From: Paenibacillus sp. FSL R7-0273
GTDB taxonomy: Bacteria; Bacillota; Bacilli; Paenibacillales; Paenibacillaceae
Direction of reading: 5' to 3'
DNA: 64,000 bases
Assembly: GCF_000758625.1 (NCBI RefSeq)
Contig: NZ_CP009283.1
Span: 509,501-573,500, forward strand
Part shown: positions 1-64,000 of the stretch, piece after piece
How the letters are laid out: each line of letters begins with the position of its first letter
Position numbering within the stretch: position 1 is the stretch's first letter
Notes under the pieces: generated by a model
The model's database searches: none
What the model was told of the DNA's origin: nothing
The model's input: only the letters and a program-made list of their open reading frames with translations
Position numbers and translations under genes: made by a program

Positions 1-2
1 AG

Positions 3-1799
3 CCCTCACTGGGGATGGAGGAGCTGATCTCCTTCCGGATCGAGGCTTCGCTTAGCGATAATCCGATCAGTGAAGAGGAGCTGAATGCCCTGGTGGAGGC
101 AGGAGTGCCCTTTGTACGCTTCCGGGGCGAATGGATTGAGGTTGATCCCAAGGAAATCCGTCAGGTGCTGCGATATATGAAGCGCCATGAGGGCGGGGAA
201 ATGTCAGCGGCAGACTGGATGCGGCTGGAGGCCGAGGACGGGGAGGAGCGCCTCTGGAAGGGGATGTCGGTTACAGGCATGGAAACCTCCGGGCTGCTGG
301 CCTCGCTCATGCACGGTGACCTTCTGCGGAATCTTCCGGCACGAACCGTACCGGAGGGCCTGCATGGAACACTGCGGCCCTATCAGGAACGCGGCTATCA
401 ATGGCTGGCGGCGCTCAGCGGCCTGGGCTTTGGGGTCTGCCTGGCAGATGATATGGGGCTGGGCAAGACCATCCAGGTCATTGCCTGCCTGATGGAACGG
501 GCATTGACGGTACCGGCTGGAGCGAAGCATCAGCCGGCGCTGATTCTCTGCCCGACCTCCCTGCTGGGCAACTGGCAGCGTGAGCTGCAGCGCTTTGCCC
601 CGTCGCTGAGCGTGCATATTCACCACGGGGGCAGACGGATACGCGGAGCTGGGTTCGCCGAGCTGGCAGCCAGCCATGAAATTGTATTAACCACCTATCA
701 TCTGGCCGGCCGGGACAGCGAGGATCTGGCAGCAGTGCAATGGTCTACTGTTGTGCTGGACGAAGCGCAATATATCAAGAACCACCGGACGAAGCAGGCC
801 CAGAGCGTAATGAAGCTGTCGGCCCCGCACCGGATTGCCATGACGGGCACACCGGTCGAGAACCGGCTCGGTGAGCTCTGGTCGATTTTTCACTTTTTGA
901 ATCCGGGGTACCTCGGGTCGTACCACTCCTTCCGCCAGCGTTATGTATCAGGGGAAGGCGGGGAGCGGCTGCAGGAGCTGCACCGGCTCGTCTCGCCGTT
1001 TCTCTTGCGCAGGCTCAAGAGTGACCCGGATATTTCCAAGGATCTGCCGGAGAAGCTGGAGCTGAAATCCTATTGTCCGCTGACGGAGACACAGGCGGCG
1101 CTGTATCAGGGGGTAGTGGACGAGATGCTCGGCGTTATCGGCGAGCGCTCCGGTATGGCCCGCCGCGGGCTGGTCCTCTCCTCGCTGACCAAGCTGAAGC
1201 AGATCTGCGATCATCCGCAGCTGTTCCGCAAGGAAGAGGGGCGCAGCGGACGCAGCGAGCAGTCAGGCAAGATGGAAGTCATGTTCGAGGTGCTGGACAG
1301 CATTGCCGAGCTTGGTGAATCCGCGCTGATCTTTACCCAGTATGTGGCAATGGGAGAGCTGCTCGTCAGCCGGCTGGCCAAACGATACGGTGAGACGCCG
1401 CTGTTCCTGCACGGAGGAGTTCCCAAGCGGGAGCGTGATGAAATGGTGCATGCGTTTCAGGAGGGCGAAGGCCCGGCTTTCTTCGTGCTCTCGCTCAAAG
1501 CAGGCGGGGTTGGACTCAACCTCACAAGGGCCAATCATGTCGTGCATTATGACCGCTGGTGGAATCCGGCTGTAGAGAATCAGGCAACGGACCGGGCCTT
1601 CCGGATCGGCCAGCACAAAAATGTACAGGTGCATAAGCTGATCTGCCAGGGCACGCTGGAGGAACGGATTGATGAGCTTATTGAGCGTAAAAAAAATCTC
1701 TCCGAGCAAGTGGTAGGTTCCGGGGAGAATTGGCTTACAGAAATGTCCAACCGTGAGCTGCAGGAGCTGATTGAGCTGCAGAATCAGGACTGGATGTAG
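3..1799 (+). CDS. SNF2-family DNA-dependent ATPase/helicase, 5' end outside window
   Basis: This is the C-terminal part of a bacterial SNF2/RapA-like ATPase, which uses ATP to translocate on duplex DNA. The frame is open to the window edge, and family members are usually about 1000 residues, so the N-terminus is missing; the ATG at 15 is probably internal. Counting from that ATG, the first ~100 residues resemble the bacterial SNF2-associated domain. Then come motif I (DDMGLGKT), motif II (DEAQ), motif III (MTGTPVENRLGELWS), and in the second RecA lobe GGVGLNLT and the arginine-finger motif ATDRAFRIGQ. It ends 27 bp before an unrecognised gene, which looks cotranscribed. The family assignment is firm; the cellular role is unknown. 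Confidence 0.95.
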   Translation, partial: PSLGMEELISFRIEASLSDNPISEEELNALVEAGVPFVRFRGEWIEVDPKEIRQVLRYMKRHEGGEMSAADWMRLEAEDGEERLWKGMSVTGMETSGLLASLMHGDLLRNLPARTVPEGLHGTLRPYQERGYQWLAALSGLGFGVCLADDMGLGKTIQVIACLMERALTVPAGAKHQPALILCPTSLLGNWQRELQRFAPSLSVHIHHGGRRIRGAGFAELAASHEIVLTTYHLAGRDSEDLAAVQWSTVVLDEAQYIKNHRTKQAQSVMKLSAPHRIAMTGTPVENRLGELWSIFHFLNPGYLGSYHSFRQRYVSGEGGERLQELHRLVSPFLLRRLKSDPDISKDLPEKLELKSYCPLTETQAALYQGVVDEMLGVIGERSGMARRGLVLSSLTKLKQICDHPQLFRKEEGRSGRSEQSGKMEVMFEVLDSIAELGESALIFTQYVAMGELLVSRLAKRYGETPLFLHGGVPKRERDEMVHAFQEGEGPAFFVLSLKAGGVGLNLTRANHVVHYDRWWNPAVENQATDRAFRIGQHKNVQVHKLICQGTLEERIDELIERKKNLSEQVVGSGENWLTEMSNRELQELIELQNQDWM

Positions 1800-1826
1800 T
1801 GAACGGTAAGGAAAGGGGATTTAACA

Positions 1827-2576
1827 ATGGGCAAGCTGCCGGAACTAAGGCTGATAATTGAACCGGGAATGCTAAAAGCGGTGCCCGGGCAGGAACCGGG
1901 GCAGGAGGACAGTGCCGGCACAAGCAGAAGCGGTGTTGTGACAGAGGCTGCCCTCTCCTGGGCGGTTCCGACATGGTCGGCGGCACAGAAGGAAAACGTG
2001 CTGCGGCAGCTTGCCGGGCAGCCTGGAGAGCTGTACAGCTTGCTGCAGGGAAAAAGAACCGGCAGCATGGCGGAGCTTCAGCTTATTCCTCCGCAGCTGG
2101 AGCAGGCTGCTTCCGGCTCCGGCACAGGAGCCGGGCTGCCGGAATGGATCAAACAGCAGCTGCAGGAGGAGCCGCTGCTGGCCTTCAGGCTGCGCGGAAT
2201 GAGCAAGGAGGAGCTGCTGGGCGGAGTGTTCGCCCTATGGGCCGGGGAGGAATATCCGCCGCAGGAGGAGGGCGGTGCAGCGCCTGCCGGCATGCTGGCG
2301 GCGGAGCTGGCCAAGCTGGAACGCAAGGGGCCGGCGGTAACGACCGGCGAATGGCTGGCAGAGGCGGCAGCCGAGGGCTCGCTGCACCAGCCGGGACCCT
2401 TATTCCATGAGCTGGCCGCAAGGCCGTTTCCGGCTTTTCCGGCAGTAGCTCCGCCTGCAGAAAACTGGCGGGAGCTGCTGCCGAACACGCCCAGGTCAAG
2501 CGAAGGCCTGGCTCTCATAATGCGCAAGGCAGCCGAATCGGCTCTCCGCCGCGCATCGGAGCTTGGCAGGCTGTAG
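1827..2576 (+). CDS. unrecognised 249-residue protein downstream of the SNF2 gene
   Basis: I do not recognise this protein. It starts at ATG after the purine-rich GGAAAGGGG and follows the SNF2 gene by 27 bp, so the two probably share a transcript. It is rich in Ala, Gly, Glu and Pro, has no signal peptide or obvious membrane segment, and contains several short amphipathic helical stretches (for example around residues 60-75 and 110-135). It ends just before a strong bidirectional terminator. Position suggests an accessory of the helicase. Because composition is strongly GC-driven, similarity searches may be noisy; the ribosome site and operon position favour a real gene. Confidence 0.7.
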   Translation: MGKLPELRLIIEPGMLKAVPGQEPGQEDSAGTSRSGVVTEAALSWAVPTWSAAQKENVLRQLAGQPGELYSLLQGKRTGSMAELQLIPPQLEQAASGSGTGAGLPEWIKQQLQEEPLLAFRLRGMSKEELLGGVFALWAGEEYPPQEEGGAAPAGMLAAELAKLERKGPAVTTGEWLAEAAAEGSLHQPGPLFHELAARPFPAFPAVAPPAENWRELLPNTPRSSEGLALIMRKAAESALRRASELGRL

Positions 2577-2586
2577 CGCAGTATAA

Positions 2587-2640
2587 ACAAAAGCAGAGCA
2601 GCGCTTATCCCTGTAACAGGGGGCGCTGCTCTGCTTTTGT
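2587..2640. terminator. bidirectional intrinsic terminator
   Basis: A perfect 18-bp inverted repeat (2587-2604 with 2623-2640) ends in ACAAAA on the left and TTTTGT on the right. It lies between the convergent SNF2-operon and alarmone-synthetase genes and can serve both strands. It touches the stop codon of the minus-strand gene. Confidence 0.9.
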
Positions 2641-3374
2641 TATTCTTCAGCCTGCTTATCTGCAGCACGGCCTCCCTCGGACAGCTCAAGAATTTCGCGG
2701 CGCAGCCGGAGCATCCTTTGATCCAGCTCATCGGCGGCGCGCGCGGCCTCCTTCAGCTCCTCGGCCACATGCGGCGGCAGCTGCTTGTCGAATTTATAAT
2801 AGAGAATATGCTCCATGCTGGCCCAGAAATCCATCGCCAGTGTCCGCAGCTGAATCTCTGCCTTGACCCAGCGGGTCCCTTCCAGCAGGACGAGCGGGAT
2901 AGCGACAATCACATGCAGGCTCTGATATCCGTTCGGCTTCGGCTGGGCAATATAATCCTTAATCTCCAGCACCCTGAGATCCTCGCGGACACACAGGTGA
3001 TCGACCAGCCGGTAGATGTCCTTCACAAAGGCACAGACGATCCGCATGCCTGCGATATCATGAATGTGCTGCTCCATATTTTCCAGAGAGAAGTTATGCC
3101 CTTTGCGTTCCATCTTGCGCAGGATACTCTTAGGTTCCTTTATCCGTGATTTAACATGCTCAATCGGGCTGTAGCCGTCGCGCGCCTGCCATTCGGTCTT
3201 CACTACATCAATTTTATTCTCAAGCTCGTTCAAGGCATGGCGGTAAAGCGCAGGCAGTGTCTTGAAATCTTCCAGCCTTTTGGCGAAATCCTCACTGTTC
3301 TGCCACTGCTGCATATCCTTCACATGCACCTGCAGCTGATTCAGTGTTACTTGCGTACTGTCATCTTCTTTCAC
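2640..3374 (-). CDS. small alarmone synthetase (GTP pyrophosphokinase, RelQ/YjbM type)
   Basis: This synthesises (p)ppGpp from GTP or GDP and ATP in the cytoplasm. The protein has the RelA/SpoT synthetase fold without hydrolase or regulatory domains: the basic VKSRIKEPKSILRKM segment, DIAGMRIVCAFVKDIY, the KPNGYQSLHV loop and EIQLRTLAMDFWASMEH. At 244 residues it is close to the small-synthetase size. I chose the GTG at 3374 because GGGAGAG lies five to six bases upstream; the in-frame ATG at 3395 has no ribosome site. A charged C-terminal helix follows the catalytic part, as in RelQ. YjbM and YwaC cannot be told apart with certainty here. Confidence 0.93.
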   Translation of the reverse strand: MKEDDSTQVTLNQLQVHVKDMQQWQNSEDFAKRLEDFKTLPALYRHALNELENKIDVVKTEWQARDGYSPIEHVKSRIKEPKSILRKMERKGHNFSLENMEQHIHDIAGMRIVCAFVKDIYRLVDHLCVREDLRVLEIKDYIAQPKPNGYQSLHVIVAIPLVLLEGTRWVKAEIQLRTLAMDFWASMEHILYYKFDKQLPPHVAEELKEAARAADELDQRMLRLRREILELSEGGRAADKQAEE

Positions 3375-3798
3375 TGAGACTCTCCCGGGTTTCATTATTT
3401 GTGACTGTTTTATTTTAACCGATTTTATGCCGCGGAAGCAAAAATAAAGCCTGTTCCCCGTCCGGACGCTATCAGGAATGAGGCGCAGGCTGCAAGGCCC
3501 CGCGTGTGAAAAAAGGAACATTTTCGCTTTAGCAGCGTATTAGCACATAACAAGTATGCAGGCGGCTGCTGCTTATTCAGGCAATAAATGACAGATGTGA
3601 ATTAACTTTTCCGGGGTTCGTCCGGCAAGTTCATTCCCTTCCTCGACAAATAATGAATCTATTCGAGACATTTGGTATGATAGAAGCACGTTTTAAGGTT
3701 ATAACGCTTAACACAGGCTTAATATGAATGTATATGTGAACCATTACATTACGGCTATTAATCAGCCCTATTCTCATCTGGAGAAGGAGGAACTAACG
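3375..3798. other. divergent intergenic region
   Basis: About 420 bases lie between divergent genes. A TATGAT hexamer at about 3676 could be a -10 box for the zinc-ribbon gene, but I find no convincing -35 partner at the right spacing. No ORF with a ribosome site, repeat or recognisable RNA was seen. Confidence 0.4.
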
Positions 3799-4587
3799 AT
3801 GAATTTTCTGCAGCGTATCAAAGACAGTGCCAGCCGGGTGAGTGAAAAAGCGCAAAGCTCGGTGGAGGTCAGCAAGCTAAACGGGCATATTTCCGATATT
3901 GAACGCGAGATGGAACTCGAATTTATGAAAATGGGCCAGCTGTTCTATGAGGGCTACCGTTCGCGGGATATGTCCGTGGCAGAGGGCAAAATGGTGGAGC
4001 TCGCCAAGGGCTGCCTGAAGCATCAGGAGCAGATTGATGAGCTGCGCCACAGAATTGCCGAGCTCAAAAATGAACGGCTCTGCGTATGCGGCAATGTGGT
4101 TGCGCTGGATGCCAATTTCTGTCCGAAATGCGGACATAAGCTGGAGGAGCAGCCCAAGAAAGAGGCCCCGTCTGTAACCATCCGTACCATTCACGAGGAA
4201 GAGGAGGATGAGTTCTACGGCGAAGAGGAATTGACCGAGGAGGAGAAGGAGCTGGCGCTCCGCTCAGAGCCGCGTACGGTATACACTGAAGTGCTCTATG
4301 ATTCCAAAGAATCCGGGCCCCAGGAGCCTGAGCAGCAGGAGTATGCAGGCCATATTCATGTCAACGGGCGTGAACGCCGCGAAGCCGATGAGCTGGAGCG
4401 GGAGCGTGAACGGCAGCTTGAGCTGGACCGCCGTATCCGCGACTGGAAATCGGCCGAACCTGCAGAGGAGGAAGCGGCAGCTTACAGCGAAGAAGGCGTG
4501 CGGGATATGATCAAATGCCAGATTTGCCGGGCTGATCTGCCGAAGGGCTCAATGTGGTGTCCGCGCTGCGGCTCAGAACAGATCTGA
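3799..4587 (+). CDS. zinc-ribbon protein with N-terminal coiled coil
   Basis: The start is the ATG after GAAGGAGG at 3783; an upstream in-frame ATG at 3724 lacks a ribosome site. The 262-residue product begins with a charged helical, probably coiled-coil region (residues 1-95), followed by a first zinc ribbon (CVCGN ... FCPKCG). A long acidic Glu-rich linker leads to a second zinc ribbon at the C-terminus (CQICRADL ... WCPRCG). Two double-CxxC knuckles suggest Zn binding and protein or nucleic acid contact, but no enzyme motif is present. The function is unknown; the domain description is firm. Confidence 0.85.
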   Translation: MNFLQRIKDSASRVSEKAQSSVEVSKLNGHISDIEREMELEFMKMGQLFYEGYRSRDMSVAEGKMVELAKGCLKHQEQIDELRHRIAELKNERLCVCGNVVALDANFCPKCGHKLEEQPKKEAPSVTIRTIHEEEEDEFYGEEELTEEEKELALRSEPRTVYTEVLYDSKESGPQEPEQQEYAGHIHVNGRERREADELERERERQLELDRRIRDWKSAEPAEEEAAAYSEEGVRDMIKCQICRADLPKGSMWCPRCGSEQI

Positions 4588-4671
4588 TCCAGCCTGGCGG
4601 CGGACTAACGTGCAACGCCGAACCGCAGATTCACAGAATAAGTTTATTGGCATACTAGGAGGACAACATAG

Positions 4672-5535
4672 ATGGAACAGTTGCTGCTGCATCTGCGCAA
4701 TTTGGGGTTCACTGAGATGGAATCCAAAATTATGGTCGAGCTGGCTACCAAAGGCGAGGCTTCGGGCTACGAAGTGGCAAAGCAGCTGGGGGTATCCAGA
4801 TCAAATGTGTATGCGGCGCTTCAGCGCCTGACACAGAGTGGATATGTACGATGCGGGGAAGGGGAGCCTGCCCGCTACAGCGTGCTTGATCCCGAGGAGC
4901 TGGCGACGATTATTTCCGGGCGGATTCAGAACTCACTGGCCTTTGTGGAAAGTGAAATGCCGCGCGGCGGCCCGGTCAGCCCGTCATTTTACAATATTGA
5001 AGGGGACCGGAATATGCTGGGGGCGCTGATCCGCCAGCTGAATCTGGCCGAGAGGGAAATCGTGGTCGACGTATGGCGGGAGGAGGCCTCACTGCTGCGC
5101 AATGAGCTGGAGCAGGCGGAGCTGCGAGGGGTGAAGCTGCTGTGGGCCTTTGACGGCGGCAATGAGACGGCTGCACCTTACCCGGTGTGGCCGCCGCTGG
5201 GCGGTAAGCCGCGCCGCAGCGGCGGCAGGAAATTTTCCTTTGTCATCGACCGCAGCTGGTGCATGCTGGGCATGCGGTATGAGGACGGCACCGCCCAGGC
5301 GGTGGTTACGGAGCATGAGGTGCTGGTCGGCCTGCTGCTGAATCATTTTTCGCAGGAGATGGTGCTCTTCGAGCTCGAGGAGGATATGGGGGCTGAATTG
5401 AACAGACGCTACGGTGAGCGGTACAGCCGTATTTACAGCAAATATGTGATGCATGATAAGGAGGCGGACGCGGAAGAACCCGAAGAACCCGGCGAGGTCC
5501 GGGAGGAGCAGCGGGTTCAGGCGGAGCTAGACTAA
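4672..5535 (+). CDS. TrmB-family transcriptional regulator
   Basis: The first ~75 residues form a TrmB-type winged helix (GFTEMESKIMVELATKG, then EVAKQLGVSRSNVYAALQRL as the recognition region). Residues ~95-255 match the TrmB effector-binding/phospholipase-D-like domain. The family senses sugars in archaea; bacterial members are poorly characterised. The start follows AGGAGG at a good distance. An acidic tail of about 25 residues closes the protein. A small gene follows after 18 bp and is likely cotranscribed. The ligand and targets cannot be read from the sequence. Confidence 0.88.
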   Translation: MEQLLLHLRNLGFTEMESKIMVELATKGEASGYEVAKQLGVSRSNVYAALQRLTQSGYVRCGEGEPARYSVLDPEELATIISGRIQNSLAFVESEMPRGGPVSPSFYNIEGDRNMLGALIRQLNLAEREIVVDVWREEASLLRNELEQAELRGVKLLWAFDGGNETAAPYPVWPPLGGKPRRSGGRKFSFVIDRSWCMLGMRYEDGTAQAVVTEHEVLVGLLLNHFSQEMVLFELEEDMGAELNRRYGERYSRIYSKYVMHDKEADAEEPEEPGEVREEQRVQAELD

Positions 5536-5553
5536 GCCGGGGAGGTGAAAAGA

Positions 5554-5859
5554 ATGGAATGTATCGTTCATTTTGATGTGCAGCATCCTGAAGGACCCAA
5601 GCCGCTACGGGGGCTGCTGTTCCTGGATGAGGGCAAGGTGCCGGGGGAAAATGAGCTGGTGGAGATGTTCAGGGACATGAAGTTTAATGTGCGGCTGGCT
5701 GACCGGGAGAAGCTGATTTTCAAGCCGGTGAACGCCGGTGAGAAATATTCGGAGATCCGGATTACCAGCTATGACGGAGGCAAGTCGGCCAGCAAGGAGG
5801 ATCATGACCTGAAATCGATTGTCGGCAATTTGCTGCCGCAGAAGCCGTCAGGTCTGTAG
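5554..5859 (+). CDS. unrecognised 101-residue protein
   Basis: I do not recognise this protein. The ATG at 5554 has GGGGAGG eight bases upstream; a GTG at 5545 would overlap that site. The product is a small, soluble alpha/beta-looking protein without cysteines, signal peptide or membrane segments. It follows the TrmB regulator by 18 bp, so it is probably in the same operon and may relate to what that regulator controls. Confidence 0.75.
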   Translation: MECIVHFDVQHPEGPKPLRGLLFLDEGKVPGENELVEMFRDMKFNVRLADREKLIFKPVNAGEKYSEIRITSYDGGKSASKEDHDLKSIVGNLLPQKPSGL

Positions 5860-6519
<660 letters not shown>

Positions 6520-6549
6520 GCTGCATTGTAGAACACATACTTAGTCTTT

Positions 6550-6605
6550 AAAGCCCAAAGCAGGGACTCCGGCTGGATGCCGGGGTCCCTGCTTTGGGCT
6601 TTTCG
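6550..6605 (+). terminator. intrinsic terminator of xpt
   Basis: A long stem (left arm 6550-6568, right arm ~6584-6603) ends in a short T run. It closes the xpt transcript just before the repeat-bearing intergenic region. Confidence 0.85.
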
Positions 6606-6683
6606 CTATATACCTGCCGGTAGCCGGGTGGGCCGGTGCTTCGTCATATGGGAGAGGTGGCCGTGCGCCGTGGGGCGACCATT

Positions 6684-6869
6684 TAGGTGGATTTTTTACA
6701 ACTAATTGTTCACCGGCGTTGGATTCAGGGAGATTAGTGGTGAAAAGGTCACTTAATTTAAGCTGCTATCTCCAAAAAGGGCCGATCGGCTTGATATAGG
6801 TGACCTTTTTCCAACTAAATGCTGAAATTGAGCCTTAGAGACTGAAATAGGTGTCGAAAATCCAACTAA
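6684..6869. repeat. four-core palindromic repeat array, class TAGGTG/CAACTAA (locus 1)
   Basis: Four 22-base cores sit at 6684-6705, 6734-6755, 6797-6818 and 6848-6869. Each begins TAGGTG or a variant, has an A/T-rich centre and ends CAACTAA or a variant; the outer six bases form a near-palindrome. The second core is inverted relative to the others. Centre-to-centre spacings are 50, 63 and 51 bases. The array lies between the convergent xpt and lipid-kinase genes. The same core and almost the same layout recur at 29.3-29.5 kb. Function unknown. Confidence 0.85.
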
Positions 6870-6908
6870 ATTCCGGGTGGACGGGCTAGCATGCCCGGTT
6901 GTACTGGC

Positions 6909-7168
6909 CGTTGGCGAGCCGTCTATCGCCGCTGTAGGGGCGAAGTCTATACTGGTTGCCGCTGGCGAGCTGTCTATCGCTGGTGGAGAGGCGAGGCGCT
7001 ATGGACTGTACTGGCATAACGATCAAACCAGCAAGCTGGCTGCAACAATGCAGGCAGCCTGCTGTGGCAGCCCGTGCCTGTCCCGTAGCTGTGTGCCCGC
7101 CGCCCACGTCAGCCGTCTGCCGCACGGATCAGCCGTTCGCCGGGGCACGTGCTCGCCCGCCGCACGGG
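6909..7168. repeat. GC-rich degenerate direct repeats at the 3' side of the lipid-kinase gene
   Basis: A GGCGAG...GTCTATCGC segment at 6913 recurs at 6964, again 51 bases apart. Further downstream GCCCGCCGC with a following GTCAGCCG recurs at 7095 and 7155 (60 bases). No ribosome site or plausible gene was found on either strand, so this appears to be non-coding repeat debris. Confidence 0.55.
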
Positions 7169-8122
7169 TCAGCCGCTCGCCTGGCAGGAGCCGGCGGCGC
7201 CGGACCCGCCGTGCGCCGCAGCGGCCAGCGGCGTCAGCACGCGCAGCGCGCCCGGCTCGCAGCGCACCGCCAGCGGCGCTGTGCCCAGCGGCTCGCCGTC
7301 GCCGATGGCGTGCCGCGGCTGCGCGAAGCGGACCGCTACGCTGCGTCCGCGCAGCATTGTCACGAAGGGCAGCGCCACATGCGTGCCCTTCAGCAGCGTC
7401 GGGAACAGCCGCAGCACCTGCGCGCGGCTGCACCCGTGCACGACGCAGACGTCGAGCCGGCCGTCGCCCGTCTCTGCCTGCGGGCAGATCAGCAGCCCGC
7501 CGCCATAGCTTGGCAGGTTGCAGACCGAGACGAGCCAGGCCTGGTCAAAGGCCTGCTCCTTGCCGTCGAGGGTCACGCTCACGCGGCAGGGCTTAAAGGT
7601 AATCAGCGTATGCAGAATGCCGATGATATAAGCCAGCTGACCGGCGCCGACGGCATTGCACAGCCGCTTGTACCGGCTGTTGTTCACGTTCACGGCCACC
7701 TGGGCATCGAAGCCGCTGGCGACGGCCGTCAGCGTCAGGCCGCCGGTGCCGGCGAGCAGATCCGCCTCCAGGCAGCGGTCCTGCAGCGCAGCATCCAGTG
7801 CTGCCTCCGTTGCCAGCGGGATGCCGAACCCGCGCGCCGTATCATTGCCTGAACCGGCGGGAATCACGGCCAGCGGAACGCCCCGCCGCCGCAGCGCGCC
7901 AAGCACGCTGTGGATCGTGCCGTCGCCGCCGATAAGGATGGCGGCGCGCCAGTCCTCGCGGCGGGCGAGGGCATGCAGCACCTGCTCCTCTGCTTCTGCG
8001 GCGCTTTGGGTAAACAGCGGTTCATATGCGATACCGCGCGCCTTCAGCATGCCTTCGACGCTCTGCCAGGTGCGCTGCCCGGCACCGCCGCCGGAACGCG
8101 GATTTATAATCAGTAAATACAT
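7169..8122 (-). CDS. diacylglycerol kinase-family lipid kinase
   Basis: A soluble lipid kinase of the DagK/YegS family that phosphorylates diacylglycerol or a related membrane lipid. The N-terminal catalytic domain shows the phosphate-binding opening YLLIINPRSGGG, the GGDGT signature and PAGSGNDTARG. The C-terminal beta-sandwich domain follows. I placed the start at the ATG with GGAGGAGC upstream (317 residues); an upstream ATG at 8167 lacks a ribosome site. The last ~25 residues are Ala/Gly-rich and low in complexity. The gene is strikingly GC-rich, which leaves long open frames on the opposite strand that are not genes. Confidence 0.92.
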   Translation of the reverse strand: MYLLIINPRSGGGAGQRTWQSVEGMLKARGIAYEPLFTQSAAEAEEQVLHALARREDWRAAILIGGDGTIHSVLGALRRRGVPLAVIPAGSGNDTARGFGIPLATEAALDAALQDRCLEADLLAGTGGLTLTAVASGFDAQVAVNVNNSRYKRLCNAVGAGQLAYIIGILHTLITFKPCRVSVTLDGKEQAFDQAWLVSVCNLPSYGGGLLICPQAETGDGRLDVCVVHGCSRAQVLRLFPTLLKGTHVALPFVTMLRGRSVAVRFAQPRHAIGDGEPLGTAPLAVRCEPGALRVLTPLAAAAHGGSGAAGSCQASG

Positions 8123-8228
8123 GGATGCTCCTCCAGCCTGTAAAGTCCTTGAGTGTACTGATTTCATTGTAAGGAGTAGACAGGCAAAAGGGAATCACAA
8201 TTACATGGCAGCGGCGGTGCACACCCAT

Positions 8229-8567
8229 TTACAGCTGGCGGAGCTGACTTTCCGCGAGATCGCCTGCCAAGGGCAGCTTATACCACCTGCCGCCCAGGGA
8301 ATGAAAGAGCATCAGCAGCCAGACGGAGAAGGCGAGCAGCGAGAGAATAGCACCGACAAAACCGCCGATCAGCGGAATGAAGCCGCTGATGACATGGGCA
8401 ACCATCAGCACGCCGAAGGCAATCAGGGACTGCAGGGCATGGAAAAGCACGAAGCGGCTGCGCTTCTCCAGCGCCAGGAACACGACAGGTCCGACAAAAG
8501 GAAGGAAGTAACAGACAGCGGCAGCGATATTCTCGGGCAGTCCGGTGGACGATTTGAACGGGGACAT
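8229..8567 (-). CDS. DUF4870-family small membrane protein
   Basis: A 112-residue protein with three hydrophobic segments: NIAAAVCYFLPFVGPVVFLAL, a central segment around FHALQSLIAFGVLM, and a C-terminal one around GAILSLLAFSVWLLML. The pattern, with a conserved Arg/Phe-His region after the first helix, matches DUF4870/Tic20-like proteins. The ATG has AAGGAGA nine bases upstream. The molecular function is unknown. It lies on the same strand as the lipid kinase, with a 106-bp gap. Confidence 0.85.
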   Translation of the reverse strand: MSPFKSSTGLPENIAAAVCYFLPFVGPVVFLALEKRSRFVLFHALQSLIAFGVLMVAHVISGFIPLIGGFVGAILSLLAFSVWLLMLFHSLGGRWYKLPLAGDLAESQLRQL

Positions 8568-8698
8568 AGTGCTCACTCTCCTTGTACTTGGAGAAGAAGG
8601 CGGGAATCTGGCGCCCGGCACACAGGCGGGGCCACGTTCCCTGCTCCTTCCTTACTAGGAGCCTATGATTTGCAGATACAAAGTATGTGAAGCAGGCT

Positions 8699-9718
8699 TC
8701 AGGGATTCATTGCCGGAATAATATGCTGTTCAAGCAGCCTGCGCGGATTCCTCCAGCGGCTTACTGCGCTTTCGGCGGTAAAAACAACTGCAGAATCCAG
8801 CTCAGGCAGCAGCCAGAGCTGCTGGCCCCCGTGGCCGTGGGCGAGTACGTAAGGCTGCCCGCTTATGCGGCCGTTCCAGAACTGGTAGCCGTAATCCCCG
8901 TAGGCAGGATAGCCGTCTGTCTGCTTGCTGAAGGCCTCTTCCAGCCAGCTTTGCGGAATCACCTGCCGTCCCTCATAAAGGCCTCCTCCGAGCAGGCAGA
9001 TGCCGAGCTTGGCTATATCCCTCGAGGTCAGGGAGAGCCCGATGTGCCCCATACTGTGTCCCTCCGGGCTGGGCAGCCAGGCGGTGTGTTTGATGCCAAG
9101 GGGGCCGAACAGATGCTGCCGGGCATAGCTGAATGCATCCTGTCCTGTGCCTTCGCTCAGAATGACAGAGAGCAGATGCGAATCGCTGCTGCGGTACTGG
9201 AAGCAGCCTATATTTTCTGCATCCAGCGGTAAATTAAGAATGAACTGCACCCACCGGCGGCTGCGCTGCAGATTGCGGACAAGCGGCTCGCCAAGTTTGC
9301 TGCCGGTGATCCAGCGGAACCCCGAGGTCATAGACAGCAGATGGCGGAGTGTAAGCTGCATTAGCAGCGGATCAGATGGTGCGGGAAGATAGCTGCGGAG
9401 CGCATCCGGTACGGTGAGATGCGTTCCGGACAGCTCGCCTCTGCCGATGGCGATGCCTGTAAGCAGCGACACAACGCTTTTGGTAGCAGACCGCAGATCA
9501 TTCAGGCTGCCGGCATGATAATCCGCGTAATACTGTTCATATACCAGTTTCCCGCTGCGCACGACAAGCATACTATGCATTTTAGGGTACTCTTTGAGTA
9601 TCGTTTCATGAGCCTGCTCCAGCTGGCTGCTGCCCGTTCCTGTCTCCTCCGGTCTGGCCTGCGCCATCGCAGGCGCTGTATTATAAGGCGAGCTTAGCAA
9701 AGAAATCCGGTTGTCCAT
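8699..9718 (-). CDS. serine hydrolase, beta-lactamase/penicillin-binding fold
   Basis: A class C beta-lactamase-like serine hydrolase. Counting from the ATG with AAGGGAGA upstream (339 residues), the catalytic SxxK is S77-A-T-K80, the second motif is the Tyr at 175 in YRSS, and the third is HGHGG at ~294-298, in place of KTG. There is no signal peptide, so it is probably cytoplasmic. Likely activities are esterase or D-aminopeptidase rather than beta-lactam resistance; this is inference from the family. Confidence 0.9.
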   Translation of the reverse strand: MDNRISLLSSPYNTAPAMAQARPEETGTGSSQLEQAHETILKEYPKMHSMLVVRSGKLVYEQYYADYHAGSLNDLRSATKSVVSLLTGIAIGRGELSGTHLTVPDALRSYLPAPSDPLLMQLTLRHLLSMTSGFRWITGSKLGEPLVRNLQRSRRWVQFILNLPLDAENIGCFQYRSSDSHLLSVILSEGTGQDAFSYARQHLFGPLGIKHTAWLPSPEGHSMGHIGLSLTSRDIAKLGICLLGGGLYEGRQVIPQSWLEEAFSKQTDGYPAYGDYGYQFWNGRISGQPYVLAHGHGGQQLWLLPELDSAVVFTAESAVSRWRNPRRLLEQHIIPAMNP

Positions 9719-9914
9719 AGTGTCTCCCTTCGGTATAGCTGCAGGCACGGATGCACTCCGGGTCAGGAGGATGCAGCCGTTCAGCTTGGGTGCGGATAGT
9801 GTATTTTAACCAAATACCCGCAATCTCACCTGCTGTGGGAGACATAAATTTTCACAAAATTCCATACGCATATTTTACAAGGAAAGGTGGAACTTGGCCT
9901 TGAATATGATACAA

Positions 9915-10123
9915 TAAGACGATAAGGCCCGAAAGGAGTGATTCAGCAAGTGGCTCTTCGGGTAAGTAAAGTGTCAAGATGTCTATACCTTAAGGCGTCT
10001 TACTCTCAGCCCAATTCACGACGAACCTGCTTCACCGGCAAGGCGGACCTCCAGAACTCTGGTACGGCAGTCTAGGCGGATAAATGCAAGCTACGTATGT
10101 GTTACGGTTCTTATCTTGCATTT
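9915..10123 (+). ncRNA. candidate structured leader RNA upstream of the 62-residue gene
   Basis: The sequence TAAGACG at 9915-9921 pairs perfectly with CGTCTTA at 9996-10002, enclosing a second perfect stem, CCCGAA (9928-9933) with TTCGGG (9957-9962). Further down AAATGCAAG (10082-10090) pairs with CTTGCATTT (10115-10123). Together they suggest a folded 5' leader. A possible sigma-H-like promoter (AGGAAAG, 12 bases, CTTGAAT) lies just upstream. I cannot match it to a known riboswitch class. Confidence 0.45.
9950..10075 (+). CDS. possible 41-codon ORF inside the leader
   Basis: A GTG-initiated frame of 41 codons follows AAGGAG at 11 bases (an in-frame GTG at 9938 overlaps the site). The predicted peptide is basic and Ser/Arg-rich with two cysteines and resembles nothing I know. 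It overlaps the stems described for the leader, so it may be a leader peptide or only a chance frame. Confidence 0.25.
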   Translation: MALRVSKVSRCLYLKASYSQPNSRRTCFTGKADLQNSGTAV

Positions 10124-10198
10124 CGAGGTTACGGCGGACTTTTCATCATGCATTCTCAACGGAGCATTCATTTTCAATGTTTTGGGAGGGAACTGATC

Positions 10199-10387
10199 AT
10201 GGCAAGTAAAGGTCATAACGAAGTCAAGGAAAGTCTTAGGGAAATGACACGCATTTTCCGGCCCAAAGATCCCAAGAAATTTGTAAAGGAGTACGTCCGG
10301 AAATATCGGATCACAGGAGGCTATGAAGAAGAGCTGACTATGGTCGTGGAACATGAGATGGGCAGGATTAACTCATCTGTCTCCTGA
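10199..10387 (+). CDS. unrecognised 62-residue basic protein
   Basis: The ATG follows GGGAGGGAACTG at a good distance. The product is small, soluble, highly charged and probably helical (runs such as EVKESLREMTRIF and PKKFVKEYVRKY). It has no cysteines, signal peptide or membrane segment. I do not recognise it. It is preceded by a ~280-base region with several inverted repeats, which suggests regulated expression, and followed by a terminator. Confidence 0.7.
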   Translation: MASKGHNEVKESLREMTRIFRPKDPKKFVKEYVRKYRITGGYEEELTMVVEHEMGRINSSVS

Positions 10388-10454
10388 TCTGCACAGGATA
10401 GTGTTCTTAATTGATGACATGTAATCTGCAACCACATCCATGAGGATTCTCATA

Positions 10455-10498
10455 AACCGTGCCCGGCTGAACGATGCTGCTGGATACGGTTTTTTTTG
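10455..10498 (+). terminator. intrinsic terminator after the 62-residue gene
   Basis: AACCGT (10455-10460) pairs with ACGGTT, extended inside by a CCGGC/GCTGG helix, and is followed by eight T residues. Confidence 0.75.
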
Positions 10499-10575
10499 CT
10501 TACTTTTGCCGGAAATATTGTACATAATCTTGCCGGATAGTCAAGTGGCGTAGTTTAGCCTGTCGCAATATGTAT

Positions 10576-10626
10576 GCGCTTACCAAGTAGTATACTCTAT
10601 TTCTGCAAAATTTGTAAGCGCTATTA
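10576..10626. promoter_or_regulatory. inverted repeat with cre-like halves upstream of the oxidase operon
   Basis: GCGCTTAC (10576-10583) and GTAAGCGC (10614-10621) form a perfect 8-bp inverted repeat 30 bases apart. The right arm, read from 10612, fits the Bacillota catabolite-responsive element consensus with one mismatch; the left fits with about two. Binding by CcpA is inference from this resemblance. Confidence 0.45.
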
Positions 10627-10687
10627 AAGCTGATAATGACAAGCTTTTTTGCTATAAAAAAAGTATTTGTGAACTTGCTGTGAACGA

Positions 10688-10716
10688 TTGACAAAACACC
10701 CCCTCAAACTTATATT
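10688..10716 (+). promoter_or_regulatory. sigma-A promoter of the cta operon
   Basis: TTGACA (10688-10693) and TATATT (10711-10716) are 17 bases apart, about 70 bases before ctaC. Confidence 0.7.
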
Positions 10717-10784
10717 AATAGTGATTGTTATAATTGACAGGAAAATCCTCTGATCTACGAAAACAGGAGAAGCGGGGTTGATCA

Positions 10785-11831
10785 ATGATGAAAACGTGGC
10801 AGGCCGGAAAGCGGCTTCTTCCTATGACTGCAGCGCTTGGACTCATTCTGGCCGGCTGCGGACGGGAGGACCTGTCGGTGCTCAGACCGCAGGGACCTGC
10901 AGCCGAAAGCTCATTTGATCTGATGAAGCTGGCGATTACGATTATGGTTGCCGTACTGCTGGTCGTTTTTACGATTGCCGCCTATGTGCTTATCCGTTTC
11001 CGCCGGAAGCCCGGGCAGCGTGAAGTGCCTGAGCAGGTGGAGGGTAACTTCAAGCTCGAGGTCATCTGGACGGTCATCCCCCTGATTCTGGTGGTCATTC
11101 TTGCTGTGCCTACCGTCAAGGCGGTGTTTGCCGCTGGCAATGATCATGCGGACGATCCGGATGCCGTCAAAGTAAAGGTTACCGGCCACCAGTACTGGTG
11201 GGAATTCGAGTATACCGATTACGGCGTGAAGACGGCGCAGGATCTGGTAATCCCCGCGGGCAAGGACATTGCCTTTGAACTGAGGACAGCGGATGTGCTG
11301 CATTCCTTCTGGGTTCCTTCCTTATCCGGCAAAATAGACACCAACCCTGACGGTACAGTGAACCGCTTCAGCTTCAGTGCGCCAAATGAAGGCGTTTACC
11401 GGGGCAAATGTGCCGAGCTGTGCGGGCCTTCCCACGGCTTCATGGAATTCAAGGTGAAATCGGTTAGTGAGGCGGAATTTGAGCAGTGGCTTGCTTCGAT
11501 GAAGGCTCCTGCTGTGCTGCCGGAGGATCCGCAGCTTGCCGAGACCTTCCGGTCGGCCTGCCTGCGCTGCCATGCCGTCGGCGACCAGGGGCTCGCGGTC
11601 GGACCCGATCTGACGGGATTCGGCTCCCGGGAATCGGTCGCAGGCATTCTGCTGAACGATGATACAGGTGCAGACGGGGCTCCTATTCTCGAGAATCTGC
11701 AGACCTGGCTGCATGACCCGGAAAGCGTCAAGCCGGGCAATACCATGCCTGATCCCAAGGCGGACCTGGGCTTAACGGATGAAGAGATCGACGGCATCGC
11801 TGAATATCTGTCCGGCTTAACACTGGAATAG
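10785..11831 (+). CDS. ctaC: cytochrome c oxidase subunit II with fused cytochrome c domain
   Basis: This subunit takes electrons into the oxidase through the CuA centre. A lipoprotein signal ends in LAGC (Cys25), and two transmembrane helices follow (~50-70, ~94-116). The CuA ligands are H173, C209, E211, C213, H217 and M220. A C-terminal class I cytochrome c has C259-L-R-C-H263 and a distal Met near 321, which makes this a caa3-type enzyme. A purine-rich region (GGAGAAGCGGGG) precedes the two adjacent ATGs. It is the first gene of a ctaCDEF(G) operon of the Bacillus type. Confidence 0.97.
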   Translation: MMKTWQAGKRLLPMTAALGLILAGCGREDLSVLRPQGPAAESSFDLMKLAITIMVAVLLVVFTIAAYVLIRFRRKPGQREVPEQVEGNFKLEVIWTVIPLILVVILAVPTVKAVFAAGNDHADDPDAVKVKVTGHQYWWEFEYTDYGVKTAQDLVIPAGKDIAFELRTADVLHSFWVPSLSGKIDTNPDGTVNRFSFSAPNEGVYRGKCAELCGPSHGFMEFKVKSVSEAEFEQWLASMKAPAVLPEDPQLAETFRSACLRCHAVGDQGLAVGPDLTGFGSRESVAGILLNDDTGADGAPILENLQTWLHDPESVKPGNTMPDPKADLGLTDEEIDGIAEYLSGLTLE

Positions 11832-11881
11832 AGCGGGAAAGTGAATAGAGGAAGCAGCACATTGAAAAGGGGGTACGAACC

Positions 11882-13798
11882 TTGGCTCAAACCGCGCAAT
11901 CCCTGAATCCCGCCCGGCCGCCGCAGGCTGGTCACAGTGTCAGACGCCATACCGGGCTGATGGACTGGATTACCACCGTCGATCACAAAAAAATAGCCAT
12001 CCTCTACCTGTGGGCCGGAGGCTTCTTTTTCGGCATCGGCGGGCTTGAGGCCATTCTGATCCGCATTCAGCTGATCAAGCCGATGAACACGTTTCTGGAC
12101 GCCCAGACGTTTAATGAACTGATTACGATGCATGGGACCACCATGATTTTTCTCGGAGTCATGCCGGTTATTTTTGCACTGATGAATGCCATCATTCCGC
12201 TGCAGATCGGCGCGCGCGACGTGGCGTTTCCTTTTCTCAATGCGCTCGGCTTCTGGACCTTTCTGTTCGGCGGCCTCCTGCTCAACCTCAGCTGGGTTAT
12301 GGGCGGTGCACCCGATGCCGGCTGGACAGCCTACACACCGCTATCCAGTACAACCTACAGCGCTACCCACGGAGTAGACTTCTATACCATAGGCCTGCAG
12401 ATTGCCGGACTCGGCACGCTGATCGGGGGAATCAATTTTCTGGCGACGATCATTACGATGCGTGCACCCGGGATGTCTTACATGCGCATGCCGATGTTCG
12501 CCTGGGCCACCTTTATCACCTCCGCAATTATTCTGTTCGCTTTTCCCGCTATTACTGTAGGGCTTGTTCTTCTCACCTTTGACCGGATTCTCGGAGCAAA
12601 CTTCTTCAATCCTGAGACGGGCGGCAATCCGGTGCTCTGGCAGCATATTTTCTGGATTTTCGGCCATCCCGAGGTGTATATTCTCATTCTGCCGGCCTTC
12701 GGCATCATTTCCGAGGTCATTCCAACCTTTTCACGCAAAAGATTATTCGGCTACAGCTCGATGGTGTTCGCCACGCTGCTCATTGCCTTTCTCGGCTTCA
12801 TGGTCTGGGCGCATCACATGTTCACAACGGGCCTCGGTCCGGTAGCGAATGCGCTGTTCTCTGTGTCCACGATGCTGATTGCCGTTCCGACCGGGATCAA
12901 AATCTTCAACTGGCTGTTTACGATGTGGGGCGGACAAGTGCGCTTTACTACGCCTAACCTTTTCGCTGTGGGCTTTATTCCAACCTTCACGATGGGCGGG
13001 GTGACCGGGGTTATGCTCGCTTCGGCTCCGGCAGACTTCCAGTTTCATGACACCTATTTTGTCGTAGCCCATTTCCATTATGTTATCGTTGGCGGTCTGG
13101 TGCTGGGATTGTTTGCCGGCCTGCATTACTGGTGGCCCAAAATGTTCGGGCGGATGCTAAGTGAAACACTGGGCAAATGGACCTTCTGGACCTTTATTAT
13201 CGGCTTCCATCTGACCTTTTTCGTCCAGCATTTCCTTGGGTTAATGGGGATGCAGCGCCGTGTGTTTACGTACCTGCCGAACCAGCAGTTTGATACGCTG
13301 AACCTGGTCAGTACGGTCGGGGCCGGGCTGATGGGGGTGGGGATGCTGATTTTCCTGTGGAATATTTACATCACCTCCCGTAAGCCTGCTGATGCCGCAG
13401 ATGATCCTTGGGAGGACGGGCGGACGCTGGAGTGGACCATTTCTTCGCCGCCGCCGGAATACAACTTCAAGCAGACGCCGCTGGTACGCGGAATAGATGC
13501 CTTCTGGAAGGAAAAGCTTGCCGGACACCAAGCCATGACCCCGTCCGAGCCGGTCGGCTCCATCCATATGCCTTCTGCGACCCTTCTGCCGTTCCTGATG
13601 TCGGTGGGTATTTTTATCGCCGGGCTTGGCTTCATGTTCAGCCGCGATACGTTCGGAAGTGACGTGCTGGGCTTCCTGTTCAACAACTATATCGTGACCG
13701 GGCTCGGGCTGGTTATTACCTTCGGATCGATGCTGCTGCGATCGCTGTTTGACGACCACGGCTGGCATATTGAGCCTGAAGAGCTGGAAGGAAGGTGA
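11882..13798 (+). CDS. ctaD: cytochrome c oxidase subunit I
   Basis: The catalytic subunit, which reduces O2 and pumps protons. Ligand motifs are all present: low-spin haem His84 (TMHGTTM), CuB His262 with cross-linked Tyr266 (GHPEVY), H311-H312 (AHHMF), and H397/H399 (AHFHYVIVGG) for the haems. It has 12 core transmembrane helices plus two C-terminal ones (~565-590, ~600-625), the extended form seen in Bacillota. Translation begins at TTG behind AAAAGGGGG. It lies 50 bp after ctaC. Confidence 0.97.
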   Translation: MAQTAQSLNPARPPQAGHSVRRHTGLMDWITTVDHKKIAILYLWAGGFFFGIGGLEAILIRIQLIKPMNTFLDAQTFNELITMHGTTMIFLGVMPVIFALMNAIIPLQIGARDVAFPFLNALGFWTFLFGGLLLNLSWVMGGAPDAGWTAYTPLSSTTYSATHGVDFYTIGLQIAGLGTLIGGINFLATIITMRAPGMSYMRMPMFAWATFITSAIILFAFPAITVGLVLLTFDRILGANFFNPETGGNPVLWQHIFWIFGHPEVYILILPAFGIISEVIPTFSRKRLFGYSSMVFATLLIAFLGFMVWAHHMFTTGLGPVANALFSVSTMLIAVPTGIKIFNWLFTMWGGQVRFTTPNLFAVGFIPTFTMGGVTGVMLASAPADFQFHDTYFVVAHFHYVIVGGLVLGLFAGLHYWWPKMFGRMLSETLGKWTFWTFIIGFHLTFFVQHFLGLMGMQRRVFTYLPNQQFDTLNLVSTVGAGLMGVGMLIFLWNIYITSRKPADAADDPWEDGRTLEWTISSPPPEYNFKQTPLVRGIDAFWKEKLAGHQAMTPSEPVGSIHMPSATLLPFLMSVGIFIAGLGFMFSRDTFGSDVLGFLFNNYIVTGLGLVITFGSMLLRSLFDDHGWHIEPEELEGR

Positions 13799-13804
13799 GC
13801 AGGG

Positions 13805-14431
13805 ATGACGACCGTACATGCTGAAGCCGGAAAAAGCGCCCTCCCGCACGAGCCGGAAAAAGCGACGCTGGAGGGGAGGAACAAGGTGCTGGCCTTCTGG
13901 CTGTTCCTCGGCGGTGAGGCTGTGCTCTTCGGAACACTGTTCGCCACCTTTCTGGCGCTGCGCAACTCGACGAACGACGGCCCGTCTGCGGCTGAGCTGT
14001 TCCACCTGCCGCTGGTGGCGGCAGCGACGTTTCTGCTGCTGGCCAGCAGTCTGACCAGCGTGTTCGCCATCCAGGCGATGCACCGGAACAAGCCGGCAGA
14101 GCTGCGTAACTGGCTGATTATTACCGTGGTGCTTGGTGCAGCTTTCCTTGGACTGGAGATCTACGAGTTCAGTGTTTATGTAAGGCATGAGGAGTTCGGG
14201 ATGACTACGAGCGCCTTCAGCTCGGCTTTTTACACATTGGTCGGCTTCCACGGGGCACACGTTGCGTTCGGAATTGTGTGGATTGCCATACTGATCGGGC
14301 AGCTCGCCCGCAAGGGTCTGACTGTAGTCACAGCACCCAAAATTTACGTATCGGCCATGTACTGGCATTTCATCGATGTCGTGTGGGTGTTCATTTTCAC
14401 TGTTGTATACCTGCTTGGAAAGGTGGGCTGA
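13805..14431 (+). CDS. ctaE: cytochrome c oxidase subunit III
   Basis: A 208-residue integral membrane subunit with five hydrophobic helices, as usual for the short Bacillota subunit III. Typical motifs include FHGAHVAFGIVWI and the C-terminal YWHFIDVVWVF. It starts six bases after ctaD, with GGAAGGTGAG as ribosome site at the end of ctaD, and is translationally close to the next gene. Confidence 0.96.
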   Translation: MTTVHAEAGKSALPHEPEKATLEGRNKVLAFWLFLGGEAVLFGTLFATFLALRNSTNDGPSAAELFHLPLVAAATFLLLASSLTSVFAIQAMHRNKPAELRNWLIITVVLGAAFLGLEIYEFSVYVRHEEFGMTTSAFSSAFYTLVGFHGAHVAFGIVWIAILIGQLARKGLTVVTAPKIYVSAMYWHFIDVVWVFIFTVVYLLGKVG

Positions 14432-14434
14432 GCC

Positions 14435-14761
14435 ATGGCGACGGAACAGCATCCGCAGGAGAGCGGCAGCGTGAAGCGCCGTCACCGGCCTGAGGGGCCG
14501 CAGCGGCATATTGTGGTGTTTATCTTCTCGGTGGCGCTGACGCTGATTGCCTTCGCGGCTGTGGCTGCCGGAGGAGTTAACGCCACCTTTGCTGTTATTC
14601 TGCTGCTGGTAATGGCTGTGCTGCAGGTGGTGCTGCAGATGGGCTTCTGGATGCATCTGAAGGACAAAGGGCATCTGCTGCCGGTTGTGTTCATGCTGGG
14701 CGGTTTTTTTATCGCCGGCACCTGCATTGTTATGGCGCTTTACTGGGTGTGGTGGGAATGA
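14435..14761 (+). CDS. ctaF: cytochrome c oxidase subunit IV
   Basis: A 108-residue subunit with three hydrophobic helices, including the QMGFWMHLKDKGH loop characteristic of bacterial subunit IV. It starts three bases after ctaE and completes the ctaCDEF set. It is thought to stabilise the complex. Confidence 0.94.
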   Translation: MATEQHPQESGSVKRRHRPEGPQRHIVVFIFSVALTLIAFAAVAAGGVNATFAVILLLVMAVLQVVLQMGFWMHLKDKGHLLPVVFMLGGFFIAGTCIVMALYWVWWE

Positions 14762-14918
14762 TGTGAAGGAGCGGAGGCGGGCGGAAGCTGCTGCCTCTTT
14801 TTGCTGTGGTAAATCATACCGTATTCAGTTACTCACTGCCTGCCATTTTTAACCTAGCCGTCACTACGAGGCTCTATTTCAAATTCTAGTTCTAGTCCTG
14901 CCGGAGGGGGAGTGACTT

Positions 14919-15839
14919 ATGCTTGGCTTGCAATATTTCAGCTTCGCCGACCTGTGGAGCCCTCTGCTGCTAGCGGCTGTTCTGCTGCTGGCTGCAGGTT
15001 ATCTGGTGCTGGCCGGTCCGCTGACGCAGCGGTTTCCCGGCTCGGCGGAGGTCCCGCTCAGACAGAGAGTGCTGTTTCTTAGCGGATTGCTGGTGCTCTA
15101 TCTGGCCCAGGGCGGCCCGGTCAGCCTGCTGGGGCATATCCTGTTCTCTTTTCACATGGTCAGTATGGCCCTCTCCTATCTGATCGCGGTGCCGCTGATG
15201 ATGCTGGGCATTCCGGAGTGGTGCTGGCGCGCCCTGGTGAGGGTCAATCCGCTGCGGAGGTTATCCTTTCTGGCCCATCCGGTAGTAGCTGCACTGCTGT
15301 TCAACGGGCTGTTCTCGCTATATCACCTCCCGGTGATTCATGATTATGTGATGCTGCATTTTACAGTGCACCGGTTGTATTATGCCGCGCTCTTTGTGAC
15401 GGCTGCGCTGATGTGGTGGACGCTGATTAATCCGCTGCCGGAGAGCCGGCGGGCCGGAGGACCCGTCAAAATCGGCTTCATTTTTCTCAATATGGTGCTG
15501 CTGACACCAGCCTGCGGGCTGATTATTTTTGCGGCTGAGCCGCTTTATGCGACTTACAGTGATCCGGCTGTATGGGCCCGGGCGATGGGCTATTGTGTAT
15601 CCGGTGATCCGGCTGCACTGCTGCAGGCTTTTGGCGGCCCGGCTTTCTTTGGAGGGCTGTCGCCCAAGGCGGATCAGCAGGTCGGCGGGATCGTCATGAA
15701 GTTTATCCAGGAATTTATTTTTGCCTCGATGCTTGCTTATGTGTTCTATCATTGGTATAAAAAAGAGAACGGGCAAGACGATCCGGAACTTTCCGGACCA
15801 TCCGGCGAGCTGGGGGATGGTGCGTTAACCCGGGTATAG
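14919..15839 (+). CDS. ctaG: cytochrome c oxidase assembly factor CtaG (caa3 type)
   Basis: A polytopic membrane protein (about seven helices, 306 residues) of the caa3_CtaG family, needed for caa3 oxidase assembly, probably copper delivery. Conserved histidines and aromatic motifs are present: FSFHMVSM, SLYHLPVIHDY and TVHRLYY. CGGAGGGGGAG precedes the ATG. It lies 157 bp after ctaF, in the same direction, with no obvious terminator between. Confidence 0.93.
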   Translation: MLGLQYFSFADLWSPLLLAAVLLLAAGYLVLAGPLTQRFPGSAEVPLRQRVLFLSGLLVLYLAQGGPVSLLGHILFSFHMVSMALSYLIAVPLMMLGIPEWCWRALVRVNPLRRLSFLAHPVVAALLFNGLFSLYHLPVIHDYVMLHFTVHRLYYAALFVTAALMWWTLINPLPESRRAGGPVKIGFIFLNMVLLTPACGLIIFAAEPLYATYSDPAVWARAMGYCVSGDPAALLQAFGGPAFFGGLSPKADQQVGGIVMKFIQEFIFASMLAYVFYHWYKKENGQDDPELSGPSGELGDGALTRV

Positions 15840-15864
15840 CTGGTAAGCGCCGAGGAGGACAATC

Positions 15865-16329
15865 ATGGATATCTTTACAGTGTTTCCAACGATCAGCACA
15901 TCGTTCATCGTAATCAGTGCGGTGCTGGTGGCGATCGGCTGGAGACAGATCATCGTGGGCAAACGCGAAGCGCATAAGAAAACAATGTTCGCCGCCGCTG
16001 TAGCGGCTACCCTGTTTTTCATTGTGTACATGTCTAGAACAATATTTGTAGGTAATACATCCTGGGGCGGGCCGGATCACCTGTCGACGCTGTATCACGT
16101 CTTTCTGATCTTCCATATCGTGCTTGCTACGGTAGCCGCGGTGTTCGGAATTACCACACTGGTGTGGGGCTATCAGGCTAAATACGCGAAGCACCGCAAG
16201 CTGGGCAGAATCACGGCAGTCACCTGGTTCGTTACAGCTATCACAGGAGTTGCGGTATATGTGCTGCTGTACATATTTTATCCGGGCGGCCATACCAAGC
16301 CGGTCTGGGATGCCATCTGGGGCTTCTAA
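15865..16329 (+). CDS. DUF420 membrane protein (YozB/CtaM-like)
   Basis: A 154-residue protein with four hydrophobic helices and the conserved HKKTM and STLYHVFLIFHI histidine motifs of DUF420. The Staphylococcus homologue CtaM is required for haem-copper oxidase activity, which fits its position as the last gene of the oxidase cluster. CGAGGAGG precedes the ATG. Confidence 0.9.
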   Translation: MDIFTVFPTISTSFIVISAVLVAIGWRQIIVGKREAHKKTMFAAAVAATLFFIVYMSRTIFVGNTSWGGPDHLSTLYHVFLIFHIVLATVAAVFGITTLVWGYQAKYAKHRKLGRITAVTWFVTAITGVAVYVLLYIFYPGGHTKPVWDAIWGF

Positions 16330-16448
16330 TTGTATATTTGCGGCGGCGAATCGGCCTGCACACAGTTACTTCCTTAGGGAGCTGGCTGCTGTGCGGGCTC
16401 TTTTTGTGCAAGGCGGCTGGAGAACGCGGGGGATGGGCTTGAACAAAT

Positions 16449-16890
16449 TAGAGGGAAAAATCCCTTTGATGGTGCCCGCAGGAGGGTGGATTGGCTGAAA
16501 TAGAGGGAAAAATCCCCCTGATGGTGCTCGCAAGAGGGTGGCTTGGGCGAAATAGAGGGAAAAATCCCTTTGATGGTGCCCGCAGGAGGGTGAATGGGGC
16601 GAAATAGAGGGAAAAATCCCTTTGATGGTGCCCGCAGGAGGGTGGATTGGGCGAAATAGAGGGAAAAATCCCTTTGATGGCTCTCGCAGGAGGGTAGATT
16701 GGGCGAAATAGAGGGAAAAATCCCTTTGATGGTGCCCGCAGGAAGGTGAGTTGGGGTAAATAGAGGGAAAAATCCCTTTGATGGTGCCCGCAAGAGGGTG
16801 GCTTGGGCGAAATAGAGGGAAAAATCCCTTTGATGGTGCCCGCAGGAGGGTGGATTGGCCAAAATAGAGGGAGAAATCCTTTTAGTGGTC
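16449..16890. repeat. 52-bp tandem array, nine units, class AGGGAAAAATCCCT
   Basis: Nine units begin at 16449, 16501, 16553, 16605, 16657, 16709, 16761, 16813 and 16865: exactly 52 bases each time. Every unit carries the core AGGGAAAAATCCCT (five-pair stem, four-A loop) or a slight variant, then a GATGGTGCCCGCAGGAGGGTG-like linker with a few changes. It lies between the convergent DUF420 and MBL genes. The lack of unit-to-unit variable spacers excludes CRISPR. Confidence 0.95.
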
Positions 16891-16921
16891 CTCTCTAAAT
16901 TCAGCTTTAACAGCCACGTCT

Positions 16922-17420
16922 GCCAACCAAGCATTCAAACCGCCCGTTCCCTTGTAACCTGACTTTAAGTAGGGCATGCTCCAATTCTCAGTCCGACCAA
17001 CCAGCATTCGCTAACCCCAGACACTATCGATGAAGTTCGCCAACCTAGCATTCGAACCGCCCGTTCCCTTGTAACCTGACTTTAAGTAGGGCATGCTCCA
17101 ATCCTCAGTCCGATCAACCAGCATTCGCTAACCCCAGACACTATCGATTAAGTCCGCCAACCCTACGCCTCTATTAGCCGCGTCCGCCAACACAGCCTGC
17201 GAATCGCCGCCATCCATCTAACTTTGTCTTTAAGTAGCGTATCCGCTACCCTTTGGTCCGAGCGACCAGCCCCTTCACCAACTCCCCCTGCCTTTATCCA
17301 CCACGTCCGCCAACACAGAATCCCAGTTGCCTGTCCCCGTGTAACCTGTCTTTAAGCAGCGCATCCGCCAATCCTCAGTCCGACCAACCAGCACCCGCTA
17401 ATCCCGCTAATCGCAGTTAA
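16922..17420. repeat. tandem repeats of 117-123 bp, decaying
   Basis: Units begin with GCCAAC at 16922, 17039, 17156 (only ~30 bases long), 17186 and 17309. The first two are nearly identical over 117 bases; the later two are more diverged, at a 123-base interval. All contain a TAACCTG/TTTAAG...GCAT segment and a CAGTCCGA.CAACCAGC-like segment. No open frame is conserved across copies, so it looks non-coding. Confidence 0.9.
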
Positions 17421-17519
17421 GCCCTTCTAGTCTCCGCCCGCCACCTCGCCTCTGCCAGCCACCCCCGCCCCCATGCTCTACCGCCCGCCATCCTCCTCGC
17501 AGCCCTCCTGCCATTCCGC

Positions 17520-18302
17520 CTAGAACCGCACACTAAACCCGTTAAAATAGTGTGTACCTGTGCCAAACGATACCAGGTTGTTCTCCCGTAGCGTCATAAC
17601 CGCCCGCTCCACGTCAGCCATAATGCCGGGGTCCAGGCCCAGTGTGTTATGTGATCCGTAGATTCTGCTTACACCGGGTATCCCTGCAATCCGTTCCCAC
17701 GAACGTACCAGCTCCGAAGGGCTTGTCGATGGATAGAATGCATATACTGGCGTTTCATCGTACAGCAGGTCCCCTGTAAACAAATAGCCGGAAGTCGCCT
17801 CAAAAAAGCATAAATGTCCCGGTGAATGCCCCGGCGTATGTATAACCTCCACACTTCTCCCGCCCAGATCAATGATCTGGCCATCACTCAGCAGCCCGGC
17901 CGGCTTACCGCGATAAGGGGTATAGGCCGCAGCATCAAAGCCCGCAGGCAGCGGCAGGCTCAAATCCCGTACGAGATCTGCTCTAATCTGTTCGATAGAT
18001 AAGCCCTGTATGCCATGCTCCAGCCAGCTGCAGTCCTCCTCATGTACATATATTTCACTGAACAGCCCATGGCCCCCGATATGATCGGTGTGGACGTGGG
18101 TGGTGAGGACAGAGACCGGAAGTGTGGTCAGCCGGCGGGTTAGCTCCCGGATATTGCTGATGCCGAGTCCCGTGTCGATCAGGGCAGCCTTTTGCTGCCC
18201 GAGCAGCAGGAAGGAATGGACCTTCTCCCAGTGTCCGTATTCGCTGATGGCAAAGGTCCGTGCATCGATGGGCGTCACCGTAAACCATGGATGATTAAGC
18301 AT
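17520..18302 (-). CDS. MBL-fold metallo-hydrolase
   Basis: A 260-residue metallo-beta-lactamase-fold enzyme. The metal-binding signature is HVHTDHIGG, followed by the histidine of HTPGHSPGH and the aspartate of FTGDLLYDE, so both metal sites look intact. A C-terminal SHN motif is present. There is no signal peptide. AAGGGGG precedes the ATG. The substrate cannot be inferred; members include glyoxalase II-like and lactonase-like enzymes. Confidence 0.9.
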   Translation of the reverse strand: MLNHPWFTVTPIDARTFAISEYGHWEKVHSFLLLGQQKAALIDTGLGISNIRELTRRLTTLPVSVLTTHVHTDHIGGHGLFSEIYVHEEDCSWLEHGIQGLSIEQIRADLVRDLSLPLPAGFDAAAYTPYRGKPAGLLSDGQIIDLGGRSVEVIHTPGHSPGHLCFFEATSGYLFTGDLLYDETPVYAFYPSTSPSELVRSWERIAGIPGVSRIYGSHNTLGLDPGIMADVERAVMTLRENNLVSFGTGTHYFNGFSVRF

Positions 18303-18396
18303 ATAGGTCCCCCTTAAAATAAGCTTGTTCCAAGCCGCATCTTCACATTAGCATAATCCAATCAGAAAATAATCCCAATTTTTTCTCAGAAAACTA

Positions 18397-18446
18397 TTGA
18401 CGATGGAAATAACAGGACATATACTGTGTATATAGATATATACAGT
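18397..18446 (+). promoter_or_regulatory. promoter with overlapping YtrA-type operator
   Basis: TTGACG (18397-18402) and TATACT (18420-18425) are spaced 17 bases. A 24-base near-perfect inverted repeat (18423-18446, outer arms ACTGT and ACAGT around an AT-rich middle) overlaps the -10 box and start site. That placement is what a repressor would use. The GntR/YtrA-type regulator encoded in the operon is the obvious candidate. Confidence 0.8.
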
Positions 18447-18516
18447 AAGCACACAGTGATCACAGTAATCACACCGAGCTTCTATATCTGCTGAATTAAA
18501 GCGAGGTTAAAGGAAA

Positions 18517-19245
18517 ATGACAAATTTAAAACAGGCGTTGATCATTGTAAGAAGTGACTTCAACGGCGACAGGCTGAAGTTATTATGGATGCTGCTGTGG
18601 GCGCTGCTGTTCATGGGTTACATGGGCGGGCTATCCAGTATGATCATCCAGGATACGCTGGATAACGGTGACGGGAAGATTCTTGCCGACATCATGTTCA
18701 TGACAGTCATTCCGATGCTGGGGTTCACCTTTTCCAAGCGGACGATGAAGTATCTGACGGAAGATTCTTACACCCGGATGCTGGCCTACATGCGCACCTT
18801 GCCTATTCCAACTGCTGTGATTCTCTGCAAAAGAAAGCTGCACGCAGTCAGCTCTATCGGGCTGAACGGATTGGTATTTTTCGGCCTCATCTATGCCATC
18901 AGCAGTAATATGCGTCAGGAGCTTCCGTTTATAAATTACCTGGCTTTTACGCTAACCTGGATCGGGCTGGGGCTGATTGTTGCAGGGCTGTACATTTTTA
19001 TCGAGCTGCTGGCAAGCGGAAAAGCTTATTTTATCTACGTGATGCTCTTTACCTTCATTTACATCGGAGCGGCGGTGCTGACCTGGCTGGCAGGCGGAAA
19101 TCTTATTTTGTACACAGTCAGCTATTCCAAGGAGTGGGGGCTGCTCTCCCCGCTGATGTGGGGAACGCTGGTGCTTGGTACCTTATCGGTCCAGCTATTC
19201 TCCGCATGGACGATACACCGGCTTAAGAGCCGCGATCTCGTATGA
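18517..19245 (+). CDS. ABC-2-like transporter membrane protein
   Basis: A 242-residue integral membrane protein with about six hydrophobic segments, starting with a cytoplasmic N-terminus and the helix LLWMLLWALLFMGYMGG. No ATPase motifs are present. It is first in an operon with a GntR regulator and an ABC ATPase, so it is likely the permease of that transporter. AAAGGA precedes the ATG. It resembles permeases of YtrA-controlled systems by context only. Confidence 0.8.
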   Translation: MTNLKQALIIVRSDFNGDRLKLLWMLLWALLFMGYMGGLSSMIIQDTLDNGDGKILADIMFMTVIPMLGFTFSKRTMKYLTEDSYTRMLAYMRTLPIPTAVILCKRKLHAVSSIGLNGLVFFGLIYAISSNMRQELPFINYLAFTLTWIGLGLIVAGLYIFIELLASGKAYFIYVMLFTFIYIGAAVLTWLAGGNLILYTVSYSKEWGLLSPLMWGTLVLGTLSVQLFSAWTIHRLKSRDLV

Positions 19246-19261
19246 GAGGGCGGGGGTAAGG

Positions 19262-19657
19262 ATGTGGATACCTATTCAGATCAACGAAAACAGTGCCGAG
19301 CCGCTGTACCATCAGATTGAGACGCAGCTGCGCTCACTGATTATCAGCGGAAATATTACAGAAGGGACACTGCTTCCCTCAATCCGCGAATTTGCCGGAG
19401 AGCTGAAATGCAGTGTTATCACAGTCCGCCGGGTCTATCAGGATCTGGAGAATGAAGGGCTGCTGCGGACCAGACAGGGAACAGGTACATTTGTCTCCCA
19501 TGTCGGAGCAGGAGCGATGGAGGAGTACAAACGGGATGCGATCCGCAAAGCGCTGGAGGGTGCAGTCGATGTTGGATTGTCCGTACAGTGCAGCGCAGAG
19601 GAGCTGACCCGGATGTTTACAGACATTGTAACGAGCAAATATAACACAAAGTCATGA
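19262..19657 (+). CDS. GntR-family regulator, YtrA subfamily
   Basis: A 131-residue protein: a GntR winged helix (PLYHQIETQLRSLIISG, LPSIREFAGELKCSVITVRRVYQDLENEGLL, GTGTFV) followed by only ~45 residues of helical tail, the hallmark of the short YtrA subfamily, which usually controls adjacent ABC transporter genes. The ATG at 19262 has GGGGGTAAGG upstream; an in-frame ATG at 19175 lies inside the previous gene. It probably binds the inverted repeat at 18423-18446. Confidence 0.9.
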   Translation: MWIPIQINENSAEPLYHQIETQLRSLIISGNITEGTLLPSIREFAGELKCSVITVRRVYQDLENEGLLRTRQGTGTFVSHVGAGAMEEYKRDAIRKALEGAVDVGLSVQCSAEELTRMFTDIVTSKYNTKS

Positions 19658-19673
19658 AGGGTGGGGGCGTTTC

Positions 19674-20603
19674 ATGGTACAGCAGGCCATAGAGCTGCGG
19701 GATGTAAGCAAGAAGCGGCACAAGCGGACGATCGGGCCGCTTAATCTTAGCCTTCCGCAAGGCTACATTACCGCACTGGTGGGTCAGAACGGCTCCGGCA
19801 AAAGCACGCTGCTGCATATGCTGCTGCAGCTGAGCTTCCCGGAGGAAGGCGAGATCCGCTGGTTCGAACAGAAGCATCCCGGGGGGCTGCCGCTGGAGAT
19901 CCGCCAGCGTATGGCCTATGTGCCGGAAACCTCACAGGCTGAGGAGAATTTCTGGACGGCAGCAGAGGCAGCGGACTTCCGCAGGCAGTGGTATCCTTCC
20001 TGGGACCAGGAGTATTTTGAGGAGCTGACCCGGAAATTTGAGATTCCGCAGGATGCCCGGCTGGGCAAAATGTCCAAGGGGGAACGGCGCAAATTCGAAA
20101 TAGCCGCGGCCCTGGCCACCCGGCCCCGCCTGCTGCTGCTGGATGAGCCTTCTTCCGGACTGGACCCGTTCGCCTGGAAGATCATGATTGAAACGCTGCG
20201 CAAGTTTATGGATGATACGGACGCCACTGTGCTGATCTGTACCCATATTGTAGAAGAAGTGAGGCGGCTCGCCGACTACATTGTGCTCATGCACCAGGGG
20301 CAGCTGCTCGGCATGGCCGAGAAAGACAGCCTGTTCGGCTTATGGAATGAGGTATGGGTGAATGCAGCGGATGAGGCGGAGCTGCAGGAGCTGGCGGCAG
20401 AGCTTCCGGAAGCCTTGCATTTCGGCTGGGAGCAGCCGGGAGTAGCCTCTTTTATAACCCGGGAATTTTCCCGGAATGAGAAACGCATCCTGGATCTGGG
20501 CGTAAAGGTACTGAAGAGCCGGGCACTGGAGCTGGATGAAATACTTAGCCTATGGACACAAGGACATCGTCCGGTCCTGTTAGACCAGAAGAGAGGGGAT
20601 TAA
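19674..20603 (+). CDS. ABC transporter ATP-binding protein (YtrB-like)
   Basis: A 309-residue ATPase with Walker A GQNGSGKST, signature MSKGERRKFEIA, Walker B LLLLDEPSSGLDP and the switch histidine in ICTHIVEEV. The C-terminal ~90 residues extend beyond the core. It follows the YtrA regulator by 16 bp and pairs most simply with the membrane protein at 18517. The cargo is unknown; YtrA-type operons often respond to cell-wall-active compounds. Confidence 0.92.
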   Translation: MVQQAIELRDVSKKRHKRTIGPLNLSLPQGYITALVGQNGSGKSTLLHMLLQLSFPEEGEIRWFEQKHPGGLPLEIRQRMAYVPETSQAEENFWTAAEAADFRRQWYPSWDQEYFEELTRKFEIPQDARLGKMSKGERRKFEIAAALATRPRLLLLDEPSSGLDPFAWKIMIETLRKFMDDTDATVLICTHIVEEVRRLADYIVLMHQGQLLGMAEKDSLFGLWNEVWVNAADEAELQELAAELPEALHFGWEQPGVASFITREFSRNEKRILDLGVKVLKSRALELDEILSLWTQGHRPVLLDQKRGD

Positions 20604-20606
20604 CCA

Positions 20607-21509
20607 ATGGAAGCTTTGAAGCTGGAACAGGTAGTGAAGCAGTACGGTGATAAGACGGCGGTTAACGGTATCAATCTGAAGGTGGAGCAAGGGGAGATTT
20701 ACGGGCTGCTCGGAGCAAACGGGGCAGGTAAAACGACTACAATGCGTATGGTGCTTGGCCTGATTTATCCGGATGAGGGTAAAATCCTTTACAACGGCAA
20801 GGAGTTCAGCAACGAGCTTCAGCATCTGATGGGGTATCTGCCCGAGGAGCGCGGCCTGTATCCAAAGGTGAAGGTAAGCGACCAGATTGTCTATCTTGCC
20901 CGGCTGCGCGGCATGGCTGCCAGCGACGCGGACAAGAGCCTGCGTTACTGGCTGGACCGCTTTGAGGTTCCTGAGTACTACAACAAAAAAATTGAAGAGC
21001 TGTCGAAGGGCAATCAGCAAAAAATGGGCTTCATTGCCGCCGTCGTCCACAAGCCGCAGATCCTCGTGCTTGATGAAGCATTCAGCGGACTGGACCCGGT
21101 CAATGTGGAGCTGCTCAAGGATACGGTCAAAGAGCTGCGTGACCAGGGCACAAGCATTCTGTTCTCCACCCACCGGATGGAGCATGTAGAGGAGCTGTGC
21201 AGGCACATTACGATTCTTGACCGCTCTAATACAGTAGTGCAGGGCGATATCCGTGATATCAAAAAGAGTTACCCGCGTGAAGAGGTTATTCTGCGCACAG
21301 CCGGCGAGGTTGCCGGACTGGAGGGGATTGCCGGGGTTACTGCAGTGAAACGGCAGGAACGCGGCTATGTATTATCAATCAGTGAGATTGGCGCAGCACA
21401 GCGCATTCTGCAGCAGGCTATTCTTGCCGGAGAGGTCGAGCATTTCGAGATCAAGGAACCGACGCTAAACCAAATCTTTATCAGAGCGGTGGGTGAATCA
21501 AATGAATAA
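20607..21509 (+). CDS. ABC transporter ATP-binding protein (NatA/YhaQ-like)
   Basis: Walker A GANGAGKTT, signature LSKGNQQKMGF, Walker B ILVLDEAFSGLDP and the H-loop STHRMEH are present. At 300 residues with a C-terminal DUF4162-like region, it resembles YhaQ/NatA. It starts three bases after the preceding ATPase and overlaps the start of its permease, so the whole region from 18517 is probably one operon carrying two ABC systems. Confidence 0.93.
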   Translation: MEALKLEQVVKQYGDKTAVNGINLKVEQGEIYGLLGANGAGKTTTMRMVLGLIYPDEGKILYNGKEFSNELQHLMGYLPEERGLYPKVKVSDQIVYLARLRGMAASDADKSLRYWLDRFEVPEYYNKKIEELSKGNQQKMGFIAAVVHKPQILVLDEAFSGLDPVNVELLKDTVKELRDQGTSILFSTHRMEHVEELCRHITILDRSNTVVQGDIRDIKKSYPREEVILRTAGEVAGLEGIAGVTAVKRQERGYVLSISEIGAAQRILQQAILAGEVEHFEIKEPTLNQIFIRAVGESNE

Positions 21510-22809
21510 GATGGGGACGATTATCGGATTTACTTTTAAGAATAAGGTAAAGACCAAGGCTTTTCTTATAACAACGCTGATTCTGGTGGTTCTGCTGAGT
21601 ATCGGTATGAATATTCCCTACTTTATCAAAGTTTTTAAGGGAGAGGACACTGCGGAAGGCGGCGGCAACCGCAGCCAGATTGCAGTTATTGCGGAGTCCG
21701 GGAATCCGGCAGCCGAGCTGCTTCTGTCATCTTCGGCTCCCGCTAATCCCAACGATGATACGTTTGCAGTAACGTTCACATCATTTTCTTCGGCGGATGA
21801 TGCCGCATTGAAGGAAGGTCTGGATAAAGGTGACATTGAAGGCTATCTCACCTTTGGAGAGGCAGCTGGCGAAGGGCTTCCGCCTGTAACCTACCACAAC
21901 GAGGACGGTGAGCTTGGCGGAGAAGTGCAGACGTATCTGCAGAGCGCCCTGCAGGCGGTCAATACACAGCTGATCGTTGGTGACAAGCTGACAGACAGCC
22001 AGGTTGCTGCTATGTATGCCCCGGTAACAATTGCTACACAGGAGCTCAGCACCGATGGTACCCAGGCCGGGGAAGAGGCTGAACAGACTGCGGCAACGAT
22101 CAACTACGTAGTTGTCTATGTCCTTCTGATCCTGTTCTTCATGTCCATTATGATGACTGGTAACATGATTTCGGCAGAGGTTACCTCAGAGAAAAGCTCG
22201 CGCATCATGGAGATTCTGATTACGAGCGCATCGCCGTTAACCCAGATGTTCGGCAAGGTCATCGGTATTTTCCTGGTCGGACTGATGCAAATCGCAATCA
22301 TTGCAGTAAGTGTAACCGCGAATCTGATGTTGCCGCATAACTCGGGTATTCTGGCTGACTTCGAGCTGGATATGAGCCAGCTTAGCATCTCGCTTCTGGT
22401 CTACGGATTAATCCTGTATATCCTGGGCTACTTCCTGTATGCACTTATCTACGCGGCGGTCGGTTCCATTGTCAGCCGTACAGAGGATCTCGGCCAGGCT
22501 ATCACACCGATTATGATGATCGGCTTCGTGAACTTCTATGTTCCGCTGTTCAGCATTTGGGCTCCGAATACCACGCTGGTCAAGGTAGCGAGCTACATTC
22601 CGTTCACCTCACCGCTGAGTATGCTGCTGCGTATCGGAGTCGGCCAGGTCGCCTTCTGGGAGATTATCGTCTCGCTGGTCATTCTGCTGGTAACAACCTT
22701 TGCATTCGGCTGGCTGGCAGCGAAGATCTACCGCACAGGCGTACTGATGTACGGCAAGCGCCCAAGCATTAAAGAGATCAGAAAAGCAATGAAGGCCTAC
22801 AAAATCTAA
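21502..22809 (+). CDS. ABC transporter permease (NatB/YhaP-like)
   Basis: A 435-residue ABC-2 type permease: an N-terminal helix (residues ~18-40), a large extracytoplasmic domain to ~190, then five or six helices containing the family motif TSEKSSRIMEILITS. This matches YhaP/NatB export permeases (Na+ or small molecule efflux in Bacillus). The ATG lies inside the end of the ATPase gene (8-base overlap); an in-frame GTG at 21493 is an alternative. Substrate not assignable. Confidence 0.92.
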   Translation: MNKMGTIIGFTFKNKVKTKAFLITTLILVVLLSIGMNIPYFIKVFKGEDTAEGGGNRSQIAVIAESGNPAAELLLSSSAPANPNDDTFAVTFTSFSSADDAALKEGLDKGDIEGYLTFGEAAGEGLPPVTYHNEDGELGGEVQTYLQSALQAVNTQLIVGDKLTDSQVAAMYAPVTIATQELSTDGTQAGEEAEQTAATINYVVVYVLLILFFMSIMMTGNMISAEVTSEKSSRIMEILITSASPLTQMFGKVIGIFLVGLMQIAIIAVSVTANLMLPHNSGILADFELDMSQLSISLLVYGLILYILGYFLYALIYAAVGSIVSRTEDLGQAITPIMMIGFVNFYVPLFSIWAPNTTLVKVASYIPFTSPLSMLLRIGVGQVAFWEIIVSLVILLVTTFAFGWLAAKIYRTGVLMYGKRPSIKEIRKAMKAYKI

Positions 22810-22840
22810 TACAAAAATAAAAATAAGAGGAGCAATTACA

Positions 22841-23035
22841 ATGATGAGTAAAAAAAATCAAAACTTCCTGTTTCTTGCAGTATGCGCGTTGAACATGATT
22901 ATGTTCGGTCTGGTAATAGATACGAACGGTTCCCCAGTACGTGACTTCATACAAGGACTAACCGTAGGATTAAGTGCTGCAGCAGTGTTTGCAATGCTGT
23001 GGGGAATGGCCAAAGAGCGCAGAAGCAGAGCGTAA
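22841..23035 (+). CDS. small membrane protein, 64 residues
   Basis: Two hydrophobic helices (FLFLAVCALNMIMFGLVI and TVGLSAAAVFAMLWGM) separated by a short loop, with a basic tail. AGAGGAG precedes two adjacent ATGs. It follows the permease by 31 bp and is probably the last gene of that operon. I do not recognise a family; it may be an accessory of the transporter. Confidence 0.75.
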   Translation: MMSKKNQNFLFLAVCALNMIMFGLVIDTNGSPVRDFIQGLTVGLSAAAVFAMLWGMAKERRSRA

Positions 23036-23142
23036 CGCATCCCTTGTATTTGAATAACAAACTTTGTCATCCCTGTGTCTACTATCCTATATTTGCTTAA
23101 TTATATTATGTTGACTATATGAAGCTAAAGGAGACAAGGTAC

Positions 23143-24378
23143 ATGAGAAACTGGAAACAAATGCTATTATCTCTTACCCTATCGGCAGGATTGCTTACCG
23201 CAACAGCAGCTCCGGCCATGGCCGCCCCGCAGCAGCCGGCAATAAAAGTGAACAATCAGGTCGTGGAATACAAGGCAGGCGCACCGGTCAACAATCAGGG
23301 CACTACGCTTGTTCCGCTTAGAGCTACGCTTGAAGCGATGGATGCCCAGCTGCAGAATGCGGCGGGCGACACAATCTATGCCATTGTTGACGGTAAGTCC
23401 GTTACTCTGAAAAGTAAGCTTACCGTAATTAACGGCGTGACCTACGCACCTATCCGGGTTCTAGGTGATGCCGCGGGTTACGAGGTCAGCTGGGATACGC
23501 AGACCCGTACGGTTGTTCTGAAGACCAAGACTACAGGCAGCGGAAGCCAGAGTGCTGTAAGTACGCAAGGCGGACGCGGCTTCATGTGGGAAGTCGAAAG
23601 CAACGGCAACACGGTGTATCTGGTCGGCTCCATGCATATTGCCGATGACAGCTTCTATCCGCTGAGCAAGGAATTTGAAGAGGCTTTTGCCGAGTCTGAT
23701 TATCTTGGTGTAGAAATTGATATCAGCAAGGCGGCTGATGAGGCATCGCAGAAGCTGGTTCTGGAAATGGGGACGTATCAGGACGGCACGACGCTGAAGG
23801 ATCATATCTCCGGCGAGACATATGCCAAGCTGGGTGAGGTGCTTAAGGAAGCAGGTGTTCAGGCCAATGCGCTGGACCAGTTCAAGCCTTGGGTGGCAGA
23901 AACGACACTCAGCAGCCTGAAAGCAGCGACGGCCGGCTACGAGGCTTCAGCCGGAATTGACTTGTACTTCATTCAGAAGGCGATTGAGCGGAAAATTCCG
24001 GTTGTGGAGCTGGAATCCTATGAATCCCAGCTGGGTATGTTCAACAACTTCTCCAAAGAGCTGCAGGAGGCTAATCTTCTCGCAGCAATAGAGAATTATG
24101 ATGTGATTGATCAGAGTGTAGATATGATGGCCGAGATCTGGAAATCAGGCAATGATGAGCAGCTGCTGCAGCTGACCAACAGCTTTGCCGGAGACGCGGA
24201 ATACTACAAGGCGATGCTGGTTGACCGCAACATCGGTATGGCTGACAAAATTGACGATTACCTTAAGAACGGCAAGAATGAAGAGTATTTCATTGTAGTC
24301 GGTGCGGCGCATTACCTGGGTGAGCATGGCATTATCAAGCTGCTCCAGGATAAGGGTTATACTGTGGTCCGGAAATAA
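23143..24378 (+). CDS. exported TraB/GumN-family protein with copper-amine-oxidase N-terminal domain
   Basis: A signal peptide (MRNWKQMLLSLTLSAG, cleavage after PAMA) precedes a copper amine oxidase N-terminal-like domain (~residues 35-130: LVPLRATLEAM, ITYAPIRVLGDAAGY-like pattern), a module common on exported Paenibacillus proteins. Residues ~145-411 are a TraB/GumN domain: VYLVGSMHIADDSFYPL, a conserved acidic EID, and the C-terminal VVGAAHYLGEHGI. The family contains the metal-dependent protease-like TIKI fold. The chosen ATG lies after AAAGGAG; an ATG at 23119 precedes the site. Confidence 0.88.
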   Translation: MRNWKQMLLSLTLSAGLLTATAAPAMAAPQQPAIKVNNQVVEYKAGAPVNNQGTTLVPLRATLEAMDAQLQNAAGDTIYAIVDGKSVTLKSKLTVINGVTYAPIRVLGDAAGYEVSWDTQTRTVVLKTKTTGSGSQSAVSTQGGRGFMWEVESNGNTVYLVGSMHIADDSFYPLSKEFEEAFAESDYLGVEIDISKAADEASQKLVLEMGTYQDGTTLKDHISGETYAKLGEVLKEAGVQANALDQFKPWVAETTLSSLKAATAGYEASAGIDLYFIQKAIERKIPVVELESYESQLGMFNNFSKELQEANLLAAIENYDVIDQSVDMMAEIWKSGNDEQLLQLTNSFAGDAEYYKAMLVDRNIGMADKIDDYLKNGKNEEYFIVVGAAHYLGEHGIIKLLQDKGYTVVRK

Positions 24379-24390
24379 CATATCAGCAGG

Positions 24391-24428
24391 AAAAAAGGTG
24401 CCCATCCGGAGAGGATCGGCATCTTTTT
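24391..24428 (+). terminator. intrinsic terminator after the TraB-like gene
   Basis: AAGGTGCC pairs with GGCATCTT (one G-U) around a short loop and is followed by TTTTT. Confidence 0.7.
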
Positions 24429-24510
24429 CTTGATTAGCGGCAGCAGGACTTGCGAGGGGCTGGTGATCCGGCCGCCGATAGTGTACCCTTAGTACTAAGG
24501 AGTGGTAGTC

Positions 24511-24717
24511 TTGAACCTGAATGTAAAAACCCCGGTATTAGTTACCGGTTCCGCCCTGCTGATCGTAGCCAGCAGTCTGCTTCAGCCGGATGGCAGCACC
24601 CTGCTGGGTGCGTTACAGACCCTGCTGCTGGGTCTGGGAATCCTGGGCTGCCTGATGGCTGTCCTGCGGTTCGTAAAGAGCAGCAAGAAGAGCAGCGGTA
24701 AAGGGAAAAAGAGATAA
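24511..24717 (+). CDS. small membrane protein, 68 residues
   Basis: TTG start eight bases after AAGGAG. Two hydrophobic stretches (VLVTGSALLIVASSLL and LGALQTLLLGLGILGCLMAVL) are followed by a strongly basic tail (KSSKKSSGKGKKR), suggesting a membrane anchor with a cytoplasmic basic end. Family not recognised. It ends just before the riboswitch and is transcribed separately from it, as far as can be seen. Confidence 0.6.
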   Translation: MNLNVKTPVLVTGSALLIVASSLLQPDGSTLLGALQTLLLGLGILGCLMAVLRFVKSSKKSSGKGKKR

Positions 24718-24736
24718 AAGATAACTACATATGAAA

Positions 24737-24925
24737 TCCGCTTAATTTCCGTAACGGAAAGCGGGGGAACCAACAACCGGAGGCTGCGGGCAAGCAGGCG
24801 GGGCCGGTTATGGGGTGAATCCTTGAGTCTGTGAGAAGCGCTGAAGCTTCCTGCAGAGGACAGGTAGGGCGACTCTCAACGCCCGAATCCGGCAGCTAAC
24901 CTCGTAAGCGTATTGCAGAGAGGAT
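24737..24925 (+). promoter_or_regulatory. cyclic di-AMP riboswitch (ydaO/yuaA class)
   Basis: The conserved elements of the class appear in order: CGCTTAATTTCCG...CGGAAAGCGGGGGAACC at the 5' side, GGGGTGAATC in the middle, AGGGCGACTCTCAACGCCC, then GAATCCGGCAGCTAACC and CTCGTAAGCG at the 3' side, which closes the outer helix. Ligand binding usually promotes termination, so high c-di-AMP should lower expression. The terminator at 24950 and the orphan gene at 25035 lie downstream. Confidence 0.93.
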
Positions 24926-24949
24926 CAGTATATTGTGACCGTTAACCGG

Positions 24950-24978
24950 ACCGCAAAGGGAATCCTTTGCGGTTTTTT
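24950..24978 (+). terminator. riboswitch-controlled terminator
   Basis: ACCGCAAAGG and CCTTTGCGGT form a 10-bp stem with a four-base loop, followed by T residues. It lies between the c-di-AMP aptamer and its target gene, the expected expression platform. Confidence 0.9.
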
Positions 24979-25034
24979 GCTGTTTTCTTATAGAAAAATT
25001 TAGATAAAGAAGTAAGAGGGAAGGGGAGACGAAA

Positions 25035-25454
25035 ATGGAGATGGCAATGGACGCTCAGGAAGATTATATCCTCATTTGTGCGCCTACGAAGGCGGGAGAG
25101 CATTTTATTAAGCTGCTGATTGCGAAGGGGGCAAGGTTTGCGGGGCTTGCCAACAATCCGGCTGAGAAGCAGCGGCTGGCGGAGCTGGGGGTAGAGGTGA
25201 TTTTTGAGGTGGACACCCGGCATCTGCATACCTGGCTCAGACCGCCGTTTCCGGTAGGCCGGATCTATCTGTTTGAGAGCAGTGTCGCATTATGCTGCCG
25301 TTATGTGCAGATGTGCCGGACCTGGACGACCGGGCCGATTTCCGTGATTACGACCTCCATGCGGCCAAGGCTGGTCTATAAAGGGCTTGGAGCCGACAAT
25401 GTCATCTATAGCCACAGCGGGCATGTCAGCCATCTGGCGGCAGAGTGTGAATAA
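25035..25454 (+). CDS. orphan Rossmann-like protein under c-di-AMP riboswitch control
   Basis: A 139-residue protein that begins with a beta-alpha-beta pattern (YILICAPTKAGEHFIKLL, then FAGLANNPAEKQRLAELG and VEVIFEVDT), reminiscent of an RCK/TrkA-N or other NAD-binding domain but without a clear GxGxxG. No membrane segments. AAGGGGAGA precedes the ATG. The ydaO riboswitch class often controls K+ uptake (ktrAB) and osmolyte genes, so a role in potassium or osmotic balance is a reasonable inference, no more. A strong terminator follows. Confidence 0.75.
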   Translation: MEMAMDAQEDYILICAPTKAGEHFIKLLIAKGARFAGLANNPAEKQRLAELGVEVIFEVDTRHLHTWLRPPFPVGRIYLFESSVALCCRYVQMCRTWTTGPISVITTSMRPRLVYKGLGADNVIYSHSGHVSHLAAECE

Positions 25455-25510
25455 GGGGGCACTGGATGTAGCGGGCCAACCGTGTGCAGATTCTGCTATA
25501 TGGTTTAACC

Positions 25511-25558
25511 ATAAAAAAAGTATTCCCCGGGCTTCGGACCAGGGAATACTTTTTTTAT
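25511..25558. terminator. bidirectional intrinsic terminator
   Basis: A 17-bp perfect inverted repeat (25511-25527 with 25542-25558) with A-rich left and T-rich right ends lies between convergent genes. Confidence 0.92.
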
Positions 25559-25579
25559 GACACTGGGTACTAAAGGCTG

Positions 25580-25819
25580 TTATCTGGCAGCGGCGATCAG
25601 TTCCTCAAGCTCAGGAAGGTTGAAGCCCTTGACGGCCCGGTCACCGGATACCGTTACAGGAATGCCCATAAAACCAAGCTTTTCAACTTCCTCCTGATAG
25701 ACGGCGCTTGCCATAATATCGCGTACTTCAAAAGGAATTCCCTGATTGGTCAGCAGCTGCTTAACCTGATTGCAGTCACTGCAGCCTGCAGTGGAGTAGA
25801 CGATTACAGGCTGGCTCAT
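25580..25819 (-). CDS. glutaredoxin-family protein
   Basis: A 79-residue thioredoxin-fold protein with the redox motif C13-S-D-C16, the cis-Pro region GIPVTV and the GFN/LPELEELI ending typical of NrdH/glutaredoxin-like proteins of Bacillota. It overlaps the upstream ytxJ gene by four bases (ATGA), so the two are translationally coupled. In a bacillithiol organism it may work as a bacilliredoxin partner or general disulfide reductase. Confidence 0.9.
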   Translation of the reverse strand: MSQPVIVYSTAGCSDCNQVKQLLTNQGIPFEVRDIMASAVYQEEVEKLGFMGIPVTVSGDRAVKGFNLPELEELIAAAR

Positions 25820-26142
25820 TTATCAACGGCCTCCTTGATGGCAGAGCGGGTGATTTTCCAGTGGGAGGTGTTCCAGCTCACATCGCTGCCTTCCAGCAGA
25901 AAAATCTGCGGGGATTCATGCTTGATGCCGAACTCCTCGGCAATCTGATTGGAGACCGGACGGTCTTCAATGACATGGACAATGGCCGCCGGTGTATCCG
26001 AGCTTTGTACATAAGCCTGGAATTCCTCATGCGCCTTAGCGCTGATCGGGCAGGTAGTGCTGTGCTTGAAAAGCAGCTTTTTGCCGGGCTGGCCGACATA
26101 ATTATGCAGTTCATCAGAAGTATGCAGCTGTTGAATAGACAT
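25816..26142 (-). CDS. ytxJ: bacillithiol system redox-active protein YtxJ
   Basis: A 108-residue thioredoxin-fold protein (monothiol bacilliredoxin, DUF2847). The single active-site cysteine is in STTCPISAKAHEEF, and the cis-Pro segment is HESPQIFLL, both diagnostic. AGGAGGGTG precedes the ATG. It presumably removes bacillithiol from proteins after oxidative stress. First gene of the two-gene unit. Confidence 0.93.
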   Translation of the reverse strand: MSIQQLHTSDELHNYVGQPGKKLLFKHSTTCPISAKAHEEFQAYVQSSDTPAAIVHVIEDRPVSNQIAEEFGIKHESPQIFLLEGSDVSWNTSHWKITRSAIKEAVDK

Positions 26143-26306
26143 TGTATATCACCCTCCTGTAATAAGAAATGAAACCTGTAAGGATGATTGTAACATAGTT
26201 CAAAATTAAAGCAAAAGCCGTTTGTAAAAACATGGAGGAAGTGCTAAGGTGAATGGGACGTAACATGAAATGAAACAGTTTAATGGATGGAGAGGTGTCA
26301 TTATTC

Positions 26307-26948
26307 ATGTCTGAATTGAAAGCCCTTGCAATCGGCAGCTATACAGCGGTAAAGTACCACCCGTTTGCCGGAGTCGATCAGGAGCTTCAGCAGATCCTGT
26401 CGCCGGAATTTACAGTCGATGCATCTGAGGATTTCGGGCTGCTGAACCCGCAGAGTCTTAAAGATTATTCCCTGGTGGTCTCTTATACGGAGTTCTCCGA
26501 TCATAAAATCGCGCCTGCCCACAGCGGGGCACTGCTGGCTTATGTTGCCGGAGGCGGCGGCCTGCTGGTGGTTCATAACGGGATATCCATGCAGCGCAAT
26601 CCGGAGCTCGGTGCAATGCTGGGCGGGCATTTTACCCATCATCCGGACTATACAGCCCTCGGGCTCAATATACCGGCAGCCGTGCGGGAGCATCCGATTG
26701 TGCAGGGAATTGATGATTTTGTGATTGAGGACGAGCCTTATTATTTCGATATGCACCCTTATTTTGAGACAACGGTGCTCGCAGAATATCTGCACGGCGG
26801 AGCGATGCGGCAGGCGGCCTGGTGCCATGAGTTCGGACTTGGCCGGGCGGTCTATCTGATGCCGGGTCATCATCTGCCGTCCTTCTCGGTTCAGCCGTTC
26901 CGCAAGCTGATCTCAAGAAGCGCGATGTGGGCGGGCAGGCTGATCTGA
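26307..26948 (+). CDS. ThuA-like domain protein
   Basis: A 213-residue protein with a ThuA-like (class I glutamine amidotransferase-like) fold. Motifs: the GGGGLLVVHNG loop, GGHFTHHPDY, DEPYYF and GLGRAVYLMPGHH. ThuA relatives act on sugars in trehalose/sucrose metabolism, but substrate and even catalysis are unclear here. The ATG at 26307 is about 11 bases after GGAGAGG; an ATG at 26283 has no ribosome site. Confidence 0.85.
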   Translation: MSELKALAIGSYTAVKYHPFAGVDQELQQILSPEFTVDASEDFGLLNPQSLKDYSLVVSYTEFSDHKIAPAHSGALLAYVAGGGGLLVVHNGISMQRNPELGAMLGGHFTHHPDYTALGLNIPAAVREHPIVQGIDDFVIEDEPYYFDMHPYFETTVLAEYLHGGAMRQAAWCHEFGLGRAVYLMPGHHLPSFSVQPFRKLISRSAMWAGRLI

Positions 26949-27005
26949 CCCTAAGACCGGAGGAGGCGCTGCTGAAGCAGAGCGCTTCTTAGGGGGGCAG
27001 AACAA

Positions 27006-27046
27006 AAAGGCGGGAAGTCGCATGCCGGCATGCGCTTCCCGCCTTC
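27006..27046. terminator. bidirectional terminator between ThuA-like and CHAD genes
   Basis: AAGGCGGGAAG pairs with CTTCCCGCCTT around a palindromic GCATGCCGGCATGC loop, between convergent genes. T run is short. Confidence 0.75.
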
Positions 27047-27068
27047 GTTATATTTTGATAGAGCAAGC

Positions 27069-27980
27069 TTACTGTTCACCCGGCACGGCACGGGGCTTCC
27101 CGGCTACCGGTACAACCTCGTTATGATATAGCGCTTCCAGCACCTCATTCTTAAGACTGTCTGTGAAGGCGCTCCAGGTCTTTTTGCCGACGCCCAGCTC
27201 ATCACGCCCTATAGACTGTAAAGTGTCCAGCCAGACCCGCTTATCGTTAATGATGCCAAGCTGCTCCTGGATGCTCTTGTAATATTCCTCATGGGTATGA
27301 AATTTCTGATTAAGTGCAAAACCAGCGGCATTTGCCGTATAACGCAGCTCCTTGGCGGCAATTCTCAGGTCGTGCAGCGCTTCAAAAGCCTCGGCAGATT
27401 CCGCCTCTGGCCCCTTAAACAGCGCCTTGCAGGTTTTTTTCTGCTGATCGAAGGCAACCTCCAGCTCGCGCATCACCACATTAGCATCCTTTTTCAGGGT
27501 AAGGGACTCAAGCGGTCCGGCAAGAAAAGCCTCCCAGAGCTGGTCCAGCTCCTTCCCGGCAAGCTGCGGAAGCTCGGCCTCCAGCTTTTTGCGGTATTTT
27601 TTGCGCTGGTCCTTCTGATGCTTAATGACGGCTTTCAGCAGTGCGGCTGTCTTGTCGTCGCCGTCTTTTTTGGCTATTTGCCGCCGTTCCTTGAAGGATT
27701 CAATCAGTACATCGGCATCCCGGACCTTCCCGAGGCGCTTTTGGGCTTTTTTGAACCGGGTGTACAGCTCTCCGGCGGCAGAATGATCCGGATCCAGTAT
27801 GGACAGCAGGGTAAGCAGCTTACGGCTGTTCACTCTCGACTGATGAATATTCTCCTCACCGAAGCCTTTCAGCGCATCCTTGCTGTAATCGCGGAAATTG
27901 ACATAGAGCTTAATCATGGCCTGTTCCCATTGCCTTGTTTTGCTGATTTGCCTGTCCTTTGTCAGCTGTTCTGTGGTCAT
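27069..27980 (-). CDS. CHAD-domain protein
   Basis: A 303-residue all-helical CHAD protein. Conserved basic/histidine motifs occur twice: IHQSRVNSRKLL near residue 45 and LHDLRIAAKELRYTAN near residue 205, each at the start of one four-helix half. Purified CHAD domains bind inorganic polyphosphate. No CYTH domain or polyphosphate kinase is adjacent. AGGAGTGA precedes the ATG. Confidence 0.92.
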   Translation of the reverse strand: MTTEQLTKDRQISKTRQWEQAMIKLYVNFRDYSKDALKGFGEENIHQSRVNSRKLLTLLSILDPDHSAAGELYTRFKKAQKRLGKVRDADVLIESFKERRQIAKKDGDDKTAALLKAVIKHQKDQRKKYRKKLEAELPQLAGKELDQLWEAFLAGPLESLTLKKDANVVMRELEVAFDQQKKTCKALFKGPEAESAEAFEALHDLRIAAKELRYTANAAGFALNQKFHTHEEYYKSIQEQLGIINDKRVWLDTLQSIGRDELGVGKKTWSAFTDSLKNEVLEALYHNEVVPVAGKPRAVPGEQ

Positions 27981-28206
27981 GCGGCATCACTCCTATACGT
28001 TGTGTACTGCTGTTGCATGAACGATTCTTCCCTAATCTAAGGATAACGGTTGCCGGAGCTGATTTCAAATGACTTTGCCTGTCTTTTTTAGGCATGGAGG
28101 AGGGGATGGGTTACAATAGAACGAAATCCGTTATAACCGAAAAAGGGCAGCAGGCCGCGGTACGTGCCGTTTATTACATAACATCCGGGGAAGAAGGGGA
28201 TTATAA

Positions 28207-29124
28207 GTGGTTGACTATAAAGATTCGGGGTTGCTGGACAACCTGTTTGAAGGGCAGGAGCAGAAATCGGTAAGTGTGCTTCCTGCGAAAATGGTGCTGT
28301 TTGAGCACTTGGCTGAAGACCTGACGGCTGCGGAGGTGGAAGATATGCTGCTTCCGTTCGCGTTCGAGGAAGCGCTGTGCCGTGACATCGGCGCCGGGCT
28401 GGTCCCGCCGTGCCTCCACCTCTGGAGCCATCCCGGAGGCGTGGCGCTGGGACTGCGGGACAGCAGGCTGCCCCATGCCGCCGAGGGGATGGCCGGGCTG
28501 GAGCGGGCCGGCTACCGCGCGGCTGTCCGCCATTCCGGCGGGGCGGCCGTGCCGCTCGACACAGGCGTAGTCAATGTGTCGCTTATTCTTCCGAAAGCCC
28601 CGGGCAAGCTGGACTTTCACGATGATTTCCGGCTGCTGGCTTCGCTCATAGCCGAAGCCGCAGCTGCCAGCCATCCACAGGCGGCTGCACGGATCAGGGC
28701 AGGCGAAATCACCGGGTCGTACTGCCCCGGTGATTTCGACCTGGCCATCGGCGGCCGCAAGTTCTGCGGCATCGCCCAGCGCAGGCAGAGCGGCGCGTAC
28801 TTCGTGCACGCGTTCGTGGTGGTCTCCGGCTCCGGGCGGGAGCGCGGAGAGCTGATCCGCGGATTCTACGAGACTGCGTCCGGAGGGGACGAGTCACTGG
28901 ACTATCCGCGGGTCCGCCCGGAGACGATCGCCGCGCTCGGCGAGCTGGGCGGCCCGGCTGCGGCGGCGGTGTACGCCGCAGGCATCCGGCAGGCTGCAGC
29001 CCGCAGGGGTGTGCAGCTGACTCCTGCCGGCAGGCTGCGGCAGGAGACCGGCTATGATCTCCAGTACAGCGATCCGCGTGTGCTGGAGACAGCAGCGATG
29101 CTGCGGCAGCGCTATGCCCGCTGA
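28207..29124 (+). CDS. lipL: octanoyl-[GcvH]:protein N-octanoyltransferase
   Basis: An amidotransferase of the LplA/LipB fold that moves octanoyl from GcvH to lipoyl domains of E2 subunits. Diagnostic motifs: RHSGGAAVPLDTGVVNVSLI, GSYCPGDFDLAIGG with the catalytic Cys173, and the Lys of GGRKFCGIAQRR. Length (305) and motif order match LipL of B. subtilis more than LplA ligases. GTG start with AAGGGGA upstream. It is a single-gene unit followed by the repeat-bearing gap. Confidence 0.92.
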   Translation: MVDYKDSGLLDNLFEGQEQKSVSVLPAKMVLFEHLAEDLTAAEVEDMLLPFAFEEALCRDIGAGLVPPCLHLWSHPGGVALGLRDSRLPHAAEGMAGLERAGYRAAVRHSGGAAVPLDTGVVNVSLILPKAPGKLDFHDDFRLLASLIAEAAAASHPQAAARIRAGEITGSYCPGDFDLAIGGRKFCGIAQRRQSGAYFVHAFVVVSGSGRERGELIRGFYETASGGDESLDYPRVRPETIAALGELGGPAAAAVYAAGIRQAAARRGVQLTPAGRLRQETGYDLQYSDPRVLETAAMLRQRYAR

Positions 29125-29315
29125 GCAGGCGGGCTCTGCAGTACTTGACCGTTCGCCGGTTGCCGGCCGGTCCGGCTCCGGAGGAAGCTTCGCCATTTGA
29201 AGCAAGCACCTTCAAAAGCCGGGGAGGCCCAGAAAGCCCGGACAGTCCGGGAAATCCGGGGAGTGGAAGGTCTAGATAGTCCGGCGATGACTCTGGGATT
29301 GCACGGCTAATTGAG

Positions 29316-29501
29316 TTAATTAAAAAAACGACACCTAATTCACTGCTGAGCCCGGTAACCGGTAAGTTAATTGTAAAAAAGCCACCTAATTTCGCCAAAA
29401 TGGCCTCCAAAGCGGGAATGGGCCGAAATAGGTGGCGTTTTTACAACTAATAGTCATATTCTTCGAGAAATACTGAAATTAGGTGGCGAAAATTCAACTA
29501 A
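29316..29501. repeat. four-core palindromic repeat array, class TAGGTG/CAACTAA (locus 2)
   Basis: Cores at 29316-29337, 29367-29388, 29429-29450 and 29480-29501; the first two are inverted relative to the last two, so the whole array is a large palindrome. Centre spacings are 51, 62 and 51 bases. The cores match those at 6.68-6.87 kb, and so does the layout, apart from the orientation of the first core. It lies between the convergent lipL and nitrilase-family genes. Confidence 0.9.
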
Positions 29502-29526
29502 ATGCCGGCCGGGCGGCGGTCCGGAT

Positions 29527-29625
29527 TTAATATCCCGGCTTGATGCAGCAAAGCCGCTGTTTAATATCCCGGCATTATGCAGCAAAGCCGGTATTCAATA
29601 TCGCGGCATCATGCAGCCTCCGCAG
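29527..29625. repeat. 34-bp tandem repeat, about three units
   Basis: AATATCCCGGC-type units start at 29529, 29563 and 29597, with GATGCAGCAAAGCCG-like second halves. The interval is 34 bases both times. Immediately 3' of the nitrilase-family gene; non-coding. Confidence 0.85.
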
Positions 29626-29635
29626 ATACTTGGTG

Positions 29636-30415
29636 CTAAGAATACAGCTCCGGCCGGCGGTCGGCGAAGATCGGAATCTGCTGACGTACCTCGCGGACCT
29701 TAAACAAATCGATTTCCCCCGTCAAAATCTCCTCTCCCTCTCCGGCTTCTCCTATTACATCACCCCAAGGATCAATAATCATTGAATGTCCGGCAAAGCT
29801 GTTCGCCGGATCAGCCCCGGCCCGGTTGCAGGCGGCAACATAGCACTGGTTCTCAATAGCCCGGCTGATCAGCAGGGCGCGCCAGTGGGCAAGGCGCGGC
29901 TTGGGCCATTCGGCGCTGATGAACAGGATTTCGGCTCCGCTGGCCGTGTGGGCGCGTACCCATTCCGGGAAGCGGATATCGTAGCAGATCAGCCCGGCGC
30001 ACAGGGTATTGTCCAGGGTGAACAGACCCTTTGCTTCCCCGGGCTGCAGATAGAGATGCTCATCCATCAGCCGGAACAGATGGAGCTTGCTGTATTCTCC
30101 GGCCAGCCCGCCGCTGCGGTCAAAAATGTACATGCTGTTGGTAATCCCGGCCGGCTGTCTGCTGGCAACAGAGCCGGCGACAATATGGATGCCGAGCTCC
30201 CGCGCCAGGCCTGACATCATTGCTTTGACCCCCTGCCCCTCAGGATCTGCGATACCTTCAAGCCGGGTAAGATCATAGCCGGTGGTCCAGAGCTCCGGCA
30301 GAAGCACACAGCCGGTTCCGGCTGCTGCCGCTTCACGGATGCGGCGTTCTGCTGCTGCATAATTAGCTGGGGGATTGCCGAATGCTATATCAAGCTGGAT
30401 GAGGGAAATTTTCAT
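29636..30415 (-). CDS. nitrilase-superfamily amidase, MtnU/omega-amidase-like
   Basis: A carbon-nitrogen hydrolase with the full catalytic triad: Glu41 (LLPELW), Lys110 (EYSKLHLF) and Cys144 (GLICYDIRFPE). At 259 residues it is the size of omega-amidases such as MtnU (YkrU), which hydrolyses 2-oxo-acid amides such as alpha-ketoglutaramate. An MtnE-like aminotransferase lies 2 kb away, which supports that reading. AGGAGG precedes the ATG. Confidence 0.87.
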   Translation of the reverse strand: MKISLIQLDIAFGNPPANYAAAERRIREAAAAGTGCVLLPELWTTGYDLTRLEGIADPEGQGVKAMMSGLARELGIHIVAGSVASRQPAGITNSMYIFDRSGGLAGEYSKLHLFRLMDEHLYLQPGEAKGLFTLDNTLCAGLICYDIRFPEWVRAHTASGAEILFISAEWPKPRLAHWRALLISRAIENQCYVAACNRAGADPANSFAGHSMIIDPWGDVIGEAGEGEEILTGEIDLFKVREVRQQIPIFADRRPELYS

Positions 30416-30523
30416 GTGTCAGCCTCCTGATTATAAAAGTTGAGCATAATAGTTAGAGATTAAAGCCGGCCGGCGAATAAATCAACCAGCCTTCTGGAGT
30501 TCAAAGCAAATTATAGCTTAATG

Positions 30524-30553
30524 GTTGACGGGTCAACTAAATAGGTGTAAACT
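30524..30553 (+). promoter_or_regulatory. promoter with embedded MarR operator
   Basis: TTGACG (30525-30530) and TAAACT (30548-30553) are 17 bases apart. GTTGAC-GG-GTCAAC (30524-30537) is a perfect inverted repeat covering the -35 box, a typical place for autorepression by the MarR protein encoded next. Confidence 0.8.
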
Positions 30554-30602
30554 AATTTTCATCAAGAAGATTTTGCGCAATCTATTTTAGGGGAGGCTGC
30601 CA

Positions 30603-31031
30603 TTGACAGAACATCAGTCAGAGGAAGATCAGATTCTTGAACTGCTGCAGGCACTGAACAAGGGCATCAGCCCGAAATTCGAACGTTGCGCAGGTATCAG
30701 CCCCACGCGGCTCCGCCTGCTTCTGGAGCTGTATCAGGTGGAAGAGATCAGCCAGACTTCGCTGCAGCGGCATATTGATATAGACCCGGCTGCCATTACC
30801 CGGCATCTGAAGGGGATGGAGGAGAGCGGTACGATTACCCGCCGCAACAATCCTGCCGACAACAGGGTTACCCTTGTCTCGCTGACCCCGTATGGGCGCG
30901 AGCGGATGCACTGCTACAAGGAAGAGAAGAACCGTTTTATCAGCAGTCTGCTGGCCGGCTTCACTGAAGCCGAACGGAAGATGCTGGCGGATATGCTTAT
31001 CCGGCTGCAGCATAACACCAATGCAATGTAG
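30603..31031 (+). CDS. MarR-family transcriptional regulator
   Basis: A 142-residue MarR winged-helix protein: SQTSLQRHIDIDPAAITRHLKGMEESG is the recognition region and RRNNPADNRVTLVSLT the wing. One cysteine (residue ~26, ERCAG) near the N-terminus could sense electrophiles or oxidants, as in YodB/OhrR-type relatives; this is inference. TTG start after AGGGGAGG. First gene of an operon with a nitroreductase and a monooxygenase. Confidence 0.92.
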   Translation: MTEHQSEEDQILELLQALNKGISPKFERCAGISPTRLRLLLELYQVEEISQTSLQRHIDIDPAAITRHLKGMEESGTITRRNNPADNRVTLVSLTPYGRERMHCYKEEKNRFISSLLAGFTEAERKMLADMLIRLQHNTNAM

Positions 31032-31072
31032 CCTTAAACTATACAATAACCAATAAAGGAGCCTATTTTACC

Positions 31073-31708
31073 ATGACTACTGCAAAAACCAACGATTTCA
31101 ACTCCATCATCAGCGGCCGCCGCTCAGTGCGCCAGTACGATACCAGCGTAAAGATCAGCAAAGAGGAAATGACAGAGATACTTACCGAAGCTACACTTGC
31201 TCCATCTTCTGTTAACATGCAGCCTTGGCGTTTCCTTGTCATTGAGAGCCCTGAGGCCAAATCCAAGCTGGCAACCATCGCCAAGTTCAATCAGGTGCAG
31301 GTAGAAACCTCCGCTGCCATGATTGCCGTCTTCGGGGATCTGAACAACTTCGATTATGCTGAAGAAATTTACGGTACTGCTGTAGAACGCGGTCTTATGC
31401 CGCAGGAAGTTAAGGAAGGCCAGCTGTCCCGTCTGGCTGTGCATTTTGCCAATCTTCCCGCTGATGTTAACCGGGAGACTGTAATGATTGACGCCGGTCT
31501 CGTATCGATGCAGCTGATGCTGGCTGCCCGTGCCCACGGCTATGACACCAATGCTATCGGCGGCTTCGAGAAAGACCAGATTGCCGAGCTGTTCGGCATG
31601 GACAAAGAGCGCTATATTCCGGTTATGCTGATTTCTATCGGTAAGGCTGCAGCAGAAGGCTACCAGTCGGTACGCCTGCCGGTCGATAAGATTGCCGAGT
31701 GGAAATAA
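31073..31708 (+). CDS. nitroreductase-family flavoprotein
   Basis: A 211-residue FMN-dependent NAD(P)H oxidoreductase. Motifs: ISGRRSVRQYD at the N-terminus, APSSVNMQPWRFLVI for FMN binding, and AIGGFEKDQIAELFGM near the C-terminus. The substrate is likely a quinone, nitroaromatic or similar electrophile. It follows the MarR gene by 41 bp. Confidence 0.92.
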   Translation: MTTAKTNDFNSIISGRRSVRQYDTSVKISKEEMTEILTEATLAPSSVNMQPWRFLVIESPEAKSKLATIAKFNQVQVETSAAMIAVFGDLNNFDYAEEIYGTAVERGLMPQEVKEGQLSRLAVHFANLPADVNRETVMIDAGLVSMQLMLAARAHGYDTNAIGGFEKDQIAELFGMDKERYIPVMLISIGKAAAEGYQSVRLPVDKIAEWK

Positions 31709-31740
31709 ATAATATAATTCATATCCCAGGAGGATGAACC

Positions 31741-32037
31741 ATGATTATTATTCATGCTACACTGCAAGTTAATCCCGAGCGCGAAGAACAGTTCTTGGCT
31801 GAGGCTGAAGCATTGCTTGCGGCTACACACCAGGAGGAGGGCAATGTTTCCTACGAGCTGTACAGACATACCTCCCGCAGCAACGTATTCATTATGGTTG
31901 AGGAATGGCGTGATGCCGAGGCTGTAGCCGGCCATAACGCAAGCCCGCACTTTACCGGCTTTGCCGGCAAGGCTGGCGAATTCCTGACTGCACCGCTTGA
32001 GGTTAAGGTATACCAGGGCGAACCGCTGGGCAAATAA
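31741..32037 (+). CDS. antibiotic biosynthesis monooxygenase (ABM) domain protein
   Basis: A 98-residue ferredoxin-like ABM protein related to YgiN/YcnE quinol monooxygenases. Features: IIIHATLQVNPEREEQFLAEAE, VSYELYRHTSRSNVFIMVEEW, and HNASPHFTGF. CAGGAGG precedes the ATG. With the nitroreductase it would make a quinone redox-detoxification pair under MarR control. A terminator follows. Confidence 0.9.
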   Translation: MIIIHATLQVNPEREEQFLAEAEALLAATHQEEGNVSYELYRHTSRSNVFIMVEEWRDAEAVAGHNASPHFTGFAGKAGEFLTAPLEVKVYQGEPLGK

Positions 32038-32064
32038 CACGTTCAGCAGCAATCGGCCTGCATG

Positions 32065-32104
32065 AGAGCAAGGGTCATCCTGTACAGGGATGGCTCTTTT
32101 TTTG
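32065..32104 (+). terminator. intrinsic terminator of the MarR operon
   Basis: AGAGC/GCTCT and CATCC/GGATG helices around a small loop, then seven T residues. Confidence 0.8.
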
Positions 32105-32200
32105 AAATATAAGAATTTATATGTTCTACGCTATTAATAATCCTTATATTTCTCGCAGAAACGGTTACCGCCTTCCCTGAAGGACGGCGAAACCGTTTCT
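32105..32200. other. two consecutive inverted repeats upstream of the MtnE-like gene
   Basis: AAATATAAG (32105-32113) pairs with CTTATATTT (32143-32151); AGAAACGGTT (32157-32166) pairs with AACCGTTTCT (32191-32200), with an inner CCGCCTTC/GAAGGACGG helix. Neither has a T run. They lie upstream of the likely promoter, so a DNA-level role is possible. Confidence 0.6.
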
Positions 32201-32215
32201 ACTTGTTTACAGGAG

Positions 32216-32244
32216 TTGCCGGACCACTATTGAACGGCTAGAAT
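32216..32244 (+). promoter_or_regulatory. candidate promoter of the MtnE-like gene
   Basis: TTGCCG (32216-32221), 17 bases, TAGAAT (32239-32244), about 40 bases before the start codon. Confidence 0.5.
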
Positions 32245-32284
32245 AAATGCAATATGCAATATAACAGAAGGATAAGCGGAGAGG

Positions 32285-33475
32285 ATGAGCCGGGCAGTGA
32301 CTATTTTTGAACCGTCGCAATTGTTGAATGCTTTGCCCAAGCAGTTTTTTGCTGCATTGGTTGCCAGGGCTGCACAGGCGGCAGCAGAGGGGCATGATGT
32401 TATAAATCTTGGACAAGGCAACCCGGATATGCCGACTCCGGCCCATATTGTGGAGGCGCTGCGTCATGCGGCATCCGATCCGCTGAATCATAAATACCCT
32501 CCGTTCCGCGGCTACGGTTATCTTAAGGAGGCAGCAGCAGCCTTTTACAGCAGAGAGTATGGGGTAGAGCTGGACCCGCAGCGCGAAATCGCCATTCTGC
32601 CCGGAGGCAAGACCGGACTGGTTGAGGTGGTGCAGTGCCTGCTGAATCCCGGTGATACCGCGCTTGTGCCGGACCCGGGCTATCCGGATTACTGGTCGGG
32701 AATCGAGCTGGCCCGGGCGGTTATGGAGCTGATGCCGCTCAGGGAAGCCCGCGGCTTTCTGCCGGACTATGGGGCTATAAGTTCGGACACTGCAGATAAG
32801 GCCAAGCTGATGTTCCTTAACTATCCTAACAATCCGACCGGGGCGGTCGCTGATGCAGCTTTCTTCTGCAAGACGGTTGAATTTGCTGCAGCGCACGGCA
32901 TTTGTGTGGTGCATGATTTTGCCTATGCGGCGATCGGGTATGAGGGGCTGCGTCCGGTAAGTTATCTGCAGACACCAGGGGCCAAGGAGACCGGTATCGA
33001 GATCTACACCCTGTCAAAGACCTATAATATGGCCGGCTGGCGGGTAGCGTTTGCCGCTGGGAATGCCAGTGTAATCGAGAGCCTGAATCTGCTGCAGGAT
33101 CATATGTATGTCAGCCTGTTCGGAGCTGTCCAGGAGGCGGCAGCGGCTGCCCTGACCGGTCCTCAGGATGCCGTCCGGGCGAATGTGGCGCGCTATGAAG
33201 CCCGGCGCAATACGCTAATCTCCGGGCTAAGGGAAATCGGCTGGCAGGCGGAGGCGCCCCGCGGCTCCTTTTTCGCCTGGCTGCCTGTACCTGCAGGGTT
33301 CACTTCACAGAGCTTTGCCGGTCTGCTGCTGGACGAGGCGCATGTGGTCGTCGCTCCGGGAACCGGCTTCGGCGTTTACGGTGAAGGCTATGTACGGGTC
33401 GGGCTTGTGAGCGACGAGGCGAGGCTGGCAGAAGCAGTCAGGCGGATTGCCCGACTGAAGCTGTTTAGCACTTAA
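32285..33475 (+). CDS. mtnE: PLP-dependent aminotransferase, MtnE-like
   Basis: A class I/II aminotransferase of 396 residues. Key residues: NLGQGNPD at the N-terminus, NYPNNPTGA, the PLP lysine K245 in YTLSKTYNMAGWR, and the C-terminal GEGYVRVGL arginine. The overall match, as I recall it, is closest to B. subtilis MtnE, which transaminates 2-keto-4-methylthiobutyrate to methionine using glutamine, with MtnU removing the ketoglutaramate. Other salvage genes are absent nearby. The exact start is uncertain: the ATG is close to GGAGAGG, and a GTG at 32297 is an alternative. Confidence 0.85.
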   Translation: MSRAVTIFEPSQLLNALPKQFFAALVARAAQAAAEGHDVINLGQGNPDMPTPAHIVEALRHAASDPLNHKYPPFRGYGYLKEAAAAFYSREYGVELDPQREIAILPGGKTGLVEVVQCLLNPGDTALVPDPGYPDYWSGIELARAVMELMPLREARGFLPDYGAISSDTADKAKLMFLNYPNNPTGAVADAAFFCKTVEFAAAHGICVVHDFAYAAIGYEGLRPVSYLQTPGAKETGIEIYTLSKTYNMAGWRVAFAAGNASVIESLNLLQDHMYVSLFGAVQEAAAAALTGPQDAVRANVARYEARRNTLISGLREIGWQAEAPRGSFFAWLPVPAGFTSQSFAGLLLDEAHVVVAPGTGFGVYGEGYVRVGLVSDEARLAEAVRRIARLKLFST

Positions 33476-33501
33476 AGTTAAGAGAATAGCGGGGATTAGA
33501 G

Positions 33502-33882
33502 ATGAGGATAACGATTGTAAGGCAGGGCATCAGAACAAACGAGATATACTTTGCCGCCGGCTGCGGCGAGGGGAAGGGAATCTGGTGCGGCGGTACTCCG
33601 GCGCTGCCCGGAGAGGGGCATGAGGCGGAATTCGAGCTGCCTGCGCTGCTTATGCGCTGGGTGGATATTGTTCCGGCGGCCGGGGACAGCTGCGGAATCC
33701 GCATGGACGGGGAGCAGCTGGTCCTGACCGGTACACTGGAGAATATTGAAGAAGACGGAACAGCCTGTCTGCGGCTGGGGGCCGACCTGATCATGTTCGA
33801 ATGCCTTGGTGAGCCGATGGCGCTTGGCGGGCTGGTAGAGCTGAGAACACGGGAGCTGATGATCTATCCTGTGAATCTTTAG
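33502..33882 (+). CDS. unrecognised 126-residue protein
   Basis: I do not recognise this protein. It starts at ATG 26 bp after the aminotransferase and may share its transcript. It appears beta-rich and acidic, with cysteines in GCGEG, WCGG and SCG near the N-terminal half and another in FECLGEP. No membrane segments or signal peptide. The ribosome site is weak (GGGGATTAGAG). Confidence 0.65.
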   Translation: MRITIVRQGIRTNEIYFAAGCGEGKGIWCGGTPALPGEGHEAEFELPALLMRWVDIVPAAGDSCGIRMDGEQLVLTGTLENIEEDGTACLRLGADLIMFECLGEPMALGGLVELRTRELMIYPVNL

Positions 33883-33990
33883 GATTCATCTGCCGAAGGA
33901 GAAGGAACCGGGATATCCGTAGCCACTCCCGAACAATTAATGCTAAGATAAGGTTAGAATTGAAGTAAAGCTATAAGGAGCAGAAGTCCA

Positions 33991-34317
33991 ATGAACAGCG
34001 ATATTCAGCAATTCAAGACGGAGTTTTTCAAGGCGCTGGCTCATCCGATGCGGATCCGCATCCTGGAACTGCTGAGCGAAGGCGAGAAGAATGTGAACGA
34101 GCTTCAGGCCATTCTCGGGTCGGAAGGCTCTGCGGTCTCCCAGCAGCTCGCTGTCCTCCGCGCCAAAAATGTGGTTGCCAGCGTCAAAGAGGGCACCACT
34201 GTAATCTACTCTCTCCGCGATCCCCTGATCAAGGATCTTCTGGCAGTAGCCAGACAGATATTCGATAATCACCTTGTAAGTGCAATTTCCATTCTTGAAG
34301 GCATCCGCAGCGAATAA
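33991..34317 (+). CDS. ArsR-family winged-helix regulator
   Basis: A 108-residue ArsR/SmtB protein: FKALAHPMRIRILELL, NELQAILGSEGSAVSQQLAVLRAKNVV as helix-turn-helix, and the wing EGTTVIYSL. The classic metal-binding ELCVC motif is absent and there are no cysteines, so it probably does not sense metals that way. It lies 104 bp before a SulP anion transporter and is a candidate regulator of it. ATAAGGAG precedes the ATG. Confidence 0.92.
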   Translation: MNSDIQQFKTEFFKALAHPMRIRILELLSEGEKNVNELQAILGSEGSAVSQQLAVLRAKNVVASVKEGTTVIYSLRDPLIKDLLAVARQIFDNHLVSAISILEGIRSE

Positions 34318-34341
34318 AATCCGCCCTCATCAGGGCGGATT
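34318..34341. terminator. hairpin after the ArsR gene
   Basis: AATCCGCCCT and AGGGCGGATT form a perfect 10-bp stem with a four-base loop. No T run follows on the plus strand, so termination may be partial, letting some transcription enter the transporter gene. Confidence 0.5.
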
Positions 34342-34421
34342 ACCCGTTGACAAGAGCAGCAGGCAGGAGTAATGTTTGTCATATATTCAAATAATCAGAT
34401 ATTCAAAGAAAAGAAGGTTAT

Positions 34422-36200
34422 ATGATGACAGGGTGGGGCCGTTTTCAAGGCTACAGCATTGCTTCGCTGCGTAAGGATATTATTTCAGGGACAATCGTCG
34501 GTGTGATTGCCATCCCGCTCGGGATGGCATTTGCTATTGCCTCCGGTGTGAAGCCGGAGTACGGGATTTATACAACTATTGTCGCGGGCATTCTCATTTC
34601 TCTGTTCGGCGGCTCCAAATTTCAGATCGGCGGGCCGACCGGCGCGTTCATTCCTATTCTGTTCGCCATTGCGATGGAGTACGGGTATGAGAATCTGCTG
34701 ATTGCCGGAATGATGGCCGGAGTTATTCTGGTGGCTATGGGCCTGCTAAGGCTGGGAGTACTGATTAAATTTATTCCCAAGCCCGTAACCATCGGCTTCA
34801 CCGCCGGCATAGCGGTTATCATCTTTACCGGGCAGATCGGGAATTTCCTCGGACTGCAGGGGGTTAAACGCCATGAGGCGTTCATCGACAATATGAGAGA
34901 GCTTGGCCTGCATCTCTCCACAGTGAACCTGTACAGTGTGCTGACGGCTGTTATCTGCCTGGCTGTCGTTATACTGGGCCTGCGGTTTGCTCCCAAGATT
35001 CCAGGTTCACTGATCGGACTGCTATGCGCCACACTGGCTGCGGCACTGTTCTTCAGCGGCAAGGTGACAACAATCGGCTCCGCATACGGCGACATACCGA
35101 ACACGCTGCCCAGCTTTCACTTTCCGGTTATCACCTGGGAGCGGATCAGGCTGCTGCTGCGTCCGGCTTTTGTCATTGCCATGCTGGGGGCCATTGAGTC
35201 GCTCCTGTCGGCGGTTGTAGCGGACGGTATGTCCGGCAGCCGGCATAACAGCAACCGTGAGCTGGTCGGGCAGGGAATTGCCAATATTGCGGCCCCGCTG
35301 TTCGGGGGTATACCGGCTACGGGAGCCATTGCCAGAACGGCAACGAATATCCGCAGCGGCGCGGCTTCCCCGCTGTCAGGTGTCATTCACGGTGTCGTGG
35401 TATTCCTGATTCTGCTGCTCTTTGCCCCGTATGCTTCCAGCATTCCGCTTGCGGCCATGGCGCCGATCCTGATGGTTGTCGCCTGGAATATGAGTGAGCG
35501 CAAGCAGTTTCTGAAGCTGCTGAAGCTTAAAACGGGAGACTCCCTGGTCATGTTCATTACCTTCCTGTTGACCATCTTTGCTGATCTGACGGTTGCTGTG
35601 GAGGCCGGACTGGTGCTTGCTGTCATCCTGTTTGTCAAACGGATGGGCGAGACTCATCTGGTTGCCAAGGTACTGCCCGATCCGGAGTCTGTTAAGGTGG
35701 CCGCCCATATGGTTACAGACAGCCATGACTGCCCGCAGATCGGAATTTATAACGTGGAAGGCCCGCTCTTCTTCGGCGCCGCTTACCGGTTCGATAATAC
35801 GATGCCTGAATCAGGGCCCGGCAAGCCTAAGCTGATTATTCTGCGGCTGGGCAAAGTGCCGTTCATCGATACGACCGGTGAGGAGAATCTTTCAGAGCTT
35901 GTGAAGCAGCTCCAGGCTGATGGGGGCCGGCTGCTGATATCCGGCATAGAGCCGCAGCCGCTGGAGCTGCTGAAACGAACAGGCCTGTACGGCACCATTG
36001 GAGCAGAGCATTTCTACGAGCACACGGGAGATGCAATAAATGCTGCACTCTCCATGATTCAGACCGGGCGCTGCGCAGGCTGTAAGCACGCTGCCTTCCG
36101 GGAATGCGCCGCATTGGCCGGACTCCAGGAAGCGCCGGGCAAAGCAGGCTTCAAGAGCCACAAGCCTGCTATTGCCGGCAAGCTCAGCAGCGGTATCTAA
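34422..36200 (+). CDS. SulP-family anion transporter with STAS domain
   Basis: A 592-residue SLC26/SulP permease: about 12 transmembrane segments to residue ~405, beginning DIISGTIVGVIAIPLGMAFAIASG and including GGPTGAFIPI, then a cytoplasmic STAS domain (~430-545; the key loop reads VPFIDTTGEENL). Substrates in bacteria include sulfate, bicarbonate and dicarboxylates. After the STAS domain lies a Cys cluster, CAGCKHAAFREC, which could bind metal or sense redox. The upstream ArsR gene is a candidate regulator. Confidence 0.93.
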   Translation: MMTGWGRFQGYSIASLRKDIISGTIVGVIAIPLGMAFAIASGVKPEYGIYTTIVAGILISLFGGSKFQIGGPTGAFIPILFAIAMEYGYENLLIAGMMAGVILVAMGLLRLGVLIKFIPKPVTIGFTAGIAVIIFTGQIGNFLGLQGVKRHEAFIDNMRELGLHLSTVNLYSVLTAVICLAVVILGLRFAPKIPGSLIGLLCATLAAALFFSGKVTTIGSAYGDIPNTLPSFHFPVITWERIRLLLRPAFVIAMLGAIESLLSAVVADGMSGSRHNSNRELVGQGIANIAAPLFGGIPATGAIARTATNIRSGAASPLSGVIHGVVVFLILLLFAPYASSIPLAAMAPILMVVAWNMSERKQFLKLLKLKTGDSLVMFITFLLTIFADLTVAVEAGLVLAVILFVKRMGETHLVAKVLPDPESVKVAAHMVTDSHDCPQIGIYNVEGPLFFGAAYRFDNTMPESGPGKPKLIILRLGKVPFIDTTGEENLSELVKQLQADGGRLLISGIEPQPLELLKRTGLYGTIGAEHFYEHTGDAINAALSMIQTGRCAGCKHAAFRECAALAGLQEAPGKAGFKSHKPAIAGKLSSGI

Positions 36201-36230
36201 CAGGGCTGCTCCTTAGCTCCGGCATCATAA

Positions 36231-36280
36231 ATAAATATAACAGCCCGGGTGCATCCTGACGCCCGGGCTGTTATATTTAT
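36231..36280. terminator. strong intrinsic terminator
   Basis: A 19-bp perfect inverted repeat (ATAAATATAA then CAGCCCGGG, mirrored at 36262-36280) with an AT-rich base, downstream of the SulP gene. Confidence 0.9.
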
Positions 36281-36321
36281 TTATGGTTGTTCAATTCTTA
36301 GGATAAGGAGAACATACCCTG

Positions 36322-37023
36322 ATGAAGGAACTGAATTATACGAAAGTGTTTATACTGTTAGCCGGACTGTCACTGGCTACGCTTGGGGTGTACCATGTTG
36401 TTTCACTGCGGACCGATACATACTTTAAATTTCTGCTGTGGAATTTGTTTCTGGCCTGGGTTCCTTTTTTGATCTCAAGTATTGCCTGCATGCTGGATAA
36501 GCAGAAATACAGCAGTATGCTGCTGCTGCCGCTGGGCATCGCCTGGCTGCTGTTTTTTCCGAATGCGCCGTATCTGATGACCGATCTGCTGCATCTGACC
36601 GCACGCAAAAGCATCTATATCCTTAGCGGCGAGGTCCAGAGCCGGTTCTGGTATGATCTTGTTACGCTGCTGCTGTTCACCTGGAGCGGCTGGCTGACAG
36701 GCTTTTTCTCGCTGTACCAGTTCCAGAATGTCATCTCCCGCAAAAGCAATCTGTTCTTCTCCTGGATCTTCGTGCTCGCCGCCTGTGCACTGGGGGGCTA
36801 CGGAGTGCTGCTGGGCCGGGTCTACCGGCTGAACAGCTGGGATGTGCTGACAGACTGGCATCAGCTGGTTCAGCTGGTTACTGACAGCCTGAACCAGCAG
36901 TCGCTGTTTTTCAGCCTGTTCGTAGCGGTTGTGCTGCTTGTGATCTATGCTACACTATACTTTTTGTTGAACGGGCTAATCAGCGGAGGCGGGAGAAGCT
37001 ATTCCAGGGGAGGCAGGAAGTAG
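36322..37023 (+). CDS. DUF1361 membrane protein
   Basis: A 233-residue protein with about seven transmembrane segments and the DUF1361 signature FFPNAPYLMTDLLHL, then FWYDLVTLLLFTWSG and GVLLGRVYRLNSWD. Function unknown. AAGGAGA precedes the ATG. Its last 25 bases overlap the convergent alkyltransferase-like gene. Confidence 0.9.
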   Translation: MKELNYTKVFILLAGLSLATLGVYHVVSLRTDTYFKFLLWNLFLAWVPFLISSIACMLDKQKYSSMLLLPLGIAWLLFFPNAPYLMTDLLHLTARKSIYILSGEVQSRFWYDLVTLLLFTWSGWLTGFFSLYQFQNVISRKSNLFFSWIFVLAACALGGYGVLLGRVYRLNSWDVLTDWHQLVQLVTDSLNQQSLFFSLFVAVVLLVIYATLYFLLNGLISGGGRSYSRGGRK

Positions 37024-37346
37024 TCCTCCGGTTCCTGCTCCGGCTCCGGCATAAACTGGAACAGCTCAAGATTTACCGACCCGTCCGCTTCAAATGTTAT
37101 CCCCTCACCGAGCAGGTACAGCTTCTGGACCGAGCCGGATTCGTCCTCCAGGGCGACCCTTCCTTTGGCGTTGATAACCCTGTGCCAGGGAAGCTTGTGC
37201 TTTTGGCTCATGGAATGCAGAATCCGCACAACCTGTCTGGCCGCCCTTGGGCTTCCGGCAGCCCGGGCCACGCCTCCATAGGTCATGACCCTTCCTTCAG
37301 GGATGGCTTGGATGACGGCAATAACCTTAGCAGTAAATGGTGTCAT
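36999..37346 (-). CDS. alkyltransferase-like protein (MGMT/ATL family)
   Basis: A 115-residue DNA-binding homologue of O6-alkylguanine-DNA alkyltransferase. The helix-turn-helix region (VMTYGGVARAAGSPRAARQVVRIL) is intact (shown here in part: GGVARAAGSPRAARQV), but the active-site cysteine of PCHR is Trp: PWHRVINAKG. ATL proteins bind alkylated guanines and flag them for nucleotide excision repair rather than repairing them directly. AAGGAGA precedes the ATG. Confidence 0.92.
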   Translation of the reverse strand: MTPFTAKVIAVIQAIPEGRVMTYGGVARAAGSPRAARQVVRILHSMSQKHKLPWHRVINAKGRVALEDESGSVQKLYLLGEGITFEADGSVNLELFQFMPEPEQEPEDYFLPPLE

Positions 37347-37427
37347 AGATTCTCCTTAGGATGTATTAGCCAAATTATAACAGAGGATGTGCTGTATTTG
37401 GGATCTCTTACTCCCGGAAAAAAAGGC

Positions 37428-37910
37428 ATGAGGCTATCGCCGGATCACCCCAAAGGCCTGGGCGGCTGGCTGGTGCTTATCCAGATCGGACTGTATGTTA
37501 CGCTGATCAGATCCTTTCTCATGGTCTATGATTTCTTCATCAATACCCGGGTTAGTGAAAGCTGGTATGCTCTAACTAACCCTGATTCAGCGGCTTACCA
37601 TGCGCTATGGAAGCCTACATTGATTTTTGAAGTAAGCGCTAATGCGGTTGTAATCCTGCTTTCCGTGTATCTGCTCACACTGCTGTATAACAAACAGGCT
37701 GTTTTTCCGCGCTGGCTGATATTTTTCTATATCATTGGTTTGCTGCTGCAGGTTGTTCTGATTGCTCTGGTCTCCAATCTCCCGGATTCAGCGGAACTGG
37801 CTGACAACAGCGGCCTGCTGTCGAACCTTGCGCGAAGCCTGCTGACCAATCTTATCTGGACTGCCTACATTCTGCGCTCTAAGAGAGTGCGTAATACCTT
37901 TGTTAATTGA
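37428..37910 (+). CDS. DUF2569 membrane protein
   Basis: A ~160-residue protein with four transmembrane helices; the N-terminal PKGLGGWLVLIQIGLY is the DUF2569 signature. Function unknown. The start is uncertain: the ATG at 37428 has only AAAAGG very close by, while a TTG at 37398 has AGAGGA ten bases upstream. A terminator follows. Confidence 0.82.
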   Translation: MRLSPDHPKGLGGWLVLIQIGLYVTLIRSFLMVYDFFINTRVSESWYALTNPDSAAYHALWKPTLIFEVSANAVVILLSVYLLTLLYNKQAVFPRWLIFFYIIGLLLQVVLIALVSNLPDSAELADNSGLLSNLARSLLTNLIWTAYILRSKRVRNTFVN

Positions 37911-37928
37911 ATCCGTATTAAAATGCAG

Positions 37929-37952
37929 AAAGCCGCAGCCGCGGCTTTTTTT
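37929..37952 (+). terminator. intrinsic terminator after DUF2569 gene
   Basis: AAAGCCGC/GCGGCTTT with a four-base loop and seven T residues. Confidence 0.88.
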
Positions 37953-37958
37953 GTTGAC

Positions 37959-37988
37959 GAATAGGAGTGCAGGCGGCGGGGGATAATC
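37959..37988 (+). promoter_or_regulatory. candidate sigma-G/sigma-F promoter of the germination operon
   Basis: GAATA (37959-37963), 18 bases, GATAATC (37982-37988). This resembles forespore promoters, which would be expected ahead of a germinant receptor operon, but the -10 match is imperfect. Confidence 0.45.
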
Positions 37989-38021
37989 AACTCAAAAGAA
38001 GAATAGACAGGAGTGACGGCT

Positions 38022-39569
38022 GTGACGAATGCGGGAATAACGGATAACAGCGAACATTCTGCCCTGAAAATAGATTCCTCCCGGCCCCTGAGCTGCTCTA
38101 TGGATGACACGCTGGCGCTGTTCCGGCAAATTTTCAATAATGACGGCACACTTAGAATACGGGTGATAGAAAATGCCCATGACCGGCATATCCGCTGTGC
38201 AATGGTCTACGTTGACGGAATGATTGACCGGGAGCTGATTCAGACCGGTGTGATGAAGCCGTTCATGGAATATGAATTTACGGACGGGACGGCCGGGCAC
38301 CCCGACAGACTGATGGAGCTGATCCGCACGAGAATTATTACGATCAGCGACGTGACCGTTTCGGAGCAGCTGGACGAGCTGATAAGTGCTGTTGTCGGCG
38401 GTAAAACCGTCTTTTTGCTGGATGGCTATGCCGGCTCCCTCAATATCAATGCCCAGAGCTGGGAGACGCGCTCGATAGAAGAGCCAATGACCGAGAAGGC
38501 AGTCCGCGGCCCGCGGGACGGCTTTAATGAATCCCTGCTGACCAATCTGACCCTGATCCGCCGCAGGGTGCAGAATTCTGACCTGAAATTTGTATTCACT
38601 GATATTGGTACCCGGACAAAAACCCAGACGTGTATCTGTTACATGGAAAGCCTCGCCTCACCGGATATTCTGAAGGAGCTGCAGGGCAGGCTGGACCGGG
38701 TCGAGATCGACCATCTGCTGGATACAGGCTACCTGGCGGAGCTGATCCGTGATGAACCGTATTCGCCCTTTGAAATGATCGGGAGCACGGAACGTCCGGA
38801 TTCAGTAGTCGGCAAAATAATGGAGGGCCGCATTGCCGTCCTAATCGAAGGAAGCCCGTTTGCCCTGACTCTGCCTTATGTATTTGTGGAGAATTTTCAG
38901 GCCAGCGAGGATTACTACATCAATTACTATTATGCTACCTTTAACCGGCTGCTCAGAGTGCTGGGTGCTTTATTGTCTATCAGTATCCCCGCTGTCTATC
39001 TGGCGCTCGTTACTTACAGCCAGGAGATGGTGCCGACACTGCTGCTGCTCAGCATCGCGACCGCCCGGTTATCAGTGCCGTTCCCTACAGTGGTTGAGGC
39101 AGTGATCATGCTGACGATCTTTGAGATTCTGCGTGAAGCGGGAGCGAGAATTCCCAATTCTATCGGTCAGGCGGTCAGTATTGTGGGCGCACTGGTGCTG
39201 GGCCAGGCTGCGGTGGATGCCCGGATCGTCAGTGCTCCGATGGTAATTGTCGTAGGGCTGACGGGAATCACCACCCTGCTTAATCCCCGGCTCACCGGGC
39301 CTTTGATTATCGTTAGGATACTTCTGCTGCTGAGCGCCTTTGTCTTCGGCATTTTCGGGTATTTCTTCGGGCTGCTCGGACTGGTTATCCATCTGATGAG
39401 CCTGCGCTCCTTCGGCGTGCCCTATATGCTCGGTGTAGGCTCGATCCGGCCGCAGGATATTAAGGATACGGCGGTCCGTGCACCCTGGTGGGATATGTAT
39501 CTCCGTCCGGCTGTAATCGGGGCACGCAATATGAGGCGGAAGGCCCCGCAGAAGCGGAGCAGACGATGA
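38022..39569 (+). CDS. spore germination protein, GerA family (A subunit)
   Basis: The A subunit of a nutrient germinant receptor in the spore inner membrane. About 515 residues: a soluble N-terminal domain in two lobes (~1-290), then five or six membrane segments with the family motif PFPTVVEAVIMLTIFEILREAG, and a C-terminal cytoplasmic tail ending in a basic cluster. GTG start eight bases after ACAGGAG (a GTG at 38013 overlaps it). Which receptor (GerA, GerB, GerK) it corresponds to cannot be decided. Confidence 0.94.
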   Translation: MTNAGITDNSEHSALKIDSSRPLSCSMDDTLALFRQIFNNDGTLRIRVIENAHDRHIRCAMVYVDGMIDRELIQTGVMKPFMEYEFTDGTAGHPDRLMELIRTRIITISDVTVSEQLDELISAVVGGKTVFLLDGYAGSLNINAQSWETRSIEEPMTEKAVRGPRDGFNESLLTNLTLIRRRVQNSDLKFVFTDIGTRTKTQTCICYMESLASPDILKELQGRLDRVEIDHLLDTGYLAELIRDEPYSPFEMIGSTERPDSVVGKIMEGRIAVLIEGSPFALTLPYVFVENFQASEDYYINYYYATFNRLLRVLGALLSISIPAVYLALVTYSQEMVPTLLLLSIATARLSVPFPTVVEAVIMLTIFEILREAGARIPNSIGQAVSIVGALVLGQAAVDARIVSAPMVIVVGLTGITTLLNPRLTGPLIIVRILLLLSAFVFGIFGYFFGLLGLVIHLMSLRSFGVPYMLGVGSIRPQDIKDTAVRAPWWDMYLRPAVIGARNMRRKAPQKRSRR

Positions 39570-40723
39570 GAGGGGCAGCCTCCCGGCTGTTCTCTGTCCT
39601 GCTGGCTGGCTGTATGCTGGTCAGCCTTTCCGGCTGCTGGAACTATTCAGAGATTGATGACATGTCGATTGTGGCCGGTGTTGCTATTGATAAAAACAAA
39701 GCGGACAACAATATCCAGATGACTGTAGAGATGGTCGATACGCAGGGCGGGCTGCAGGACAATCAGACCGGCTTCAAGTTAATGAGCCTGACCGGAGATA
39801 CCATTTTTAATATTGCCCGCAGCATGATTTCACTGACCGGGCGCAAGCTGTTCTGGAGCCATGCCAAGGTCATTATTATCAGCGAGGAGCTGGCCCGGGA
39901 GGGGCTGGTAAAGGTTATTGACTGGTACAGCAGGGATACGGAGACCCGGGCCGATGTATTCATCTTTATATCAGGCGAAAAAAATGCCCGTAATGTGCTT
40001 AACTTGAACAACACGACTAAGACGATCATGTCCTTTGAGCTGGCCCAGATGATGAAGGATGAGCCGTTTACGAGCACTGCACCGGTGGTGGAAATCTGGG
40101 ATTTTATCGACAAGCTGGAGACTCCGGGGAAAAGTGCGATAGCACCGCTGATTAATATCAGCGAAGTGAACGGGCAGAAGAACGGGCGTGTTGCCGGGAC
40201 AGCCGTTTTTGTTAAGGACCGGATGGTCGGCAAGCTGAACGGAGAGGAAACTAAATATGCTCTTTTTGCTAAAAATGACGTGAAGGGCGGGGTGCTGAAT
40301 GTAGACAACGAGCGAGGAGTCCCTACCTATTCGCTGGAGATATTATCGAGCCGGACAAAGGTGAAAACTGCAAGGGTGGACGGCAAGCTGCAGATTCAGA
40401 TTCATACCATCACCCATACAGGGCTTGATGAGGTAATGAGTACAGTGGAGCTTAGCGGCAAGGAAAGCATCCAGGCCATTGAGGACCGGGCAAGCGCGGA
40501 CCTGCAGGCGCAGATTCTCGCCGTGATCCATAAGGTGCAGCGGGAGTATCAGGCGGATATATTTGGATTCGGCAAGGTAGTCCATGATGATATGCCGCAG
40601 ATCTGGCACGGGCTGGAGCAGAAATGGCCGCAGGAATTCAAAAATCTGGAGGTGAAGGTCACCTCTAAGGTCATAATCCAGAGCACAGCCAAGTCCTCGA
40701 GAACGATCAAGTTAGGAGATTAA
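39566..40723 (+). CDS. spore germination lipoprotein, Ger(x)C family
   Basis: The lipid-anchored C subunit. The signal peptide ends in LSGC (lipobox LVSLSGC), followed by WNYSEIDDMSIVAGVAID, the family N-terminal signature. The mature protein is ~355 residues in three domains. The ATG overlaps the stop of the A-subunit gene by four bases, showing translational coupling. Confidence 0.94.
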   Translation: MRGAASRLFSVLLAGCMLVSLSGCWNYSEIDDMSIVAGVAIDKNKADNNIQMTVEMVDTQGGLQDNQTGFKLMSLTGDTIFNIARSMISLTGRKLFWSHAKVIIISEELAREGLVKVIDWYSRDTETRADVFIFISGEKNARNVLNLNNTTKTIMSFELAQMMKDEPFTSTAPVVEIWDFIDKLETPGKSAIAPLINISEVNGQKNGRVAGTAVFVKDRMVGKLNGEETKYALFAKNDVKGGVLNVDNERGVPTYSLEILSSRTKVKTARVDGKLQIQIHTITHTGLDEVMSTVELSGKESIQAIEDRASADLQAQILAVIHKVQREYQADIFGFGKVVHDDMPQIWHGLEQKWPQEFKNLEVKVTSKVIIQSTAKSSRTIKLGD

Positions 40724-40728
40724 AGAAC

Positions 40729-40932
40729 GTGCCCATTTACATTGTGCTGATTTATGCGTTTATCGTGTGGATGGATCCCTATGGCCTGCTGAAGCAGGGG
40801 AAGAAACGGGATTTCTATGTATGCTCGGCGCTATGCCTGATCTCCTTCTCTCTGGCCTTCAGCCTGGCGATGCACTGGGAAATTCCCAGTCCGTCCGTGC
40901 CGATCGTCTATTTCATTAAACAGCTGTTCTAA
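40729..40932 (+). CDS. small membrane protein of the germination operon (D-subunit-like)
   Basis: A 67-residue protein with two hydrophobic helices (YIVLIYAFIVWMD and FYVCSALCLISFSLAFSL). GTG start five bases after the C-subunit gene. Some germinant receptor operons encode a ~70-residue two-helix D subunit that modulates germination; size, topology and position fit. Confidence 0.8.
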   Translation: MPIYIVLIYAFIVWMDPYGLLKQGKKRDFYVCSALCLISFSLAFSLAMHWEIPSPSVPIVYFIKQLF

Positions 40933-40957
40933 GTCTGTGCAGGAAAGGAGGGAGGTT

Positions 40958-42061
40958 ATGGGCAAAGAGATTGTTCCGGCCGGCCAGTCGATCAGCATCA
41001 TCATCCTGTTCATCATCGGCAGCTCGCTGTTCATGGGCACTGCAGGCGTATCAGGCAACAGCAGCTGGATTGCGCTTATTCTGGCCGTTCTGCTGACTAT
41101 TCCGCTGATGCTGATTTACGCGCGGCTGCACACGCTTTTTCCGGGCAAAAATCTGTATGATATGCTCATTGCCGCATTTGGCGGCTTCGTCGGCCGTATC
41201 TTCTCGTGTCTTTATATCTGGTACACCCTCCATCTGGGCTCGCTGGTGCTGCGTAACTACGGGGAGTTTAGCAAGACGGTTGCCCTGACGTCTACGCCCA
41301 TGCTTGCTCCGATGCTGATTGTCGGCCTGCTCTGCGTCTGGGTGGTCAATGCGGGGATGGAGGTGGTCGGGCGTAGTGCGAAATTTCTGATGCTTTTTAC
41401 TTTTGCTGTAATCGTTGTGGTGCAGCTTCTGTCTATCCCCAAATTTGAATTTGAGCATATGAAGCCGCTGCTGGACAGCGGATGGGGACCTGTGTTTCAG
41501 GATGTGGCGGGCGCCTTTACGTTTCCTTTTGCCGAGATTGTAGTATTCCTGGGAGCCTTTTCTGTTCTTCCGCGAAAAGGGTCGGCGGCACGGGTGCTGA
41601 TCAGCGGTGTAGTTATTGCCGGAATCATCATTATAGGCGTCTCTGTGCGGAATCTGCTTGTGCTGGGCCCGGAAATTCTCTCCTCTCTCTATTTTCCTTC
41701 CTATGTGGCGGTCAGCCGGATCAATATCGGTGATTTTCTGACCCGGATCGAGGGCTCGTCGGCGATTATTTTTATAGCCTCGCTGTTCATTAAGGTAAGT
41801 CTCTGCCTGTATGTAGCCTGTCAGGGCATTGCCACAGTGTTCAAGCTGCAGAGCTACCGCTCGGTGGTGCTGCAGACGGGGCTGATTATGGTCTGCATGG
41901 CGGATTTTATCTATAAGGATATTACGCAAATGCAGTATTTTGCCTACCATATTTACAAGATATACGCGCTTCCCTTTCAGATGTTTATTCCGCTGCTGCT
42001 CTGGATTACAGCCGAGATAATGGCACGTAGAGGCGGCGGCAGGGAGGAGCAGGTAGAGTGA
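40958..42061 (+). CDS. spore germination permease-like protein, GerAB family (B subunit)
   Basis: A 367-residue APC-superfamily protein with ten transmembrane helices, the presumed germinant-binding subunit. Typical elements: the N-terminal GQSISIIILFIIGSS, LHTLFPGKNLYDM, and PFAEIVVFLGAF. The ATG follows AAAGGAGGGAGG; an in-frame GTG at 40937 precedes the site. Last gene of the A-C-D-B operon. Confidence 0.94.
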   Translation: MGKEIVPAGQSISIIILFIIGSSLFMGTAGVSGNSSWIALILAVLLTIPLMLIYARLHTLFPGKNLYDMLIAAFGGFVGRIFSCLYIWYTLHLGSLVLRNYGEFSKTVALTSTPMLAPMLIVGLLCVWVVNAGMEVVGRSAKFLMLFTFAVIVVVQLLSIPKFEFEHMKPLLDSGWGPVFQDVAGAFTFPFAEIVVFLGAFSVLPRKGSAARVLISGVVIAGIIIIGVSVRNLLVLGPEILSSLYFPSYVAVSRINIGDFLTRIEGSSAIIFIASLFIKVSLCLYVACQGIATVFKLQSYRSVVLQTGLIMVCMADFIYKDITQMQYFAYHIYKIYALPFQMFIPLLLWITAEIMARRGGGREEQVE

Positions 42062-42083
42062 GGGATTTGTACGAAAGGATGAA

Positions 42084-42115
42084 TTCCCGTTCTTTAAAGA
42101 CGGGAGTTTTTAGTT
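42084..42115 (+). terminator. probable terminator of the germination operon
   Basis: CCCGT/ACGGG stem with a nine-base loop, followed by GAGTTTTT. Weak stem. Confidence 0.55.
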
Positions 42116-42210
42116 ATTTCCAACTGTTAGAGAAGATCGTTATAATGAGAGTCATAGAAAACGCCCTCGCAGGCGGTAATTGAGAGGTATGTTAGAACAG
42201 GAGGAAGCTT

Positions 42211-42837
42211 ATGAGCGTTACAAGTATCATGATGTCCTCCCATTGGGGCAGAGAGGTCAGACATAAGTATGCCGCGCAGGGCTCTAAGGCGCTGGCTGTT
42301 ATTTTTCCCGGACAGAATTATTCGGCTGAGCGCTCTTTGCTGGACTATGCCGGCAAAGCGGCGGCTGAGCACGGCTGCGACCTGCTGTTTCTGGAGTACG
42401 GCTACCAGAGCGCACGGGCGGGCTTCAAGCGGGAAGAGCTGGACATTGTCGTAGAAGAATGCAAAGCGGCCATTGGGGCTGTTGCCGAATATGAACAGCT
42501 GCTCTTTATCAGCAAAAGTATGGGCACCGTCATTGCCGGCCGGGTGGCAGCAGAGCTGGGTATCCAGCAGAAGACGGCGCATCTGTACCTGACGCCTACC
42601 GCCGATGCGGTTCCCTGGATCCGCCAAAGCAGGGGCAGTGTGATCTACGGCGGCAGCGATCCGATGTTCAGCGGGCAGCATCCCGCCGAAATCAGCGGAC
42701 TGCCGAATGTCAGGGTGTACCGGATCGATGATGCCAACCATGCGCTTGAAGTGGGCAGCGTCAATGAATCGCTGGCTGTGCTGCTGGTCATTATCAACTT
42801 TTATCATGAGTTTTTCCGCGATGCGCTTGATGCGTAG
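42211..42837 (+). CDS. alpha/beta-hydrolase-fold protein
   Basis: A 208-residue protein with an oxyanion loop near VIFPGQNYSAER, a nucleophile elbow S-K-S-M-G-T (ISKSMGT), an acid in YGGSDPMF and a C-terminal His in DDANHALE. These form a plausible Ser-Asp-His triad. Substrate unknown. GGAGG precedes the ATG. Confidence 0.82.
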   Translation: MSVTSIMMSSHWGREVRHKYAAQGSKALAVIFPGQNYSAERSLLDYAGKAAAEHGCDLLFLEYGYQSARAGFKREELDIVVEECKAAIGAVAEYEQLLFISKSMGTVIAGRVAAELGIQQKTAHLYLTPTADAVPWIRQSRGSVIYGGSDPMFSGQHPAEISGLPNVRVYRIDDANHALEVGSVNESLAVLLVIINFYHEFFRDALDA

Positions 42838-42865
42838 CGCTTAATACAGAAAAGGCGGGGATGAG

Positions 42866-43162
42866 ATGATATTGGAAGCGGCTATGCTGCAGATTAAGCC
42901 GGGGCTGACGGCGGATTTTGAAGCCAGCTTCAGACAGGCGTCTCCGCTGATAGCCTCCATTGAAGGCTACCTGGGGCATGAGCTCCAGCATTGTCTGGAG
43001 GATGACCATAAATATCTGCTGCTTGTAAAGTGGCGGGCGCTTGAGGATCACACTATAGGATTCAGAGAATCAGCCCAGTACCAGGAATGGAAGGCCTTAC
43101 TTCATAGATACTACGACCCGTTCCCGGCAGTAGAGCATTTCACCAGTGTTAATCTGGAATAG
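42866..43162 (+). CDS. antibiotic biosynthesis monooxygenase (ABM) domain protein
   Basis: A 98-residue ABM-fold protein (AAMLQIKPGLTADFEASF, YLLLVKWRALEDHTIGFRES, FTSVNLE). Closest general type: small cofactor-free monooxygenase or related dimeric alpha/beta protein. It lies 28 bp after the hydrolase and 14 bp before the phosphotransferase, so the three genes look cotranscribed. Confidence 0.85.
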   Translation: MILEAAMLQIKPGLTADFEASFRQASPLIASIEGYLGHELQHCLEDDHKYLLLVKWRALEDHTIGFRESAQYQEWKALLHRYYDPFPAVEHFTSVNLE

Positions 43163-43176
43163 GCGGGGGGAAGGGC

Positions 43177-43995
43177 ATGATGGGGAAGCAGATCGGGACA
43201 GGCCGGACTGCAGAGGTATGGGAGTACGGAGAGGGTACGGTTGTTAAGCTGTATCTGGAGGATTTTCCGGCAGCGGCCGTTGAGCAGGAATTCAAGGCAA
43301 GTACATATGTGTATAATCAGGGCAGTGTCCGCACTCCCAGACCGGTGGAGCAGATAGTATCGGAGGGGCGCAGCGGCATTGTCTATCAGCAGGTCAACGG
43401 ACGTTCGATGCTGAGCCTGATCAGCGGGCAGCCCTGGCGCTTGCCCGTGTATGCCAGTCAGCTGGCCGCCCTGCATCATCAGCTGCATCAGCTGGAGGGC
43501 AGCCCGGAGACCGGCAGGCACAAGGAGCTGCTGGAGAGACAGATTGTTGCCGCACCAATGCTTACCATGGAGGAGAAAACAGCTGTACTGGAGCATCTGC
43601 GGCAGCTGCCGGAAGGCAACAGGCTGTGTCATGGGGATTTTCATCCGGACAATGTATTGATTGATGCCGAAGGGGCCTGGATCATCGACTGGATGAACGG
43701 CATTTCCGGTAACCCTGCGGCAGATGCGGCAAGATCGGTTCTGCTGTTCAGCATGGGGGCGATGCCTCCGGGCAGCTCACTGGCCGCACGGGTGGTCACC
43801 GGCTTTATCCGGCAGAAGCTTACGAAGATCTACATCCGCGAATATCTCAGCTTATCGGGTTACAGCTATGCTGAGATTAAGGCATGGATTCTGCCCGTAG
43901 CTGCAGCCAGATTAACCGAAGGGGTTCCGGCGGGGGAGAAGGAGAATCTGGCCAAAGAAATCCGCAGACGTCTGAGAGCTTTGCAGAAATCCTAA
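43177..43995 (+). CDS. aminoglycoside phosphotransferase/choline kinase-family protein
   Basis: A 272-residue kinase-like fold. N-terminal nucleotide loop IGTGRTAEVWEYGEGTVVKLY-type (seen as GTGRTAEVWEYG and VVKLY), catalytic motif HGDFHPDNVLID and metal motif IIDWMNG. The natural substrate is not evident; resistance should not be assumed. Last gene of the hydrolase-ABM-kinase unit. Confidence 0.9.
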   Translation: MMGKQIGTGRTAEVWEYGEGTVVKLYLEDFPAAAVEQEFKASTYVYNQGSVRTPRPVEQIVSEGRSGIVYQQVNGRSMLSLISGQPWRLPVYASQLAALHHQLHQLEGSPETGRHKELLERQIVAAPMLTMEEKTAVLEHLRQLPEGNRLCHGDFHPDNVLIDAEGAWIIDWMNGISGNPAADAARSVLLFSMGAMPPGSSLAARVVTGFIRQKLTKIYIREYLSLSGYSYAEIKAWILPVAAARLTEGVPAGEKENLAKEIRRRLRALQKS

Positions 43996-44025
43996 CCCTT
44001 CCGGGAAAAGACGATTAAGTTGAAC

Positions 44026-44056
44026 GGTCAGCCAGAGCTTCTGGCTGGCCTTTTTT
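44026..44056 (+). terminator. intrinsic terminator after phosphotransferase gene
   Basis: GGTCAGCCAGA/TCTGGCTGGCC stem with a tight loop and six T residues. Confidence 0.9.
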
Positions 44057-44332
44057 GTTGAATTCATGAGCCATGAACCGCTAGCGGACTGAAATGACCT
44101 TGTTTGTTCTATGGCGCTTTAACCTGTAGGCATCTCCTATAGCTAGATATCAATGTCCGCTTTGTGTCCCGGGGAGTGGCGGGATTGGTCCCTTAAATAT
44201 CCTTGCCTCAGCCCAAAAACGTTCAGCTAACTTTCAGCCTGGACTCATTGACGGTTAAGGTAGGGATGCAATAATACCACTATGCAAAGCCTGACACTGG
44301 GGATAGGTATTGGAGAATGGGAGTGGAACAAA
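44057..44332. other. intergenic region before the GT39 gene
   Basis: I see no gene, clear promoter or repeat here. An in-frame ATG at 44282 lies inside it, but lacks a ribosome site. Confidence 0.4.
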
Positions 44333-46543
44333 TTGAAATCATTTATTAAAAAAATCGGCACTGATGTAGTACTGCTGTTTATTCTGCTGTTGGCGGCCTT
44401 TCTATACGGATTCGGAATCTGGAATGACCATTATGTGAATACGTACTATACCACCGCGGTCGGAAGCATGCTGCAGAGCCTTCACAATTTCTTCTTCGTT
44501 TCGCTGGATTCTGCTGGCTCCGTAACCGTGGATAAGCCGCCGGTGACCTTCTGGATTCAGGCGGTCAGCGCCTGGATCTTCGGATTACACGGCTGGAGTG
44601 TGATTTTGCCCCAGGCCTTGGGAGGCGTAGGGTCGGTCCTGCTTGTGTACCTGCTGGTTAAGCCGAGCTTCGGCAGAACGGCTGCGCGCCTGGCGGCACT
44701 GGCGATGGCTGCCACACCTGTTGCAGCGGCCGTCAGCCGCACCAATAACATTGACGCTATGCTGGTGTTTACGCTGCTGCTGGCGGCCTGGTTTTTGTTC
44801 AAAGGGACCAAAGCGCACAAAACGGGCAGCCTGCTCACGGCCTTCGGCCTGATAGGAGTTGCGTTTAACGAGAAGATGCTGCAGGCCTATATGGTCGTAC
44901 CCGCCTTCTATCTGTTCTATATTCTTGCAGCCAAAGTGAACTGGAAGAAGAAAACCGGCGTGCTGGCAGCCTGCACTGCTGTAATGCTGGTGGTCTCGCT
45001 CTCCTGGGCAGTAATCGTAGATTCCATTCCGGCAGACAAGCGGCCGTATATGGGCAGCAGCGGCACCAACTCGGTGCTGAATCTGGCCTTCGGGTACAAC
45101 GGGGTATCCCGGCTGACCGGTGACCGCAGCACCGGCGGCGGTGGCGGTATGCCCGGAGGCGGCTTCGGCGGCGGCCAGATGCCGGATATGAACGGCGGGA
45201 TGCCGTCGTTTGGCGGCGGCATGCCAGGCGCCGATGGTGAGCTGCCGGCAACGGATGGAGCCGGCGGGCAGGGCATGCCGGACGGCCGGGACGGCACCGG
45301 CGGCGCAGCACAGAGCCAAAGCGGCACGGACGCAGAGGGCGGCGGGATGCCTGCAGGGCAAAGCCAGGGTGCGGCGGACGGCAGTATGCCTCCAGGGCAA
45401 GACGGCGGTCGGGGCTCGGCAGACGGCGGGATGCAGGGTACCCGGCCCGACGGCGGAGGCCGGCAGTTCGGCGGCGCAGACGGAGGCCAGGGCGGGCGCG
45501 GCGGGATGAACGGCGGCGGCATGTTCAACACCGGCACTGCCGGTCCGCTGCGGCTGTTCCAGCAGGAGCTGTCCGGCCAGGCCAGCTGGCTGCTGCCCTT
45601 TGTGTTATTCGGCGTAATCGGTATTTTTGCCGGCCTGCGCCGCAGGAGCTTTACGATGCAGCACAAAGAAGCCCTGTTCTGGCTGGCCTGGCTGGTGCCG
45701 GCAATGGCATTCTTCAGCATCGCCGGATTCTTCCACCAGTATTATCTCATTATGATGGCGCCGCCGGTTGCGGCGCTGGCTGGAGCAGGCTGGTATAAGC
45801 TCTGGCACTACTATAAAGAGCGTTCAGGCTGGCTGTCCTGGCTGCTGCCCGTGGCTGTTCCGGCTACAGCAGCCTTCCAGTGGTACATTATTCATCCTTA
45901 TGACGATACCATCGGCAGCGGCTGGTCAACCGGAGTTCTTGCCGCAGGAATTGCAGCGGCCTTCTTTCTGATTGTGCAGCGGCTTCTAAAAGACCGGGCG
46001 AAGCCGGCCCTTGTCCACACAGCAGCTGTAGCCGGACTGCTGGTGCTGCTGATCGGCCCGCTGTACTGGGCGTTTACGCCGATCACTTACGGGCTTAACA
46101 GCATGACTCCGGCCGCAGGTCCGGACAGCAGCGAAAGCGGTGGCTTTGGTGGAGGCGGCGGACCAAACAGCAGCTCCGGAGTGAACGAAGCGCTGCTGGC
46201 TTATCTGAAGGAGCATAACACCGGTGAAGAATATTTATTTGCAGCCATGGATTACGGGACAGCGGGTCCTTATATTATCGACGAGGGCGAGAAGGTAGTT
46301 ATTTTGAACGGCTTCAACAGCTCGGATGAACCGTACACGGCCGAATCCCTGCAGGCATTTGTAGCAAGCGGCAAGGTGAAATATTTCCTCGTTACCAGCG
46401 GTGGTATGGGCGGCGGACGGGGCGGCAATTCCGAGATTACAAGCTGGATTACGGAGTATGGGACAGAGGTGCCGTCAGCAGACTGGCAGGGCACCGCAAC
46501 CGGCGGAGCCGGCGGGACCCTGTATGAGGTCAATTTGGACTAA
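44333..46543 (+). CDS. GT39-family membrane glycosyltransferase with glycine-rich insertion
   Basis: A dolichyl-phosphate-mannose-protein mannosyltransferase-like (GT39/ArnT-like) enzyme using a polyprenyl-phosphate sugar. N-terminal helices enclose the catalytic loop with GIWNDHYVNTYYTTAV and VDKPPVTFWIQ; about 11 further helices follow. Between helices, residues ~265-400 are a low-complexity Gly/Met/Pro/Asp-rich stretch (repeated GGGMPG-like units), and shorter Gly runs occur near the C-terminus. I prefer the TTG at 44333 (GGGAG nine bases upstream) over the ATG at 44282. The GT2 partner follows by 28 bp. Confidence 0.88.
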   Translation: MKSFIKKIGTDVVLLFILLLAAFLYGFGIWNDHYVNTYYTTAVGSMLQSLHNFFFVSLDSAGSVTVDKPPVTFWIQAVSAWIFGLHGWSVILPQALGGVGSVLLVYLLVKPSFGRTAARLAALAMAATPVAAAVSRTNNIDAMLVFTLLLAAWFLFKGTKAHKTGSLLTAFGLIGVAFNEKMLQAYMVVPAFYLFYILAAKVNWKKKTGVLAACTAVMLVVSLSWAVIVDSIPADKRPYMGSSGTNSVLNLAFGYNGVSRLTGDRSTGGGGGMPGGGFGGGQMPDMNGGMPSFGGGMPGADGELPATDGAGGQGMPDGRDGTGGAAQSQSGTDAEGGGMPAGQSQGAADGSMPPGQDGGRGSADGGMQGTRPDGGGRQFGGADGGQGGRGGMNGGGMFNTGTAGPLRLFQQELSGQASWLLPFVLFGVIGIFAGLRRRSFTMQHKEALFWLAWLVPAMAFFSIAGFFHQYYLIMMAPPVAALAGAGWYKLWHYYKERSGWLSWLLPVAVPATAAFQWYIIHPYDDTIGSGWSTGVLAAGIAAAFFLIVQRLLKDRAKPALVHTAAVAGLLVLLIGPLYWAFTPITYGLNSMTPAAGPDSSESGGFGGGGGPNSSSGVNEALLAYLKEHNTGEEYLFAAMDYGTAGPYIIDEGEKVVILNGFNSSDEPYTAESLQAFVASGKVKYFLVTSGGMGGGRGGNSEITSWITEYGTEVPSADWQGTATGGAGGTLYEVNLD

Positions 46544-46571
46544 TTCAATTTCATTTAAGGAGGAGCTGCCC

Positions 46572-47546
46572 ATGAGCATCAGCGTGCGCTATTCCGTCAT
46601 AATACCGATGTACAATGAAGAAGCTGTGATTCAGGAAACCTACCGGCGGATCAAAAAAGTAATGGGAACGACAGGCGAGGACTACGAGCTGCTGTTTGTA
46701 AATGACGGCAGTACAGATAGCTGCGCACAGATGATAGAGGAGTACAGCTACTGGGATGAGAGTGTGAAGCTGATCGACCTGTCCCGCAATTTCGGGCACC
46801 AGATCGCTATAACTGCGGGGATGGATTATGCACTCGGCGATGCTGTCATCATTATCGACGCTGATCTGCAGGACCCGCCGGAGCTGATTCTGAAGATGAT
46901 CGAGGAATGGAAGAATGGCTACGAGGTTGTGTATGCCAAGCGTATCAAGCGGAACGGCGAATCCCTGTTCAAAAGGTGGACGGCCAGCGCCTTTTACCGC
47001 ATCCTGCGCTACTCCACTGATATCTCCATCCCGGTGGACACCGGCGACTTCCGGCTGATTGACCGCAAGGTGTGCGAGGAGCTGAAACGGCTGCCGGAGA
47101 AAAACCGGTTTGTCCGCGGACTGGTCAGCTGGGTCGGCTTCCGGCAGAAGGCGATTGAATATGAGCGCGACGAACGGCTGGCCGGGGAGACCAAGTATCC
47201 GCTGAAGCGCATGATCAAGCTGTCGCTGGACGGCATTACCTCCTTTTCATACAAGCCGCTGAAGCTGGCGGGTTATCTGGGAGGGCTGCTGTCAGCCAGC
47301 GGATTTCTGTACCTTATGTATGTGCTCTACCTGGCGCTTTTTACGGATGAGGCTGTCAAAGGCTGGGCATCGATGATCGGCATCACCTTAACGTTCAACG
47401 GGTTCGTGCTGATTATGCTGGGGATTCTCGGCGAATATGTCGGCCGGATTTATGATGAGACCAAGGGCCGACCGCTGTATATTGTACAGGACTTCTACGA
47501 AGGCAGGACGGAGAAGTCTGCTGCAATTAAAACGGCTGAATATTGA
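46572..47546 (+). CDS. GT2-family polyprenyl-phosphate glycosyltransferase (GtrB/DPM1-like)
   Basis: A 324-residue enzyme that would transfer a sugar to polyprenyl phosphate. The GT-A domain has IPMYNEEAVI, NDGSTD, DADLQDPPE and the RLIDRKV region; two C-terminal transmembrane helices (~235-260 and ~270-295) match GtrB/CsbB-type enzymes. It sits directly after the GT39 gene, and the pair probably makes and then uses a lipid-linked sugar for envelope modification. AAGGAGGAG precedes the ATG. Confidence 0.93.
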   Translation: MSISVRYSVIIPMYNEEAVIQETYRRIKKVMGTTGEDYELLFVNDGSTDSCAQMIEEYSYWDESVKLIDLSRNFGHQIAITAGMDYALGDAVIIIDADLQDPPELILKMIEEWKNGYEVVYAKRIKRNGESLFKRWTASAFYRILRYSTDISIPVDTGDFRLIDRKVCEELKRLPEKNRFVRGLVSWVGFRQKAIEYERDERLAGETKYPLKRMIKLSLDGITSFSYKPLKLAGYLGGLLSASGFLYLMYVLYLALFTDEAVKGWASMIGITLTFNGFVLIMLGILGEYVGRIYDETKGRPLYIVQDFYEGRTEKSAAIKTAEY

Positions 47547-47601
47547 GCGAAAGAGGCTTTAACTCTATTCTGTGCAGCAAGTCTGATATCCATTGACTCT
47601 A

Positions 47602-47654
47602 AAAAAGCTATCCCGGAAGAAAGGCCTCAGGCCGATCAACCGGGATAGCTTTTT
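47602..47654. terminator. bidirectional intrinsic terminator
   Basis: A 15-bp perfect inverted repeat (47602-47616 with 47640-47654) with A- and T-rich ends, between convergent genes. Confidence 0.9.
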
Positions 47655-47693
47655 GCTGCTCTAAATTACTGAGCTGTATAGATGTGTCTCGTA

Positions 47694-48260
47694 TTATGCC
47701 TTCAGCAAATCATGGTCCACATATCTGGCACCGTTCAGCTCACTGATGATATTAATGGCTACCTTTGCACCGTCTCCGGCAGTGATAATGGCGTGCACGC
47801 TCACACCGGCAACCGTTCCGGCTGCCCAGATGCGGTCAACATTGGTTTTGCCCTCCGCATTAACAGCTACTACGGTTTTGATTCTTGGCTCGGTGCCATC
47901 CTTCGTCTCTACACCGGCTTTGGCGGCAAGGTCGGTCAGCACGCCTGTTGCCAGGATAACATGCTTCGCTTCGTAGGTTGCACCGTCTTCGGTTTCAACG
48001 GTAATACCTTCGCTGCCGGCTGTGAGGTTTACCGCCTGACCGGCAACAAGCTCAGCTCCGAATTTAACCGCCTGCTTGTGGCCGGTTTCAACCAGGTCCG
48101 GGCCGCCGATTTCAGCGATTCCATAATAGTTCTCATACCAGCCTCTGCGGGTCATGCCTTTATCATTATCAATCAACAGTGTTTTTTTGCCTGCCTTGGC
48201 AGTGAACAAGGCGGCGCTTGCACCGGCAGGGCCGGCTCCGATAACAGCAACTTCATACAT
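47694..48260 (-). CDS. single-domain FAD-binding thioredoxin reductase-like protein
   Basis: A 188-residue flavoprotein: FAD-binding GAGPAGASAALFTAKAG at the N-terminus, ATGV in the middle, and a C-terminal IWAAGTVAG...AIITAGDGAKVAINI segment that matches the FAD-domain end of TrxB-like proteins. The NADPH-binding domain and CxxC of thioredoxin reductase are both absent, with the two FAD halves joined directly. It is intact, not frameshifted, with AGGAGG before the ATG. Partner and electron source unknown. Confidence 0.85.
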   Translation of the reverse strand: MYEVAVIGAGPAGASAALFTAKAGKKTLLIDNDKGMTRRGWYENYYGIAEIGGPDLVETGHKQAVKFGAELVAGQAVNLTAGSEGITVETEDGATYEAKHVILATGVLTDLAAKAGVETKDGTEPRIKTVVAVNAEGKTNVDRIWAAGTVAGVSVHAIITAGDGAKVAINIISELNGARYVDHDLLKA

Positions 48261-48325
48261 AGCGATAACCTCCTGAAAGTTAAGTTATGCTTACTATTAT
48301 AACGTTAATTACGGCTTACAAGCTA

Positions 48326-49852
48326 CTAGACAGCCAGACAGGGCAACGTGATTCTGAAGGTAGTCCCTTTTCCGGGGACACTCTCTGCAAGGATCTCTCC
48401 ACCGTGGGCCTCTACAAGCGATTTGGTAATGGATAAGCCGAGTCCTGAGCCGCCGTATTTGCGTGTGCGGGAGGAATCGCTCCGGTAGAAACGGTCAAAG
48501 ACATGCGGCAGATGCTCGGCTGAAATACCTGAGCCGTTATCGCTCACGGTTAGCTCAGCTATATGGTTCCGGGCATGCAGGGCCAGATGAATAGCCCCTT
48601 GTTCACTGTCCGTATGCTGTACGGCATTATGAAACAGGTTGAGCACAACCTGCTTGATTTTGTCAGGATCATAGGTTCCGCGGATGCCGTATGAAAAATC
48701 ACAGGTGACCCGGCGGCTGCCGGCCAGCACCCGCAGCTGCGGCTGCATCTCCTCAATGATCTCGCCGAGCAGCAGTTCCTTGACCCTGAGCTGGGGGGCT
48801 CCGTCCATCCGGGCCAGCAGCAGCAGATCCTCCACCAGCTTATTGATCCGCTTCGACTCCCCGTGCATGCTGTTCAGCGCATTGTACAGCTGCTCCTTAT
48901 TATCGGCAGCTCCGCGCAGCAGCACCTCCAGGAAGCCGTGTATCGAGGTGAGCGGTGTCCGCAGCTCATGTGAAGCGTCGGCAGCGAACCGCCGCATCTG
49001 CTCCTTGGCCTCACGCTCACCCCGGAAGGAGATTTCCAGCCGCTCCAGCATCCCGTTGAAGGAATGGGAGAGCTTGTCGATCTCCATCTGCCCCTGGTCA
49101 ACCGGAAAGCGGACATCCAGATTACCGGCATCTATGCTCTGGGCGGCTTCGCCCATATTAGATAGCGGAACCAGCGTTTTACGCAGCGCAGGCAGGTAGA
49201 GAAACAGGCCGGCCAGCAGCGCGGCCACGGCAAGCACGGCAAAAATCAGCAGCTGCTGCAGGATCACATCCTTCAGCGGCCCGGTTTGGGCACTCATCTG
49301 CAGCAGGATTTTCTTTCCGCCGGGCCGGCCCATATCCATGAAGACCGCCAGATGCTGGCTGCCGTCCGTGGCCGTAATCAGCCTGTAGCTTCCGGTAGCC
49401 TTCTCTGTTGTGTGGACAAGCAGTTGATTATACTGCTCATCGGTCAGCTGCGGGGCGGCGGAGTCAGCCAGCGTATCCTTCTGCAGATCGGTAAAGGTGC
49501 CATCCGAGCTGTAGACGGCAATGGTCGTATGCGCATCCAGCAGCAGCGGGCGGCCTCCCTCGACGTTGCGCTGGCCTGACGGGAGGTTACCCGGCAAGCC
49601 GCCGCCGATATTTCCGTTAATAGGATTGTTGGAATCCCCGTAAATCAGCTTGAAAAAAAAATCACGCGGCACGGACCGCAGCTGAGCCTCCATGGTTTCA
49701 GCCCGGTTGCTGTAGATAAAGTTGCGCATCAGCACATACTGCAGTACTCCGATGAGCAGCAGCAGGCCCGAAAGAATAAGCAGCGAGGTTGCCAGCAGCT
49801 GCTTGCGCAGGGAACGCGGGGCGTGCAGCCTGCGCAGGAGACGGGGGATCAT
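48326..49852 (-). CDS. HAMP-containing sensor histidine kinase
   Basis: A 508-residue membrane kinase: TM1 (~17-42), an extracytoplasmic sensor domain (~43-200), TM2 (~203-225), HAMP (~226-280), H-box ASHELRTPLTSIHGF, N-box LNLFHNAVQHT, G1 DNGSGI and G2 KYGGSGLGLS. The start overlaps the regulator gene's stop by four bases, so the two are coupled. The sensor domain gives no clue to the signal. Confidence 0.94.
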   Translation of the reverse strand: MIPRLLRRLHAPRSLRKQLLATSLLILSGLLLLIGVLQYVLMRNFIYSNRAETMEAQLRSVPRDFFFKLIYGDSNNPINGNIGGGLPGNLPSGQRNVEGGRPLLLDAHTTIAVYSSDGTFTDLQKDTLADSAAPQLTDEQYNQLLVHTTEKATGSYRLITATDGSQHLAVFMDMGRPGGKKILLQMSAQTGPLKDVILQQLLIFAVLAVAALLAGLFLYLPALRKTLVPLSNMGEAAQSIDAGNLDVRFPVDQGQMEIDKLSHSFNGMLERLEISFRGEREAKEQMRRFAADASHELRTPLTSIHGFLEVLLRGAADNKEQLYNALNSMHGESKRINKLVEDLLLLARMDGAPQLRVKELLLGEIIEEMQPQLRVLAGSRRVTCDFSYGIRGTYDPDKIKQVVLNLFHNAVQHTDSEQGAIHLALHARNHIAELTVSDNGSGISAEHLPHVFDRFYRSDSSRTRKYGGSGLGLSITKSLVEAHGGEILAESVPGKGTTFRITLPCLAV

Positions 49853-50535
49853 AACAGATCCACCCGGTAGCCTGCACCGCGCAATGTGCGGATGATCCGG
49901 TGCTCCTTATCGCCGAGCTTTTCGCGGAGGGAGCGGATATAGACCTCGACGATATTTTCCTCACCGCCGAAATCGTAGCCCCACACCTTGTCCAGAATCA
50001 TCGGCTTGCTCAGCACCAGTCCATGGTTAATTACCATGTACTGCAGCAGCTCATATTCAGTCGGGGAGAGCTCCAGCACCTCATTCCTGAAGCGGATTTC
50101 CTTGCGTCTGCCGTCAATCCGGAACGGGCCGCAGCGGACCTCGCCGAGCAGGCCGGGGAAATGGTTGCGCAGCCGGGCCTGAATCCGGGCCAGCAGCTCA
50201 TCGAAGCTGAACGGCTTGACCATGTAATCATCAGCACCGATGGAGAGGCCCTTAACCCGGTCATCGACCTCATCCTTGGCTGTGAGCATAATGACGGCGA
50301 TTTCGGTTTCCTCCGTACGGAGGTAGCGGCATACCTCGAAGCCGTCCATTCCGGGCATCATTACATCGAGAATCGCCACATGCGGCTTGAAATCGGCAGC
50401 GGCGGCGATGGCGCTTGCCCCGTCCGGTGCGGTTCTTACTTCAAAGCCTTCATTGGTCAGGCCGAGCTCCAGAAACTGGAGTATATGGGGCTCATCATCA
50501 ACGAGCAAAAGGCGTACGCCCTGGGCAGCTTTCAT
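49849..50535 (-). CDS. OmpR-family response regulator
   Basis: A receiver domain with acidic pocket VDDEP and phosphoacceptor Asp57 (ILDVMMPGMDG), followed by an OmpR winged-helix DNA-binding domain (ELSPTEYELLQYM, VWGYDFGGEENIVEVYIRSLR in parts: VWGYDFGGEEN). GGAGG lies eight bases before the chosen ATG; the adjacent ATG at 50538 is equally possible. It pairs with the kinase at 48326. Confidence 0.94.
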   Translation of the reverse strand: MKAAQGVRLLLVDDEPHILQFLELGLTNEGFEVRTAPDGASAIAAAADFKPHVAILDVMMPGMDGFEVCRYLRTEETEIAVIMLTAKDEVDDRVKGLSIGADDYMVKPFSFDELLARIQARLRNHFPGLLGEVRCGPFRIDGRRKEIRFRNEVLELSPTEYELLQYMVINHGLVLSKPMILDKVWGYDFGGEENIVEVYIRSLREKLGDKEHRIIRTLRGAGYRVDLL

Positions 50536-50736
50536 CATCAATTCCTCCAATTGCAGTAATAGGTAGCTATATTATGACACACCAGGTTGAACGTTTGCTG
50601 AACAACTCCTCCGTCAGCGATTCGAAATTGTAGTTCATGGTTAATCATAATGGTTAATCTATTTATATAAGCAGTAAATGATATTACTTAAGGAAATTAG
50701 CGGGAAATTTAACTTTTGCAGGGTATAAAAAGGGTT

Positions 50737-50765
50737 TTGACGGCGGGCCTAGAACACTTTACAAT
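50737..50765 (+). promoter_or_regulatory. promoter of the glg operon
   Basis: TTGACG (50737-50742), 17 bases, TACAAT (50760-50765). It predicts a leader of about 205 bases before glgC. Confidence 0.75.
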
Positions 50766-50794
50766 AAGGATACTAAAACCGGAGGCTTTAACAA

Positions 50795-50980
50795 ATGTTT
50801 AGGGTTCCGGCTGCGCAATACATATCCTTTTGTTTTCCCCGTTTGTCATCTTATCAAATTTCCTATCAAGCACCTTTTCTTTTCATTTTACTTCTTTGGA
50901 TACATTTCTTTCTGGAGCTAGATTCATTTAACCTCATTTATTCCATTTTTTATCCATATGTCAAGGAGGCTCTTCCATGA
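50795..50980 (+). CDS. hydrophobic 61-codon upstream ORF overlapping glgC
   Basis: ATG nine bases after CGGAGGC, about 23 bases from the predicted transcription start. The peptide is rich in Phe, Ile, Leu, Ser and Tyr, with one likely membrane helix ([17 protein letters not shown]). Its stop overlaps the glgC start (ATGA), and the glgC ribosome site lies within it. It may be a small membrane protein or a leader that couples translation to glgC. The segment is much more AT-rich than its neighbours. Confidence 0.5.
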
Positions 50981-52140
50981 AGAAAAAAGAAATGGTAGCC
51001 ATGCTATTGGCGGGAGGCCAAGGGAAAAGGCTGAAGGGATTGACCAAATCACTTGCCAAGCCGGCTGTATATTTTGGAGGAACCTACCGGATTATTGACT
51101 TTCCGCTGAGCAACTGCTCGAATTCGGGAATCGATACGGTTGGCGTGCTGACGCAGTATGAGCCGCTGGTCCTGCACTCATACATCGGAGTAGGCGGTGA
51201 CTGGGATTTGAACCGTAAGGATGGCGGTGTATTCGTACTGCCTCCGCATGAACGGGAAAACGGAAGCAGCTGGTACCGCGGGACGGCTGATGCGATTTAC
51301 CGTAATCTGAAATTTGTTGACCAGTTCGACCCCGAGCATGTGCTTATTTTATCGGGCGACCATATTTACAAAATGGATTACAACGCTATGCTGCAGTATC
51401 ACAAGTCCAGAAATGCGGACTGCACCATCTCTGTCATTGATGTTCCTCTTGAGGAGGCAAGCCGTTTCGGCATTCTCAATACCGAGGAAGACCTGAAGAT
51501 TTACGAATTTGAAGAAAAACCCCCTAAACCGAAGAGCACACTGGCTTCGATGGGTGTATATATTTTTAAATGGGAGGTTCTTCGCAAGCACCTGCTGGAG
51601 GACGGCGAGAAGCCGGATTCCTCTCATGACTTCGGGAAGGACATTATTCCGCTCATGCTGGCGGACGGCAATTCCCTGTATGCCTATCCATTTGAAGGAT
51701 ACTGGAGAGACGTTGGTACGGTAACCAGCCTTTGGGAAGCCAACATGGATCTGCTGAGCGATCACCCGCCGCTGAATCTGAATGATCCGAACTGGCGTAT
51801 CTTCACCCGCAACCCGAACCAGCCTGCTCAATATGTGGCTCCGGAAGCCAAAGTGTCGAGCTGCATTATTAATGAGGGCTGCATTGTGCGCGGGGAAGTG
51901 AAGCATTCCGTGCTGTTCTACGGCGTGGAGGTGGGCGAAGGCAGTGTCATTACCGACTCTGTTATTATGCCCAAGGTGAAGATCGGCAAGAACGTAAGAA
52001 TTCATAAGGCAATCATCAGCGAGAATACAGTAATCGAGGATTATATGGAGATCGGCGCTGACCGGGAGAATGAGGATGAGATTCTGCTGATCGACAATCG
52101 TAGCAAAAAACGCAAAACAGTTGCAGCCAAAACCATATAA
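50977..52140 (+). CDS. glgC: glucose-1-phosphate adenylyltransferase, catalytic subunit
   Basis: This makes ADP-glucose from glucose 1-phosphate and ATP for glycogen synthesis. N-terminal nucleotidyltransferase motif [15 protein letters not shown] and [11 protein letters not shown], the glucose-1-phosphate region near [10 protein letters not shown], and a C-terminal left-handed beta-helix. At 387 residues it is typical of Bacillota GlgC. AAGGAGG precedes the ATG. Confidence 0.96.
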
Positions 52141-52161
52141 TTTTAGAGGACGGTGACCGCG

Positions 52162-53265
52162 ATGAAAGAGCTTATGGGCGTAATTAATCTTGATCATGAA
52201 CTGGACAAATTGAACGAATTAACCTATTTCCGCTGCGGGGCGGCCGTGCCTTTTGCCAGCCGTTACCGGCTGATCGATTTCGTGCTGTCGAATATGATGA
52301 GAGCGGAGCTGGAGAGTGTCGGGCTGTTTGTCCGCCGCAAATACCGTTCGCTGATGGACCATCTCGGTGACGGCAAGTCCTGGGATATGAACCGCAAGCA
52401 CGGGGGGCTGTTCATTCTGCCGCCTGACTGGAACGATCCGACGGATACATCTATCGGCGACCTGCAGCATTATCACAATAACCTCGATTTTTTCAAAAGA
52501 GCATCCGCCAAATACATTGTTTTCTCGGGAAGCCAGCATATTAATACGGTTGATCTGCAGGATGTCTTCCAGTACCATCTGGAAAAGGGGGCTGATGTCA
52601 CGCTCGTCTACAAGGCGACCGATCAGCTTCAGCCTGAGCATGACCCCTGCCTGCGGCTTGAATTAAATGAGGATAATATCGTTACCGAGATTCATCAGGA
52701 GAAGCATCATCCCAATGTGTATCTTGATATTTTCATCATGGAAAAGAAATTATTCCTGGAGCAGGTGGAGTACTGCATTGCGCACGGGGAGAGCTTCTTC
52801 TTCCGTGATGTGATTCAGAAGAACCGGGCCAACTTCAAAATTGCCGGCTATGAATATAAGGGCTATCATGCCGTTATCAATTCACTGGAGAGCTATTACA
52901 AGAATAGTCTTGAGCTTCTTAAACAGGAGAATTATCTGGGTCTGTTCAAAGAAAACCCGGTGCAGACCAAGATCAAATATGAAGCGCCCACCCGCTATCT
53001 GGACAGCGCGAACGTCACTAATTCCCTGGTGGCCAACGGCTGTATTATCGGCGGAACCGTCGAGAACAGCGTGATTTTCCGGGGCGTGCAGATCCGTGAG
53101 GGTGCGAGAATCGTCAATTCGGTCATTATGCAGAAATGTGTGATTGAAGCGAATGCGGTAATTGAAAATGTAATTATGGATAAGGACGTGCATCTCAGCA
53201 AGGACCGGATACTCGTCGGGGATAGCAAGCGTCCGTTTGTCATCGCCAAGAGCAGCAAAATTTAA
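52162..53265 (+). CDS. glgD: glucose-1-phosphate adenylyltransferase regulatory subunit GlgD
   Basis: A GlgC paralogue of 367 residues lacking the GGxGxR nucleotide motif; the N-terminus reads MGVINLDHELDKL instead. The fold is otherwise conserved (SRYRLIDFVLSN, C-terminal beta-helix). In B. subtilis and Geobacillus GlgC and GlgD form a heterotetramer with higher activity. It starts 21 bp after glgC; the ribosome site is modest, so translation may depend on glgC. Confidence 0.94.
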   Translation: MKELMGVINLDHELDKLNELTYFRCGAAVPFASRYRLIDFVLSNMMRAELESVGLFVRRKYRSLMDHLGDGKSWDMNRKHGGLFILPPDWNDPTDTSIGDLQHYHNNLDFFKRASAKYIVFSGSQHINTVDLQDVFQYHLEKGADVTLVYKATDQLQPEHDPCLRLELNEDNIVTEIHQEKHHPNVYLDIFIMEKKLFLEQVEYCIAHGESFFFRDVIQKNRANFKIAGYEYKGYHAVINSLESYYKNSLELLKQENYLGLFKENPVQTKIKYEAPTRYLDSANVTNSLVANGCIIGGTVENSVIFRGVQIREGARIVNSVIMQKCVIEANAVIENVIMDKDVHLSKDRILVGDSKRPFVIAKSSKI

Positions 53266-53369
53266 CCCCAGGATCAGCCGGGCTATGTAAGCACAGCCCG
53301 GCTGGTCCTGACTTTCCATAGAGGCCATGTATCTCATACAAATACACATCCGACTGGAGGAACCTGCTG

Positions 53370-55799
53370 TTGTTTAACGACAAAGAAAGCTTCAAGAAGG
53401 TATTCCGCGAGACACTGATCAGTAAACTCGGCAAGCCGCTGGAAGAAGCATCGAATGGTGAAGTGTACAAGATTTTGGGCAATATGATCCGTGAGAATGC
53501 AGGGAAGAACTGGGCTGATACAAACCACAAATACAAGATCAGCCAGGAGAAGCAGGTCTATTACTTCTCAATGGAATTTCTGATCGGCAGGCTGCTTGGC
53601 AATAACCTGCTGAATATGGGTGTGCTGGAGGTAGTGCGCGATGGTCTGCAGGAGCTGGGCTTCGATCTGCGCGAGGTAGAGGAGGAAGAAGCGGATGCGG
53701 GGCTGGGCAATGGCGGCCTCGGCCGGCTGGCTGCCTGTTTTCTCGATTCACTCGCCTCCCTGCAGTATGCGGGACATGGCTGCGGCATCCGTTACAAATA
53801 CGGGTTGTTTGAGCAAAAGATCGTAGACGGCTATCAGGTAGAGCTGCCTGACTACTGGCTGCAGAACGACAATGTATGGGAAGTGCGCCGGGAAGACAAA
53901 CAGGTGGAGGTCCGTTTCTGGGGCGGGATTGAGACCCGTGAAGAAAACGGCGAGCTGAAATTTGAGCATAGGGATTATGAAGCGGTACGCGCAGTGCCTT
54001 ACGATGTTCCGGTGATCGGCGCTGACCGCAAGCATGTTAATACGCTGCGCAACTGGAGTGCCGAGTCGATTACCCCGGCTTCCCGGATGTCCGGCTCGCT
54101 GGCCGGCTCGGATTATCACAAGTTCCTGGAGTATAAACGCTCCGTGGAATCCATTTCTGAATTCCTGTACCCGGATGACTCGCAGTATGAGGGCAAGCTG
54201 CTCCGGCTGAAGCAGCAGTACTTCCTGTGCAGTGCAGGCGTACAGAGTATTCTGCGCACCTTCAGCAAGACCGGAGCGCCGATTGAAGCATTGCCGGACA
54301 AAGTAGCGCTCCATATCAATGATACCCACCCGACCCTGCTGATTCCCGAGCTGATGCGGATTCTGATGGATGAGCACGGCCTCGGCTGGAACACAGCCTG
54401 GGATATGACGACCCGTATGGTTTCGTATACGAATCATACGATCCTCAGCGAAGCGCTTGAGAAATGGCCGATGAATATGGTCAAGGAGCTGCTGCCGCGG
54501 ATTTTCCTGATTATCGAGGAGATCAATGCCCGGTTTTGCGGTGAGCTGATGAGCAAATACCCCGGCGACCAGAACCGGATTAACCAGATGGCGATCATTC
54601 ATGATGATCAGGTTCGGATGGCGAACCTTGCGATTGTGGCCAGCCACAGTGTTAACGGGGTAGCCGCACTGCATACCGAAATTTTGCAGAAGCGTGAAAT
54701 GCGCTTGTTCAATGAGATGTATCCGCACCGGTTCAATAACAAAACAAATGGCATCACACACCGCCGCTGGCTGATGCATGCCAATCCTGAGCTTACCAGT
54801 CTGATCAATGATTCGATCGGTACACGCTGGATTCATCAGCCGCAGGAGATGATCGGGCTGATTAAATATAGTGAGGATGCCTCCTTCCAGGAGCAGGTTG
54901 CGGCGATCAAACGGCGCAATAAGCTGCGGCTGGCCGAGTACATCACGAAGAAGCACGGCGTTCAGGTTGACCCGGATTCAATCTTTGACGTGCAGGTCAA
55001 GCGGCTGCATGCCTATAAGCGCCAGCTGCTGAACATTCTGCATATTATGCACCTGTATAACCAGCTGAAGGATAACCCGTCTATGGATATGGTACCGCGT
55101 ACCTTTATCTTCGGGGCGAAGGCGGCGCCAAGCTATCATCTGGCGAAGCGGATCATCAAGCTGATTAACACGGTAGCTGATGTTGTGAACAAGGACCCTG
55201 ATATTAAAGGAAAGATCCGCATCTTCTTCCTGGAGAACTATTCAGTCTCGCTGGCAGAGAAGATTATTCCGGCAGCTGATGTCAGTGAACAGATCTCTAC
55301 AGCAAGTAAGGAAGCCTCCGGTACCGGGAATATGAAATTCATGATGAACGGTGCACTGACTATCGGTACGATGGACGGGGCAAATGTGGAGATGCATGAA
55401 ATGGTCGGTGACAGCAATATGTTCCTGTTCGGGCTGCGGGCGGAGCAGGTCATGGATTATCATCAGTTCGGCGGCTATCATTCCCGCGATATCTATTATG
55501 GCGACGGGCGTGTTAAGGAAGTGCTGGACCAGCTGGTAACGCCTGGGCCAATCTGCTGCAATACCCAGGAATTTGATACACTGTACCAGTCGCTGCTCGA
55601 TAATAATGACGAATTTTTTGTGCTTAAGGATTTTGCCGGCTATGTAGAGACACACGTCAAAATCGACCTTGCCTACCGCAATCAGCGTGAATGGCTGAAG
55701 AAGTCGATTGTCAACATCGGGCACTCCGGCAAATTCTCCAGCGACAATACGATCAGCCGCTATGCGGCTGAAATCTGGAGAATCAATCCGGTCAGATAA
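53370..55799 (+). CDS. glgP: glycogen phosphorylase
   Basis: An 809-residue GT35 phosphorylase releasing glucose 1-phosphate from glycogen. PLP-binding Lys656 is in EASGTGNMKFMMNGA; other landmarks are GNGGLGRLAACF, HINDTHPT and NGITHRRW. TTG start nine bases after CTGGAGG. It follows glgD by 104 bp. glgB and glgA, usually part of the same operon in Bacillus, are not here. Confidence 0.96.
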   Translation: MFNDKESFKKVFRETLISKLGKPLEEASNGEVYKILGNMIRENAGKNWADTNHKYKISQEKQVYYFSMEFLIGRLLGNNLLNMGVLEVVRDGLQELGFDLREVEEEEADAGLGNGGLGRLAACFLDSLASLQYAGHGCGIRYKYGLFEQKIVDGYQVELPDYWLQNDNVWEVRREDKQVEVRFWGGIETREENGELKFEHRDYEAVRAVPYDVPVIGADRKHVNTLRNWSAESITPASRMSGSLAGSDYHKFLEYKRSVESISEFLYPDDSQYEGKLLRLKQQYFLCSAGVQSILRTFSKTGAPIEALPDKVALHINDTHPTLLIPELMRILMDEHGLGWNTAWDMTTRMVSYTNHTILSEALEKWPMNMVKELLPRIFLIIEEINARFCGELMSKYPGDQNRINQMAIIHDDQVRMANLAIVASHSVNGVAALHTEILQKREMRLFNEMYPHRFNNKTNGITHRRWLMHANPELTSLINDSIGTRWIHQPQEMIGLIKYSEDASFQEQVAAIKRRNKLRLAEYITKKHGVQVDPDSIFDVQVKRLHAYKRQLLNILHIMHLYNQLKDNPSMDMVPRTFIFGAKAAPSYHLAKRIIKLINTVADVVNKDPDIKGKIRIFFLENYSVSLAEKIIPAADVSEQISTASKEASGTGNMKFMMNGALTIGTMDGANVEMHEMVGDSNMFLFGLRAEQVMDYHQFGGYHSRDIYYGDGRVKEVLDQLVTPGPICCNTQEFDTLYQSLLDNNDEFFVLKDFAGYVETHVKIDLAYRNQREWLKKSIVNIGHSGKFSSDNTISRYAAEIWRINPVR

Positions 55800-55819
55800 T
55801 CAGCCTGTATGAAACAAAG

Positions 55820-55862
55820 AGGCCGCAGCAGATCAGGGAGTACCTGAATCTGCGGCGGCCTT
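55820..55862. terminator. probable bidirectional terminator
   Basis: AGGCCGC...AGAT..CAGG pairs with CCTG.ATCT..GCGGCCT around a short loop, with small bulges, between convergent genes. T runs are short. Confidence 0.6.
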
Positions 55863-55878
55863 ATCTGTGGGTGCCGGC

Positions 55879-56358
55879 TTACATTACTTCGGCAATCTTG
55901 GCTGCAAATCGCTCAAGAAAGCGCCGCTCCTCGTCATCAAACCGGTGCTTGAGCGGGCTGTCAATATCAAGCACACCGAGAAGCTGATCATCCTTGATCA
56001 GCGGGACGACAATCTCGCTGTTCGATGCGGCATCGCAGGCGATATGTCCCGGGAAGGCGTGGACATCGTCAACCACAAGCGTCCGGCGCTCTGCAGCAGA
56101 CGTTCCGCAGACTCCGCGGCCCAGCGGTATACGGATGCATGCCGGAAGCCCCTGAAACGGTCCGAGGACAAGCTCCTTGCCGTCAAATAAGTAGAATCCG
56201 GCCCAGTTGGTATCCGGCATAGAGAATTTGAGCAGCGCCGAAGCATTTGCCAGATTGGCAACTGCACTCGGCTCACCCTCGATCAGTGCGGCAAGCTGTG
56301 ACAGTACGGCTTCGAACCGTTCACTGCGTGTGCCGTCATAGGGCATTGCCTGAAACAT
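55879..56358 (-). CDS. free methionine-(R)-sulfoxide reductase (GAF domain)
   Basis: A 159-residue single GAF domain protein of the fRMsr/YtsP family. The three catalytic-region cysteines are visible: LPACIRIPLGRGVCG and HIACDAASNSEIVVP. It reduces free Met-R-sulfoxide using thioredoxin. AGGAAGGTG precedes the ATG. Confidence 0.92.
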   Translation of the reverse strand: MFQAMPYDGTRSERFEAVLSQLAALIEGEPSAVANLANASALLKFSMPDTNWAGFYLFDGKELVLGPFQGLPACIRIPLGRGVCGTSAAERRTLVVDDVHAFPGHIACDAASNSEIVVPLIKDDQLLGVLDIDSPLKHRFDDEERRFLERFAAKIAEVM

Positions 56359-56567
56359 GAAGCATCACCTTCCTGTACCTTGAATCAGTAATGAAAATAT
56401 AACTGTAAATAACACCATAGTACAGCCGGACTCGGCCCGTCAAGCTTTACCGTAATTTTGCATAAATCACAATAGAAGACTTATATGGAGCTGCGGCAGT
56501 GTTTCCGCATCCTTCTGCCAGGGTAATGCTTAATATATCATAGGCTCTTGGCCGGAAGGAGTGGAAT

Positions 56568-56864
56568 ATGCGCGCCGATGTACAGAATTTGTTCATAGGA
56601 ATCCATATGCTTTATATTGCACATGAGAGGGATTTGACACTGTCGGATATGCTGCCCGAGCTTGAGAACCTGGGATACCGGGTTGCGGAACGCGAAGTGA
56701 AGCAGGAGCTGGAGCGGCTTACCCAGGAAAACTTCCTGACTGCCCATGGCGATGCTTTCAGCATTACCGGTACGGGATTGGAAGAGTTCAAACATATTCA
56801 GGAAAAGCTTCAGGTGTTATGCTCTGAGGTGCTTACTCCGGCTCAGGCGGCAGCAAAGGCTTAA
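56568..56864 (+). CDS. unrecognised 98-residue winged-helix-like protein
   Basis: A small, mostly helical protein with a pattern like a winged helix (DLTLSDMLPELENLGY, AEREVKQELERLTQENFLT, then a short beta pair SITGTGLEEFKH). No metal site or signal peptide. CGGAAGGAGTG precedes the ATG. A DNA-binding role is possible, but the family is not recognised. Confidence 0.72.
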   Translation: MRADVQNLFIGIHMLYIAHERDLTLSDMLPELENLGYRVAEREVKQELERLTQENFLTAHGDAFSITGTGLEEFKHIQEKLQVLCSEVLTPAQAAAKA

Positions 56865-57082
56865 GATAAGTATAGGCCGGCTGGCTGGTTTATGTAAAAG
56901 AATGCAATGAATTATTCAATTTATGAGCAGCGTCAGTATCAGGGCGGTCTTCCGCCCGTGCGGCGCTTTTTGTCGTGCCTGGGCCGGCCGGGAATGTCAG
57001 ACTGGCTTGTTCTTCATTTGCTCGGGGAATCCTTACATATGATGTATACTTATTATATGAAGAGAGAGGGGAGCGGAAAATC

Positions 57083-57655
57083 GTGTATATTAGCGGCGGG
57101 GTAACCCCGGTACTGCGCGGAGCCAGAATGGAGCTGCACGCTATTGATGTATCTCATGCAGCAGCCTTGTATGAGATTTGGACCCATCCGGCGGTCGGCC
57201 GCTGGCTGGAAGCCCCGCCGCTGGCCTCGCCCGCTGATGCGGAGCAGCTGATCGGGCTGCTGCTGCAAATGTCCAGGGAAGAAGAAAGCCTGCGCTGGAG
57301 TATCGTTCTTCCGGACGGGAGGATCATCGGCAGCTGCGGCTATAACCAGTGGCAGCTGGCCGGAGCATACCGGGGAGAAATCGGCTGTGAGCTGTCACCA
57401 GATTGTTGGGGACAGGGTTATATGAGGGAGGCACTGGAGCTTATACTCGATTTTGGCTTCCGCACGATGGGGTTAAACCGGATTGAAGCGTTATGCCATC
57501 CCGGCAACACAAGGGCAGCCGGGCTGTTTAGTGCGCTGGGCTTTTTGCAGGAAGGGCTGCTGCGCCAATACAGGCATACCGGTACCGGCTTTCAGGATGC
57601 GGTATTGTTTGCCCTGCTGCGCAGTGACAGACCGATTAGCCGCTTAGGGATTTAG
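57083..57655 (+). CDS. GNAT N-acetyltransferase, RimJ/RimL-like
   Basis: A 190-residue GNAT enzyme: ARMELHAIDVSHAAALYEIW at the N-terminus, acetyl-CoA loop ELSPDCWGQGYMREAL, and the late motif LGFLQEGLLRQY. RimJ/RimL-type members acetylate protein N-termini or small amines. The GTG at 57083 has GAGGGGAG upstream. Confidence 0.88.
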   Translation: MYISGGVTPVLRGARMELHAIDVSHAAALYEIWTHPAVGRWLEAPPLASPADAEQLIGLLLQMSREEESLRWSIVLPDGRIIGSCGYNQWQLAGAYRGEIGCELSPDCWGQGYMREALELILDFGFRTMGLNRIEALCHPGNTRAAGLFSALGFLQEGLLRQYRHTGTGFQDAVLFALLRSDRPISRLGI

Positions 57656-57687
57656 CGTGATAATACATAGAGGGGATCTGGATTTCA

Positions 57688-59196
57688 TTGAGTACACCAG
57701 GAGCAAGAGAGCGCAAGCTTATATTAACAGGAGTTCTGCTGGCCACCTTTTTGGCTGCCATCGAGGGAACCGTTACCGGCCCGGCCGGACCGGCAATCGT
57801 CGGTGATTTTCAGGGCATCCAGTGGCTAAGCTGGATTTTTACTGCCTATTTGCTGACGATGGCTGTTACAACGCCGATATTCGGCAAGCTGAGCGATCTG
57901 ATCGGCCGTAAGCCGGTCTTTATGGGGGGAGCGGCTGTTTTCCTGCTGGGTTCCCTGCTGTGCGGGATTTCGCAGAGCATGGGGCAGCTGATCGTGTTCC
58001 GGGCCATTCAGGGTATCGGGGCTGGCGCGCTTATTCCGGTGACCTTTACGATTATCGGAGATATATACAGCATTAAGGAGCGTGCCAAGACACAGGGGCT
58101 GCTGAGCTCCGTCTGGGGAATTTCCTCGCTTGTGGGTCCGCTGCTGGGCGGTTATGTGGTTGATTATCTGAGCTGGCGCTGGGTGTTTGTATTTAATCTC
58201 CCCTTTGGCCTGCTGTCGATTCTATTTATCGCCCGTTACCTGAAGGAAGAAAAGGTAAAACGCACGGCGAAGATTGATGTGGCCGGGGTGCTGCTGTTCG
58301 CGGCAGGTGTAAGTGCGCTGCTGTTTGCCCTTACTGCAGACGGGCAGAATCTGGCATGGACCTCTCCGCTGCTGATTGGCCTGCTGGTTACAGCGGTTAT
58401 TTTACTGGGGATATTCCTCGTTGTGGAACGCCGCGCACCGGAGCCGATGCTTCCGCTGTCCCTGTTCTCCATCCGTAATATTGCCGTGTCGACGGGAGCC
58501 AATCTGCTGGTCAGCACTTTAATTATAGGCCTGTCCACCTATATACCGTTGTGGGTGCAGGGGGTGTTCGGCAAAAGCGCGGCGCTCTCCGGTCTGCTGC
58601 TGGCCCCGATGTCTGTCGGCTGGACGGTTGGCTCCATTGCCGGAGGCCGGATGATTCTGCGCGCCGGCTCGCGCCGGACAGGCATGCTGGGATTATCCCT
58701 TATTGCCGCAGGTTCGGTTGGACTTGCGTTCATGACTGCAGGTACCTCACAGCTGATGCTTGTGGTTCTCATGCTGTTCTGCGGCGTTGGATTCGGTTAT
58801 GCATCTACTGTATTCACCATTATTGCCCAGTCCTCCGTCGGGCATGAGCAGCGCGGCGCCTCGACAGCGCTGAATACCTTCACGCGCTCACTCGGTCAGA
58901 CGGTCGGAGTCGCGGTGTTCGGCTCCTGGCTGAATCTGAGCATCGCCAGGCAGCTGGCAGCTCAGCCGGGGACTGAGGTTAGCGGAGCTGATATCAGCAG
59001 CCTGCTGAACCCGCACGGCAGCAGCACACTGACCGGCGATGCCTGGAACAGCCTGCACGGAGCGCTGGAGGGAGGCCTGCATTCCCTGTTTATCATAATG
59101 GCTGTATTGGCTGTCCTGTCACTGATTATATCCTCGGGCTTGCGCCAGGGCCTGCCTTCGCTGGGTGAGGAGATTAAACAGGTGAAGGAAGCATAG
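57688..59196 (+). CDS. MFS multidrug exporter, EmrB/QacA (DHA2) family
   Basis: A 502-residue transporter with 14 transmembrane segments. DHA2 motifs: TGPAGPAIVGDFQG near helix 1, GKLSDLIGRKPVFM (motif A), IQGIGAGALIPVTF (motif B) and GPLLGGYVVDYLSWRWVF (motif C). Drug or metabolite export by proton antiport is expected. TTG start with GAGGGGAT upstream. It follows the GNAT gene by 32 bp. Confidence 0.93.
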   Translation: MSTPGARERKLILTGVLLATFLAAIEGTVTGPAGPAIVGDFQGIQWLSWIFTAYLLTMAVTTPIFGKLSDLIGRKPVFMGGAAVFLLGSLLCGISQSMGQLIVFRAIQGIGAGALIPVTFTIIGDIYSIKERAKTQGLLSSVWGISSLVGPLLGGYVVDYLSWRWVFVFNLPFGLLSILFIARYLKEEKVKRTAKIDVAGVLLFAAGVSALLFALTADGQNLAWTSPLLIGLLVTAVILLGIFLVVERRAPEPMLPLSLFSIRNIAVSTGANLLVSTLIIGLSTYIPLWVQGVFGKSAALSGLLLAPMSVGWTVGSIAGGRMILRAGSRRTGMLGLSLIAAGSVGLAFMTAGTSQLMLVVLMLFCGVGFGYASTVFTIIAQSSVGHEQRGASTALNTFTRSLGQTVGVAVFGSWLNLSIARQLAAQPGTEVSGADISSLLNPHGSSTLTGDAWNSLHGALEGGLHSLFIIMAVLAVLSLIISSGLRQGLPSLGEEIKQVKEA

Positions 59197-59232
59197 AGCA
59201 GGGCATAAACATTATATAGTGAGCCTTAAAAG

Positions 59233-59270
59233 AAACGGCTGCACTGTCCCTCAGGATAGTGCAGCCGTTT
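59233..59270. terminator. intrinsic terminator after the MFS gene
   Basis: A 13-bp perfect inverted repeat (59233-59245 with 59258-59270), followed by TTTGTT. Confidence 0.85.
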
Positions 59271-59319
59271 GTTATTAATACCGTTGAAATGCATTGCAAC
59301 TGGCGTGATGACCCCAAAC

Positions 59320-59439
59320 AACGGTAAAAGTACCGTTAAATTAAGCGAATCCGGCGGGCTGGCAGGAAACAACGGTAAAAGTACCGTTAAATTGAGCGAA
59401 TCCGGCGTGATGACAGGCAACAACAGTAAAAGTACCGTT
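59320..59439. repeat. 51-bp tandem array, three units, class AACGGTA/TACCGTT
   Basis: Perfect or near-perfect hairpin cores AACGGTAAAAGTACCGTT lie at 59320-59337, 59371-59388 and 59422-59439 (the last with one change), exactly 51 bases apart. Linkers share AAATT.AGCGAATCCGGCG. A decayed half-core with a similar linker lies one interval upstream (59279). The array sits between the convergent MFS and MarR genes. Confidence 0.95.
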
Positions 59440-59533
59440 GTTTCCTGATAATTCCGGTATCATCGTACCTGCAGATCGGTTATATGCAGATACAATTAGT
59501 GAATTCATTCACAATAATTGATTTGCCTGTAAG

Positions 59534-60001
59534 TTATTTACGGGGCAGCGGTGAGAGCTTCTCAGCCTGCAGGCCCATCTTCTTGAGCAGGACAATCATC
59601 TGTTCCTTCTCTTCATCATTCAGTCCGCTGAAGGCCAGGTGCAGGCGCTCCGAGTATTTCGGATACATTTCACTCATTAGCTGCTCGCCTTCAGCTGTTA
59701 ATTCAGCAAAGATCACACGGCGGTCATTGGCACAAGGCTTGCGCTGCAGGTAGCCGCGTTCTTCAAGCTTATCAATGACGTAAGTGACATTGCCGCTCTG
59801 CAGCAGCAGCTTGGCTCCGATCTGTTGAATCGGCTGAGGCCCCTTGTAATATAGAACCTCCATGACGGCAAAGGCTGTAGGATTAAATCCCTCAATCTTG
59901 CTTCCGGTAACGGCATGCTCGTTAATACTCTTGAAAGACTTGGCAAATACCCGGTACAAATGCAGTGTTAACTGAGTGTCGCGTTCATAGGATTGTATCA
60001 T
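59534..60001 (-). CDS. MarR-family transcriptional regulator
   Basis: A 155-residue MarR protein: QPIQQIGAKLLLQSGNVTYVIDKLEERGYL as the helix-turn-helix and RKPCANDRRVIFAELT as the wing. One cysteine lies in the wing. GGTGGAGA precedes the ATG. Divergent from an MFS transporter gene, which it probably controls. Confidence 0.92.
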   Translation of the reverse strand: MIQSYERDTQLTLHLYRVFAKSFKSINEHAVTGSKIEGFNPTAFAVMEVLYYKGPQPIQQIGAKLLLQSGNVTYVIDKLEERGYLQRKPCANDRRVIFAELTAEGEQLMSEMYPKYSERLHLAFSGLNDEEKEQMIVLLKKMGLQAEKLSPLPRK

Positions 60002-60131
60002 GCTTCTCCACCCTCTATCGTTAGTCGTGCAGGTCGCCCTGTACGTAAGGAATCATTGATCCGGCTGCACTATTAAAGCGCAGTTAACCTTAAGATATCC
60101 TTACAATACGTCAAACAAGGGTTCAAGAACA

Positions 60132-60145
60132 TGTGATTTGTCACA
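60132..60145. promoter_or_regulatory. inverted repeat in the MarR/MFS divergent region
   Basis: TGTGATTTGTCACA has perfect five-base arms around TTTG. It lies between divergent MarR and MFS genes and is a candidate MarR site. Confidence 0.5.
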
Positions 60146-60183
60146 ATGAGCACACTTTTAATTATTAAAAATCAAACATTTTT

Positions 60184-60221
60184 TTTGACGGTGACTCTTT
60201 TTTGGGCAAAAGAGTGTCAAA
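60184..60221. other. imperfect hairpin in the MarR/MFS divergent region
   Basis: TTTGAC...ACTCTTTT pairs with AAAAGAGT-GTCAAA, with a four-base bulge on the left arm. There is no T run suited to termination. The rest of the 354-base gap holds no gene I can support. Confidence 0.5.
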
Positions 60222-60355
60222 TTTGCGCTCCGCCTCCGGCAGCAGAGGGCTTTCCGTCCCGGGAACTGCAGATAATTACAGCTGCAGATTGATGAGGAAC
60301 TGGGCAGTTTTCCCGTACTATTAATTCAAAAATGCAGATGCGGGAGGACGAAATA

Positions 60356-61669
60356 ATGATGGAACCAAACAAGGCAGCGTCGGCGGATGAAAAGCTGACC
60401 GCTAACCGGCCGTTTATGCTGCTGATTGCTGCACAGCTGATTTCTAATATAGGCGATTGGCTGCATTTCCTTGCCCTGCTGACTATGGTCGGGCTGAAAT
60501 GGCAGGCTAGTCCTTGGGAGATTACGGCGATTTCAATGTGTATGGCGGTACCCATGCTGCTTGGGGGACCGTTGGCAGGGTATCTGAGCGATACCCTTGA
60601 CCGAAAGGCTATCATGATCGGTTCGGACCTTATCCGTGCCGGACTTGTAGCCTGTCTTGTATTTGCCGGCTCCCTGTGGCAGGTTTACCTGCTGCTCATA
60701 GCCAAGGGCATGATGGATGTCCTGTTCTCTCCGGCGAAAAGCGGCAAGCTCAAGGAGCTTGTTCCCTCCAGCCAAATGGACCGTGCTGTTGCTTTGAGCT
60801 CATCAATTGAGCAGATCACCAAGATCATCGGCCCGGCCTTCGGAGGCCTGCTTGTTGCGGCGTTCGGAATTTCAGCCTGCTATCTGCTGGACTCAGCTAC
60901 CTATCTGCTCTCTGCCGCCATCCTGCTGGCGGTGCCGCGCGCAGGACAGTACAAGACAGCCAGATCAACGGAAGCAGCCCAGCAATTGCCGGACCGCGCA
61001 CCCTTTCTTCTGGAGGCAGGCGCCGGTCTCCGGCTGATTACCGGAATGCCTGCTATACTGGGCGGGCTTGTCATGCTGGTGACAGTACTGCTGGTGCTGC
61101 AGATGGCTGATTCCCAGACGGTAACACTGTTCCGGGACATTCCCGGCATCAGCGGCGATATGCTTGGCTGGTGCCTGGCTGCCAGCGGACTTGGAACACT
61201 GCTGTCAGCGCTTGCCATAAGCCGCACCGGCAGGCGGCCGCTAATCTCGATGAGCGCAGGCGCCATCCTTATGGGCTCTGTATTTGCCGCCGCTGCACTG
61301 GTTACTGCCCACGGGGAGGCAGGATTGTGGATGAACATTATATTATTCAGCTCGTTTGCGGCAGCGGGGGCAGGGGCGGGGCTTGTGTTTATTCCATTTT
61401 ATGCAATGCTGCAGCGGCGGACACCGGAAGCTTATACAGGGAGGGTGTTCGGAACGGTGAATAGCCTGACCAGCGCTGCTGCTATTCTCGGACCTGTGGC
61501 GGGCGGGGCACTTGTAACAGCTTCCGGGGCTGTTCCTGCTTTTATCTTATCCGGTGTGTTATCAGCACTGCTTGGCCTTGCCATGCTGCTGCTGAGCGGG
61601 CGGATCGAGACCAGGGACAGGGCCGCCGGAATAGAGCCTCAAGTAATGTTTGAAGTCTCCCGGCCATAA
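60356..61669 (+). CDS. MFS transporter, 12-helix
   Basis: A 437-residue major facilitator protein of the MFS_3/macrolide-efflux-like type: LLIAAQLISNIGDWLHFLAL in helix 1, GPLAGYLSDTLDRKAIMIGSD (motif A region, in parts GYLSDTLDRKAIM), about 12 helices. The start ATG at 60356 has GGGAGG eight bases upstream; an ATG at 60332 lies before that site. Substrate unknown; the divergent MarR gene suggests induction by it. Confidence 0.9.
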   Translation: MMEPNKAASADEKLTANRPFMLLIAAQLISNIGDWLHFLALLTMVGLKWQASPWEITAISMCMAVPMLLGGPLAGYLSDTLDRKAIMIGSDLIRAGLVACLVFAGSLWQVYLLLIAKGMMDVLFSPAKSGKLKELVPSSQMDRAVALSSSIEQITKIIGPAFGGLLVAAFGISACYLLDSATYLLSAAILLAVPRAGQYKTARSTEAAQQLPDRAPFLLEAGAGLRLITGMPAILGGLVMLVTVLLVLQMADSQTVTLFRDIPGISGDMLGWCLAASGLGTLLSALAISRTGRRPLISMSAGAILMGSVFAAAALVTAHGEAGLWMNIILFSSFAAAGAGAGLVFIPFYAMLQRRTPEAYTGRVFGTVNSLTSAAAILGPVAGGALVTASGAVPAFILSGVLSALLGLAMLLLSGRIETRDRAAGIEPQVMFEVSRP

Positions 61670-61740
61670 TCCGTATAATGGTAAAAAGACCGGAATATCT
61701 CCGGGACAAAGGTATTTAACATTAGGAGATGGGAAGCAGT

Positions 61741-62472
61741 ATGGAAGAATTACAGGAGATTGAGGAAGAACGGGAGATCGTTCTGGATGTAGATATCGAG
61801 GAGGCCGGATACGAGGCCGGGGATATGCGGATAGCTGATATTTCCTTTCAGGTCCGGCGGGGTGAGCTGCTGGGACTGATCGGACCGAACGGTGCCGGTA
61901 AAAGCACGACCATTAAAACCCTGCTCGGCCTGCTAAAGCATGCCAAAGCCAAAGTGACAATTGGCGGAGCGAATAAATCGTATGCATATGTGCCGGAGCA
62001 GCCGGTATTTTATGAGGATCTGACGCTTTGGGAGCATTTGGATCTGGCTGCTGCGGCCTATGGACTGCCCTATGAGCAGTTTGAAACGGCTGCAGAGAAG
62101 CTGCTGGTGCAGTTCGGAATGGGACATGTGCGCGATGACCTTCCGGCGGGCTTCTCCAAGGGCATGAAGCAAAAAATGATGCTGATGCTCGGCTTTCTTG
62201 TTCAGCCTGACGTCTATATCGTGGACGAGCCGTTTATCGGGCTGGACCCCAGGGCTACCAAGGACTTTTTGCGTCTGCTGGAAGCTGAGCGGCAGCGGGG
62301 TGCAGGTGTGCTTATGTCTACACATGTACTGGATACGGCTGAGAAAATCTGCGACAGCTTCGTGCTGATCTCCGGCGGTGAAATAGCGGCAACAGGCACG
62401 CTGGAGGAAATCCGGGATATCGCCGATTTGCCGGAGGGGTCGTTGTTTGATTGCTTCGACGAGCTGACATGA
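61741..62472 (+). CDS. ABC transporter ATP-binding protein, EcsA-like
   Basis: Walker A GPNGAGKST, signature FSKGMKQKMMLM, Walker B VYIVDEPFIGLDP, H-loop STHVLD. The N-terminal ~30 residues are unusually acidic. The permease gene starts at its end. The start is uncertain: ATGs at 61729 and 61741 are both close to TAGGAG. EcsA-like from the permease type; not the canonical ecsAB locus, since hit is not adjacent. Confidence 0.9.
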   Translation: MEELQEIEEEREIVLDVDIEEAGYEAGDMRIADISFQVRRGELLGLIGPNGAGKSTTIKTLLGLLKHAKAKVTIGGANKSYAYVPEQPVFYEDLTLWEHLDLAAAAYGLPYEQFETAAEKLLVQFGMGHVRDDLPAGFSKGMKQKMMLMLGFLVQPDVYIVDEPFIGLDPRATKDFLRLLEAERQRGAGVLMSTHVLDTAEKICDSFVLISGGEIAATGTLEEIRDIADLPEGSLFDCFDELT

Positions 62473-62486
62473 GGGAGCGTGAGCAT

Positions 62487-63767
62487 ATGGCTGCGAAGCA
62501 TCATGAAGGCCGTGCAGGTGGTACCGGCTATGCCTTTCCTACCGGACCGTGCCTCTTCCGCCGGCGTCTGTTCTCCCATTGGCGGGAGCAGACGGCTATT
62601 ATCCGGACAGCGGTGGACTGGACGGTCCTGCTCTATTTAATCATTCCCGGAGGCCTGCTGGGCGGCCGCTTCTATTACGGCTTCTGGTCCGGGGAGATGC
62701 CTGGATGGGTATCGGTAATCCCGTTTATACTCATCCCGCTTGCGCTGGCAGTACTGCTGCTGACCGGCGGGATGGTCCTGCTGCTGCAGGAGGGGGATCT
62801 GCTGTTTCTCAGGCAGCGGCAGAACTGGATTAGAAGCATTCTGCTGCGCGGAGTAATCTACAGCCTGACCGTGACAGCGCTCAAAATAGCCGCAGTGTAT
62901 GCGGTCCTGCTTCCTTTTATCATACGCGGCTACGGGCTTAGCCCGTCAGCAGCCGGAGCGCTGCTGCTGTTGACGGTTGCTGCCGGCTGGAGCATTAAGC
63001 TGCTGGGACATATCGTCAGGGTGCAGCTCCAGGGCTTCCGCCGCTGGCTGTGGCTGCTTCCGGCTGCTACGGTGCCGTCCGGGCTATATGTATGGCTGGC
63101 GCTGCAATGGAAGGACAAGCCATTGCTGCTCCTGGCTGCAGCTGCCTTATATACAGCAGTAACGGTCTGGACTCTCCGTTACCGTCTCCTGCTGCAGGGG
63201 ACCTTTCTCAGTGATGTGCGTGAGGATTATAAGCAACGGATGAGAATCGCCGGCCTGCTGCTGCGCGGTGTGCTGGATAAGCCGCGTCCGACCAGGTACA
63301 AGCCTTGGATTTTCCGCAGATCACAGCCGCTGTTATCATCAAGGCAGCCTGAAGGCCGTTTTACGGCGGCAGGGATAAAGGCGCTGGTCCGCAATCCGGG
63401 TCATCTGAAGCTGTATTTATCGTTTACAGGCGTATCAACGACTGCACTCCTTATTGCTCCTGCTTTTCTGAAGTGGATCCTGCTAGCCGTTCTAACGCTC
63501 TTAATGTGCTATTGGCTAAGCTCCTTCTGGCTGCTCTTTGCCGGAGACGATTACATCGGCATTCTCCCGTTCAGCAAGAAGCAAAAGGCGGAGGCCGGCT
63601 CAAAGGCTATGCAGATTATGGCTGTTCCATATGCAGTGCTGTGCTCGGCAGCGGTATGTATTCCGCTGTACGGCTGGTGGGGGCTGCTGCTGTTTGCCCC
63701 GCTCGGCTACGGCATCGGCTCATTTGTTGCCCGGATGTACAGCACGATCCGGCTTACGGAGCATTAG
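62487..63767 (+). CDS. ABC transporter permease, EcsB family
   Basis: A 426-residue membrane protein with about ten hydrophobic segments, including LFSHWREQTAIIRTAVDW (a typical EcsB N-terminal region), RQRQNWIRSIL and LPFSKKQKAEAG. EcsB in B. subtilis affects secretion, competence and regulated proteolysis. The ATG at 62487 follows GGGAG by nine bases; an ATG at 62469 would overlap the ATPase stop. Confidence 0.87.
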   Translation: MAAKHHEGRAGGTGYAFPTGPCLFRRRLFSHWREQTAIIRTAVDWTVLLYLIIPGGLLGGRFYYGFWSGEMPGWVSVIPFILIPLALAVLLLTGGMVLLLQEGDLLFLRQRQNWIRSILLRGVIYSLTVTALKIAAVYAVLLPFIIRGYGLSPSAAGALLLLTVAAGWSIKLLGHIVRVQLQGFRRWLWLLPAATVPSGLYVWLALQWKDKPLLLLAAAALYTAVTVWTLRYRLLLQGTFLSDVREDYKQRMRIAGLLLRGVLDKPRPTRYKPWIFRRSQPLLSSRQPEGRFTAAGIKALVRNPGHLKLYLSFTGVSTTALLIAPAFLKWILLAVLTLLMCYWLSSFWLLFAGDDYIGILPFSKKQKAEAGSKAMQIMAVPYAVLCSAAVCIPLYGWWGLLLFAPLGYGIGSFVARMYSTIRLTEH

Positions 63768-63780
63768 AATTTCAGAAGCA

Positions 63781-63823
63781 CCAAAAAGCGTTGCCCCACA
63801 GGACTGCGGGCAACGCTTTTTGG
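63781..63823. terminator. bidirectional intrinsic terminator
   Basis: A 16-bp perfect inverted repeat (63781-63796 with 63808-63823) with A5 and T5 runs, between convergent genes. Confidence 0.9.
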
Positions 63824-63833
63824 CAACGACTGA

Positions 63834-64000
<167 letters not shown>

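Follow-up and report, generated by a model that had tools for sequence, protein, structure and literature searches.

Four long gaps between convergent genes in the window (the whole stretch of 64,000 nucleotides analyzed here) carry short palindromic cores, which raises the question of what these arrays are and what sets their position and orientation. The original observation, that each of the four gaps has cores recurring every 51/52 bp, was confirmed by a pattern scan with reversed patterns as the chance control: over 2.04 Mb, and against 220 retained elements, the reversed patterns gave no matches for the array kinds B, D, and E and six for A. The A array (6679..6871, strand “.”), flanked by genes for a phosphoribosyltransferase-domain protein (5917..6519, +) and a diacylglycerol kinase-like (YegS type) protein (7169..8122, -), has four TAGGTG...CAACTAA elements of ~29 bp in the order +,-,+,+ (6679-6707, 6734-6763, 6792-6820, and 6843-6871; steps 50/63/51), with copies 2 and 3 forming a 30-nt inverted pair. 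Elements of the same family make up the C array (29314..29501, strand “.”), which lies between genes for a lipoyl protein ligase-like protein (28207..29124, +) and a carbon-nitrogen hydrolase (29636..30415, -) and has four copies in the canonical -,-,+,+ order (29314-29340, 29365-29391, 29426-29450, and 29477-29501; steps 51/62/51). The ~51-bp spacing is thus seen in A and C, but both are inverted-pair elements rather than plain direct arrays.

The two other arrays in the window are both oriented with replication. B (16449..16889, +), between genes for a DUF420 protein (15865..16329, +) and a metallo-beta-lactamase superfamily fold protein (17520..18302, -), comprises nine AGAGGGAAAAATCCCT-type cores with near-identical spacers; across 16449-16883 the first core is at 16450 and 8/8 intervals are exactly 52 bp. 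D (59302..59454, +) holds three AACGGTAAAAGTACCGTT-type cores (59320-59337, 59371-59388, and 59422-59439; step 51 bp) between an MFS transporter gene (57688..59196, +) and a MarR-family regulator gene (59534..60001, -). Read by eye, a probable decayed fourth D unit retains only the right arm TACCGTT (59279..59285, +), and a terminator-like hairpin with a T run (59236..59271, +) stands between the MFS gene and the array. The tandem repeats of 117 bp (16918-17162) and 34 bp (29525-29617) found near arrays are separate repeats.

The cores had been taken for three unrelated sequences, and this did not hold. One frame, GGNAAAARTNCC, is common to the B array at 16.4 kb, the D array at 59.3 kb, and E, a genome-wide family absent from the window; it is a hairpin (arm, GG-N-AAAA-R-T-N-CC, arm) within a unit of 51 or 52 bp, and the units follow one another head to tail. 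A/C (6.7 and 29.3 kb) are an inverted-pair form whose flanks and A/T center are, by eye, common to B/D/E. The predicted preference for ~51-bp spacing is present genome-wide: 51-52 bp leads the tandem-repeat periods of a 2 Mb genome sample (22 of 138 rows). Among arrays of the source genome (G000), B holds a modal period of 52 (20/22) while D and E hold 51 (15/15 and 37/37, respectively), so that unit length is family-specific. These cores turn up again at dozens of loci (134 exact copies of E; 83 of B and 54 of D at one mismatch or fewer), and the ~70 arrays seen come from one third of the genome. Overall, the arrays are a repeat class spread through the genus, plus the related inverted-pair form.

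Spacers are array-specific, though the unit length is fixed. Those of B are near-identical within an array (89% TRF matches), and some old arrays, such as a D array at 235 kb, have diverged spacers. Variation within arrays is lower in cores than in spacers (E, 0.070 vs. 0.189; B, 0.039 vs. 0.167; D, 0.033 vs. 0.173), with the core values somewhat lowered because units were located via their cores. Higher-order tandem duplication occurs inside arrays (L193). A weak common pattern runs through the spacers of different arrays, which would be unexpected if each spacer were a captured piece of local flank; that origin was rejected when two empty sites compared by eye gave no clear match. A second conserved hairpin in the spacer was also rejected: single spacers are palindromic by eye, yet no covarying helix was found across the array units compared (58 of E, 22 of B, and 15 of D); z values near 3 for single pairs are what so large a number of pairs would give.

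The main new finding, invisible from one window, is the near-absolute polarity of B, D, and E relative to replication. With the origin taken as the contig start and the terminus as the point between 3.93 and 3.98 Mb where GC skew switches (a pattern search of the genome for dif gave no match), 67 of 69 B/D/E arrays are oriented with replication, including 33/33 in convergent gaps. This is well above the gene bias with replication (74.8%), and the arrays are distributed along both chromosome arms. Two run against replication: a B array at 1.875 Mb and, at 5.071 Mb, a weak D pair with 3 mismatches. Among lagging-strand genes, four of five B/D/E arrays still follow replication, antisense to those genes, which indicates that transcription does not set their orientation. 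In a second complete genome (G100), 19/19 arrays are oriented with replication (12 + 7, counted by hand); up to 2.87 Mb it has 49 + pairs, and its 22 - pairs begin at 3.985 Mb. The same holds for 14/14 pairs among the matches listed for G041, and one listed pair in G070 breaks the rule, unless its contig starts away from the origin. A/C elements have no clear polarity. Strand composition is disfavored as the source of polarity, as core 8-mers outside arrays range from moderate skew (up to 38 vs. 10 for GAGGGAAA) to none or the opposite, and even for the most skewed of the abundant 8-mers the share stops at 86%. The polarity of two of three array kinds suggests that a process linked to copying makes or keeps them.

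Placement among genes follows a looser rule. By hand count, our own gene calls place 11 pairs of convergent genes in the window (one pair overlapping and one at the window edge), matching the count of about eleven given before, and the arrays do occupy the four long gaps (337-1190 bp, with the other gaps at 147 bp or less). Confinement to convergent gaps holds within the window but not genome-wide, where many same-direction and a few divergent gaps hold arrays. Among 75 B/D/E clusters, 73 of them between called genes, 35 are convergent, 33 same-direction, 5 divergent, and 2 at stretch ends; ORFs consisting largely of array sequence had been masked, and some clusters are labeled same-direction because of an IS gene within the array. 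In an even sample outside the window, limited to gaps that measure 100 bp or more once the element is subtracted, arrays occupy 11/96 convergent, 6/495 same-direction, and 2/196 divergent gaps (odds ratio 11, p 1.7e-6), and A elements give a convergent odds ratio of 5.1. Thus, the convergent preference stands at about 11-fold for B/D/E, and it is an enrichment and not an exclusive placement.

Array presence differs widely between related genomes. The D gap is without a D array in 20/20 relatives keeping both neighbor genes, three of which hold an A element there, and the D array at 826 kb is absent in G100. Arms vary between genomes; the frame and the 51-bp step are kept. No stretch of the viral contigs matched the E pair pattern, and plasmids gave no match to one E array. 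One IS3-family element is present in eight copies, and six of these are inserted in B, D, or E arrays, a clustering with a chance probability of 3e-13 at 0.48% coverage. This element has HTH_Tnp_1 and rve matches above cut-off (OrfA with the HTH and OrfB with the rve DDE core) and 4-bp target repeats at 6/6 sites read. No coding elements other than IS3-type insertions were found within arrays.

Repeats of the REP kind are usually explained by RAYT transposases together with tolerance of convergent gaps. The arrays described here are REP-like in being intergenic, palindromic, high-copy, convergent-enriched, IS-targeted, and variably present between species. The REP/BIME/REPIN literature likewise describes high-copy short intergenic palindromes of several types per genome (PMC2817692, PMC3733652, PMC6006769, PMC1525189) that favor convergent and same-direction gaps and are targets of IS elements, IS3-family included; the convergent preference of REPs and the tandem reiteration of REP clusters with flanking DNA are reported in one of these sources (PMC3733652). 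A/C resemble REPINs as inverted doublets, whereas B/D/E run head to tail. Neither a GTAG nor a CGTC tag was found at the stem ends in the family consensus, where the flanks are, by eye, GAAAT-type. B/D/E further differ from these REPs in their fixed 51-52 bp unit and near-total replication polarity, and G000 differs in being without a RAYT. A resident RAYT as mover was ruled out there, with 0 PF01797 matches among 11 candidates scored. Across 43 same-genus genomes counted by hand, RAYT occurs in 7/17 with at least three frame matches vs. 15/26 without, and hence shows no association.

We propose, at a probability of roughly 0.45, that the arrays are REP-like elements that a strand-specific process coupled to the fork spreads or keeps. 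Arrays would arise, spread, or expand at the replication fork through a process for which the hairpin is most likely the substrate, at the stage when the lagging-strand template is exposed as single-stranded DNA. The candidate enzyme would be something other than a Y1/RAYT transposase, and it, or its footprint, may fix the 51-52 nt step. Convergent gaps would be the sites where such DNA is least harmful, and array length would then grow or shrink by ordinary unequal recombination. Polarity, the fixed unit, variable presence, arm swaps, IS targeting, and the higher-order repeats support this proposal, and the polarity exceptions, the common pattern in the spacers, the lack of a clear spacer-to-flank match at the two empty sites, the A/C elements without clear polarity, and the lower variability of cores argue against it. 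For IS200/IS605 elements, single-strand transposition on the lagging-strand template is described (PMC6006769), and such hairpin recognition on single-stranded DNA would yield replication polarity; however, the array-bearing genomes G000, G034, G078, and G107 have no PF01797 protein. The missing RAYT, the fixed unit, and the fork-following orientation make a fork-coupled origin or function directly testable, and array orientation would serve in these genomes as a natural marker of which way replication runs and of inversions in their past.

A tentative variant would treat the arrays as a new polar element distinct from REP, namely chromosome-wide, fork-oriented hairpin arrays with lineage-swapped arms, a constant frame, 51-52 bp unit, and polarity, and a putative strand-specific, replication-coupled enzyme. 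Tus-Ter and RTP fork barriers are polar relative to the fork, and polarity is the feature shown for these arrays, which lie along both arms and do not form a terminus trap. CRISPR loci share a conserved palindromic repeat and spacers of constant length, but the array spacers are nearly identical within an array and the loci are many and separate. BOX, RUP, and SPRITE, Firmicute repeats commoner between convergent genes and interpreted as parasitic in one study (PMC3049150), include BOX with tandem boxB modules; the modular A-B-C structure of BOX is not seen in these arrays, and the leading-strand share given there is 60.8-63.3%, mirroring gene bias, vs. 67/69 for B/D/E. A literature search, its coverage leaving out most subscription papers, found no paper with these repeats or their polarity described in its listing.

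The lower variability of cores relative to spacers could equally mean a selected binding site. On that account, which we consider unlikely, a putative host protein on each core would work together with a DNA translocase or with the fork as it passes, in fork pausing, loading, or directional translocation; the 51-52 bp step would keep bound units in phase, and wrongly oriented arrays would be harmful and lost. Near-absolute polarity and strict unit length fit as well as core conservation does. The great differences in presence between related genomes, the several core types in one genome, and the low number of arrays all speak against it, and with a near-symmetric palindromic site polarity would have to rest on the A-tract and flanks.

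Of the two meanings first proposed, a nucleoid or insulator array and paired 3′-UTR hairpins, neither is singled out by the observed spacing and placement, which came through the two refuting tests set for them, though in weaker form; convergent preference is reported for other repeats too. Sites for topology or nucleoid proteins at transcription collision zones would be analogous to BIME-2 of E. coli, which binds gyrase (cited in PMC2817692). Such a role is in keeping with the convergent enrichment of both B/D/E and A, yet it is improbable, as it does not predict replication polarity, 33 of the 75 clusters lie in same-direction gaps, and 85/96 convergent gaps have no array.

The 3′-UTR hairpins, as RNA elements that would stabilize or end transcripts from both sides, are very improbable, and for B/D/E this role is disfavored. 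They fit A and C, each of which folds into one long stem (6730-6825, z -3.56; 29360-29455, z -5.50), and they are also in line with an E stretch that has good folds on both strands (z -4.8 and -3.7) and with the preference for gaps downstream of genes. B and D fold weakly (z -0.7 to -2.1). Against an RNA role, orientation follows replication where genes oppose, the two variable stem pairs of E have only a mild excess of G.T (145) over A.C (104), 76 of the 93 distinct D units carry a fixed T x C mismatch in the stem, and 18 of 35 convergent cases have a terminator-like hairpin separating the leading gene from the array. Ordinary minisatellites, with polarity as a by-product of strand composition, are scarcely credible: higher-order duplication, drifting spacers, and the moderate skew of some core 8-mers would suit them, but other core 8-mers are little or oppositely biased, the same cores sit at dozens of loci, and each family keeps its unit length.

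Across the window (positions 509501-573500 of a single 7,288,921-bp contig), palindromic cores at 51- or 52-bp spacing, the central observation of the original prediction, were recovered both by direct reading and with repeat tools. The B array (16449-16883) comprises nine AGAGGGAAAAATCCCT-type cores at a step of 52 bp with near-identical spacers, and the D array (59302-59454) comprises three AACGGTAAAAGTACCGTT-type cores at a step of 51 bp, with the decayed right arm of a fourth read by eye at 59279-59285. The A (6679-6871) and C (29314-29501) arrays belong to a single TAGGTG...CAACTAA family that includes inverted members, its canonical arrangement being -,-,+,+ with spacings of 51/62/51. 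Based on our own gene calls (a simple in-frame hexamer model, no curated annotation), the window has 11 convergent pairs and, as proposed, the arrays occupy the four with long gaps. Two further tandem repeats adjoin arrays in the same gaps, one of 117 bp beside B (16918-17162, 2.1 copies, 93% matches) and one of 34 bp beside C (29525-29617, 2.7 copies), and a c-di-AMP riboswitch is located at 24729-24927 (90.8 bits).

The cores had been described as three unrelated sequences, a view that did not survive: B and D have a common frame, GGNAAAARTNCC, with a third head-to-tail family found outside the window (family E, ARAGGCAAAARTGCCT, 134 exact copies in the genome), and A/C resembles these by eye in its GAAAT / ATTCCGG-type flanks and A/T centre. 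With at most one mismatch, the genome holds 54 D, 83 B and 98 A cores, and reversed-pattern controls returned none genome-wide for B, D and E and one for A. The preference for a spacing of about 51 bases extends genome-wide, since a period of 51 or 52 was the largest TRF peak (22/138 rows, two rows describing a single array) when 100 evenly spread 20-kb stretches were sampled. Modal periods were 52 in 20/22 B arrays, 51 in 15/15 D and 37/37 E arrays, and 51 in 42/45 E arrays of relatives (at least one counted twice). With the pattern open to 36-66 bp, all E pairs among the matches listed were spaced at 50-52 bp except one at 61 bp; in the relative G100, a hand count gave 51 bp in 69 of 71 pairs and 52 bp in two. 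Spacers are array-specific but have weak common letters; this comparison covered 58 E, 22 B and 15 D units that remained once units alike at 85% or more had been merged. Within arrays, variation in core versus spacer was 0.070 vs 0.189 (E), 0.039 vs 0.167 (B) and 0.033 vs 0.173 (D), the core values being somewhat lowered because units were located via their cores, and some relatives' arrays being counted twice. One B array (~2.634 Mb) contains a higher-order repeat of three units (156 bp), a sign of unequal exchange.

Matches to B, D and E lie on the + strand from the contig start to ~3.5 Mb and on the - strand past ~4.2 Mb, with exceptions, and GC skew switches between 3.93 and 3.98 Mb. In the even sample plus 36 stretches picked for holding matches, 72 of 75 clusters are oriented with replication (terminus set at 4.08 Mb); because E positions were the 100 of 134 listed, up to 5.057 Mb, the stretches picked for matches contain too few E arrays from the left arm. 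Merging arrays split by insertion sequences (IS) gives 69 arrays (terminus set at 3.95 Mb), 67 with replication and two against, one of them a B array (1.875 Mb) and the other a D pair at 5.071 Mb that is weak, with three mismatches. All 33 arrays in convergent gaps run with replication (p = 2e-10). In same-direction gaps, 24/25 arrays beside leading-strand genes are sense and 4/5 beside lagging-strand genes are antisense; thus, replication and not transcription predicts orientation. Genes themselves are 74.8% leading. For the pneumococcal BOX, RUP and SPRITE elements, PMC3049150 gives 60.8-63.3% leading, compared with 67/69 B/D/E arrays here. A/C elements have no clear polarity (36 with replication, 23 against). 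One array close to the terminus (4.09 Mb), its orientation assigned by majority, has core loops in both directions while its flanks by eye all read -, as if individual loops had flipped.

The polarity recurs in relatives. G100 has 49 + pairs, the last at 2.87 Mb, and 22 - pairs, the first at 3.985 Mb, forming 12 + and 7 - arrays by hand count. The rule is obeyed by 7/7 pairs in G072 and by every pair among the matches listed in G041 (14/14), G083 (7 listed out of 8 pairs) and G074 (13 listed out of 19); G001, G058 and G090 had few or no positions among those listed. G070 violates the rule unless its contig start is not the origin: among the matches listed, its arrays read + at 0.56 and 1.36 Mb but - at 1.49 Mb.

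Placement exclusively in convergent gaps, as in the window, gave way to a strong enrichment. Over 99 stretches without the window, counting gaps that measure 100 bp or more after the element itself is subtracted, B/D/E arrays occur in 11/96 convergent, 6/495 same-direction and 2/196 divergent gaps (odds ratio 11, p = 1.7e-6), and A elements in 11/96, 17/496 and 0/196, respectively. The 75 clusters include 35 in convergent, 33 in same-direction and 5 in divergent gaps and 2 at stretch ends, although some same-direction and divergent labels stem from IS genes within arrays. Terminator-like hairpins, called by our own simple rule, were found at the 35 convergent clusters on the leading-gene side in 18, on the lagging-gene side in 6 and on neither in 15.

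E pairs are present in 12/100 same-genus genomes, and the general frame, paired at 32-62 bp, in 40/295 genomes of a family draw. A D-pair pattern had a single named match, Paenibacillus ihuae, which marks the source genome as Paenibacillus-like. At least three frame matches occur by hand count in 20 genomes, 17/43 same-genus (the source included) and three outside (G173, G267, G281); one or two matches per genome is near the reversed-pattern control level. Arms among the matches listed include GGC/GCC, GGG/CCC, GGT/ACC and also mismatched GGT/CCC, so stem pairing is common and not strict. Genes for RAYT, the Y1 (PF01797) transposase tied to REP repeats, do not track the arrays in the 43 same-genus genomes (hand count: 7/17 with arrays, 15/26 without). 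The arrays are likely a class of REP-like repeats that lacks RAYT, keeps a fixed unit length and is polar with respect to replication. The data directly establish the cores, their unit length and polarity, the preference for certain gaps, the targeting by IS and the differing presence among species; the polarity suggests that origin or upkeep could be fork-coupled and strand-specific. The main competing explanation is that the arrays bind protein in a polar fashion. Use as RNA, in line with the 3'-UTR hairpins originally suggested, is disfavoured for B/D/E and may apply to A and C (fold z -3.6 and -5.5). The same folding analysis gave -0.7 to -2.1 for B and D, whereas both strands of an E stretch scored well (-4.8 and -3.7), which leaves little doubt that hairpins form there.

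As a REP-like class, the arrays differ in presence between species. Both neighbours of the D gap are kept in 20 of 29 relatives compared (the other nine have another neighbour), and none of the 20 has a D array there. Fifteen have nothing, G003 has one frame-like and G097 one A-like match, and in G100, G078 and G107 the same convergent gap holds a different family, A-type elements. Likewise, G100 lacks the D array of 18 units that the source genome has at 826 kb. An E array at 838 kb is common to both genomes, with similar spacers, and is IS-split in G100.

Arrays are also targeted by a 1391-bp IS3-family element with eight identical copies in the source genome. Six of these split arrays (two E, three B, one D), at 243555-244815, 1844311-1845571, 1875647-1876907, 2567320-2568580, 4880127-4881387 and 5280554-5281814, with 4-bp target repeats; in E arrays the insertion falls within the A-rich loop, in B and D arrays next to the core. 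The seventh lies between A-family matches at 2346940 and 2348448, and the eighth at 4.597 Mb. At 0.48% coverage, the probability of at least six of eight copies falling in arrays by chance is 3e-13.
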